Shown: positions 1-33,217 of the stretch, piece after piece | Layout: every line of letters begins with the position of its first letter | Position numbering within the stretch: position 1 is the stretch's first letter | Source: Spirochaetota bacterium | GTDB lineage: Bacteria; Spirochaetota; UBA4802; UB4802 | DNA: 33,217 nt | Direction of reading: 5' to 3' | Assembly: GCA_026414805.1 (NCBI GenBank) | Contig: JAOAIH010000031.1 | Coordinates: 1 to 33,217, forward strand | Made by a program: the position numbers and the translations under genes | The notes under the pieces: generated by a model | What the model was told of the DNA's origin: nothing | Seen by the model: the letters and a program-made list of their open reading frames with translations, nothing else | Database searches by the model: none

Positions 1-623
1 CCTATACGGTTACCAATAAAGTTTGGAGTATCCTTTGCCCATACAATACCTTTACCAAGGCGTTTTTCGCCAAATTCTGCGATGAAATCAAGCACTTCCT
101 TCTTAGTCTTTTCACCAGGGATGAGCTCTAAAAGGTGCATGTAGCGAACAGGGTTAAAGAAGTGGGTTCCCATGAAATGTTCTTTGAATGCATCGCTGCA
201 GTTCTTTGACATTTCTTTCAAGGGCAATCCTGAAGTATTAGATGTTACAACAGCAGTTGGCTTGCGAATCTTATCAATCTTTTCGAATAAATCCTGTTTA
301 ATCTTAAGATTTTCAACAACAACTTCCACAATCAAATCACAGTCTTTTAACTTGTCAAAATCATCTTCAAGATTGCAAAGAGTGATTCGCGATGCATTGC
401 TCTTATCCATAATAAGAGCTGGTTTAGCCTTCATCATGTTATCAAAACCAGCCTGAACAATGCGGTACCGTGCTTTTGGATCCTTCTTCTCTTCGTCAGT
501 TAAGTTAAATGGAACGATGTCGAAGAGGAGAGTTTCCACACCTGCGTCAGCCAATAGAGCCGCGATACCACCACCCATGATACCGGAGCCTATGACGGCT
601 GCCTTTTCGATTCTTCTAACCAT
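1..623 (-). CDS. 3-hydroxyacyl-CoA dehydrogenase, FadN-like, N-terminal part (C-terminus outside window)
   Basis: Beta-oxidation enzyme that oxidises 3-hydroxyacyl-CoA to 3-ketoacyl-CoA with NAD+ in the cytoplasm. About 207 residues are visible. A Rossmann dinucleotide-binding loop GSGIMGGGIA lies at residues 12-21. It is followed by an LFDIVP segment, the EVVVENLKIK region, the substrate-site serine motif SNTSG, GTHFFNPVRYM with the catalytic-type histidine, and KDTPNFIGNRIG at the truncated end. The dehydrogenase domain comes first, as in Bacillus FadN (dehydrogenase then hydratase, about 790 aa) and unlike FadB, where the hydratase leads. The start is ATG at 623, with AGGAGG eight bases upstream. 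The family is clear; whether the missing part carries an enoyl-CoA hydratase domain cannot be seen. The two lipases at the far end of the window would produce its kind of substrate. Confidence 0.9.
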   Translation of the reverse strand, partial: MVRRIEKAAVIGSGIMGGGIAALLADAGVETLLFDIVPFNLTDEEKKDPKARYRIVQAGFDNMMKAKPALIMDKSNASRITLCNLEDDFDKLKDCDLIVEVVVENLKIKQDLFEKIDKIRKPTAVVTSNTSGLPLKEMSKNCSDAFKEHFMGTHFFNPVRYMHLLELIPGEKTKKEVLDFIAEFGEKRLGKGIVWAKDTPNFIGNRI

Positions 624-873
624 AAGAACCTCCTACTGAGATGTAATAATTAAATAAAAATTTGCATACTTCTAAATAAATACACAACGTAATCCAATGA
701 TGAAATATCAAATTAAATTGTCAATATTTATTATTAAAAATCATGGATTAATTTAATATTTTAAGTATATAAAATTTATTTTATTTTTATTTATATAGAC
801 GTTATATGTAATATGTTAATACTGCATTTACCAGCATTTGTATTGTATGTTTTTAAAAAAATATACATGTTGG

Positions 874-884
874 GCGATAGCTCA
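874..884 (+). repeat. Iterated motif GCGATAGCTCA, exact copy
   Basis: Intergenic exact copy of the 11-base word, followed by T as in most copies and preceded by G (GGCGATAGCTCAT). It is one of six exact copies in the window. No hairpin surrounds it. Confidence 0.7.
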
Positions 885-942
885 TAGAATCAAGAATTAT
901 GTAAAAATAACTGTATGCCATAAAAAAGCAAAAAATTTTCTA

Positions 943-971
943 TTGACAATAAAAAGCTGAATTTCTATAGG
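943..971 (+). promoter_or_regulatory. Candidate sigma70-type promoter for the tRNA pair
   Basis: TTGACA (943-948), a 17-base spacer, then TATAGG (966-971). The predicted start would fall some 25 bases before the tRNA-Cys 5' end, suitable for a short precursor leader. The -35 is perfect and the -10 matches four of six consensus positions. Confidence 0.55.
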
Positions 972-1001
972 TGAATGTGTATATTATGTAATGAAATAAA
1001 C

Positions 1002-1074
1002 GGCGCCGTACCCAAGTGGCTAAGGGAGAGGTCTGCAAAACCTTTATTCAGCGGTTCGAATCCGCTCGGCGCCT
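1002..1074 (+). tRNA. tRNA-Cys (anticodon GCA)
   Basis: The acceptor stem GGCGCCG (1002-1008) pairs with CGGCGCC (1067-1073). The anticodon loop CTGCAAA contains GCA and is closed by GAGGT/ACCTT. The T arm is AGCGG-TTCGAAT-CCGCT. The discriminator base is T (1074), the base typical of tRNA-Cys. The 3' CCA is not encoded and must be added by nucleotidyltransferase. The gene lies three bases before tRNA-Leu, so both are probably processed from one transcript. Confidence 0.95.
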
Positions 1075-1077
1075 ATT

Positions 1078-1163
1078 GCCCAAGTGGTGGAACAGGTAGA
1101 CACAAGGGACTTAAAATCCCTTGGACTTCCAAGTCCGTGCCGGTTCAAGTCCGGCCTTGGGCA
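1078..1163 (+). tRNA. tRNA-Leu (anticodon TAA)
   Basis: Class II tRNA. The acceptor GCCCAAG (1078-1084) pairs with CTTGGGC (1156-1162), with discriminator A at 1163. The anticodon loop CTTAAAA gives TAA, reading UUA and UUG. A long variable arm, GGACTT paired with AAGTCC, is diagnostic of leucine or serine tRNAs, and the T arm is GCCGG-TTCAAGT-CCGGC. CCA is not encoded. A run of eight T follows directly (1166 onward), so the T arm and acceptor region plus U-tract may end transcription. Confidence 0.95.
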
Positions 1164-1179
1164 ATTTTTTTTATATTTA

Positions 1180-1521
1180 CTATCGCTTCCACTCTCTTTT
1201 TCTTATAAGAACATATAGACAAAATGGCACAATAACAATATCCAGCAACACATGAAAAAAGCTGAACGGATTTGCATGCATTAATATAAATCGAAGTATT
1301 CCCAGGATTCCACCAATCAAAGGCAGTAGTGCTGCAATCCATAGTGCCCACTGTTTTTCAATAACCAGCAGTATTCCAATTAAAAGATACGCAAGGCCAA
1401 ATAATGAGGCAGCAATAACGTGCCCATGATGCTCATAGACTATTAATTGGGTGAGATGTGTACAGCCTGAAATTATCAGCAGTATGCCCGCAGCAAGTGT
1501 TAATCGCTGATACAATGTCAT
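1180..1521 (-). CDS. Small four-helix integral membrane protein, function unknown
   Basis: 113-residue hydrophobic protein with about four membrane segments: LTLAAGILLIISG, AASLFGLAYLLIGILLVI, WALWIAALLPLIGGILGIL and VLLDIVIVPFCLYVLI. It ends in a basic RKREWKR tail, which by the positive-inside rule should be cytoplasmic. The reading frame is open upstream to 1590, but ATG at 1521 is preferred because GGGGGG sits about five bases upstream of it and the hydrophobic sequence begins right after it. The gene converges on the tRNA-Leu gene with only 16 bases between them. No catalytic motif is visible. It resembles generic DoxX-like or small transporter-like membrane proteins in layout only, so no function is assigned. 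Confidence 0.65.
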   Translation of the reverse strand: MTLYQRLTLAAGILLIISGCTHLTQLIVYEHHGHVIAASLFGLAYLLIGILLVIEKQWALWIAALLPLIGGILGILRFILMHANPFSFFHVLLDIVIVPFCLYVLIRKREWKR

Positions 1522-1866
1522 AATGCCCCCCATTGATACGATTGTATATTTTGAAAAATTGTATTTACATACTTGTGATTTATCAATCATTATTTATAAT
1601 TTGGAACGTTACGGCAATAACTGTGGTCTAAAGTAAAGAAGAGTAGAAATTATTTGTGACTGTATCGTTTGTGTAAAACCAAAGGTTTTGTATGCACAAC
1701 AACATAATTAAGGTAAAGAAGGGTTGCGTTAATAGCCTGGTGTCATGACGTTTTCAGTGCTTTCAGTATGATGTTGAAAAATACCAGTTACTACACTTAA
1801 AAAGTGAGAATTCTATAGTTTGTAGTAAAAATGTTGATGCATGTAGTGATTAAGAAGAGGGGTGCA
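1522..1866. other. Intergenic region between divergent genes
   Basis: Gap that should hold the promoter of the exporter operon. The best plus-strand candidate is TTGAAA (1774-1779) with TTAAAA 17 bases on (1797-1802), a weak match. A short hairpin AAAACC-AAA-GGTTTT (1675-1689) lacks a T-tract and is not a terminator. No RNA or small gene is evident. Confidence 0.45.
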
Positions 1867-2628
1867 ATGACGAAACGACAATATATTTTTATAGTAATTT
1901 TAGTGCTTCTTATTGTGCTGGGCGGCATGCTAATTTGTTCTGGCAATGGCAAAACTGTAAAGCCAAAAGTTGCTCCGGTTGTGGAAGCAGTGTATGCACT
2001 GGGTATTGTCACTCCGTACAAAGAATATAACCTTCGTGTAGGGATGAATACAAAAATTGAACGTCTCTTTGTGTGGGAGGGTGACACAGTGAGTGCAGGC
2101 AACCCTCTAGTGCAGCTTGATGGCGGTATTCTACTGCGGGCACCATTTACAGGAACTATCGCCAAACTTAATAGTAAAGAAAATGAGATAATTACTGCCC
2201 AGAGTTCCATTATGACAATAGTTGATTCCAGTCATATGTATGTACGCCTTTCGCTTGATCAGGAATCCATTATACGTATAAAGAAAAAACAAAAAGCAAA
2301 AGTTAGTTTTGAGAATTTACGCGGTATTGACATTACCGGCTATGTGAGCCGCATTTACCCGTCAGACGGGGAATTTGTGGTGACAGTTGATGTTGATACA
2401 TTTCCTGCTGGGGTTCTTCCCTATATGACCTGTGATGTGGCAATAGTGGTGAGAGAAAAGGAAAACGCACTGCTTGTACCTCAGAGTGCTGTAAAGAACA
2501 ACATGCTGTATGTGGTAAGAAATGGAAAAAAAAGAAAGGTGGAAGTAACAACGCGCAACTATAAAGATGGCTTGGCTGAAGTGCTTGAAGGTGATGTGAA
2601 GGCCAGCGACAGCATTATTGTAAGGTAG
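1867..2628 (+). CDS. Periplasmic adaptor subunit (HlyD/MacA-type membrane fusion protein), short form
   Basis: Membrane fusion protein linking an inner-membrane ABC transporter to a TolC channel. After an N-terminal anchor (FIVILVLLIVLGGMLIC, about residues 8-24) come the two halves of a biotinyl/lipoyl-like domain, IERLFVWEGDTVSAGNPLVQLD and LLRAPFTGTIAKLN, then a beta-barrel part and a membrane-proximal part (ENALLVPQSAVKNNMLYVVRNGKKRKVEV). Only GG separates the lipoyl halves, so the long alpha-helical hairpin that contacts TolC in MacA, AcrA or HlyD is missing. At about 253 aa it is shorter than usual adaptors (350-400 aa). Start ATG at 1867 is chosen for the AGAGGGG ribosome site just upstream; a frame-open ATG at 1831 has none. 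It is the first gene of the exporter operon, five bases before the permease. Confidence 0.85.
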   Translation: MTKRQYIFIVILVLLIVLGGMLICSGNGKTVKPKVAPVVEAVYALGIVTPYKEYNLRVGMNTKIERLFVWEGDTVSAGNPLVQLDGGILLRAPFTGTIAKLNSKENEIITAQSSIMTIVDSSHMYVRLSLDQESIIRIKKKQKAKVSFENLRGIDITGYVSRIYPSDGEFVVTVDVDTFPAGVLPYMTCDVAIVVREKENALLVPQSAVKNNMLYVVRNGKKRKVEVTTRNYKDGLAEVLEGDVKASDSIIVR

Positions 2629-2633
2629 AGGCT

Positions 2634-3860
2634 ATGTTTGATCTGGCTTTAAAATACATTTTTTCCCGTAAATTGCAGTCATTGCTCATGCTTATTGGCG
2701 TGGCGTTTGGGTGTGGCGGGTACATAGTGTTTACGTCAATACAGACCGGCTTTCAGAATTTTTTAAAAGAGCGCCTTATAGAAAATAATGGTCACATAAC
2801 CATACGAAGCCGGGAGGATTACATTACACCTGAATCTCTTGAAGGAGTTTTCTTTAAAGGTAAGTATATCTGGTGGATAACAGAGCCTTCGGGTAAACGG
2901 TCGCATGATTATCTGCAGAGTGCGTGGTACTGGCAAAAACGCTTGGAAACGCTTCCCTACGTTATTGCAAGCACACGGCGTATAGAAGCAACAACTACCT
3001 GTAGGCGGGGATCATTCTCGCGGTCAGTTACGCTGCGAGGAATTGATCCATTAAATGAGCCTAATGTAACCAATATTGCAGAGGATATCATTGAAGGGAA
3101 ATTGCAGATGCTATCCAGTGGCAACAACATGGTCATTGCGGGTGTAGAGCTTTTGAAGTTCTTAGGTGCAAAAGTTAATGATACCATTAATATCATTAAT
3201 CCCAATGGTAATGTCTATCCTGTTAAAGTTGTAGGGATTTATTCCTCGGGAGATAGGCGTAATGATGAATCGCTGGTCCTTGGATCCATTACTACTGTAC
3301 AGAATATTCTGGAAAGCCCCGGTAAAATCACAAAAATAGTAGTAAAAACAACCGATGCCAACAGAGCTGCCCAATATGCGCAGGAATTATCACAATACAG
3401 CTTTGATAAGGTTGAAAGCTGGGATCAGGTCAATGTCAATTTTTTAAGCATGACAAAGCAGCAGTCGCTTATTCGCCAGATAACAATGTTCACATTTATT
3501 CTGGTGGTGTCGTTTGGCATATATAATGTGTTGAACATGATGGTGCATCAAAAACAGCGTGAGATTGCAATCCTGCGTTCTATTGGGTATACAAGTGGTG
3601 ATACAGTACTGCTATTTTTACTACAAGGTGCACTTATCAGTGTAGCCGGTGGAATTATTGGGCTTATTATTGGCTATGCTGCCTGCAGTTACATTGAAAC
3701 AATAAAATTACCGGGTAGGCCCATGATGGTGGCGTGGGATGTGGCAATCTATGTGTGGGGATTTATGCTGGTGGTTTCATCATCACTTCTGGCAAGCTTT
3801 TTGCCGGCAAAGAATGCCGGCCGCCTATCGCCTATTGAAATTATACGGAGAACTGAGTAA
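2634..3860 (+). CDS. ABC transporter permease, FtsX/MacB/LolE type
   Basis: Inner-membrane subunit of a type VII (mechanotransmission) ABC transporter. Layout is typical for MacB, LolC or LolE: one N-terminal helix (LLMLIGVAFGCGGYIVF, about residues 17-35), a large periplasmic domain of roughly 240 residues, then three C-terminal helices (about 283-305, 325-350, 370-392). The FtsX signature REIAILRSIGYTSGDTVLLF lies just after the second helix. Unlike E. coli MacB the ATPase is not fused; it is the next gene. Start ATG 2634 follows AGAGG. The stop overlaps the ATPase start by one base (TAATG), indicating translational coupling. The adaptor and TolC partners favour efflux or export over lipoprotein sorting, but the substrate cannot be read from sequence. 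Confidence 0.9.
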   Translation: MFDLALKYIFSRKLQSLLMLIGVAFGCGGYIVFTSIQTGFQNFLKERLIENNGHITIRSREDYITPESLEGVFFKGKYIWWITEPSGKRSHDYLQSAWYWQKRLETLPYVIASTRRIEATTTCRRGSFSRSVTLRGIDPLNEPNVTNIAEDIIEGKLQMLSSGNNMVIAGVELLKFLGAKVNDTINIINPNGNVYPVKVVGIYSSGDRRNDESLVLGSITTVQNILESPGKITKIVVKTTDANRAAQYAQELSQYSFDKVESWDQVNVNFLSMTKQQSLIRQITMFTFILVVSFGIYNVLNMMVHQKQREIAILRSIGYTSGDTVLLFLLQGALISVAGGIIGLIIGYAACSYIETIKLPGRPMMVAWDVAIYVWGFMLVVSSSLLASFLPAKNAGRLSPIEIIRRTE

Positions 3861-4558
3861 TGCTGGCTATTGAAGCACATAATGTGGTAAAAAAGTTTGG
3901 TGATTTCACTGCACTGAAATCAATAAACCTTGCCATTAACAAGGGTGAGTTTGTGGCTATTACCGGAAAATCAGGTTCGGGTAAGTCCACGTTGTTTTAT
4001 TCGTTGAGTGGCCTGGATGTGATTGATAGCGGCAATGTGTTTGTTTTAGGGAGTAATATCCACAGTTTGCCTGAAGAGGATTTACATGATTTTAGAAACA
4101 CTAAAATGGGCTTTGTGTTTCAGTTTCATTACCTTGTGTCTGAGTTAACAGGGCTTGAAAATATTCTGCTGCCTGCAAAGAAGAAAAATCTGCATACTAA
4201 AAAAAGGGAGTATGCCCTTTATCTTTTAGAGTATTTTGCGATAGCTCATTGTAAGGACAAATTGCCGTCACAGATGTCTGGTGGGGAGCGCCAGAGGGTT
4301 GCTGTTGCCCGCTCGCTCATCATGAACCCGGATATTATCTTTGCCGATGAGCCTACCGGCAATTTAGATTCAATCAACAGCGAGATAGTGATGAACATAT
4401 TCCGTGAGATAAATAAAAAAAACGGCACTACCGTTATTTTAATCACTCACGATGATGAATATGCTCATTTAGCTGACAGGGAAATTCATTTAAAGGATGG
4501 TGAAATTGAATATGATATGTGTTATAAAAAAAGTAAAGGTAGGTGGCAATGTACCTAA
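3860..4558 (+). CDS. ABC transporter ATP-binding protein, LolD/MacB type
   Basis: Cytoplasmic ATPase that powers the permease encoded just upstream. All ABC motifs are present: Walker A GKSGSGKST (about residues 37-45), Q-loop VFQFHYLVSELT, signature MSGGERQRVAVARSL, Walker B DIIFADEPTGNLD and switch histidine LITHDD. The FQFHYL version of the Q-loop and DEPTGNLD are characteristic of the LolD/MacB/FtsE subfamily. At 232 aa it is a standalone nucleotide-binding domain of usual size. Its ATG overlaps the permease stop by one base. A perfect GCGATAGCTCA copy lies inside it and encodes part of FAIAH. Confidence 0.93.
   Translation: MLAIEAHNVVKKFGDFTALKSINLAINKGEFVAITGKSGSGKSTLFYSLSGLDVIDSGNVFVLGSNIHSLPEEDLHDFRNTKMGFVFQFHYLVSELTGLENILLPAKKKNLHTKKREYALYLLEYFAIAHCKDKLPSQMSGGERQRVAVARSLIMNPDIIFADEPTGNLDSINSEIVMNIFREINKKNGTTVILITHDDEYAHLADREIHLKDGEIEYDMCYKKSKGRWQCT
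4238..4248 (+). repeat. Iterated motif GCGATAGCTCA, exact copy
   Basis: Exact copy inside the ATPase gene, read as codons for Ala-Ile-Ala-His and followed by T. The codons used are GCG, ATA and GCT, so the word is spelled out even though synonymous choices would break it. Confidence 0.7.
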
Positions 4559-4637
4559 TAATGGCAAGTTATATTACTTCAATTGATATTTTGTGCAGCT
4601 ATGATTAACTAATTGCCCTGACATTGGGGAGGATGCT

Positions 4638-5123
4638 ATGCATATAAATTACGATCATAGTAAAGTACTGGGAAAAGATATCTATAATTTCAGAATATTC
4701 CCCTATTTTCTTATAACTATTATCTTGCTATCTTGTAATTCAGAAGTTGAGTATCAGTACTATCTTATTGTTGATTCATATTATGCCAATTTTTATGGAT
4801 ATTATTATATAAATGGGAAATATGAAGACTCCTTTGAGGGAAAAGAAGATTTTACTAATGAGTATGGTAATACGCACTATTACTATGAGAAAGGGCTTGC
4901 TGTTGAAGGAAACTCTATAAAAACAATAAAAGTTTATGCATACAAGGAAAATGAAATGGCTTCGGTTACCATTTCACTGTGGAAAGACAGTGTTGAATTA
5001 AAATCTGTAACAAGTGGGTCATATGAAGGGTATAATGAGGATACCGGGAAGTATTCATTAACTGTGGGACCGCTATATTATGAATTTTCAGAGGACGATG
5101 ATGAAGAAAGCAGTGATGAATAA
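4638..5123 (+). CDS. Tyrosine-rich predicted lipoprotein in the exporter operon, unknown function
   Basis: 161 residues, not recognised as any named family. An N-terminal hydrophobic stretch FPYFLITIILLSC ends in LLSC, which fits a lipobox with lipidation at Cys33. The leader before it is unusually long and polar. The mature part is rich in Tyr and acidic residues (for example YYANFYGYYYINGKYEDSF and EDDDEESSDE at the end) and has alternating beta-type patterning. Start ATG 4638 follows GGGGAGGA. It sits between the ATPase and TolC-like genes and overlaps the latter by 23 bases, so it is probably co-expressed and could be an accessory or substrate of the exporter. That role is inference from position. 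Confidence 0.7.
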   Translation: MHINYDHSKVLGKDIYNFRIFPYFLITIILLSCNSEVEYQYYLIVDSYYANFYGYYYINGKYEDSFEGKEDFTNEYGNTHYYYEKGLAVEGNSIKTIKVYAYKENEMASVTISLWKDSVELKSVTSGSYEGYNEDTGKYSLTVGPLYYEFSEDDDEESSDE

Positions 5124-6579
5124 TAAAACTACCATACTCCCAAAAAAGCTATTACATTTATTGTGTACTATGCTGGTAATTGTTGCAGCACAAGCAATCC
5201 ACAAGGTAGCTGCAGAGGAAATCATTTATGTAATTTCATACGAGCAGTTTTTGGAGGTTATTACACAAAAATTGCCCCAAATCAAGATTAATGCACTTAA
5301 GCTCAATAAAGCGTATAATGAAGTTGAAAAGGCAAAAAGTGTAGATGACACCAACCTGATTGCAAAAGGGCAATATGCACGGCAAAAACAATATACTACT
5401 GGTAAAAGCTTATTTGAACCGGATTATAAACAGTCATATTATGGATATACAGGTATAGAACAGACTGTGTCGTCTACCGGTACACGTCTGTCGCTGGGAC
5501 TTGAGTATAATGCTTCGTCCATAAAAGGCAATCTGACAATACCACCCCAGGCGTATTCCGTTGATGAATACAGGCCTTCAATTACCGCAACTATCACACA
5601 ACCGCTTTTACAAAATGCATTTGGTATCATTGACCGGTATGAAAAGAATAATGCAGCAATGAAACTTGAGATTCAGAAGCTTCAGCAGTTGGAGGATGAT
5701 AAATCGGTATTGAATTATTATAAAAAGATTTATTTTAACTGGATTTTATATTCACAAGCGCTTGCAATTATGAAGGAGAGTATTGCCAATGCACAGGAAC
5801 TGGTGGATTCCGTGCAACGGAAAGCAAAGGCTGGCCTTGCGGAAAATGATGATGTCCAGCGGGCACTGTCCTCGCTTTTAAGCTATCAGGCTCAGTATAA
5901 ACAATATGAAATAACCTATAAATCAATTTGTGATGAACTATCGCTCTATTTCAGCAACACAATAGCTCCTGATGCACAGGATTTAAAGAATATGTTTGAC
6001 ATTATACTTTCTGCCCACTATGATGAGGTACAGTTTGAGAAGACCCGCTCATTCCTTATTGTGAAAAAAAATATTGATATGATGCAATATTCAATAGATG
6101 TAGCTGATAACAGCACACTACCTCAGATGAACCTGATACTGTCGGCAACACGTAAAAACTACAATGACAGACAGCGTGAAGCATTGAGTACGTTGCCTGA
6201 TACCGATTATTCAGTTGGGGTTGAATTCAGTTATCCGCTGGGAAATCACAATGCACAGGCAAAGCTTACTGAATATGAGCTATCGCTTAAAGAGCTTGAA
6301 TATAACCTTTCAAGTACTCGGAATAGTTACTATAAATCATTGCGTTCAATATTACAGCAATTGAGTGGGTATAAAGAACTAATAGTGACTCATAATAAAA
6401 ATTTACAGGCTTTGCTATCTCAGCGACAGACAGAGCGGAAGAAATATGAACAAGCACGGCTTGATTTGCAATATTTAATTAATACAGAAAATAGTATTGC
6501 AATGGAGAAGCTTACACTGTTACAATTACAGGTGGCTTTGGTAGGGTATTATTTAGACTACAAAGACTTAACAGAATAG
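5101..6579 (+). CDS. TolC-family outer membrane factor
   Basis: Outer-membrane channel subunit expected to complete the tripartite exporter. A signal peptide (KKLLHLLCTMLVIVAAQAIHKVAA) precedes two related halves rich in long helices (KALKLNKAYNEVEKAKS; LKLEIQKLQQLEDDKSVLNYY; later ELSLKELEYNLSSTRNSYYKSL and RQTERKKYEQARLDLQYLINTEN). Short amphipathic strands between them would build the barrel (TGTRLSLGLEYNASS; TDYSVGVEFSYPLG). About 492 aa is usual for TolC homologues. ATG 5101 is preferred because AGAGGA lies five bases upstream; in-frame ATGs at 5080, 5098 and 5116 are alternatives. The start lies inside the lipoprotein gene, so translation is probably coupled. A GCGATAGCTCA copy lies on the opposite strand at 6276. 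Confidence 0.88.
   Translation: MKKAVMNNKTTILPKKLLHLLCTMLVIVAAQAIHKVAAEEIIYVISYEQFLEVITQKLPQIKINALKLNKAYNEVEKAKSVDDTNLIAKGQYARQKQYTTGKSLFEPDYKQSYYGYTGIEQTVSSTGTRLSLGLEYNASSIKGNLTIPPQAYSVDEYRPSITATITQPLLQNAFGIIDRYEKNNAAMKLEIQKLQQLEDDKSVLNYYKKIYFNWILYSQALAIMKESIANAQELVDSVQRKAKAGLAENDDVQRALSSLLSYQAQYKQYEITYKSICDELSLYFSNTIAPDAQDLKNMFDIILSAHYDEVQFEKTRSFLIVKKNIDMMQYSIDVADNSTLPQMNLILSATRKNYNDRQREALSTLPDTDYSVGVEFSYPLGNHNAQAKLTEYELSLKELEYNLSSTRNSYYKSLRSILQQLSGYKELIVTHNKNLQALLSQRQTERKKYEQARLDLQYLINTENSIAMEKLTLLQLQVALVGYYLDYKDLTE
6276..6286 (-). repeat. Iterated motif GCGATAGCTCA, exact copy on minus strand
   Basis: Reads TGAGCTATCGC on the plus strand inside the TolC-like gene, encoding part of YELSL. 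As in most copies, T follows the word when read 5' to 3' (GCGATAGCTCAT). Confidence 0.7.
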
Positions 6580-6589
6580 GAGATAAAAA

Positions 6590-7477
6590 ATGTACCAGAT
6601 AGTTCCCAGTCATTTTGACAGCAAACAATATTCTCTGGATGCACGACTGTATCTTCCTGATGCAAGCGCAAAAGTTCCCGTGATAGTAATGGCTCACGGT
6701 TTTGGTGCTCTTATGGATTGGGGGTTGCACCCTTTTGCTGATGCGTTTGCACGGATGGGGTGTGCGGTAGTTATGTTTGATTATCGTGGTTTTGGTAAAA
6801 GTGAGGGTGAAATTCAAAGACTTGTATATCATGTGCATCATATTGAAGATTATCATTCAGCAATTGCATATGCCAGAACAATTCCCAGTATTGATACTTC
6901 TAAAATATTTTTATGGGGCACTTCCTACAGTGGGGGGCATGTTCTGACAGTTGCATCACAGGATACCACAATAGCAGGAGCGATAGCTCAAGTGCCTTTT
7001 GTTGATGGATTGGCAACTGCATTTAATTTGCCACTTAAGAATATATTCTGGGGTATATGGTATGGGATGCTTGATATGGTGATGGCACTTGTAGGGGCAC
7101 CTCCGGTTACCATACCAATGGTTGCAACACCTGATTCATTTGCAGCTATGAATACACCCGAATGTTATGAAGGGTATATGAAACTGGTGCCGCCTGAGGC
7201 TCGTGATGAGAACTGGTGTCCTGCGCGGGTTTGTCTCACGCTTCCATTTTATAGGCCAATTTCATCTGTTGATAGAATTTCCTGCCCTGTTTGTATTATA
7301 GGGGCTAAAAATGATTCGCTTATTCCAATTAAAGCTGTGGAAAAAACAGCTAAAAAGATAAAAAATGTTGATTTCCATGTATTACCATGCGGCCACTTTG
7401 ACCCGTATGGAGGAGACATGTTTGAAAGAAATATTGAAATTCAGAAGCGCTTTTTGAAGTATCTGTTGAAGATTTGA
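6590..7477 (+). CDS. Alpha/beta hydrolase (dienelactone-hydrolase/CocE-like serine hydrolase)
   Basis: Cytoplasmic serine hydrolase of unknown substrate; no signal peptide is visible. The alpha/beta fold motifs appear in order: VIVMAHGFGALMDW (oxyanion region), MFDYRGFGKSEG, nucleophile elbow WGTSYSGG with Ser112, acid-bearing strand CPVCIIGAKNDSLIP, and catalytic His in CGHFDPYGG. A cap insert lies between the nucleophile and the acid. 295 aa is normal. The gene starts ten bases after the TolC-like stop with AGGAGA upstream, so it is likely the last gene of the exporter operon. It may modify or release the exported compound, but position is the only basis for that. A perfect GCGATAGCTCA copy at 6980 encodes part of GAIAQV. 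Confidence 0.88.
   Translation: MYQIVPSHFDSKQYSLDARLYLPDASAKVPVIVMAHGFGALMDWGLHPFADAFARMGCAVVMFDYRGFGKSEGEIQRLVYHVHHIEDYHSAIAYARTIPSIDTSKIFLWGTSYSGGHVLTVASQDTTIAGAIAQVPFVDGLATAFNLPLKNIFWGIWYGMLDMVMALVGAPPVTIPMVATPDSFAAMNTPECYEGYMKLVPPEARDENWCPARVCLTLPFYRPISSVDRISCPVCIIGAKNDSLIPIKAVEKTAKKIKNVDFHVLPCGHFDPYGGDMFERNIEIQKRFLKYLLKI
6980..6990 (+). repeat. Iterated motif GCGATAGCTCA, exact copy
   Basis: Exact copy within the alpha/beta hydrolase gene, read as Ala-Ile-Ala-Gln. It is the only exact copy followed by A rather than T. Confidence 0.7.
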
Positions 7478-7540
7478 AATATACTAATTATTATATACTA
7501 AATAAAATTATAAAAATAGTAGTCTGATACTAATAAACAC

Positions 7541-7568
7541 TTGACATATACTGTTAATATACTATAAT
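7541..7568 (+). promoter_or_regulatory. Consensus sigma70-type promoter for the symporter operon
   Basis: TTGACA (7541-7546), 16 bases, then TATAAT (7563-7568), a perfect match at both hexamers. It lies about 90 bases before the accessory-protein start, leaving an AT-rich 5' leader without an obvious hairpin. It separates the symporter pair from the hydrolase upstream, with which no terminator is seen. Confidence 0.75.
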
Positions 7569-7658
7569 AACATCCACTTTTTTTATAATTCCCCTGATAT
7601 CGGTAGAATTACACTTTTTATGTAATTTATAAATCTGAAATATGTGAAGGAGGTTTCC

Positions 7659-7829
7659 ATGCTGGGGTTAGGTGATGTATGGGTATTTATGGCTTACCTG
7701 TTGTGTATTGCCAGCGCTATTCTTTGTGCAGTGTATGGTTTTGTAAAATGGAATGATGATGAGGAGCCGTATACTGATGAAGCCAAACGGTGGGCCGAGG
7801 AAGAAGCTGAAATAGAGAAATCATTATAA
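7659..7829 (+). CDS. Symporter small accessory protein
   Basis: 56-residue single-span membrane protein starting MLGLGDVWVFMAYLLCIASAI. A hydrophobic helix (about 8-28) is followed by FVKWNDDEEP and a charged C-terminal tail (RWAEEEAEIEKSL). Proteins starting with MLGLGD and a helix of this kind are known as small partners encoded directly before certain sodium:solute symporters, which is the arrangement here (15 bases to the symporter start). Start ATG 7659 is set by AAGGAGG just upstream. An in-frame ATG at 7644 would contain that ribosome site within its own coding sequence, so it is rejected. It probably stabilises or forms part of the transporter. Confidence 0.85.
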   Translation: MLGLGDVWVFMAYLLCIASAILCAVYGFVKWNDDEEPYTDEAKRWAEEEAEIEKSL

Positions 7830-7844
7830 TAGGTGAGGTGAGCT

Positions 7845-9608
7845 ATGACTATTTTTTGGGTATTTGTATATTTAGCAATTGTTGCATTTTTAGGATACTT
7901 AGGGTATCGCCATACCAAAGGTGCATCTGATTATTTAGTTGCAGGCAGGAAGGTGCATCCATTTATCATGGCACTATCGTATGGTGCCACCTTTATCAGT
8001 ACCTCTGCTATAGTAGGATTTGGAGGTGCTGCCGGTGTATTTGGAATGGGACTTTTATACCTTACATTCTTGAATATATTTGTTGGTATATTTATTGCGT
8101 TTATATTATTTGGCAAGCGTACTCGTCGTATGGGATATCATTTAGATGCACATACCTTCCCTGAATTTCTGGGCAGGCGGTTTCAGTCGCCCTTTGTTCA
8201 GAAGTTTGCCGGGATTATCATTTTTATTTTCATGCCTTTATATGCAGCAGTTGTTTTGATAGGAGCAGCAAAATATATTGAACAGCAGTTTGCAATAGAT
8301 TATACCACTGCACTGCTTTTCTTTACTTTAATTGTGGCAGTCTATGTAATTATGGGCGGATTAAAAGGGGTAATGTATACTGATGCCTTTCAGGGCAGCA
8401 TTATGGCTATAGGTATGCTTGCTCTTATTATATTTACCTATTATGATGTTGGTGGAATTATCAAAGGCCATACCGAACTTACAAAACTTGTACCTCCACC
8501 ACCACTGGCTGCAAAGGGTCATATGGGCTGGACATCAATGCCTGCATTGGGTTCTGACCTATGGTGGACACTGGTATCAACTATCATTATGGGTGTTGGT
8601 ATTGGAGTGCTGGCACAGCCACAGCTTGTAGTGCGGTTCATGACTGTTAAAAGTAACCGTGAACTCAACCGTGCTGTTGCTATTGGCGGTATTTTTATCC
8701 TTCTTATGACCGGCGTAGCATTTACTTCTGGGGCTCTTTCCAATGTATGGTTTACAAAAAATGAGAAAGGAATCAAATACTGTGAAATCAGTGGTGCAAT
8801 TCTTGAAATATGTCCTGGCAAAAAAATTGTAAAAATAGATGAAAAGAATATAGATAAGTTTAAAGCGCAATTTAAGGATATACAGGTAGGCAGCGAGATT
8901 GACCTGCACAAGGACGTGCCTCATAAGGAAACAACAAAAGGTTCGTTGTCGATAGTTGCTGCAGGTGGTGTTGTTGAAAATATAATTCCTCAATTTGTAA
9001 AACAGGCTATGCCAGGATGGTTTTCAGTATTGTTTATGCTCACTTTACTTGCTGCAGCTATGTCAACGTTGAGTTCGCAATTCCATGCAATGGGTACTGC
9101 TATAGGACGTGACTTCTATATGCAGATAGTTAAGGACAAAAAGACCGCTGAAGAGCGAAGCGTGTTTATTAATAAAATGGGTATTGGTATAACAATACTG
9201 ATGAGCCTGATTTTGGGATATTTTCTGCCTGTCATATATTCAAAAGGCGAAGCCATCATTGCCCGGGGTACATCAATATTCTTTGGGTTATGTGCAGGGA
9301 CTTTTTTACCGGCTTATATTAGTGCATTATATTTGAAACGAATTACCAAAGCTGGCGTTGTTGCCGGTATGGTGTCAGGGTTTACTGTTGCGTTCTTTTG
9401 GCTGGTATTTGTGTTGGAAAAAGAAGCAATGGCTATTGGGCTTTGTCAGGCTCTCTTTGGTAAACCCACGTTGCTTTCATCACCCTGGACAATGGTAGAT
9501 CCTATGTTCATTTCATTTCCTACGTCGCTATGTGTAACGATAATAGTGTCATTATTCACAAAGAAGATTTCTAATGATCATCTTGATCTATGTTTTAAAG
9601 ATCTATAA
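7845..9608 (+). CDS. Sodium:solute symporter family (SSS) protein
   Basis: Inner-membrane secondary transporter of the SSS/SLC5 family (LeuT fold) using the Na+ gradient to import a small solute. Early helices carry family hallmarks: DYLVAGRKVHPFIMALSYGATFISTSAIVGFGGAAGVFGMGLLY, TFPEFLGRRF and YVIMGGLKGVMYTDAFQG. A dozen or more hydrophobic segments are visible over 587 aa. Between the helices near residue 300 and the segment PGWFSVLFMLTLLAAAMSTLSSQFHAMG lies a hydrophilic insert of about 70 residues (CEISGAILEICPGKKIV to HKETTKGSLSI), presumably an external domain. Start ATG follows AGGTGAGGTGAGCT. The cognate small subunit is encoded just upstream and a terminator just downstream. The substrate is undetermined; monocarboxylates or acetate are possibilities within the family. 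Confidence 0.92.
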   Translation: MTIFWVFVYLAIVAFLGYLGYRHTKGASDYLVAGRKVHPFIMALSYGATFISTSAIVGFGGAAGVFGMGLLYLTFLNIFVGIFIAFILFGKRTRRMGYHLDAHTFPEFLGRRFQSPFVQKFAGIIIFIFMPLYAAVVLIGAAKYIEQQFAIDYTTALLFFTLIVAVYVIMGGLKGVMYTDAFQGSIMAIGMLALIIFTYYDVGGIIKGHTELTKLVPPPPLAAKGHMGWTSMPALGSDLWWTLVSTIIMGVGIGVLAQPQLVVRFMTVKSNRELNRAVAIGGIFILLMTGVAFTSGALSNVWFTKNEKGIKYCEISGAILEICPGKKIVKIDEKNIDKFKAQFKDIQVGSEIDLHKDVPHKETTKGSLSIVAAGGVVENIIPQFVKQAMPGWFSVLFMLTLLAAAMSTLSSQFHAMGTAIGRDFYMQIVKDKKTAEERSVFINKMGIGITILMSLILGYFLPVIYSKGEAIIARGTSIFFGLCAGTFLPAYISALYLKRITKAGVVAGMVSGFTVAFFWLVFVLEKEAMAIGLCQALFGKPTLLSSPWTMVDPMFISFPTSLCVTIIVSLFTKKISNDHLDLCFKDL

Positions 9609-9629
9609 TACATGAAACAAAGTTTTGTA

Positions 9630-9664
9630 AAGGCTTACATAGAAATACTATGTAAGCCTTTTTT
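9630..9664 (+). terminator. Rho-independent terminator after the symporter gene
   Basis: The 13-base stem AAGGCTTACATAG (9630-9642) pairs perfectly with CTATGTAAGCCTT (9648-9660) around a five-base AAATA loop, followed by six T. It lies 22 bases after the symporter stop. On the other strand the tail is only TTT, so it mainly serves the plus strand, although rmuC ends about 100 bases away in convergent orientation. Confidence 0.92.
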
Positions 9665-9765
9665 ATTTCAAAATATTTGATATAAGTACTATTCTTGTCT
9701 TATTACTGTATGGGTAAGGTGTGTAATTGTTAAATATAATGTGATACAAGTATATTCAACCCCTT

Positions 9766-10851
9766 TTAGTCATTTTCAACCTCAGGGAGCAGTTCAACAG
9801 ATTCTCCAGTAATATTTGCAATTTTTTCGTTTATTCTGTCAACAAGTCGCTGGCTACTTTCATAGCTTGAGAGTGCATTTCGTATATGCCTACCTGTTTT
9901 TGAGTATTCAGTTTCAAATAATCGCAATTGATTTTGTATTGTTGCTAAATGTTGTAGTATTTCTTTTGCCTTCTGTTCTATTTGTAACCCCTTTAAACCG
10001 TAGGCAATAGCCATAAGGTATGCATAAAAGCTATTTGGCGAAACAGGGATTACTCGATGCTCCAATGCATAGTTGAAAATTTCATATTCTTTATTACTGA
10101 CAGTATCATTGACAATGGTTTCATAAAATACGTTTTCCGCAGGGATGTACATTAAAGCAAAATCATATGTCCCTTCGTTGGGATTGATGTATTTTTTGCT
10201 TATTTCATCAATGCGTTGTTTCACAGTTTGAATAAATTGCTTTTTAAATTTGGTTTTATCAGTGTCAAGTTTTGCTTCAATTATTCTTTGAAAGCTTTCT
10301 AATGGGAATTTTGAATCAACAGGTATAAGATGTTCTCCAAGCCGGATAATTGCATCTACCGTTGTACCATTTTTAAATGAATATTGCATCTGAAAATTTT
10401 TAGCTGGCAAAATTTGTTTAAGCAATTCTTCAAGCAAGTATTCGCCAAGGTTGCCGCGTAGTTTAGGAGCTGCAAGGATATCCTGTAATGAAGCGATATC
10501 TTTGCCAATTTCCTGTATGTGCTGCACAGTTTGTTCTAATGATCCAAGCTTTGTATGGATAGTATTGATGACAGAACCGGTATGGTGAAGCTGTTCGGTT
10601 ATGTTTTTTTGTGTTGAGGTAAGTATTTCATTAACCGTTGCAATAAGTTGTGTTAAATGTTTTTGTTGATTTTCAATTGCTATGGAATGAGCTTCAATCT
10701 GTTTAGTTTTTATCTCAGTAAGTTGATTTTTTAAATCCAATAATTGGAGTGATAACTCATTATTTGAATTGCTTTGGGTGAAGAAAAGTTTAAATGTAAT
10801 GAATAACAGCAGTATCACAATAAAAAATAAGATGAAAATGGTGTATTCCAT
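9766..10851 (-). CDS. rmuC: DNA recombination protein RmuC
   Basis: RmuC-family protein, a predicted PD-(D/E)XK nuclease that limits inversions at short inverted repeats. Residues 3-24 form a membrane helix (YTIFILFFIVILLLFITFKLFF). A coiled coil follows to about residue 125 (LLDLKNQLTEIKTKQIEAH and beyond), then the conserved core: KLRGNLGEYLLEELLKQIL, VDAIIRLGEHLIPVDSKFPLESF (containing D-S-K) and YDFALMYIPAENVFYE. The C-terminal helix region ends in acidic residues. 361 aa is usual. ATG 10851 has GGAG eight bases upstream. It is followed on the same strand by the Na/Pi-type transporter gene direction, with 121 bases between them. Confidence 0.92.
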   Translation of the reverse strand: MEYTIFILFFIVILLLFITFKLFFTQSNSNNELSLQLLDLKNQLTEIKTKQIEAHSIAIENQQKHLTQLIATVNEILTSTQKNITEQLHHTGSVINTIHTKLGSLEQTVQHIQEIGKDIASLQDILAAPKLRGNLGEYLLEELLKQILPAKNFQMQYSFKNGTTVDAIIRLGEHLIPVDSKFPLESFQRIIEAKLDTDKTKFKKQFIQTVKQRIDEISKKYINPNEGTYDFALMYIPAENVFYETIVNDTVSNKEYEIFNYALEHRVIPVSPNSFYAYLMAIAYGLKGLQIEQKAKEILQHLATIQNQLRLFETEYSKTGRHIRNALSSYESSQRLVDRINEKIANITGESVELLPEVEND

Positions 10852-10972
10852 AGTTTATCTCCAAACATTGAATTTTAGTTTGTCAGCCACAGTACGCCCA
10901 TGGTGCAGCTAACATTGTAAAACATGTTGTGGTTATGGTCATGTATGTTACTATTGAACAGGTATACCGTTT

Positions 10973-12559
10973 TCAAAAATTGCTGTCTCCTGGTGCAATA
11001 CAGTGGCGTACCACACGCCATATATGGTATCCTAACCTGTCAATGAACCTGATGGCTTCGATGTAATCTAGTGCCGTATGCGAGTCTAAAATCCCTGATG
11101 CTGTTTTTCTCAGCACTTCAACTCGCTCTAATTTTCGTGCATTTGCAAGGTATTGCGAAAGCTCCTGGATTTTTTCTACGCTGTCTATGGAACTCTGTGA
11201 TCGCAGAGCTTTTTCGGATTCATTTAATTCGTTATTAAAATTCCATTTCATATCAACAAAATTGTTACTGTCTTTTAGAAGAGCAATTGTGTCTGCTTCC
11301 TGACATGCTTCAATTATACTGCTTAAGTGATCAATAGCATGAAGAACCGAAATATGTTCATCATAGAGTTGCTTCTGTTGGGGTGGAGTTTTTACCTTGC
11401 TCATAAAGTGCTTTGTTTCTTCAAGTGCAACCATAGCGGTTTTAAGTCTGCGAGGCAGGTCGCTGCCATTTTTGTGCAAAAGATCCTTAAGTATTGCAAT
11501 TATGTAAAGAGCAATTTCCACCACGCTACGGCGTGCTGTTTCTACTGCTATGGCAGGTGTTTTTGCTATAGCATCGTCAAGATGCTGAGTGAGGTGCAGC
11601 GTTGTGTCGGCAAATAATGTTTTCAAAAATCGCACTAGCGGTGTGATGGCAGGGGTAAATAGAAACACGCCAATTACGTTAAAGAGTGTATGGAATACTG
11701 AAAGCTGAATTTCAGGAGCTATCGCCCCCATATAATGAAATAAAGATGATAATACGGGCGATAGCTGTGGCAGCATAATAAACAGTAGTAGTGCAGTTGC
11801 TGAGTTAAAAATGACATCGGCAACGATGATGCGCTTTGTGTCAGGTGTTGCTCCTATGGCAGCAACAAGTATTGGCACAGATTTACCTGCATTCATACCT
11901 ATAACAAGTGTCTGCGCTTGAAAGAGGGTGATTGTTTGACTGTGAAGCGCCACCAGTGCAAGTACAACAGCAGCGCTTGATGATTGCATTAAAATTGTTA
12001 ACGTAAAACCTATTATAAACAGAATCAGCATATCAGCAAATGATTGACCGGCAATAATTGAAAAATTGATTGTGCTGGGCAGTTGCGCAAGTCCCTGACG
12101 CATGATAGTAATGCCAAAGAAAAGAAGCCCAAACCCAGCTAAAAGCGAACCAATGTCTGAGCGGTGGTCGGTATATAGAATTTTTAATATGACACCACAC
12201 GCAACAAATAGCAGGGAAAACTGACCAATGCTGTACTGGATTCCAAAAAAAGTTACCAGCCAGGCAGTTGCAGTTGTTCCCACGTTAGCTCCAAAGATAA
12301 CTGCTAATGCCTGATGAATGGTGATAAGACCTGCGCTTACAAAACCTATTGTGGCAATAGCTGTTGCGCTGGATGCCTGAATAATGGTTGTGACAAATAT
12401 GCCCGTAAACAGAGCCTTGAGCTTGCCACCGGTGAGGTTTGACAGGATTTTCCTGAATCGGGGGCCAGCTAATTTCTGTATTGCTTCCGACATAAGGACA
12501 ATTCCTAAGAGAAGAATGCCTATGCCGCCTATTGCACTTATACTATCCTGTAGCATCAT
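10973..12559 (-). CDS. Na/Pi cotransporter family protein with PhoU-like C-terminal domain
   Basis: Membrane protein of the Na/Pi-cotransporter (NptA/PF02690) family, expected to move phosphate with sodium. It carries the internally repeated signature motifs typical of the family: first repeat GIFVTTIIQASSATAIATIGFVSAG with GANVGTTATAWLV, and second repeat LTILMQSSSAAVVLALVALHSQ with GMNAGKSVPILVAAIG. Residues 1-330 hold the helices. The remaining roughly 200 residues are helical and soluble-looking (VETARRSVVEIALYIIAILKDLL; LEETKHFMSKV), matching the PhoU-like regulatory domain that many bacterial members carry. 528 aa is typical. No ribosome site is obvious before ATG 12559 or the adjacent ATG 12556, so expression may be weak. 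The minus strand contains two GCGATAGC-core copies (11716-11725 and 11758-11766). Confidence 0.9.
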   Translation of the reverse strand: MMLQDSISAIGGIGILLLGIVLMSEAIQKLAGPRFRKILSNLTGGKLKALFTGIFVTTIIQASSATAIATIGFVSAGLITIHQALAVIFGANVGTTATAWLVTFFGIQYSIGQFSLLFVACGVILKILYTDHRSDIGSLLAGFGLLFFGITIMRQGLAQLPSTINFSIIAGQSFADMLILFIIGFTLTILMQSSSAAVVLALVALHSQTITLFQAQTLVIGMNAGKSVPILVAAIGATPDTKRIIVADVIFNSATALLLFIMLPQLSPVLSSLFHYMGAIAPEIQLSVFHTLFNVIGVFLFTPAITPLVRFLKTLFADTTLHLTQHLDDAIAKTPAIAVETARRSVVEIALYIIAILKDLLHKNGSDLPRRLKTAMVALEETKHFMSKVKTPPQQKQLYDEHISVLHAIDHLSSIIEACQEADTIALLKDSNNFVDMKWNFNNELNESEKALRSQSSIDSVEKIQELSQYLANARKLERVEVLRKTASGILDSHTALDYIEAIRFIDRLGYHIWRVVRHCIAPGDSNF

Positions 12560-12923
12560 ATTTGTACTTTGATTATAATTATCGGTATATTGATCAAAGT
12601 AGTAGCGGAAATACCATAACAGACAAGTATTTTTCGTGAAATATTGTGCATCCTATGCTAAAGAAGCATTAGAATTGGCTATGGGATATAATCTTCCCTC
12701 AAGGGTGAAAACACTTCAATTGCCACTGAATCTTAAAGTATTTCTGCCCCATGTACGGCGTTACTTGGTATTGACCAGCTACCACCGGGGTTTATATAAT
12801 TATTATTGCAATATATTCAACAAAAAAATAGTATTGTAGCAATCAATGCATACAGTAGGGACGCTGTGCATAATTTCTTCATACTGTGTGAGTTTATGAT
12901 TGTAATGTTATAGGAGGAACACC
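12560..12923. other. Intergenic region, no convincing gene
   Basis: Divergent spacer between the Na/Pi-type gene and the small Cys-rich protein. A 67-codon frame beginning with GTG at 12636 is open but lacks a ribosome site and any family resemblance, so it is not called. No strong promoter or hairpin is seen; the right end holds AGGAGG for the gene at 12924. Confidence 0.5.
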
Positions 12924-13127
12924 ATGACAGCATCAACAGCAGTTAGATGTGCACAATGCCCATTCAGGTCCAAATATGATCAAAATCCACGTTCCCTAGT
13001 GGGAAGGATATGGCGATGGCATATTAACTGGTGCCCAGGCTGGAAAATGTATATGAAGTCGTTGCCACAAGAGGAGAGGGATGAAATAATACAGAAATAT
13101 TCATTAAAATATATTGACAAAAAATAA
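12924..13127 (+). CDS. Small conserved-looking Cys/His protein, putative metal binding
   Basis: 67-residue protein with CAQCPFRSKYDQNPRSLVGRIWRWH, then NWCPGWKMYMKSLPQEERDEIIQKYSLKY. The CxxC pair, a His and a third Cys followed by PGW could form a small zinc or iron site. The pattern CPFR-KYD-P-S-GR-WRWH-CPGWK-Y looks like a conserved orphan family found in diverse prokaryotes. That is memory of the pattern, not a search result. Start ATG 12924 has a perfect AGGAGG eight bases upstream. No signal peptide or membrane segment is present, so it should be cytoplasmic. It precedes aroA by 152 bases and is probably an independent gene. Function unknown. Confidence 0.82.
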   Translation: MTASTAVRCAQCPFRSKYDQNPRSLVGRIWRWHINWCPGWKMYMKSLPQEERDEIIQKYSLKYIDKK

Positions 13128-13279
13128 AAGTAATTGATTCAATGAACACTTACAAAAATCTGTAATTATTCCTGAGAACATTTTGTTCACCATTAATTGA
13201 TACTTCTGGTCATGGACAAAGCAGGAGTATAAGGGAAGTGTCATTTAAAAAATCAAAACAATGAAAAAAGTGTGGAACA

Positions 13280-14548
13280 ATGCGTTTTAATGTAACCCCA
13301 TCTAATTTACATGGTGAAGCTGTCATTCCCGGTTCAAAATCGCATACTATCCGGGCACTGGTATGTGCGTTGCTTGCTGATGGTACTTCAACTATTTTAC
13401 AACCGCTTGATTCAAGTGATACGCGCTCATGTCTTGGGATGATACGGCAATTTGGCGCAACTGTACAAGAACATGCCGATAAATGGATAGTAACTGGATG
13501 CGGCAGGCCACATGTTCCTGATGATGTCATTGATGTGGGTAATTCAGGTACTTCGCTGTACTTTGGCATTGGCGTTGCATCGCTAGTAAATGGTATAACA
13601 GTGTTTACCGGTGATCATCAAATTAGAAATCGTCCTGCTGGGGATTTACTCCATGCTATCAATGAATTGGGAGGATATGCAGTTTCAACCCGGGGTAATG
13701 GCAAACCGCCGGTAGTGGTGCAGGGCCCTATCAACGGAGGGCATGTGCAGCTGAAAGCCATTACATCGCAGTATCTATCATCTTTGCTTATAGCTACACC
13801 AATGGCTGCATACAACACAATCATTGATGTGCCGCTGCTCAACGAGGCTCCGTATGTGGGCATGACGTTGTGGTGGCTGGATAAATTGGGAATTGAATAC
13901 AGCAATAAAGGATATGATCAGTTTATTGTACGTGGCGGCCAGGTCTACAAGCCTTTTACACAATATATCCCAGCAGATTTTTCTTCTGCAACATTTTTCA
14001 TGGTTGCAGCAGCAATTACGCAAAGCACGGTGGTGCTCAAGGGTCTTGATTTTAATGACACACAGGGCGACAAAGAAGTGGTAAATATATTGCGAGCAAT
14101 GGGTGCAGAGGTTGAAATTTTTAAAGATGCTATCGCCATTACCGGGAAGCCATTAAAAGGCGGAACATTTGACCTCAATGCCATGCCTGATGCACTTCCG
14201 GCACTTTCAGTGTGTGCATGTTTTGCAGAAGGTGAGACGCGACTTGTAAATGTTCCGCAGGCACGCGTTAAGGAAACTGACCGTATTGCGGTGATGTGTG
14301 CTGAGCTTACAAAAATGGGTGCTAATATTGAAGAATTGCCCGACGGGCTTGTAATACGCAAAAGCACTTTGAGGGGAACACTTGTCAATGGCCACTATGA
14401 CCATAGGGTAGTGATGTCATTGGCTGTGGCAGGCCTTGCTGCAATGGGCACCACTGTAATAGATACTGCTGAGTCTGTTGGGGTTACTTTCCCAAATTTT
14501 GTTGAGCTGATGCAAAGCCTTGGTGCACAAATACGTACGGAGGAGTAA
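13280..14548 (+). CDS. aroA: 3-phosphoshikimate 1-carboxyvinyltransferase (EPSP synthase)
   Basis: Sixth step of the shikimate pathway: shikimate 3-phosphate plus phosphoenolpyruvate gives EPSP and phosphate, in the cytoplasm. Signatures are PGSKSHTIRALV (about 17-28), GNSGTSLYFGI, the RNRPAGDLLHAI loop, ITSQYLSSLLIA, RVKETDRIAVM and DHRVVMSLAVAG. Two inside-out alpha/beta domains are implied by full length, 422 aa. The upstream sequence AAGTGTGGAACA gives only a weak ribosome site for ATG 13280. The stop is two bases before aroH, and aroH's ribosome site lies in the last codons of aroA, so the two shikimate/aromatic genes form an operon. A GCTATCGC core copy is at 14129-14136. Confidence 0.97.
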   Translation: MRFNVTPSNLHGEAVIPGSKSHTIRALVCALLADGTSTILQPLDSSDTRSCLGMIRQFGATVQEHADKWIVTGCGRPHVPDDVIDVGNSGTSLYFGIGVASLVNGITVFTGDHQIRNRPAGDLLHAINELGGYAVSTRGNGKPPVVVQGPINGGHVQLKAITSQYLSSLLIATPMAAYNTIIDVPLLNEAPYVGMTLWWLDKLGIEYSNKGYDQFIVRGGQVYKPFTQYIPADFSSATFFMVAAAITQSTVVLKGLDFNDTQGDKEVVNILRAMGAEVEIFKDAIAITGKPLKGGTFDLNAMPDALPALSVCACFAEGETRLVNVPQARVKETDRIAVMCAELTKMGANIEELPDGLVIRKSTLRGTLVNGHYDHRVVMSLAVAGLAAMGTTVIDTAESVGVTFPNFVELMQSLGAQIRTEE

Positions 14549-14550
14549 AG

Positions 14551-14946
14551 GTGATCCGGGGAGTTCGCGGTGCAATTACTGTTGATGCAAATACAAAAGA
14601 AGAAATACTGCAAAGGACTGAAGAGCTTTTAAGGGCGATAGTTACTATAAATAAAATTCAGATTGATGATATAGCTTCAGCAATTTTCACAGTAACCGAC
14701 GATGTGAACGCAGAGTTCCCTGCTGTTGCTGCACGGAATTTAGGATGGTTGCATATACCGCTTTTATGTTCACGTGAGATTCCGGTTCCCGGCTCGCTTG
14801 GCATGTGTGTGCGTGTGTTGCTGCACATAAATACTGATAAAAGACAGGATGAAATTGTGCATGTATATTTACGGGATGCTAAAAAACTGCGCCCTGATAT
14901 TAATACGCCCTTACAGGATAAGTATTATACTTCGGATGATGACTGA
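14551..14946 (+). CDS. aroH: Chorismate mutase, AroH (trimeric, Bacillus-type)
   Basis: Converts chorismate to prephenate, the branch toward phenylalanine and tyrosine. The sequence follows the AroH fold: MIRGVRGAITVDANTKEEIL at the N-terminus with the conserved Arg near residue 6, TVTDDVNAEFPAVAARNLGW, REIPVPGSLGMCVRVLLHI containing the active-site arginine, and HVYLRDAKKLRPDI near the end. 131 aa is close to B. subtilis AroH (127). The start is GTG at 14551, with GGAGGAG upstream overlapping the end of aroA. It lies downstream of the EPSP-synthase gene, so both chorismate supply and use are encoded together although chorismate synthase is not in the window. Confidence 0.95.
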   Translation: MIRGVRGAITVDANTKEEILQRTEELLRAIVTINKIQIDDIASAIFTVTDDVNAEFPAVAARNLGWLHIPLLCSREIPVPGSLGMCVRVLLHINTDKRQDEIVHVYLRDAKKLRPDINTPLQDKYYTSDDD

Positions 14947-15037
14947 CATTAAAAAGTTGTGTACAAAAACATCAGTAGATGCTATTATATAATACGTTAG
15001 TTACAAACAAATAGAGAATGTGTGCTGGGAAAAAGTA

Positions 15038-15811
15038 ATGAAACACTATCACGTTATTATAATTGTTGTCATGTTACTTGTGTTGCCAATGACACATACC
15101 CATATCAGGGCACAGGCTGAACGAGAAATAGAATTAACCGCACAGGAAATTCTTGCCAGGGTTGACCGTATTATGGATTATCCTGATGGAATCCTGAAAG
15201 GGTATTTGATGCACATTACACCAGATGGATCAGCCCAAAAACTACAGATAACAGGATATATTAATAAAAATCAGTTTTTATTTGATATTGTAAAACCAAC
15301 ACGGGGAAGTATGCAGAAAGTGCTCTACCGTATAGGTGGTGAGGACCTTTGGGTATATGATATGGCTGCCCGGGCGCTGTTTCACAAAATGGGTATTGAT
15401 AAATATGACGACATACTTGCAACAAACTTTTATTATGTTGATTTGTCAAATGCTGATTTACAGAGTAATTATGTTGCACGTATTGATGGTTCGGTCATTT
15501 TAAAAAATAATGACTGCTTCAAACTCACGCTTGATCCTATAGATAAAACGGGTGCATATGGCAAACTTACACTATACGTAATAAAAAAAAGTTATATTCC
15601 CTTGCGTATAGATTTCCACGATCAGGATAAGGTAATATTCAAGACACTTTCCATTGCAAAAATTGCACAAAAGGATGGAAGGTCATTCCCAGTGCGCTAT
15701 GACATGTTGAATATTAAAAAAGGCACCATGACAGTGATGGAATTTACTTCCATAGAAGATGGAGTACCCATTAATGCTGAACTATTCAGACCTGAAAAAT
15801 TAGGTGACTGA
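15038..15811 (+). CDS. Outer membrane lipoprotein-sorting (LolA/LolB-like) periplasmic protein
   Basis: Exported protein of the LolA-like superfamily (uncharacterised lipoprotein-sorting branch, PF17131 type). It has a signal peptide (VIIIVVMLLVLPMTHTHIRAQA) and then a mostly beta region: helix TAQEILARVDRIMDYPDGILKGY, strands QFLFDIVKPTRGSMQKVLYRIGGEDLWVYD, KLTLDPIDKTGAYGKLTLYVIKKSYIPLRIDFHDQD and PVRYDMLNIKKGTMTVMEFTSIEDG. In other bacteria members often accompany MacB-like permeases or RND/MMPL lipid transporters; the exporter operon of this window is 9 kb away. ATG 15038 fits the signal peptide; an in-frame GTG at 15020 is the alternative. It is expected to act in the periplasm in lipoprotein or lipid handling. 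Confidence 0.82.
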   Translation: MKHYHVIIIVVMLLVLPMTHTHIRAQAEREIELTAQEILARVDRIMDYPDGILKGYLMHITPDGSAQKLQITGYINKNQFLFDIVKPTRGSMQKVLYRIGGEDLWVYDMAARALFHKMGIDKYDDILATNFYYVDLSNADLQSNYVARIDGSVILKNNDCFKLTLDPIDKTGAYGKLTLYVIKKSYIPLRIDFHDQDKVIFKTLSIAKIAQKDGRSFPVRYDMLNIKKGTMTVMEFTSIEDGVPINAELFRPEKLGD

Positions 15812-15812
15812 T

Positions 15813-16535
15813 ATGGCACAGTTTTTTGTACGTGCACCGGGTGATGATAATACTGTGATCATTGAAGATGAAGACTATCATCATCTTGTGAGGGTGCGAC
15901 GTGCCCAAATAGGTGACAGCATTCAGGTGATAGACTCAGAAGGAATGCGATACCGTGCAATAATCACTCACATCCAGACAGAGAAAATAATTGCTCAAAT
16001 AACCGATACTATTAACTATCCTAATATTCAACTTGATCTTACACTGTGTGTTGCAGTGTTAAAAGGAAAGAAATTTGATCTTGTCATTCAAAAGGCTGTT
16101 GAAATAGGAGTGTGCCGGATTATTCCAATGATAACAGAGCGAACCATACCTGATATTTCAGAAAAAGAGGAAAAGAAATTAGCGCGCTGGCAAAAAATAG
16201 CCATTGAAGCATCCAAGCAATGTTTACGCCCCAATGTGCCTGTAGTTTCCCCTGTGATGACATTTGATGAAGTCGTACGGATGAAAAAGGATGCTGGCAT
16301 ACTTGCTCATGCTGATCCCGATGCCGGGAGCATGCGTACCTTTTTAAAAGAGTCCAAGCCTCATAATAATGTTATGTTATTGACCGGCCCCGAAGGAGGT
16401 TTTTCAAAAAAAGAAGTTGAAATTGCACGAGGCTTTGATTGGTTTGTATTATATAATGGGGCCACACAGCTAAGAGCTGAGACGGCAGCCATTGTGCTGC
16501 CTGCAATTATTATATATGAATGGGGTTATTCATAA
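15813..16535 (+). CDS. rsmE: 16S rRNA (uracil1498-N3)-methyltransferase
   Basis: SPOUT-class methyltransferase that modifies U1498 of 16S rRNA. N-terminal PUA-like part: MAQFFVRAPGDDNTVIIEDEDYHHLVRVRRAQIGD. C-terminal knotted domain: VLKGKKFDLVIQKAVEIGVCRIIPMITERTI, KIAIEASKQCLRPNVPVV, LLTGPEGGFSKKEVEIA and TQLRAETAAIVLPAI, the last two forming the S-adenosylmethionine knot. 240 aa is typical. ATG 15813 sits two bases after the previous stop and has AGGTGA upstream. A GTG at 15804 in the same frame would overlap the previous gene and is less likely. It belongs to the plus-strand run from aroA onward. Confidence 0.95.
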   Translation: MAQFFVRAPGDDNTVIIEDEDYHHLVRVRRAQIGDSIQVIDSEGMRYRAIITHIQTEKIIAQITDTINYPNIQLDLTLCVAVLKGKKFDLVIQKAVEIGVCRIIPMITERTIPDISEKEEKKLARWQKIAIEASKQCLRPNVPVVSPVMTFDEVVRMKKDAGILAHADPDAGSMRTFLKESKPHNNVMLLTGPEGGFSKKEVEIARGFDWFVLYNGATQLRAETAAIVLPAIIIYEWGYS

Positions 16536-16553
16536 AAACAAAAAGGAAACGCT

Positions 16554-16751
16554 ATGAGGATCAGGGTAAACGGCATAGATATTGAATTTGAAAAAAACAC
16601 ATTAAAAGAGTTACTTGATTTATACCGATTTAATCCCTCAAAAATAATGGTGGAAAAGAACGGGCGTATTGTTGATAAGGAAAACTATGCTACTGAACAA
16701 TTGCATGATGGCGATGTTCTTGAAATAGCACGTTTTGTTGGTGGGGGATGA
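16554..16751 (+). CDS. thiS: ThiS-like sulfur carrier protein
   Basis: 65-residue beta-grasp (ubiquitin-like) protein ending in VGGG, the C-terminal tail that is adenylated and thiocarboxylated in ThiS and MoaD. MRIRVNGIDIEFEKNTLKELLDLY, VEKNGRIVDKENYATEQLHDGDVLEIARFVGGG is the standard ThiS pattern, and the length is typical. AAAGGAAACGCT precedes ATG 16554. No ThiF/MoeB-type activating enzyme, thiazole synthase ThiG or ThiH is in the window, so the partner is elsewhere, or the carrier serves another sulfur-transfer route. The stop overlaps the next start (ATGA). A radical SAM gene lies two genes on. Confidence 0.88.
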   Translation: MRIRVNGIDIEFEKNTLKELLDLYRFNPSKIMVEKNGRIVDKENYATEQLHDGDVLEIARFVGGG

Positions 16752-17260
16752 TAGAAAAACTGCATTCTGAGTTACAGCAATCTTTGCTTTCTTTGAAGGA
16801 ATTGCAACATCTTCTTTTCTTGCTTCAGTGTGGCGATAGCAACCGGCAGCCAGTTCCAGATGAATTAATCAATGAAGGATATATAATCGCAGATAACAAT
16901 CGCTTTATTCTCACCAATAAAGGCAAAGTATATAAAGACAGCTTATTACAAAAGTTAGCCTGCTTTTACGCTGCCAGCCAACAAGTCTTTGGGCAATATT
17001 TTGACAAAGAGCTATCGCCTTTAAAAAAAGAACTGCAAACAGTAAAAACACAATGGCGACATGCCCGTGATACAAAGTTAAAATATAAAAAAGCGCTGTT
17101 GAAGCAAGGCAAAGATACGGCAGCAGTAAAAAAAGATGCACTATACCGAAAACTTGAGAAGGAGCAGAATGCATTGTGCACACGTATGCGACATGTAGAA
17201 AAGCAATATAATAAAAAATTATCTGAATGTATCACAAAATTAGGTATAGTACATAAGTAA
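16748..17260 (+). CDS. Coiled-coil protein of unknown function, translationally coupled to thiS
   Basis: 170 residues, not recognised. The N-terminal third (LHSELQQSLLSLKELQHLLFLLQCGDS... DELINEGYIIADNNRFILTNKGKVYKD) looks like a small winged-helix-like or helix-strand module. The rest is strongly charged helix with heptad character (LKKELQTVKTQWRHARDTKLKYKKALLKQG and YRKLEKEQNALCTRMRHVEKQY). No signal peptide. Its ATG overlaps the thiS stop by four bases (ATGA), which indicates coupled translation. It contains two GCGATAGC-core words (16833-16840 and, on the minus strand, 17009-17018). Function cannot be inferred beyond the link to the sulfur carrier. Confidence 0.75.
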   Translation: MIEKLHSELQQSLLSLKELQHLLFLLQCGDSNRQPVPDELINEGYIIADNNRFILTNKGKVYKDSLLQKLACFYAASQQVFGQYFDKELSPLKKELQTVKTQWRHARDTKLKYKKALLKQGKDTAAVKKDALYRKLEKEQNALCTRMRHVEKQYNKKLSECITKLGIVHK

Positions 17261-17319
17261 ATATCCTAATTAACAACAGAGAGCTAATATAATCCCTATC
17301 TACAGCAAATAGAGAATAT

Positions 17320-18597
17320 ATGAAGAAAGCATATTTAGCATTTTGTGATATTGACGGAAATGTATATAAACACCCAAAGGTGGTAGCTGCTTTTAGACAA
17401 GGCAGGCGATTTGTGCCAGTGGATGAAAAAGAGCTCATCCCTATTCCTGATGGCAGTACACTCTACATGTTACCTCAGCGATATCCTGTGGACGGAAAAA
17501 AATTCAAAGCTATAACTCATTACAATGGCAATGAAATATGGGCTGTTGCAGCATTTTTAAGTTCTGGATATTTGCGCACTTATCTGCCGGCATATACGCG
17601 GAAGGATGGTGCACCAATACTTTCACTGTGGGCATATTGCGGACTAGTGTTTGTGGGGGATTCATTTTATGTGCCAGCGCTACGTATTGATCCTGATCCA
17701 CGCTCTGACCCTGCGCTACACCGAAATGACATTGAGCTTTTTAAAAAAATAAAAGCTATAAAGCAGCAGTACCCGCAAAACAGCTTGGTGCGCCAGCTTG
17801 CAAAATGTTCTACTGAATATGGTTGTTTGTGTGCTCGTAATTTTTTCTTAAGTCGATATGAAGCTCCACTGCCTACAACCAAATCGTGCAATGCTCTGTG
17901 CTTAGGGTGCTTTTCATTTCAAAAGGATACAGGTGTGCACGTTTCGCAGTACAGGCTCAACAGGGAACCTACTCCAGAAGAGATAGCCTGTGTTATGCTG
18001 CACCACATTGATCGCGTTGATAAAGCTATAGTAAGCTTTGGGCAGGGCTGTGAAGGTGAGCCGCTTTTGCGTGCAAAAGACCTGGCAAAGGCCATTGCAA
18101 TTGTAAGGAGCAAAACCACCAAGGGCACCATACATCTAAACACCAATGGATCATTACCACAGGCTCTCAAGCAGTGCATTGATGCAGGGCTTGATTCTGT
18201 GCGCATTAGTCTGAATTCACCAACGGAAAAGTATTATACCAGGTACTATCGCCCCAAAAATTATCACTTTAAAGATGTAATGCATAGTATTGAAGTTGCC
18301 TTGAAAGCAGGTATTTTTGTTTCAATTAATCTTTTCTTTTTGCCCGGTTTTACCGATGCCAAATCACAAGTTAGTGCTTTGTGTACTTTTCTTGACAACT
18401 ACCCTGTGAATATGATACAAACACGTAATCTCAATATTGACCCGGATTATTATCTTGATAGCATTGGCTTTGAAGATGAGGATGCAATTGGTGTACGACA
18501 ATTACTTGAGCTGTTGCGAAAACAGTATCCCATGTTAAAATTGGGATACTACAATCCGCCAAAGGAAGAATTTAAAACGATTGTAAATTTTGACTGA
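17320..18597 (+). CDS. Radical SAM protein with long N-terminal extension
   Basis: Radical S-adenosylmethionine enzyme of unknown product. The iron-sulfur cluster motif CxxxCxxC is at Cys190, Cys194 and Cys197 (TKSCNALCLGCFSFQ). The GEP-type SAM contact follows as GQGCEGEPLL, then strands GTIHLNTNGSLPQ and SVRISLNSPTEKYY and the TIM-barrel region to about residue 380. Unusually, some 189 residues precede the cluster motif and include CSTEYGCLCARNFF (three further cysteines), which might bind another cluster. FVPVDEKELIPIPDGSTLYMLPQR near the start has no known motif. AGAGAA precedes ATG 17320. The gene follows the thiS/coiled-coil pair by 59 bases and precedes the thioesterase gene. Confidence 0.85.
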   Translation: MKKAYLAFCDIDGNVYKHPKVVAAFRQGRRFVPVDEKELIPIPDGSTLYMLPQRYPVDGKKFKAITHYNGNEIWAVAAFLSSGYLRTYLPAYTRKDGAPILSLWAYCGLVFVGDSFYVPALRIDPDPRSDPALHRNDIELFKKIKAIKQQYPQNSLVRQLAKCSTEYGCLCARNFFLSRYEAPLPTTKSCNALCLGCFSFQKDTGVHVSQYRLNREPTPEEIACVMLHHIDRVDKAIVSFGQGCEGEPLLRAKDLAKAIAIVRSKTTKGTIHLNTNGSLPQALKQCIDAGLDSVRISLNSPTEKYYTRYYRPKNYHFKDVMHSIEVALKAGIFVSINLFFLPGFTDAKSQVSALCTFLDNYPVNMIQTRNLNIDPDYYLDSIGFEDEDAIGVRQLLELLRKQYPMLKLGYYNPPKEEFKTIVNFD

Positions 18598-18644
18598 TTG
18601 TATATTGTGTGATTAAATTAATTGAGAATTTTGAGGTAAAACTT

Positions 18645-19052
18645 ATGGAAAAGATGATTGAGGATCCTCTAAGGTATGCCAGAGAAGTTGTAGGTAAAGA
18701 CCCCCTGGCAACATTTCTTGGAATTGATGTGGAGGATGTGAAGCATGGATATGCGCGCTGTGGACTGACGGTTAAACCGGAATACCTCAATGCGGTTGAG
18801 CGGGCACATGGTGGTATAATACATGCAGTAGCTGACCAGGCATTTGCAGTGGCAAGCAACTCCATGGGGACAATGGCTGTGGCACTGACTATGACATTGC
18901 AATACCTGCAGGCGGCCATGGATGGGGAGCGTATTTTTGCTGAATGTATGTTGGTGCATGCGGGAAGAAAAATAAGTTCATGGCGTCTTGAGGTGAGGGG
19001 AAACAATGATGCAATTATAGCAATAGGGGATGCAGTAGCGTATCATAAGTAA
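18645..19052 (+). CDS. PaaI-family hotdog thioesterase
   Basis: Single hotdog-fold acyl-CoA thioesterase of about 135 aa. FLGIDVEDVKHGYARCGLTVKPEYLNAVERAHGGIIHAVADQAFAVASNS is the family core: the N/H-rich turn with HGGIIHAVADQAF matches the HGG-helix motif of PaaI enzymes, with the Asp/Glu position filled by Asp. TMTLQYLQAA and GRKISSWRLEVRGNNDAIIAIGDAVAYH complete the fold. GAGGT eight bases upstream selects ATG 18645; an in-frame GTG at 18609 lacks such a site. It should hydrolyse an acyl- or aryl-CoA in the cytoplasm; the substrate is unknown. The stop is six bases before the HD-GYP gene. Confidence 0.9.
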   Translation: MEKMIEDPLRYAREVVGKDPLATFLGIDVEDVKHGYARCGLTVKPEYLNAVERAHGGIIHAVADQAFAVASNSMGTMAVALTMTLQYLQAAMDGERIFAECMLVHAGRKISSWRLEVRGNNDAIIAIGDAVAYHK

Positions 19053-19058
19053 GGTGTA

Positions 19059-20153
19059 ATGATGTCAATTATGGAAGATAGTGCAAAACGTTTAGAGGTT
19101 ATTGTTGAATTTATGGTTCCCGGTGCAACGCTTTCGGGCGACACCTATGATTCGGAAAATAATTTTTTATACCCAGCGTATACTGTGTATACTGCAGAAG
19201 TAATTGAACAACTAAAATCAAAAGGAATAAAAAGAATTTACTACACGCCGGCAGCAAATACGGATGCAACAGAATTTACCCAAAAAGCAAAAGATATCTG
19301 GGAGGCATTATTTGAAGCAATCCGAAATAATGCAAGGCCTAATCTTGAGCAGTCAAAGGAATTTGTACTATCACTCCATAGCTATGTAAAACAAAACAAG
19401 GATCGTTTCCTGTATTTAATGAAGATAAAAGATTTTGATGATTACACATTTACTCATTCGGTAAATGTGGGAATACTTGCCATGGCTATGGCCTCAAAGC
19501 ATGGGCTTGAAGAAAGGCTGGTCAGGGAAATTGGACTTGGAGCTTTTCTGCATGATGTTGGTAAATTAATGATTCCTGTTGAAATTCTCAATAAAAAAGA
19601 AAAATTAACTGACAGTGAATTTGAACTGATTAAAAAGCACCCCGAATATGGCTATGAATATGTTGCAAAGCATGATCATATACCTCCTAATGCTCTTGAT
19701 GTGATATTGCATCATCATGAAAATTACAATGGTAAAGGGTATCCTCAGAGTTTGCAGGATGAGGATATACCTATTGGGGCAAAGATTACAGCAATCTGTG
19801 ATGTGTATGATGCACTTATTACTGCACGCCCCTATAAACGTGCATATTCATCACGCGAAGCAATACTTACTATTATTAAAGAATCACGTGCAAAGTTTAA
19901 TCCTGTCCTTGTTTCGCGGTTTGTGCGTGATATGACGCCAATTTTACAGAAGGATCCAATTTTGCCTGTTGGCTCGCTTGTGCTGCTTACCACAGGGGAA
20001 GTGGCTCAGGTACAGGAATTGCATTCAACCGGTGACCTGCGCCCAATTGTAAAAATATTGACAAACGACAAACAGCAAAAAATTGCACGTCCCTTTACTG
20101 TTGACCTTACTATGGACAGTACACGGTCTGTTAAAAGAATACTCCCTCGTTAA
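19059..20153 (+). CDS. HD-GYP domain protein, probable cyclic-di-GMP phosphodiesterase
   Basis: Signal-transduction protein likely to hydrolyse c-di-GMP. The HD-GYP domain covers about residues 125-300: HSVNVGILAMAMASKHGL, GAFLHDVGKLMIP (HD at 165-166), KHPEYGYEYV, ILHHHENYNGKGYP (HHxxxxGxGYP type, GYP at 227-229), AKITAICDVYDALITARPY and FNPVLVSRFV. All metal and signature residues are intact, so it should be active. The N-terminal roughly 120 residues, with GATLSGDTYDSENNFLYPAYTVYTAEVIEQLKSKGIKRIYY, form the small domain often preceding HD-GYP. No receiver domain or membrane helix is present, so its signal is intracellular or partner-borne. Start ATG 19059 follows AAGGTGT. Confidence 0.93.
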   Translation: MMSIMEDSAKRLEVIVEFMVPGATLSGDTYDSENNFLYPAYTVYTAEVIEQLKSKGIKRIYYTPAANTDATEFTQKAKDIWEALFEAIRNNARPNLEQSKEFVLSLHSYVKQNKDRFLYLMKIKDFDDYTFTHSVNVGILAMAMASKHGLEERLVREIGLGAFLHDVGKLMIPVEILNKKEKLTDSEFELIKKHPEYGYEYVAKHDHIPPNALDVILHHHENYNGKGYPQSLQDEDIPIGAKITAICDVYDALITARPYKRAYSSREAILTIIKESRAKFNPVLVSRFVRDMTPILQKDPILPVGSLVLLTTGEVAQVQELHSTGDLRPIVKILTNDKQQKIARPFTVDLTMDSTRSVKRILPR

Positions 20154-20160
20154 AGTTGTG

Positions 20161-20171
20161 GCGATAGCTCA
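20161..20171 (+). repeat. Iterated motif GCGATAGCTCA, exact copy
   Basis: Intergenic exact copy (GGCGATAGCTCAT) seven bases after the HD-GYP stop, in the convergent gap before the LysE gene. It has no inverted repeat or T-tract, so it is not part of a terminator. Confidence 0.7.
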
Positions 20172-20263
20172 TTTAAGAAATCCCTCTATGGCAATACAGA
20201 TACTGATGATAGTAACACAGATGCCCTCAAACCATGTAACTTGGAGTTTTTTTGATTATATGC

Positions 20264-20884
20264 TTAAACTATTTGTTTTATTGCATCATAGATAAAATAC
20301 AATCCAAATGCATACAGCATAATTACAGTAATAAATCCTACGGTTTTGGTAAATTTTGCTCCAAGAAATGAAGCCCCTGCAAATGAAAGCATGGATAATA
20401 TCAAAAGCCATATGTAATCACAGACAATATGTAGAAATGAAAATGCAGCTAACCCAATTGAGCCAAATATAATTCCTTTTTGTATAAGCGACAGGCCTAT
20501 GGTTAGCCACCATACGTAAAAATATGGATTAAAAGCTGAAAGGATTATGCCATCTAAAAGTGGTGTATATGTAGTGATGGTTGTATTTGCTTTTACACTT
20601 TGTGCAGTTAACGTTGCAAGTATCACCAGCACTATCCCCCCTGACAACGTTATGTATGAAGTTATGTTAGCAAATTGCATGATAACCTGTATTCCAGCAA
20701 ACAGGGCAATGATTACAGGCAATTCGATGATAGCATGACCTGTAGATACAAGCAAGCCGGCATACTTAGAACGTGTGCCATGATTTATTGTTACTGCACT
20801 CATTGGACCTGGAGCCATAACCCCGGACAAGGATACAGTAAGTGTAATAAATGCAAATTCAATAAATGAAGGCTGTGCTATCAT
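20264..20884 (-). CDS. LysE-family translocator
   Basis: Inner-membrane exporter of the LysE/RhtB/ArgO superfamily, usually exporting amino acids or related small molecules. About six hydrophobic segments are visible in 206 aa: FAFITLTVSLSGVMAPGPMSAVTINHG carries the family PGP motif, and LLVSTGHAIIELPVIIALFAGIQVI, ITLSGGIVLVILATLTAQSV, AFNPYFYVWWLTIGLSLI (with the NPYF-WW segment typical of the family), AFSFLHIVCDYIWLLILSML and GFITVIMLYAFGLYFI follow. Start ATG 20884 has no clear ribosome site. The gene converges on the HD-GYP gene. Substrate is not predictable. Confidence 0.88.
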   Translation of the reverse strand: MIAQPSFIEFAFITLTVSLSGVMAPGPMSAVTINHGTRSKYAGLLVSTGHAIIELPVIIALFAGIQVIMQFANITSYITLSGGIVLVILATLTAQSVKANTTITTYTPLLDGIILSAFNPYFYVWWLTIGLSLIQKGIIFGSIGLAAFSFLHIVCDYIWLLILSMLSFAGASFLGAKFTKTVGFITVIMLYAFGLYFIYDAIKQIV

Positions 20885-21113
20885 AGTGTAAATAGTATAC
20901 CAACAGTTATTTTGAATTCCAAAGTTATCAGTATGTGCATATTTTAAAAATCATTTTTTTAAAAAATATACTAAAACAGGTTCAACATGACTTTTTTACT
21001 TTATTCTATAACTTATTACAAAATTGCATTATTGTAGTAAGACTATAAGTTTTATCTGCTGTTTTGTTAATTCAAATTTAAATATATTTTAAATAAATTT
21101 TGTAAAGTTCAGC

Positions 21114-21141
21114 TTGATTTTAATGTAATATATGCTATATT
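21114..21141 (+). promoter_or_regulatory. Candidate promoter for the 52-residue ORF
   Basis: TTGATT (21114-21119), 16 bases, TATATT (21136-21141), with TG just upstream of the -10 (TGCTATATT, extended -10 form). It lies 31 bases before the ATG at 21173. The flanking 200 bases (20885-21113) are AT-rich with no other feature. Confidence 0.45.
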
Positions 21142-21172
21142 AGTTTACGATGATTAATACAGGGTTATTACC

Positions 21173-21331
21173 ATGAAAAATGCACAATTATTCATCTACC
21201 GAGAATATGAAGAGCCTTTTCAATGTGCAACACTGCCACAGGTTGATGAATGTGACAGGCTTGTTGCTGCAATCAAATATTTTGGAGTCTTGATTCCTGC
21301 TGAAATATTTGATGAGGATAGAGGTATATAA
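21173..21331 (+). CDS. Small ORF (52 aa), hypothetical
   Basis: Encodes MKNAQLFIYREYEEPFQCAT and continues to an acidic end (IPAEIFDEDRGI). It has two cysteines, no membrane segment and no recognised motif. Support comes from a plausible promoter just upstream, an AGGG ribosome-site remnant (CAGGG, nine bases before ATG) and an amino-acid composition that looks protein-like. It stands alone between the LysE gene (minus) and the phosphoesterase gene. It could be a genuine small regulator-sized protein or a chance frame. Confidence 0.4.
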   Translation: MKNAQLFIYREYEEPFQCATLPQVDECDRLVAAIKYFGVLIPAEIFDEDRGI

Positions 21332-21446
21332 TTAAAAAATACACCATAAATGCTGTATCTGTGATGTATAGTTCTTGACATTTCTCCATATCTCTCCAGC
21401 ATTCCTTCTTAATTTGTAACAAAAAAAATATCGTGGCTATTATAAT

Positions 21447-22097
21447 ATGATTAAAATCTGTGCCATCAGTGATATCCACCGTGGATATAAAAATATATAT
21501 CGTCTGCAGCCTGAGATTGAATCCAGTGATATTGTTGTTATTGCTGGGGATTTGGCACCACTGAAATGGTATACACGCTGGGAACTGTATAAAAGAGCTA
21601 TCGCCCAGATAAATAAACCAATTTTGGCTGTTCATGGAAATTGGGATGGGAAAAAAATTCAGGAGTTTTTAGCACCGTATTCAATACATGCTGGTTTTGC
21701 GGTTGTTGAGGATGTAGGTTTTTTTGGTGTTGGCGGTTCAATAAAAACTCCATTGCACACACCGGTAGAATATTCCGAGGAAGAAATATATGAGTTTATG
21801 TGCAGAGGGTTTGAAAAGATACAGCATCAGCCGGTAAAAGTGTTGCTGTCGCATAACCCGCCAAAGAACGTGTGTGACAGGACTATTTTTAAGACTCATG
21901 CTGGCAGTGTGGCAATTGCTAAATTTTGCACTGAATATAATATTGATGTATGTATTTGCGGGCATATTCATGAAGCGCATGGTGTTGCACGGCTTGGGAA
22001 TACCACTGTAGTGAATGCAGGAGCGTTGAAAAGCGGATACTATGCATCAATTTGTGTGGCACGCAATGGGGTTGAAGCAGTCATAAAGCGCTTGTAA
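21447..22097 (+). CDS. Calcineurin-like metallophosphoesterase
   Basis: Two-metal phosphoesterase of the YfcE/MPP superfamily. The five blocks are intact: AISDIHRGY (Asp9, His11), VIAGDLAP, VHGNWDG, LLSHNPPK and CGHIHEAHG, followed by NAGAL. 216 aa is a bare catalytic domain without signal or membrane segments, so it is cytoplasmic; the substrate (nucleotide, phosphodiester or phosphoprotein) is unknown. No ribosome site precedes ATG 21447, but the DIH motif so near the N-terminus fixes the start. Curiously TATAAT (21441-21446) abuts the start codon. A GCGATAGCTC copy on the minus strand (21595-21604) overlaps the RAIAQ codons. Confidence 0.92.
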   Translation: MIKICAISDIHRGYKNIYRLQPEIESSDIVVIAGDLAPLKWYTRWELYKRAIAQINKPILAVHGNWDGKKIQEFLAPYSIHAGFAVVEDVGFFGVGGSIKTPLHTPVEYSEEEIYEFMCRGFEKIQHQPVKVLLSHNPPKNVCDRTIFKTHAGSVAIAKFCTEYNIDVCICGHIHEAHGVARLGNTTVVNAGALKSGYYASICVARNGVEAVIKRL

Positions 22098-22102
22098 CGC
22101 AG

Positions 22103-23224
22103 TTACAGCTTGTGAATGGGGAATACCGTTTGTTTGATATAATCAACCACATCCCGTGCATATGTAAAACATTGTTCTTTAGTTAATCCTCCAATGTTGT
22201 AAGGGTTATCGTATAATGAACCGGCATCCATTTCCGGGCCATACATCATACCGCCAATAACTCCCATAAAATTATCCATAGGTTGTATGCCTGCAAATGT
22301 TGCCCAGGCAAGTGTCCATAATGCTGCGGTCTTATACAGATTATATCCACCTCCTCCAGTAGCAAGTATTTTTGGGGAAAACTGTTTTATGATCTGTAAA
22401 ACTTTTACATAGCCATTGCTGGTAAGGTTTAAATGTGCCAAAGGGTCATCCTTATGGCTATCGCCACCAACCTGAACACATACAATATCGGGTTTAAAGC
22501 TTTGTAATAACGGCGGAACAATTTCTTCAAATGCATACACAAAAATTTCGTCATCTGTATCCTTTAAAAGAGGGATATTGACGTTATACCCATATCCGGG
22601 CCCCTGGCCAATTTCATTTTCAAAACCGGTTCCGGGAAATAAAAACTGGCCACTTTCATGAATTGATATCGTAAGAACTCTGTTGTCATCATAAAATGCA
22701 CTTTGCACTCCATCACCATGATGGACATCAATGTCTATATATGCACATGTAAATCCTTTATTTATAAGGTAGTGAAGGGCAATGGCTATATCGTTGATGT
22801 AACAAAATCCTTCGGCGTGATCACGCATTGCATGGTGAAAACCGCCAATTGGGTTAAAAGCAAATAATGTGTCAGTATGGGCAAGTTTCTGAGCACCCAG
22901 GAATGTGCCGCCTGATGCCTGCAGTGAAAAACTATATACTCCTTTGAATATAGGATTATCATGAGTTCCAAGGCCGTATGTTAAAAGGTTTATGTCAAAT
23001 TGGCCATGCTCGCATGATTTTAGAGCCTGAATGTAATCGGGGGTGTGGAATAGATAAAGCAAATCTTCTTCAAGGAAAGGATGTTCAAGAATCTGGGTAT
23101 CGTCAAGCAATCCATACCGGTGTAATAGATCCATCATCTGTTTTGCGCGCATTGGTTTGAATGGATGAGTAGGGGAATATTCAACCTGCGCTAGTTCTTC
23201 TGAATAGAAAAAGATATTTTTCAT
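22103..23224 (-). CDS. AcuC-like histone-deacetylase-family protein
   Basis: Zinc amidohydrolase of the arginase/deacetylase fold, closest in layout to AcuC-type protein deacetylases. In 373 aa: start YSEELAQVEYSPTHPFKPMRAKQ; catalytic pair GGFHHA (His130, His131); GFCYINDIAIA; zinc ligands in DIDVHHGDG (Asp166, His168) and Asp255 in QVGGDSHKDDPLAHLNL; and transition-state Tyr294 in GGGGYN. The last ligand motif differs from the common GADAL form but keeps Asp. AcuC in Bacillus deacetylates acetyl-CoA synthetase; no acs or acuA gene is in the window. AAAGGA lies about ten bases before ATG 23224. It converges with the phosphoesterase gene, with only five bases between stops. Confidence 0.92.
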   Translation of the reverse strand: MKNIFFYSEELAQVEYSPTHPFKPMRAKQMMDLLHRYGLLDDTQILEHPFLEEDLLYLFHTPDYIQALKSCEHGQFDINLLTYGLGTHDNPIFKGVYSFSLQASGGTFLGAQKLAHTDTLFAFNPIGGFHHAMRDHAEGFCYINDIAIALHYLINKGFTCAYIDIDVHHGDGVQSAFYDDNRVLTISIHESGQFLFPGTGFENEIGQGPGYGYNVNIPLLKDTDDEIFVYAFEEIVPPLLQSFKPDIVCVQVGGDSHKDDPLAHLNLTSNGYVKVLQIIKQFSPKILATGGGGYNLYKTAALWTLAWATFAGIQPMDNFMGVIGGMMYGPEMDAGSLYDNPYNIGGLTKEQCFTYARDVVDYIKQTVFPIHKL

Positions 23225-23420
23225 AGTGTATAAGTCCTTTATGCATTAGCTAATGTCACCATGGCTTTAGGTATATAATAAATCAAGCTATTTTACTAAA
23301 TATGATTTTATTTATAAGTCATATTTATAACAATAAAAGTAAAACTTTTGTATTCATGTTGGTGAAATTAATGATGAATATTATAGAAAATTAAGCTGGT
23401 ATAGGTGCTTAACAAAAGAC

Positions 23421-23450
23421 TTGACATTCGTAATAAATTATTTTTTTAAA
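23421..23450 (+). promoter_or_regulatory. Possible promoter of the WD40-caspase gene
   Basis: A perfect TTGACA (23421-23426) lies 52 bases before the chosen start. The -10 is poor: TTTAAA (23445-23450) at 18-base spacing is the best match. It is the only consensus -35 word in the 253-base divergent gap after acuC. Confidence 0.35.
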
Positions 23451-23477
23451 GAGAAAAAATATTCAATGAGGTCAGCC

Positions 23478-26400
23478 ATGAAGAAAATGATAGTAACTAC
23501 ACTCTTGGTGCAATTATTTTTTCTTCACGCCTACTCTCAAACAATCGATAATCCTCAAGTAGTGGTACAACAGGGACATAGTGAATGGATAACATCCATG
23601 GCGGCTTCACCTGATGGCAGAATAATTGCATCCGCAAGCCTTGATGGAACAATAAAGCTTTGGGATGTTGCAAGCGGAAGATTGCTACGAACAATGGTTG
23701 GACATAGCGGTACTGTCGAAGCAATAGCATTTTCACCAGATGGGCGTACACTAGTGTCATGTGGTGCAGATAAAACAATCAAATGGTGGGAGGTTGAAAC
23801 TGGAAAGATTGTTATAAACATAGATACCGCAAGCTATATGAAAACTATAGCGTTTTCCCCTGACGGTAAAATGATTGCCACAGGCAGTGATGATGCAAAA
23901 GTAAAGATATGGGATTGGTCAACAGGAAAAGAAATAATCACATTTTTTGGGCACAGGGGGGACATTACATCAGTAGCTTTTTCTGTTGATAATAGATTTG
24001 TAGCTTCAGCAAGCAAAGATGGTACCATTAAATTGTGGGAAATTAGTACTGGAAAAATAGTACGAATATTTTCCGGACATACAGGTGATGTTACTTCTAT
24101 AGCGTTTTCGCCTAATGGCAGGATATTGGTATCAGGAAGCAGCGATACAACAGTGAAAGTATGGGATGTGATAACTCAACGGCTTATACATACTCTATCA
24201 GGCCATAAAGATTCTGTACTTTCAGTTTCATTTTCACAAGATGGTAAGTACATTGCTTCAGGAAGTGCTGATGAGTCCATTGCAATATGGGATTATGAAA
24301 CTGGCAGACTATCTGCAGTACTTAAAGGACACAGCAGTGTAGTGTCATCAGTTGTATTTTTACCACAGGGCAACTATCTGGTATCAGGTGCATGGGATAA
24401 CACAATAAAATTGTGGGATATAGTAAATAGCAGGGAAGTGAAAACTTTCTTGGCTACTGCGGATTGGATTTATTCGGTTGCTGTGTCACCCGATGGATTG
24501 TTTGTTGCGGCTGGTACCGATAGCAATGGCATCCAATTGTGGAATCTGTCAAAGGTTAATGATCTAAAAATACTTTCTGATCATAAAGGAAGCGTGTTTA
24601 CTGTTGCCATTTCACCTGATGGGAAAATGTTAGCTTCCGGCAGCTATGATAAAACGATAAAATTGTGGGAAATACCAGAAGGCAGGTTGCTTAAAACTTT
24701 CAAAGGACATACGGAAGCAGTCAATTGTATTAGATTTTCCCCTTGTGGTAATTATTTAGTATCAGGCAGCAGTGACGGGACAGTCAGGCTTTGGGATGTA
24801 AAGCGTGGTGTGTTAGTACATACGTTTAAAGGGCATGAAGGTGGGGTGGATGCAGTTGCATTCTCGCCTGATGGTACACTCATAGCATCTGGTGGATATG
24901 ATAAAACAATCAGGTTATGGCAGATAGCTACTAAAAAAGAATTATTAAAATTAACAGGTCATGAATTCAGAATACTATCATTGGCTTTTGCCCCCGATGG
25001 TAAATCATTGGTATCCGGCAGTAGCGATACTACTGTTCGATTGTGGAACGTGGCAAGTGGGCAGTGCATAAAAACGTTAAACCATAAAGGTATAGTGTAT
25101 TGTGTTGTATTTTCCAATGATGGCAAAACTATCATATCGGGGAGCTCTGATACCACAATAAAATTTTGGGATGTAAATACGTTTGCTGCAACAACATTAC
25201 TTACACATAATTACGTTATATCACTTGCAGTATCAAGGGATAATACGCATATAATTTCAGGTGGTAAGGATTGTAAGGTCAGAATTTGGGATGCTGGTAC
25301 TAAAAAAGAGATAGCTCAATGTATTGTAACTGCCAGCAGAGAATGGGCTGTTGTAACTCCTGATAACTATTATTTTTGCAATAAGGGCACGCTGAATTAC
25401 ATTCATTTTGTGAAAGGATTAAAAGTATTTTCGTTTGATCAGTTTGACCTGCAGTTCAATCGCCCCGACATTGTGCTGGAACGACTGGGAAAAGCATCTG
25501 GCAATTTGATTGTAGCATTCCGCACGGCATACGAAAAGCGACTGCGTAAAATGGGTTTTAATTTGTCTCAATTTGAAAAAATTTTTATATCCAATGCACC
25601 TCAGGTTGCAATTACAATGCCAGAAAGCGGCATTATTGAAACTGATAAACCATATTATGTAGTAAGGTTTAGAGCTCAGGATGATCTATATATGCTTGAG
25701 CGGATATTTGTTAAAGTTAATGGTGTTCCTCTTTATGGAGTCAAAGGAAAATTACTGGAAAACAAAAGTAAACTGGTACAACAAACATTGAGTATTCCAC
25801 TATCAGCCGGTAATAATGCAATTATGGTATCAGTTCTTAATGAAAAAGGTGTTGAATCACTTCCCCACACAATACATGTAAAGTATTCTCCACCAACCCC
25901 AATTAAGCCAAATTTATATATAGTAAGTATTGGAGTATCTAAATTTGTTCAGGCAGACTATAATCTGACGTATGCTGATAAGGATGCTAAGGATTTTGTA
26001 AAACTTTTTGAACAAAAAAAGGATAGGTATGGCACGATATACCAGTTTGTTGTTTTAAATGAAGATGCAACACGTGAAAGAATAGTACAGTTAAAGTCGG
26101 TATTGCTTAAAACTACTCCGGATGATCATGTAATTGTATTTGTTGCCTCTCACGGGCTTCTTGATGAAAATCTTGATTACTATATTGCTACTTATGATAT
26201 AGATTTTTCTAATCCTGGGGGTAAAGGATTACGGTATGACCAATTAGAAGAACTACTAGATGGAATACCATCTCGTAAAAAGGTGATGTTGATTGATGCT
26301 TGCCATTCAGGAGAATTAGACAGGGAAGATATGCAACTGATGAGTGCACAGGTTAAGACTGATAGCCATGTAAAATCACGTGGTTTTACCATAGTAAAGA

Positions 26401-26729
26401 ACAAAGTTAATTCCATAGGGTTGGCAAATAGTTTTGAACTTATGAAGGAATTGTTTGCTGATTTAAGGAGGCATAATGGAGCGATAGTGATATCATCTGC
26501 AGGAGGAGAAGAATATGCCTACGAATCAGCCCAATGGCGTAATGGTGTATTCACTTTCAGTGTTATAGAAGGGTTGGCAATTAAGAAAGCTGATAGCAAT
26601 AAAGATGGTGCTATTACAGTATCTGAACTTATGAACTATGTTTCAACAAGAACTCGACAACTTACTGGAGGAAAACAAAATCCTACAACCCGCCAGGAAA
26701 ACATAACAGTAGATTTTACACTATGGTAG
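23478..26729 (+). CDS. Secreted WD40-repeat protein with C-terminal caspase-like (peptidase C14) domain and EF-hand-type loop
   Basis: 1083-residue exported protein. A signal peptide (KKMIVTTLLVQLFFLHAYSQ) is followed by 14 consecutive WD40 repeats (about residues 33-616), enough for two seven-bladed propellers; most read GH...V.SVAFSPDG...SGS.D.T.KLWD. A linker of about 220 residues carries a beta-rich module (PQVAITMPESGIIETDKPYYVVRFRA). The caspase domain starts near residue 830 (LYIVSIGVSKF), with catalytic His892 in VASHG and Cys942 in IDACHSGEL. At residue 1039 begins DSNKDGAITVSE, a complete EF-hand-like calcium loop. The start at 23478 is preferred over in-frame ATG 23466 because AGGTC lies just upstream and the signal peptide begins there. 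The last seven bases overlap the next gene. Substrate and role are unknown. Confidence 0.9.
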   Translation: MKKMIVTTLLVQLFFLHAYSQTIDNPQVVVQQGHSEWITSMAASPDGRIIASASLDGTIKLWDVASGRLLRTMVGHSGTVEAIAFSPDGRTLVSCGADKTIKWWEVETGKIVINIDTASYMKTIAFSPDGKMIATGSDDAKVKIWDWSTGKEIITFFGHRGDITSVAFSVDNRFVASASKDGTIKLWEISTGKIVRIFSGHTGDVTSIAFSPNGRILVSGSSDTTVKVWDVITQRLIHTLSGHKDSVLSVSFSQDGKYIASGSADESIAIWDYETGRLSAVLKGHSSVVSSVVFLPQGNYLVSGAWDNTIKLWDIVNSREVKTFLATADWIYSVAVSPDGLFVAAGTDSNGIQLWNLSKVNDLKILSDHKGSVFTVAISPDGKMLASGSYDKTIKLWEIPEGRLLKTFKGHTEAVNCIRFSPCGNYLVSGSSDGTVRLWDVKRGVLVHTFKGHEGGVDAVAFSPDGTLIASGGYDKTIRLWQIATKKELLKLTGHEFRILSLAFAPDGKSLVSGSSDTTVRLWNVASGQCIKTLNHKGIVYCVVFSNDGKTIISGSSDTTIKFWDVNTFAATTLLTHNYVISLAVSRDNTHIISGGKDCKVRIWDAGTKKEIAQCIVTASREWAVVTPDNYYFCNKGTLNYIHFVKGLKVFSFDQFDLQFNRPDIVLERLGKASGNLIVAFRTAYEKRLRKMGFNLSQFEKIFISNAPQVAITMPESGIIETDKPYYVVRFRAQDDLYMLERIFVKVNGVPLYGVKGKLLENKSKLVQQTLSIPLSAGNNAIMVSVLNEKGVESLPHTIHVKYSPPTPIKPNLYIVSIGVSKFVQADYNLTYADKDAKDFVKLFEQKKDRYGTIYQFVVLNEDATRERIVQLKSVLLKTTPDDHVIVFVASHGLLDENLDYYIATYDIDFSNPGGKGLRYDQLEELLDGIPSRKKVMLIDACHSGELDREDMQLMSAQVKTDSHVKSRGFTIVKNKVNSIGLANSFELMKELFADLRRHNGAIVISSAGGEEYAYESAQWRNGVFTFSVIEGLAIKKADSNKDGAITVSELMNYVSTRTRQLTGGKQNPTTRQENITVDFTLW

Positions 26730-27304
26730 ATAATCGCAATTCAATCGAAACTGAAGAGCGGCTAATTTTTACACAAACATGGTTTGATTTCTGGTTTGTT
26801 GTACTGTTGTTTTGTGGTTTGTTGCTTTTGATTCTATGGAATAAAATTAAGACTGTTGAGCACTTTGCAATATTTATCTATTGTCTTCTTCAGATCTTTG
26901 TGCCTGTATATCTTTTTTTTAAATTAGCAGGGATACGGGTATTTGAAATAACACCTGATTATATTCAGATAACAATTGGCAGTGAGCACAAGGTTGTACG
27001 TATACCTAAAGAAAGTATTCAAATAATTGAAATTCAATACATTCCTGCATTGAATATATTCAACAGATACAAATCAGAAAAAATAGTATTCCATTTTAGA
27101 TATGTAAAAGGATTTAATGCACAATTAAAAGGTTTAAAAAATTTCTTCTATGGCAAAAAAATATCAGTTACTCATAATAGCCTTTTTCTTGATAAAACAT
27201 CAAAAGTGGTGGCATTTATAGAAAAATATTATCATGACAGATTGAGTATTGATCACAGAGTGAAAGAATATTTAGAAAAGAAATATGGTAATGATATAAC
27301 GTAA
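26723..27304 (+). CDS. Membrane protein with two helices and PH-like C-terminal domain, coupled to the caspase gene
   Basis: 193 residues, family not certain. Two membrane segments (FDFWFVVLLFCGLLLLILW, about 22-40, and HFAIFIYCLLQIFVPVYLFFKLAG, about 47-70) form a hairpin, leaving both ends on one side. The following sequence RVFEITPDYIQITIGSEHKVVRIPKESIQIIEIQYIP has the strand pattern of bacterial PH-like (DUF304-type) domains, and a charged helix ends the protein. Its ATG overlaps the caspase stop by seven bases, so the two are co-translated. It could anchor or signal for the secreted caspase protein, but that is inferred only from coupling. Confidence 0.75.
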   Translation: MVDNRNSIETEERLIFTQTWFDFWFVVLLFCGLLLLILWNKIKTVEHFAIFIYCLLQIFVPVYLFFKLAGIRVFEITPDYIQITIGSEHKVVRIPKESIQIIEIQYIPALNIFNRYKSEKIVFHFRYVKGFNAQLKGLKNFFYGKKISVTHNSLFLDKTSKVVAFIEKYYHDRLSIDHRVKEYLEKKYGNDIT

Positions 27305-27905
27305 GTACTAACTCAATGAATGTTTAAAAATTTCTAAATATGAAAGTCGTATACAATTATTTGCTTGCATTCATGTTTTTACGATTGCATTAGTTAAGTT
27401 AATATCTTTCTATGCTCCTCAACAAAATTTATAACTACAGACTAAATGACGGGATAAACCTAGTTTCCCTTAATAATGGTTTATTCAGCTTGTGCGATAA
27501 CTCATTGTAGTACACTTTGCTGGCGTGCTATAAATACATCCCAACACTTACTTCAGTTCACGTATCCCGAAAAGCTATTGAATTAAAATTAAATCGATTG
27601 TCACAATATTACATATTAGTCTTGTGCCCTCTGCTTTAAAATTACAGCTATCATTTGTAATATAAAATATAGTACTATATTTTTGATTGAAACTTTATAG
27701 TCACACATGTCCCACTTGTTAATTTTGTCATTTTAATATCTCATAATGTTTTATAATTATAATTAATTTCTTTATAAATATACAAACAAACAGTTAAAGC
27801 AAAGCTCTAATAGCTGAATATGTAAATGCCATCATTATCTTTAACACTATGATAAAATGTAAAAATACAAACATATTATAAAACAGCCAGTCGGTATAAA
27901 AATAG

Positions 27906-27934
27906 TTGACTTTTTTTAACAGGTGTTTTATTAT
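27906..27934 (+). promoter_or_regulatory. Promoter of lipase gene 1
   Basis: TTGACT (27906-27911), 17 bases, TATTAT (27929-27934). The -10 element is the left edge of the palindrome at 27927-27960, so a bound repressor would cover the -10 and the start site. The ATG is 35 bases further on, after GGGGGC. Confidence 0.7.
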
Positions 27935-27960
27935 ATACCATATAGACGGTATATAATAAA
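27927..27960. promoter_or_regulatory. Palindromic operator 1, TetR-family style
   Basis: 34-base inverted repeat with only two mismatched pairs around its centre (27943/27944). The inner 18 bases, ATACCATATAGACGGTAT (27935-27952), agree at 14 of 18 positions with the equivalent site before the second lipase. Inner arms ATACC and CGGTAT resemble operators of TetR-family repressors. No such regulator gene is in the window. Confidence 0.7.
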
Positions 27961-27969
27961 GGGGGCTTT

Positions 27970-29082
27970 ATGAAAAGGGGTTTGCTTATTATTGCAACGA
28001 TTATAGTTGCTATCGCTCTTATCCCTTATGGGGTTTTTGCTGCAGTACCACGCACCACATATCCAGTAGTATTTGCCCATGGTATGGCTGGATTTGATGA
28101 TATTTTGGGGTACGATTACTGGGGTAATGATTTTGGAGTATTTGTTGGTGATCCTTGTGATGAATTTTTAGAAGTAACCTGTAATGGAAATATCGATAGT
28201 GGCCAGAAATCCTTCGTGGCACAGGTGCAACCGTTCCACTCATCGGAATACCGCGGTACACAGCTTGCCAATCAGATTGAAAGCTATATGGCTACAAGTG
28301 GTGCACAATATGTTAATCTTGTAGGGCACTCACAGGGTGGACTTGACCTGCGTAAGGCTGCTAAGGTCCTGTATCAGCGAAAAGGGTATACTGTGGTAAA
28401 AGTTGCGCTTTCCATTTCTTCACCACATCGTGGTTCGCCGGTGGCAAAGTATATTCTGGATTTGGGACCGGGAGTAACAAGTGTTATAGCTGCACTTGCA
28501 ACTATTTATGGTAATGTTGTCTACAGGTCGGGCAATGATTGTTATGCAGCAGCCAAACAGATGGTATATAATGACTACAGCGCATCAGATGGCGTAACAA
28601 CTGGCATGAAGGTGTTCAATAACGCGTATCCTGTAAGCTCTACATACGCAGCACGCTATGTATCCATAATCACTGCACAGACAGGACTTGATGTAAATCC
28701 GGCACTATTTTTGTTGCGCAACGGCTTTTATAACATTGATGGTGATGGATATTGTACGGATGATTGTGACAATGATGGTGCAGCAGGTAAAGGAAATGGC
28801 ACGCGTACAGATCTTGATGATGACGGCCTTGTAGGTATAAATTCACAGCAAATGGGATACAGGTTAAAACTTAATGATGTATTTTTAGGACAGGATTATC
28901 TGACAACTGATACCGCACTGGGCTATGTTAGTAGCATAAATTATCCAAATAGTGCACAGATGACATCAACAAATGACATTGTAGTGCAGGACCATCTGGA
29001 TGTCATTGGTGTTGGTCCGGATATGTTTGATGAAATGGAGTTTTATGCAGCAGTGTTTGATTATATTGCCTACTATGATTGA
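27970..29082 (+). CDS. Secreted triacylglycerol lipase (family I, foldase-dependent type), paralogue 1
   Basis: Exported esterase releasing fatty acids from glycerides. After a signal peptide (GLLIIATIIVAIALIPYGVFA) comes TTYPVVFAHGMAGFDDILGYDYWG, the oxyanion-loop region of Pseudomonas/Burkholderia family I.1-I.2 lipases. The nucleophile elbow is GHSQGG with Ser121, followed by SISSPHRGSPVAKY. The catalytic Asp is in DDDGLVGINSQQMG (Asp285) and His in QDHLDVIG (His342). An Asp-rich stretch IDGDGYCTDDCDNDG (from about residue 257) looks like a calcium site with a cysteine pair; another pair is in GDPC and VTC near the N-terminus. 370 aa against about 285-320 in Pseudomonas/Burkholderia enzymes. 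Start ATG 27970 follows AAGGGGGC. A foldase gene lies 1.5 kb downstream. Confidence 0.93.
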   Translation: MKRGLLIIATIIVAIALIPYGVFAAVPRTTYPVVFAHGMAGFDDILGYDYWGNDFGVFVGDPCDEFLEVTCNGNIDSGQKSFVAQVQPFHSSEYRGTQLANQIESYMATSGAQYVNLVGHSQGGLDLRKAAKVLYQRKGYTVVKVALSISSPHRGSPVAKYILDLGPGVTSVIAALATIYGNVVYRSGNDCYAAAKQMVYNDYSASDGVTTGMKVFNNAYPVSSTYAARYVSIITAQTGLDVNPALFLLRNGFYNIDGDGYCTDDCDNDGAAGKGNGTRTDLDDDGLVGINSQQMGYRLKLNDVFLGQDYLTTDTALGYVSSINYPNSAQMTSTNDIVVQDHLDVIGVGPDMFDEMEFYAAVFDYIAYYD

Positions 29083-29102
29083 ATAGATTAATCACAGTGT
29101 AT

Positions 29103-29141
29103 ACAAAAGCCCTTTCTTTAAAAGAAAGGGCTTTTGTTTTT
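29103..29141 (+). terminator. Rho-independent terminator after lipase 1
   Basis: The stem CAAAAGCCCTTTCTT pairs with AAGAAAGGGCTTTTG around a small TTAA-centred loop (29104-29136) and is followed by TTTTT. It begins 22 bases after the stop. The flanking A and T runs make it effective in both directions, and it isolates lipase 1 from lipase 2, whose promoter starts 20 bases later. Confidence 0.93.
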
Positions 29142-29160
29142 CATGAAGATGTATTTTTTG

Positions 29161-29188
29161 TTGACAAAAATGAGATATGATATTTAAT
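29161..29188 (+). promoter_or_regulatory. Promoter of lipase gene 2
   Basis: TTGACA (29161-29166), 16 bases, TTTAAT (29183-29188). The -35 is perfect and the -10 has one mismatch. The palindrome at 29180-29211 covers the -10 and the expected start site, the same geometry as for lipase 1. Confidence 0.75.
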
Positions 29189-29211
29189 ACCGATTAGTCG
29201 GTATTAAATAT
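29180..29211. promoter_or_regulatory. Palindromic operator 2, TetR-family style
   Basis: 32-base inverted repeat with a single mismatched pair (29194/29197). The inner 18 bases, ATACCGATTAGTCGGTAT (29187-29204), are the cleaner version of operator 1. It ends 17 bases before the lipase 2 start codon. Confidence 0.8.
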
Positions 29212-29228
29212 ATTTAAAGGGGGTTGGC

Positions 29229-30341
29229 ATGTCATTAGTAAGAGTATTAAATAATATTTTCATTGTATCTGTGTTTTTATTGCTATACGTTCAGAGTTCT
29301 ATTGGCGCAGTTGATAAAACTACGTATCCGGTGGTATTTGCGCATGGCATGGGAGGATTTGATACTATTTTAGGGTACAATTACTGGGGAGATGACTTTG
29401 GTGTATTTGTTGGTGATCCCTGTGATGCATTCCTTGAAGTTACCTGCAATTCAAATATCAATACTGGGCAAAAATCCTTTGTAGCTCAAGTGCAGCCTCT
29501 GCACAATTCAGAATATCGTGGAGCAGAGTTAGCTGATCAAATTGAAGGATATATGGCAACCAGTGGTACAAAGTTTGTTAATTTAGTTGGCCATTCCCAG
29601 GGTGGGATGGATATTCGTAAAGCTGCAAAAGTTCTATACCAGCGAAAGGGATATCAGGTTGTGAAAGTTGCCCTAAGTATATCCTCACCACATAGGGGCT
29701 CGCCACTTGGCAAGTATGTTCTCCAGATGGGAACACTGGGAGATATATTAAAGTTTATCTTTAATCTCTATGGCGATATTGTGTATAAACCGGGCAATGA
29801 TACTGTTGAAGCATTGAAACAATTTGTATATGAAGACTTTGACCCCAATGATGGAAAAATCACAGGAGCAAAAATTTTTAATCAAAATAATCCGGTGTCA
29901 TCGTTGTACGCATCTCGATATGTATCGGTGATGACAGCTCAGAAAGGGTTGGATTTAAATCCGCTTCTTCTGATCGTTAAAGCGCTATACGATATTGATG
30001 GCAATGGCTATTGTGTGGATGATTGTGATAATGATGGAGTGGCAGGCTGTGGCAACGGAATAAAAGATGACCTGGATGATGATGGCATGGTGGGAATCAA
30101 TGCGCAACAGATGGGATATCGCTTACGATATAATGAAGTTTTTCTGGGACAGGATTATCTTACTACTGACACATCATTAGGATATGTTGGCAACATCAAC
30201 TATCCCAATGCAACGCAGATGATTTCACAAGCAGATCTGATACAACAAGATCATGTGGATGTTATAGGAATTGGCCCGGATATGTTTGATGAAATGGAGT
30301 TTTATGCAGCAGTATTTGATTATATTGCATATTATGATTAA
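29229..30341 (+). CDS. Secreted triacylglycerol lipase (family I, foldase-dependent type), paralogue 2
   Basis: Close paralogue of the preceding lipase, same length and architecture, so a tandem duplication. The signal peptide NNIFIVSVFLLLYVQSSIGA differs, but the mature part aligns almost without gaps: TTYPVVFAHGMGGFDTILGYNYWG, nucleophile Ser123 in GHSQGG, SISSPHRGSPLGKY, Asp285 in DDDGMVGINAQQMG and His342 in QDHVDVIG. The Asp-rich loop IDGNGYCVDDCDNDG is kept, with an extra cysteine in VAGCGNG. The most divergent part is the stretch after GSPLGKY (residues about 165-215), which in this lipase type forms the lid region, suggesting different chain-length or interface preference. Start ATG 29229 follows AAAGGGGG. 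A terminator follows the gene. Confidence 0.93.
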   Translation: MSLVRVLNNIFIVSVFLLLYVQSSIGAVDKTTYPVVFAHGMGGFDTILGYNYWGDDFGVFVGDPCDAFLEVTCNSNINTGQKSFVAQVQPLHNSEYRGAELADQIEGYMATSGTKFVNLVGHSQGGMDIRKAAKVLYQRKGYQVVKVALSISSPHRGSPLGKYVLQMGTLGDILKFIFNLYGDIVYKPGNDTVEALKQFVYEDFDPNDGKITGAKIFNQNNPVSSLYASRYVSVMTAQKGLDLNPLLLIVKALYDIDGNGYCVDDCDNDGVAGCGNGIKDDLDDDGMVGINAQQMGYRLRYNEVFLGQDYLTTDTSLGYVGNINYPNATQMISQADLIQQDHVDVIGIGPDMFDEMEFYAAVFDYIAYYD

Positions 30342-30414
30342 TGATGGATAACTATTTACATTGAATATGCTTTAAAATATAATACATATTCTTATAAATA
30401 TGAGCTTACTTTAT

Positions 30415-30449
30415 GGTCGTTGGGATTTTTTTACTCAACGGCCTTTTTT
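30415..30449 (+). terminator. Rho-independent terminator after lipase 2
   Basis: GGTCGTTG (30415-30422) pairs with CAACGGCC (30436-30443) including one G-T pair, with a 13-base loop, followed by TTTTTT. It lies about 75 bases after the stop. A second weaker stem CCCTTT/AAAGGG with a T-run follows at 30506-30536. Most of the 302-base gap before the foldase is otherwise featureless. Confidence 0.8.
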
Positions 30450-30583
30450 ATAAACAGTACTAATCTATATATATTTTAACAATATTCATTATTAGTATAT
30501 TGTTTCCCTTTTTCTAATTGGCTCAAAGGGTTTTTTATTTTTTGATCATAAAAAATGTCCTTGAAAAAAATCACTGTTGGCAA

Positions 30584-30623
30584 GATGATGTGGGCAGTAG
30601 GGTCAGAGCTCTAAAGCATCATC
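30584..30623 (+). promoter_or_regulatory. Leader hairpin just before the foldase gene
   Basis: GATGATG (30584-30590) and CATCATC (30617-30623) are exact inverted repeats separated by 26 bases, followed by TATTTTTATA and then the ribosome site AGGAG. The position in the leader suggests control of foldase expression, but the stem is only seven pairs and may be chance. Confidence 0.3.
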
Positions 30624-30643
30624 TATTTTTATAGGAGTAGCAC

Positions 30644-31678
30644 ATGAAAAAAAAATACTACTATGCTTTGATAGGTTTTATTGCGTTTATAGCAGTATAT
30701 CTTCTAATCTTCCATAAGGGTGATAATGTCCAATCGCGTATTGATTATATAAAGAATGGTGGCGTAGTACCACCGGTGAACATGTTGTTACAAGCTTTTC
30801 AAGCTGATGAAGAATTACGTGCCCGCCTTCAGGCTGATTTTGATATGCAGGATGTTGTTCAGTATTTCAGAGATAAATATGGCAAAACTATCCACCATAA
30901 ACATACACAGGTTATGCTGGTTGAAAAGCTTATGAGCTATTTAGTCAAAATGTATCCTGAGGATTGGGTTATATATTTATATGCAATGCTGCGTGAAATA
31001 TTCCCGGGAATGGAAAATGAAATATTTGATACATTTGAAAAATTATATAAGTATAATAAATGGTTGGAAGAAAACAAGAATGGCCTTGCCCAATTAAATT
31101 CTAAAGAAAAACGTGATGCGTTGTGGAAAAAACGGTATGAGATATTTGGTGAAGATGCAGAACAGGTGTGGGAAGCAGAAAAACGCAATGAGCCTATTTA
31201 TAATGCACTGGACACAATTAGTACAGGCAATATGAGTTTTGATGAAAAACTATCGCTTTATACTCAAAGTATACAGGAAGCATACAAAAACAATAGTAAC
31301 GATTTTGTTGCTCGCAAGCAGCAGGAATTGATGAATTCGTTTCTTGATATTGATAGTGTCCAGAAAGATCTTGCTGAAATGAGCCCGCAGAAGCGCAAGG
31401 AAAGTTTAAAAGAGTTACGAAAGGCTATGGGCCTTGACAATGCTGCATTACAGCGATGGGAAGAACTTGACCAGATACGTGACCAGCGCTGGGATGCAGG
31501 TATGCAGTACATGCAGCAGCGATCTGAACTTGAAAAAAAATATAAGGGAGCAGAGCTTGAAAAGCAACTTGACAGCTTGCGAATAAAATATTTTGGCAAT
31601 GAAGCGGAAACAATCAAAGCGGAAGAACAAAGTGGCTACTACAGGTTTACACAACAGCGCAAGTATGGGTTGGAATAA
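30644..31678 (+). CDS. lifO: Lipase-specific foldase (lipase chaperone, Lif/LifO family)
   Basis: Membrane-anchored steric chaperone that folds family I lipases in the periplasm. One N-terminal helix (YYYALIGFIAFIAVYLLIF, about 5-23) leaves the rest outside. The body is almost entirely helical, as in the Burkholderia foldase that wraps its lipase. KEKRDALWKKRYEIFGEDAEQVWEAE, the middle helices, MSPQKRKESLKELRKAMGLDNAALQRWEELDQIRDQRWDAGMQYM and LEKQLDSLRIKYFGNEAETIKAEE match the order and FG-E-A pattern of the family's extended helical domain. 344 aa is the usual size. The family hallmark RxxFDYxLSAxGE of the first mini-domain is not recognisable; ADFDMQDVVQYFRDKYGK is the nearest stretch. ATG 30644 follows AGGAG. 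It sits after its two presumed clients and overlaps the next gene. Confidence 0.82.
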   Translation: MKKKYYYALIGFIAFIAVYLLIFHKGDNVQSRIDYIKNGGVVPPVNMLLQAFQADEELRARLQADFDMQDVVQYFRDKYGKTIHHKHTQVMLVEKLMSYLVKMYPEDWVIYLYAMLREIFPGMENEIFDTFEKLYKYNKWLEENKNGLAQLNSKEKRDALWKKRYEIFGEDAEQVWEAEKRNEPIYNALDTISTGNMSFDEKLSLYTQSIQEAYKNNSNDFVARKQQELMNSFLDIDSVQKDLAEMSPQKRKESLKELRKAMGLDNAALQRWEELDQIRDQRWDAGMQYMQQRSELEKKYKGAELEKQLDSLRIKYFGNEAETIKAEEQSGYYRFTQQRKYGLE

Positions 31679-32699
31679 AATATTCATTATACCTTTCAGT
31701 GCTCTGTGCATTTGCCTTTCAGTTCAGTGTAACAGCAAAAAGGTTGTGGAATATGGTGTGTTTGCACCTTCACGACTTGCGTATGTGAAGGGTCAGGATG
31801 GCTGTACGCCAATTGACTTTGACAAGCAGTATACTATGTGGACATTTGGTGATACCATTACTGATGACGGAATGATTTCCAACAGCCTTGCATTCACACA
31901 AAAAGTTACTACACACAATGTGGCACAATTGCAATTTTCCTATTACCAGGAAAGAGGAAAGATTGTGCAATTTATAAAAAATGAAGCAGGTGAGGATCCG
32001 GCCAGGGACAGATTGTGGGCATTTGATGGCATTCGTATAGGCGATACCGTGTATGTGTACTTTGCTCATGTATATATACACGACGCTGCTGCACCATTGT
32101 CATTCACAATGAAGGAAAGTTCACTTGCGTATTGGAAGGTGCCATTCAAATGGCAGATTGGCAACAAAATACAATTTATCCGCAAAAAAAACATGTTTAC
32201 AGGCAATGTACCTGCATTTGGTGCTTCAGTACTTGAAAGTGGCAACTTTGTATATGTTGTTGGGCACATCAGTGAAAAAAACAAAAGCGGGATTGTGATT
32301 GCAAGGGTTGACAAAAATAGTATCATAGATCAAAGTCAATATGAATTTTTACAGGGCGATAGTAACTGGAACAATAGACTTGATTCTGCAATTAGATTAT
32401 ATGGTGATGTCGCTGGCGAATGTTCTCTGTCGTATGACGATGGGTTACAGTCATTCTGTATGGTGTATTGCCAGCTTTTCACTGGCAATATAATAGTGTG
32501 CATGTCAAAAACAGTGGAAGGATTGCCCACTGCACAAAAGTACACAGTATATATGCCACCCCGATTACAGGGAAGTAGCATGATGTATTATTCAGCAAAG
32601 GCGATAGCTCATGATAGTAATCAATGGTATATTGTATATATGAATCCAATGGACTATCAGCCATATCTAATTAAGGTTGATGTTGAAAAATATTTTTAA
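31665..32699 (+). CDS. Predicted lipoprotein, DUF4185-like beta-propeller
   Basis: About 344 residues. The N-terminus GWNKIFIIPFSALCICLSVQCNSKK looks like a lipoprotein signal with Cys21 as lipidation site; SVQC is a loose lipobox. The remainder is beta-rich with the repeat style of five-bladed propellers of the DUF4185/glycosidase-like group: VKGQDGCTPIDFDKQYTMWTFGDTITDDG, DRLWAFDGIRIGDTVYVYFAHVY, GASVLESGNFVYVVGHISEKNKSGIVIARVD, ECSLSYDDGLQSFCMVYCQLF and AKAIAHDSNQWYIVYMNP. The FGDT and DG elements resemble the first blade of DUF4185 proteins. The start at 31665 overlaps the foldase end by 14 bases, so it is co-translated. An ATG at 31593 in frame would lie far inside the foldase gene. Its role with the lipases is unknown. 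Confidence 0.75.
   Translation: MGWNKIFIIPFSALCICLSVQCNSKKVVEYGVFAPSRLAYVKGQDGCTPIDFDKQYTMWTFGDTITDDGMISNSLAFTQKVTTHNVAQLQFSYYQERGKIVQFIKNEAGEDPARDRLWAFDGIRIGDTVYVYFAHVYIHDAAAPLSFTMKESSLAYWKVPFKWQIGNKIQFIRKKNMFTGNVPAFGASVLESGNFVYVVGHISEKNKSGIVIARVDKNSIIDQSQYEFLQGDSNWNNRLDSAIRLYGDVAGECSLSYDDGLQSFCMVYCQLFTGNIIVCMSKTVEGLPTAQKYTVYMPPRLQGSSMMYYSAKAIAHDSNQWYIVYMNPMDYQPYLIKVDVEKYF
32601..32611 (+). repeat. Iterated motif GCGATAGCTCA, exact copy
   Basis: Exact copy (GGCGATAGCTCAT) within the DUF4185-like gene, read as Ala-Ile-Ala-His, the same frame and codons as the copy in the ABC ATPase gene although the proteins are unrelated. Confidence 0.7.
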
Positions 32700-32875
32700 T
32701 GTATGGAGACGTTGCTTGTTGTTATATGGTACAGTTGCCCAAATGCAGTGAAAATATTGACAGCAAAGCACATCCGGTACCTAATTCAGGTTCAAATATT
32801 AATATAATGTAATGGCAAAATACTAATTTAAGCCCCAAATGATATTGTTAACATTCTAAAGAAGGATAGTAGCGT

Positions 32876-33217
32876 ATGAACAACAAAAAAATATTATTAG
32901 CAATGATTATAACCTGCTTTGTAGCAGTTATAGTTTCATTATACTTGCTTTACGTTCATTATTTCCCGCTAGTGCCCGATGCTACATTATATTCCTTATG
33001 TACTGCTGGGACAATGTTTGATTGCAATGCTGTCAATACCAGTGCCTATGCAGTATTGTTTGGCATGCCACTGTCAGCATGGGGAGTGGCATTCTATTTA
33101 TTTTTTATAGCAGTAATTTTACTTTCTATTATATTTTATAAAAAGATAAAGACAATAACATTATCTGAAATTAAAGGTGGTGTTATTGTAGGAGTATTTT
33201 TATTTACTGCATTTGCA
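32876..33217 (+). CDS. Vitamin K epoxide reductase (VKOR) family protein, N-terminal part (cut by window end)
   Basis: Integral membrane enzyme that passes electrons from thiol oxidation to quinone, forming disulfides in exported proteins. The 114 visible residues contain a first helix (ILLAMIITCFVAVIVSLYLLY), then LCTAGTMFDCNAVNTSAYAVLFGMPLSAWG, the VKOR signature with loop cysteines Cys42 and Cys50 and the conserved Ser of NTSAY. A second helix (VAFYLFFIAVILLSIIFY) and the start of a third follow. The quinone-side CxxC lies beyond the edge, as would any fused thioredoxin or DsbA-like domain. GAAGGA precedes ATG 32876 by ten bases. TTGACA at 32757-32762 and TATAAT at 32803-32808 occur upstream but are not correctly spaced with each other. 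The lipases just upstream carry paired cysteines. Confidence 0.9.
   Translation, partial: MNNKKILLAMIITCFVAVIVSLYLLYVHYFPLVPDATLYSLCTAGTMFDCNAVNTSAYAVLFGMPLSAWGVAFYLFFIAVILLSIIFYKKIKTITLSEIKGGVIVGVFLFTAFA

Follow-up and report, generated by a model that had tools for sequence, protein, structure and literature searches.

The window analysed here, a stretch of 33,217 nucleotides that forms contig 31 of its assembly, contains an ABC-transporter ATPase gene and further ORFs, some of which resemble by eye an alpha/beta hydrolase, a Na/Pi cotransporter and aroA. Copies of a short word, GCGATAGCTCA, and of its variants lie in and between these genes (Table 1). A preliminary description of this DNA had reported six exact copies of the 11-mer on both strands, five of them followed by T, with about 14 copies of the 8-mer GCGATAGC and about 23 of the 7-mer GCGATAG. 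All six copies were present, and T followed five of the six. A third-order Markov model predicted 0.013 copies of the 11-mer, 0.8 of the 8-mer and 2.95 of the 7-mer in the window, where we counted 6, 14 and 23, respectively. When one mismatch was allowed, the 11-mer occurred 12 times, compared with 0.35 ± 0.66 times after dinucleotide shuffling. The ten-base forms noted at 11716, 17009 and 21595 proved to be variants of the same motif (CTCCT, CTCTT and CTCTT, respectively). Further, GCGATAGTTACT, GCGATAGTTCCT and GCGATAGCTCCT are members of the motif set beside the dialect first described, and a position weight matrix (PWM) gave 29 sites with a score of at least 10. No candidate for a protein that reads the word was seen within the window.

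Table 1. Copies of the motif in the window, with their PWM scores and surroundings.
Sequence	Position	Strand	PWM score	Exact 11-mer	Context	Aligned copies
GCGATAGCTCAT	874..885	+	24.3	874 (+)	left of first confident gene	
GCGATAGTAAAT	1175..1186	-	17.9		no confident gene at site	
GCGATAGTTCCT	2151..2162	-	26.5		ORF 1831-2628, antisense	
GCGATAGCTCAT	4238..4249	+	22.0	4238 (+)	ABC-transporter ATPase gene 3860-4558, sense	
GCGATAGTTCAT	5933..5944	-	16.6		ORF 5080-6579, antisense	
GCGATAGCTCAT	6275..6286	-	18.1	6276-6286 (-)	ORF 5080-6579, antisense	
GCGATAGCTCAA	6980..6991	+	16.2	6980 (+)	ORF 6590-7477 (alpha/beta hydrolase-like by eye), sense	
GCGATAGCTCCT	11714..11725	-	26.7		ORF 10973-12559 (Na/Pi cotransporter-like by eye), sense	L021 GCGATAGTTCCT
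GCGATAGCTGTG	11758..11769	+	16.1		44 bp from the 11714 copy, opposite orientation	L021 GCGATAGTTGTG
GCGATAGCATCT	14125..14136	-	18.5		ORF 13280-14548 (aroA-like by eye), antisense	
GCGATAGTTACT	14635..14646	+	24.0		ORF 14551-14946	identical in L021 and L022
GCGATAGCAACC	16833..16844	+	17.9		ORF 16748-17260	
GCGATAGCTCTT	17007..17018	-	20.5		ORF 16748-17260, antisense	L022 GCGATAGTTCAT; L021 GCAATAGCTCAT
GCGATAGTACCT	18241..18252	-	25.6		ORF 17320-18597, antisense	
GCGATAGCTCAT	20161..20172	+	23.6	20161 (+)	intergenic, convergent ORFs on either side	L021 GCGATAGCTCAT; L022 GCGATAGTTTAT
GCGATAGCTCTT	21593..21604	-	20.6		ORF 21447-22097, antisense	L022 GCGATAGTTCTC; L021 GCGATAGTACCT
CAGATAGCTACT	24921..24932	+	19.7		ORF 23421-26729	
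GCGATAGCAACT	28005..28016	-	17.8		ORF 27970-29082, antisense	
GCGATAGTAACT	32356..32367	+	19.8		ORF 31593-32699	
GCGATAGCTCAT	32601..32612	+	20.2	32601 (+)	ORF 31593-32699	

The source genome (G000) is a 3.24-Mb assembly of 186 contigs that is 95.6% complete. It contained 211 exact copies of the 11-mer (99 forward and 112 reverse), compared with none of the reversed word, which served as a control. Thus, the 11-mer was neither close to its expected frequency elsewhere in the genome nor confined to the window. The PWM was derived from 1.22 Mb of G000, sampled as stretches. The motif, approximately tttggGCGATAGYTMMTG..AAA, is degenerate and asymmetric and carries 18.2 bits in total. Within it, GATAG was 96–100% invariant, position 7 was C or T and position 9 was A or C; the sequence 5' of the core was T-rich, and positions +15 to +17 were A-rich. 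Positions 7 and 9 were interdependent (C with C and T with A), giving the linked alleles CTCAT, CTCCT and TTACT. The word of the preliminary description is the commonest allele in the source species; the degeneracy of the motif, its restriction to one genus, its dialects and the alternation of its orientation were not part of that description.

At an estimated 5% of false positives, 724 sites were detected in the 1.22 Mb. The excess of the motif was 0.56 per kb in G000, 0.53 per kb in G002 and 0.56 per kb in G003 (G001 to G004 are the other sampled members of the genus). Relative to the Markov expectation, the excess was hundreds-fold. Extrapolation from the 1.22-Mb sample, which favours large contigs, gave about 1,800 copies per genome. 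The existence of a genome-wide signal is nearly certain, and the earlier claim that the word is iterated throughout the genome and probably has some factor that recognises it was supported. An origin by chance, composition or protein constraint can practically be dismissed, because 211 copies stood against none of the reversed word, and copies occupied both strands, every usable frame and intergenic DNA. The preliminary description had likewise set protein constraint aside.

GCGATAGYTM was 1.65 times as dense in intergenic DNA (0.413 per kb) as in coding DNA (0.250 per kb). Within genes, 135 copies were sense and 135 antisense, and the motif avoided the reading frame that places TAG in frame. 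There was no preference along genes, in which quintiles were flat, or among intergenic classes. The GC skew was strong and followed the gene strand, even flipping inside contig 1; 313 copies ran with and 322 against the leading strand indicated by the skew. The suggestion that the word is of the KOPS or polar Chi type was therefore not supported. KOPS are also short, iterated and asymmetric, but they are polar from origin to terminus, unlike the spirochaete word. The copies were spaced more evenly than random (variance/mean of 0.70 in 10-kb intervals; coefficient of variation of the gaps 0.93, compared with 0.99 ± 0.03 in simulations). No motif-free foreign island was detected in the 1.22 Mb; the three longest gaps were shorter than 8 kb, and the two that were inspected contained ordinary genes. 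Terminator-like inverted pairs were not in excess within 60 bp (four were observed with the strict pattern).

Among 393 Spirochaetota genomes, exact GCGATAGYTMMT occurred 346–514 times per genome in all five sampled members of one genus, whereas none of the other 388 contained more than 11 copies, the level of the reversed control. One further genus of the family was sampled, and its genome, which is 71% complete, had no copies. In a protein search, the nearest named relatives (85–87% identity) were two metagenome-assembled genomes, one of a Spirochaetota bacterium and the other of an uncultured bacterium. The dialect shifted within the genus: the frequency of C at position 7 was 0.56 in G000 and 0.18–0.31 in the four others (0.18 in G003). 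When orthologous regions were aligned (approximately 75% nucleotide identity), core positions 0–6 and 8 matched in approximately 81–96% and the flanks in approximately 73%. Position 7 matched in only approximately 70%, because, at a given orthologous site, C in one species is replaced by T in another. Some orthologous partners were near-misses that differed by a single substitution, and the flanks of the copies were unrelated to each other. Conservation in related genomes, a check proposed in the preliminary description, was thus found in the form of copies kept at orthologous places with their dialect letters exchanged. The exchange of letters in place and the single-substitution partners indicate that point mutation both creates and alters copies, which are then retained. 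Inserted or mobile repeats (REP, MITE, IS) were rejected, since the sequence outside approximately -6 to +18 was not strongly conserved and no longer conserved unit or inverted repeat surrounded the copies; the preliminary description had also excluded mobile elements.

Adjacent copies tended to face in opposite directions. The fraction of neighbours with the same orientation was 0.358 in G000 (z = -7.6), 0.351 in G002 (z = -4.4) and 0.368 in G001, G003 and G004 (z = -4.0). Four other words served as controls, in twelve tests altogether. Just one of these, GCTATAG in G002 (52 neighbours), was clearly below one half (z = -2.2), and the remaining fractions were near or above one half. Pair correlation showed that same-orientation pairs were reduced to approximately 0.65 of expectation out to approximately 2 kb and recovered by 3–4 kb, whereas opposite-orientation pairs were mostly at approximately 0.85–1.45 with no overall depletion. 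Of the 1,567 pairs within 2.5 kb in all samples, 622 had the same orientation, compared with 783.5 ± 19.4 under random orientation; the minimum in 5,000 permutations of orientation was 721. The effect rose with the strength of the motif, the ratio of same to opposite pairs falling from 0.73 for weak pairs to 0.27 for strong pairs (the strongest, within 2 kb), and the strand imbalance per 10 kb was approximately one third of that expected at random. It was present within genes, between genes and across dialect classes. A bias of gene strand or gene ends was rejected as the cause, as gene-relative permutation gave 353.5 ± 13 same-orientation neighbours, compared with 253 observed, and the quintiles along genes were flat.

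Because same-orientation pairs were depleted without depletion of opposite pairs, the action of each copy appears to be directional and to span approximately 2 kb. The simplest inference from the spacing is that the two orientations form two independent, regularly spaced sets, and that each copy exerts its effect on one side, or on a single strand, across this distance, making a second copy in the same sense redundant. Spacing that depends on orientation has not been described for uptake sequences and is reported here as a new property.

With regard to machinery, ComEC was found in G001 to G004 and in nearly all of the sampled phylum and was not found in G000 at its 95.6% completeness; since it is nearly universal in the phylum, it does not discriminate between the possible readings. 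PilB, PilT and Tad ATPases were not detected, and the sole full PF00437 match per genome of the genus was GspE of the type II secretion (T2SS) operon, which is carried complete by G000:C5. Likewise, no type IV pilin was found outside the T2SS, only T2SS pseudopilins. The check for competence genes that had been proposed therefore yielded ComEC in four of the five members but no type IV pilus ATPase. RecC (PF04257) was present in all five members of the genus and in most of the order. A real loss of the T2SS from G002, in which it was missing, was rejected. The adjacent homologue of ispH, a gene that is normally essential, was missing as well, most likely because of an assembly gap. The PilO model had no match in the entire sampled phylum, and regular-expression searches of partial DNA for ComEA, DprA, ComM and RecA matched nothing, RecA itself included; both searches were thus uninformative.

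In its behaviour the word resembles self-DNA signals such as uptake sequences or Chi, both rightly named as comparisons in the preliminary description; any function is a proposal. Uptake sequences have been verified in two proteobacterial families. We tentatively favour the reading that the word serves the recognition of self-DNA in the manner of uptake sequences and is read directionally. According to this proposal, the degenerate, asymmetric site would mark the DNA of the genus as its own, and DNA bearing it would preferentially be taken up and recombined, so that copies born by mutation would spread and be kept. The reader would work one way from the site, so that each copy would cover approximately 2 kb to one side and a nearby second copy in the same orientation would add little. 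The directional reader is suggested by the spacing, and that this reader is an uptake receptor is a proposal only.

The densities of USS and DUS are close to one per kb, and the USS of Pasteurellaceae (AAGTGCGGT) consists of a core with AT-rich flanks (PMC1626085). The spirochaete word shares with them a copy number of hundreds to thousands, at an excess of the same order of magnitude in the three species measured, and with the USS an asymmetric core with AT-rich flanks. It also shares placement on both strands without chromosomal orientation bias, intergenic enrichment, regularity above random, dialects by clade and an origin by point mutation, not copying. The word thus agrees with the published account of uptake sequences (PMC1626085) in how abundant and how regular it is, in its even use of the strands, its preference for intergenic DNA, its flanks, its dialects and its mutational origin; the missing type IV pilus, the relaxed consensus and the orientation effect do not fit. 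The word itself and the phylum are different. In USS of the H. influenzae type, perfect copies outnumber mismatched ones (PMC1626085), whereas we counted 373 perfect and 774 singly mismatched 9-mer cores, with about equal excesses over background (356 and 362). The DUS of Neisseriaceae (ATGCCGTCTGAA) and its dialects share genome-wide iteration, dialects and the lack of strand bias. However, DUS has no flanking motifs and is read by the minor pilin ComP, whereas only GspE and T2SS pseudopilins represent such machinery in this genus. Further, uptake by H. influenzae is unaffected by orientation (PMC1939737), so that the known mechanism does not predict orientation-specific spacing, in which same-orientation neighbours are depleted over approximately 2 kb. 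That the 1.22 Mb held no motif-free foreign island also counts against an uptake signal. The earlier suggestion of an uptake sequence therefore stands as a possible reading, against which the lack of a type IV pilus ATPase and the undescribed form of spacing have to be set.

The main rival is a non-polar site of the Chi type (GCTGGTGG and others), at which RecBCD or another helicase-nuclease coming from a DNA end would read one strand, halt degradation and start recombination. As each break has two ends, each orientation would be needed every few kb, giving two independent regular sets. We consider this unlikely, although such directional reading accounts without extra assumptions for the depletion of same-orientation pairs to approximately 2 kb with opposite pairs unaffected. 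It needs no pilus, and the presence of RecBCD or AddAB, as judged by RecC, extends to the whole sampled genus. Chi sites, too, are asymmetric and abundant. However, leading-strand polarity, a hallmark of Chi in E. coli that is used as a defining criterion (PMC8022716), was absent from the spirochaete word. RecC also occurs in most members of the order, none of which carries this word. Known Chi sites are 5–8 nt, whereas the motif holds approximately 18 bits over approximately 20 positions including AT-rich flanks, is more degenerate and has a far higher excess over expectation. It is conceivable, if somewhat doubtful, that the word belongs to a previously undescribed class of genome-wide self-DNA marks, distinct from both pilus-type uptake sequences and polar Chi sites, in which an asymmetric site forms balanced, independently regular sets on each strand and a directional reader uses each orientation over approximately 2 kb without replication polarity. 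We found no description of uptake sequences or of such a word in spirochaetes in the open-licence literature.

The even spacing, the relaxed consensus and the indifference to gene context would also suit a site for an intracellular protein that organises the chromosome or loads a translocase, acting with polarity and without a role in DNA exchange. This reading is rather unlikely, since sites of that kind (matS, SlmA, Noc and parS) number in the tens, far below the copy number found here, and since the word has no replication-strand polarity and its dialects change within one genus. A word maintained by an orphan methyltransferase or another modification, as suggested by comparison with cyanobacterial HIP1 (GCGATCGC), is very unlikely. 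The two words share seven of eight core letters, GCGATAGC differing from HIP1 by one letter, and both are iterated genome-wide in and between genes. However, HIP1 is palindromic, whereas the conserved region of the spirochaete word is asymmetric, with position-dependent extensions to TMMT and the A-rich positions +15 to +17, and simple methylation gives no reason for orientation-specific spacing on a kilobase scale; the HIP1 suggestion was therefore not supported. Finally, deletion of the DNA between direct repeats could thin out same-orientation copies without any functional meaning, in keeping with a depletion limited to close direct repeats. We regard this as exceedingly improbable: pairs from different dialect classes (100 same to 228 opposite) were depleted equally with pairs from the same class (49 to 113), and the shared words mostly amounted to only 8–11 bp of 13.

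The test of orientation and spacing is general; applied to H. influenzae, Neisseria and E. coli, it would reveal whether their words have been shaped by directional action. A Chi-like function would make the spirochaete word a strong Chi without polarity and would offer a route to finding such sites from sequence alone. If it is an uptake signal, as we tentatively propose, it would imply self-specific exchange of DNA in a spirochaete genus in which no type IV pilus can be recognised, and the receptor would have to be a new one.

The genome of the window encodes a complete type II secretion system (T2SS) operon, which adjoins an IspH-like gene, and its pseudopilus was the only one found in the sampled genomes of the genus. 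The T2SS genes and the adjoining ispH homologue were both absent from G002, another genome of the genus; this joint absence most likely reflects an assembly gap. This operon and genes recognized in the window are listed below.

Coding features of the T2SS region and the window
Feature	Location	Basis
Complete T2SS operon, gspC-D-E-F-G-H-I-J-K-L-M-N	L182 (G000:C5:58001-75961), about 5789-17844	gene order and size
Two tandem paralogous lipase-like genes (370 aa each), apparently secreted	window 27970-30341	by eye
1,102-aa protein, many WD40-type repeats, caspase-like domain at C-terminal end	window 23421-26729	by eye

A second iterated word, GGGGTCAGAGC/GCTCTGACCCC, occurred 15 times in the 1.22-Mb G000 sample (0.08 expected), and the 10-mer GCTCTGACCC was detected 8-9 times in 140-150 kb of the congeneric genomes G003 and G004 (L114-L128). 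This second word is possibly part of a family of repeats associated with a transposase. Further, GTCATTGCGAGG, present six times in 140 kb of G004 (L122-L128; expected 0.00), looks like a portion of a longer interspersed repeat.

On contig 1 of G000 (L004), the GC skew turned from negative to positive (about +0.11) near 70 kb, which makes it probable that the replication origin or terminus lies on this contig.

Follow-up and report, generated by a model that had tools for sequence, protein, structure and literature searches.

Tandem family I lipases and a putative divergent Lif foldase in a spirochaete genome

Do two tandem lipase genes in a spirochaete genome share one steric foldase of the Lif type, and if so, where does such a block come from? 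As a textbook steric chaperone, Lif is known from Proteobacteria and for one client family. The window, a stretch of 33,217 nucleotides analysed as a whole, carries a lipase-lipase-foldase block of three complete ORFs of 370, 370 and 344 aa (Table 1). The first-pass annotation had described tandem lipase paralogues followed by a single 344-aa ORF in what might be a non-proteobacterial genome; its coordinates were borne out, the two lipases are 67.9% identical, and the host belongs to the Spirochaetota.

Table 1. Features of the lipase-lipase-foldase block, in window positions.
Feature	Position	Strand	Evidence
Probable lip1 promoter, TTGACT-17-TATTAT	27906..27934	+	promoter scan; -35 recurs in relatives
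Operator-like palindrome ATACC-N7-CGGTAT, directly 3' of lip1 -10	27935..27952	+	pattern search, relatives
lip1, secreted family I lipase, 370 aa	27970..29082	+	ORF, sequence and structure-model matches, alignment
Intrinsic terminator after lip1, 16-bp stem	29103..29137	+	hairpin scan, fold z -8.1
TTGACA -35 of probable lip2 promoter	29161..29166	+	sequence; recurs in relatives
Second copy of ATACC-N7-CGGTAT, upstream of lip2	29187..29204	+	pattern search, relatives
lip2, secreted family I lipase, 370 aa, paralogue of lip1	29229..30341	+	ORF, tree, identity to lip1
Probable terminator after lip2	about 30415..30443	+	hairpin -14.4 kcal/mol, fold z -3.5
Type A Lif-like foldase, 344 aa, predicted N-terminal membrane helix, then all-helical periplasmic part	30644..31678	+	ORF, model, profile comparison, tree, hydropathy

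In sequence searches, Lip1 matched lipases of family I (PDB 9g8u_A, E=4.7e-20; 1ex9_A, E=4e-19), and the 17 best Foldseek matches of its model are structures that I take to be lipases of the family I type. One of these 17 entries is titled cholesterol esterase. The alpha/beta hydrolase fold is shared with family I.1/I.2 lipases (P. aeruginosa LipA, 1ex9, and Burkholderia lipases), as are the GHSQGG nucleophile motif and the Asp and His of the triad, which alignment predicts at S121, D285 and H342 in Lip1. The lipases have the fold of family I.1/I.2 and, by prediction, its catalytic triad. Unlike that family, the lipases of the window's spirochaete group, type A, have in their consensus an Asp-rich, Cys-containing insert before the catalytic Asp, for which a narrow pattern matched 5 of 24 type A lipases and none of 14 from a second group, type B. 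Type A lipases are 350-382 aa long, against 295-321 aa in type B, and hhalign aligned type A with proteobacterial lipases over the N-terminal half only (191 columns).

Direct searches with the 344-aa protein did not reveal a Lif: PF03280 gave no match at E<=0.01, searches of Pfam, NCBIfam and PDB sequences returned none, and single-sequence BLAST against five proteobacterial Lifs yielded chance-level pieces only. A PF03280 search of the window's own genome found nothing, and the 14 control genomes of this first search were equally empty, so that by itself it says nothing about absence; a later search over 44 spirochaete genomes showed that the model works in the phylum, with the window's genome again lacking a match. 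The link to Lif was visible only through family alignments. The window protein was matched at 1.1e-21 by a profile built from 24 Lif homologues of type B; the type B sequences had first been recruited by a type A search, and their match to PF03280 (8 of 8 scanned) is independent support. With hhalign, type A aligned to 12 proteobacterial Lifs with a probability of 95.9% (81.2% when five controls were used), against at most 2.3% for eight reversed or shuffled decoys, while type A against type B gave 99.8% and type B against the proteobacterial set 99.1%. A profile of the 12 proteobacterial Lifs found 3 of 27 type A proteins, the window protein not among them.

It had been proposed that failure to match PF03280 would refute the lipase chaperone reading, and the window protein does fail. 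This test is too strict here, as 10 of 27 type A places passed the cut-off in the genome search, those of Leptonema illini and Turneriella parva among them. In hmmscan 8 of 16 type A relatives passed, ten of the 16 having been picked after the genome search had mostly shown them passing; one type A protein (L057/G191:C49) reached 28.4 bits in the genome search, yet had no PF03280 match in hmmscan. An AlphaFold model of the 344-aa protein (pLDDT 88.7) had as its two best PDB entries, among 992 chains aligned, the Lifs of solved Lif-lipase complexes (Z 9.3 and 9.2; next 5.3), structural Z values of this order being reachable by chance for helical bundles. Foldseek matched the model to Lif with a probability of 0.99 and an E of 0.12, and two unrelated cullin chains outranked Lif by E (0.041 and 0.11). 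One might therefore see an unrelated helical membrane protein placed beside the lipases by chance, with the failed PF03280 and Lif PDB searches and the Foldseek ranking on its side; given the structural matches, the hhalign result, the relatives that pass PF03280 and a lipase pairing conserved over several families, this is hardly credible.

An N-terminal membrane anchor was detected with a hydropathy window in 26 of 27 type A proteins (the window's included), 24 of 24 type B and 11 of 12 proteobacterial foldases. The window protein has this anchor in common with Lif (LipB, LipH, LimK; complexes B. glumae 2es4 and A. baumannii 9g8u), along with the all-helical periplasmic part, the predicted fold, a gene position beside a family I lipase and homology at the profile level; it differs from Lif in falling below the Pfam cut-off, in its chance-level similarity to single Lif sequences and in having no MD1 motif. 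This motif, RxxFDY(F/C)L(S/T)A, is described as conserved in foldases; it occurred in none of 51 spirochaete foldases and literally in 3 of 12 proteobacterial controls, which raises the question why a supposedly universal motif can be lost. By sequence comparison I class the 344-aa protein as a divergent homologue of Lif in a clade of its own, and not as a PF03280 member by the Pfam rule. Profile comparisons indicate common ancestry of type A foldases with proteobacterial Lif, and the model predicts a Lif fold. A spirochaete clade partly missed by Pfam would widen the range of Lif.

As to origin, the first-pass annotation had weighed an ancient wider distribution against a transfer, with trees and codon use as checks. 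Lipase and foldase trees agreed in splitting type A from proteobacterial rows: 27 type A foldases (100/99) stood apart from 12 proteobacterial ones (100/99), and 24 type A lipases (100/100) from 12 proteobacterial lipases (97/98). Among the rows examined, type A foldases formed a spirochaete-only clade, which covers seven family codes of Spirochaetota. The proteobacterial rows came from one plasmid collection; neither the window foldase nor a type B foldase had a match in it, so the proteobacterial controls were gathered through the lipase. The GC3 of the block (0.315-0.354) lay inside the range of 12 other window genes (0.276-0.416). Recent acquisition of the block from a proteobacterium would suit the description of PF03280 as a proteobacterial family, but the separate clades, the GC3 values and the presence of PF03280 proteins over cut-off in 35 of 44 spirochaete genomes (mostly chosen as foldase-positive) make it very improbable, and recent transfer was rejected on trees and codon use. 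The spread of the clades over several families and the GC3 values favour, at the sequence level, an old and wide distribution. An ancient transfer, whichever way it went, may have taken place, the trees being unrooted and the proteobacterial sample coming from one collection.

Each lipase had also been credited with its own promoter and terminator, and the foldase with separate transcription. The terminator after lip1 held up and the hairpin after lip2 is a probable one, absent from the list of the terminator scan, whose loop limit was 8; the promoters are probable only. A TTGAC(A/T) -35 upstream of lip1 was also present in two relatives (G003, G004), and a TTGACA -35 upstream of lip2 in three (G001, G002, G004). 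The lip2 hairpin and the 302-base gap between lip2 and the foldase gene make separate transcription of the latter plausible; a foldase promoter of its own cannot be claimed, because promoter-like sites in the region were not above chance (16, against 20.2 in shuffles). The operator-like palindrome is common to both lipase promoters, whereas none was seen upstream of the foldase gene. With up to one mismatch and on both strands, it had 5 matches in the window against 0.17 in shuffles. For the other operator-like sites, eight proteins were scanned near five of the six places; seven had no Pfam match at 1e-5 and the remaining one was a PAS/HD protein, so that no regulon function can be named.

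I regard the block, with good confidence, as a lipase secretion module in which one membrane-anchored foldase would serve both lipases. For binding, activation, secretion route and regulator I infer the following: signal peptides would export Lip1 and Lip2 to the periplasm, where the 344-aa protein, its N-terminal helix fixing it in the inner membrane, would wrap its helical arms around each folding lipase by analogy with proteobacterial Lif; the active lipase would then be released and leave through the type II secretion system (T2SS). The single foldase would activate both enzymes, and lip1 and lip2 would probably be co-regulated by a shared operator of the TetR type. That the 344-aa protein acts as a foldase on the two lipases is probable.

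Two family I lipases and one foldase were counted in the genome, which implies the sharing that had been proposed; at 95.6% completeness and 186 contigs, this draft could hide a second foldase. T2SS genes were present: both gspD and gspE were over cut-off, GspD being in two pieces, one with a stop codon flagged inside the matched stretch. The foldase survey listed 53 places, from which the window was left out and 50 of the other 52 taken in (G205:C134 was added later, G029:C48 left out). Among 50 spirochaete foldase loci, 33 had a family I lipase upstream in the same orientation, including 20 of 26 of type A, and 41 of 43 foldase-positive genomes had a lipase match. The foldase counts are lower bounds, and PF03280 adds type B proteins such as G003:C44, G013:C59 and G095:C1:181562. 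GspD was matched in 38 of 43 foldase-positive against 95 of 349 foldase-negative genomes, with kinship ignored; the five foldase-positive genomes with no match include the same-genus G002.

Alternatively, the foldase might serve one lipase only, the other folding alone or having become foldase-independent after duplication. The divergence of lip1 and lip2 would agree with this, as would the dispensability of each within the genus with the foldase retained: in G003, lip2 is missing beside the foldase, with no remnant of it found in the gap between lip1 and the foldase gene, and G002 has a single lipase, of the lip2 type, and a foldase. The same genomes speak against it, since a foldase kept with lip1 alone at the locus or with lip2 alone suggests that either can be the client, and P. 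aeruginosa LipB is listed for both LipA and the distant LipC (Table 1 of PMC4713064). A one-client foldase is rather unlikely in my judgement. The LipB precedent also makes one foldase for two lipases less remarkable than it had first appeared.

Proteus family I lipases fold unaided. If the window's lipases did the same, the 344-aa protein could be a Lif homologue with a different client or function, such as the adjoining DUF4185 protein, whose gene follows the foldase gene in 5 of 5 same-genus genomes (the window's included); the missing MD1 motif and the change of clients elsewhere in the foldase family would also fit. A search of six other type A loci (L018-L023) for the DUF4185 protein gave no match, and in most type A loci counted above a family I lipase lies ahead of the foldase, which makes this option improbable.

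To judge from gene neighbourhoods, the clients of "lipase-specific" foldases may belong to several folds. In loci outside the window, a Lif homologue followed directly after an SGNH/GDSL hydrolase for 4 of 4 close hydrolase homologues found, with no family I lipase seen in two of these genomes, and directly after a PI-PLC/lectin protein for 5 of 6 homologues found, the one in G021 having no foldase match in its locus. Thirteen foldase loci had no lipase or GDSL neighbour; three had a PI-PLC and ten no recognised client, with one neighbour protein scanned in 10 of the 13 loci, L022 also scanned, and L079 and L092 left out. I lean towards the view that the Spirochaetota Lif family comprises general dedicated chaperones whose clients were swapped at least twice. 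In type A a family I lipase would have given way to an SGNH/GDSL hydrolase inside the window's order; in type B the new client would be a PI-PLC-like, C-type-lectin protein, in the genus of Turneriella and in a single genome from another family. If client exchange is true, steric folding on the Lif scaffold would be independent of the alpha/beta-hydrolase fold. The GDSL and PI-PLC gene pairs open to experiment the long-standing question of which client features a steric chaperone recognises.

Leptonema illini and Turneriella parva are cultured and use long-chain fatty acids, and lipase/foldase pairs are now on offer in both. T2SS chaperones may also have clients other than lipases: in Acinetobacter the T2SS protease CpaA has CpaB as its dedicated membrane chaperone, which is characterised through different domain hits (PMC4713064). 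CpaB is reportedly the subject of a structure paper whose title announces a novel mode of interaction. A further GDSL homologue, in G203:C9 (E 4.7e-30), lay outside the neighbour count.

The tandem block proposed in the first-pass annotation was found as three open reading frames on one strand, with the terminators claimed after each lipase gene present (z of -8.1 for lip1 and -3.5 for lip2), and the host, which the annotation suspected might lie outside the Proteobacteria, is a spirochaete. The two lipases share 67.9% identity, and the PDB sequence matches of Lip1 are family I lipases (9g8u_A at 4.7e-20, 1ex9_A at 4e-19). Foldseek on the Lip1 AlphaFold model (mean pLDDT 72.7) placed 1ex9 on top (4.2e-15); its 17 best matches, one of them titled cholesterol esterase, are what I take to be family I type lipases. 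S121, D285 and H342 did not vary across 25 aligned spirochaete lipases and are assigned by alignment as the putative catalytic triad.

Features of the window and two further foldase loci discussed in the text
Feature	Position	Strand	Remarks
Histone-deacetylase-family protein	22103-23224	-	E 1.2e-84
Large WD40-repeat protein	23421-26729		Pfam search
lip1	27970-29082	+	370 aa
lip2	29229-30341	+	370 aa
Foldase gene	30644-31678	+	344 aa
DUF4185 protein gene	31665-32699		14-base overlap with the 3' end of the foldase gene, if translation starts from the ATG at 31665
L128 (G023:C8)	2732-5866		One family I lipase, then two tandem type B foldases
L130 (G095, Turneriella parva)	3668-4290		Lipase adjoining a type B foldase

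The 344-aa protein proved to be a remote relative of the proteobacterial lipase-specific foldases (Lif). Sequence searches of Pfam, NCBIfam and PDB gave no foldase match for it, and a search of its own genome with the Lif profile PF03280 found none either. Homologues of the window foldase were present in 11 of 59 related genomes, and an alignment-based search found foldase homologues in 43 of 392 Spirochaetota genomes, which form two groups: type A, with 27 places including the window, and type B. PF03280 matched all eight type B proteins scanned (E 2.4e-14 to 4e-26). In the genome search, 10 of the 27 type A places exceeded its cut-off of 25.7 bits, and of the 16 type A relatives put through hmmscan 8 passed, all of them belonging to the ten picked after that genome search; the window protein, whose match to PF03280 the annotation had made a condition of its claim, was not among the type A proteins that passed.

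A 24-sequence type B profile matched the window foldase at 1.1e-21; a profile of 12 proteobacterial Lifs recovered 22 of 24 type B and 3 of 27 type A proteins, the window foldase not being one of them. Profile-profile probabilities were 99.8% for A against B, 99.1% for B against the proteobacterial Lifs and 95.9% for A against the latter, with controls (two reversed and six column-shuffled alignments) at 2.3% or below. Among 992 chains aligned to the AlphaFold model of the window foldase (pLDDT 88.7), the best were the Lif chains 2es4_E (Z 9.3) and 9g8u_B (Z 9.2), the next entry reaching 5.3. The Foldseek E-value for Lif was weak (0.12, probability 0.99), and two cullin chains beat it on E-value, with probabilities of 0.60 and 0.33. 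Of the 27 type A foldases, 26 have a hydrophobic helix at the N terminus. The MD1 motif, described as conserved across all foldase families (PMC7046727) and also given in PMC13381987, was found in none of 51 spirochaete foldase rows and literally in 3 of 12 proteobacterial control foldases; either the published description is too broad, or the MD1 contacts differ in spirochaete foldases.

GHSQGG, the Asp in [DN]DG[LM]V and the DHxD motif were found in all 24 type A lipases; their alignment to 12 proteobacterial lipases (hhalign, 99.9%) covered the N-terminal half only, 191 columns, while that to type B lipases extended to the catalytic Asp. Type A formed one clade in both the foldase tree (27 rows, 100/99) and the lipase tree (24 rows, 100/100). 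In each tree a separate clade holds the proteobacterial rows (12 rows at 100/99 for the foldases, 97/98 for the lipases); type B foldases were divided, part adjoining the proteobacterial rows and part type A. Both trees are unrooted with several long branches, and a single plasmid collection supplied their proteobacterial rows. Seven family codes occur among the type A foldases (f1, f2, f5, f7, f11, f22 and f34). GC3 of lip1 (0.323), lip2 (0.315) and the foldase gene (0.354) fell within the 0.276-0.416 of 12 other window genes. The annotation had left the origin between an ancient distribution and a transfer; on the trees and GC3, a recent transfer of the block is disfavoured.

The duplication of the lipase gene appears to be older than the split of the genus, because the lip1 clade (window, G001, G003 and G004; 94/89) and the lip2 clade (window, G001, G004 and G002; 100/100) each hold several genomes of the same genus. 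G002 has one lipase match only. No lip2 remnant was found in the gap 5' of the G003 foldase, and a further, more distant lipase of G003 adjoins a type B foldase elsewhere in that genome.

The window's own genome gave two family I lipase matches and one foldase match. One foldase for two enzymes has a precedent in P. aeruginosa LipB, given for both LipA and LipC in Table 1 of PMC4713064. In Leptonema illini (G164), too, the searches showed two lipases, both of type A, and a single foldase. Long-chain fatty acid use is reported for both L. illini and Turneriella parva, and lipase production for the latter. Genome G201 (78% complete) has three type A lipases (contigs C2, C18 and C56), the sole foldase found being type B. 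L128 shows the mirror layout, the second foldase beginning where the first ends. The L130 lipase consists of two short ORFs in different frames and looks broken in its sequence record.

Elsewhere, the foldase also accompanies other predicted enzymes. In 33 of 50 foldase loci, a same-strand family I lipase lay no more than 1,500 bases upstream; four had a GDSL/SGNH hydrolase of ~239 aa, and 13 neither. In three of these 13, the protein encoded directly 5' of the foldase matched PI-PLC-X and C-type lectin (PI-PLC-X 22.9, 26 and 24.7 bits against a cut-off of 23.1, so that two pass). The GDSL/SGNH assignment is putative, resting on weak Pfam matches (L019 25.3 and L023 32.2 bits against 32.9) and on conserved GDS, GGGND and DGIHP blocks, presumably those of the GDSL/SGNH class; PDB gave no match at 0.01. 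The GDSL alignment had five matches in the 392 genomes at 1e-10, and the four with E below 1e-139 all adjoin foldases, at gaps of 76-163 bases. At 1e-6, every one of the 43 foldase-positive genomes except G015 and G043, both GDSL-linked, matched a family I lipase. The PI-PLC alignment had six matches at 1e-20, five with a foldase homologue directly 3' (gaps of 58, 50, 143, 29 and 163 bases); none was found at the G021 locus. All four GDSL-linked foldases fall into one clade within type A, and the three PI-PLC-linked ones in the tree into one within type B, which indicates that the putative client changed at least twice, independently. The GDSL signal sequences terminate in VIGC or a similar lipobox-like stretch, and these proteins may therefore be lipoproteins. 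Large AraC-type regulators lie 3' of the type B foldases of L083 and L086 and 5' of the GDSL gene at L019 and L021. In open-access literature, with subscription papers mostly outside coverage, I found no paper on a lipase foldase or chaperone in Spirochaetes and none linking one with GDSL enzymes; among the further papers listed, none dealt with these subjects as judged by title or the first lines of the abstract.

Regarding export, the window's own genome passed curated cut-offs for GspD (455.7 bits, with neighbours in frame) and GspE (713.6 bits). Of the 43 foldase-positive genomes, 38 had a GspD match at 1e-20 or better, a threshold that lets in partial and other secretins, as did 95 of the 349 foldase-negative ones (odds ratio 20, uncorrected for kinship); the five foldase-positive genomes without one at 1e-20 were G002, G040, G042, G211 and G213.

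A palindrome, ATACC-N7-CGGTAT, lies directly 3' of the lip1 -10 and again in the promoter region of lip2. Allowing one mismatch at most, the window has five matches counting both strands, against 0.17 in shuffles. Genome-wide there are eight distinct places (10 matches, both strands), against two matches for a reversed control pattern. An exact copy lies 5' of six of seven readable same-genus lipase genes (160 bases each), the exception being G003 lip1; G001 lip1, its upstream region truncated by a contig end, is outside the seven. It was not found upstream of the lipase of G013, from another genus, or in the five foldase upstream regions read. A TetR-type repressor may bind it. Six more places lie on contigs C3, C45, C51, C66, C101 and C115 (L117-L122), and seven of eight scanned proteins near them had no Pfam match at 1e-5.

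Each of the four other same-genus genomes also has a DUF4185 homologue 3' of its foldase gene. The C-terminal part of the WD40-repeat protein carries, by eye, a caspase-like His/Cys signature (ASHG ... DACHSGE).
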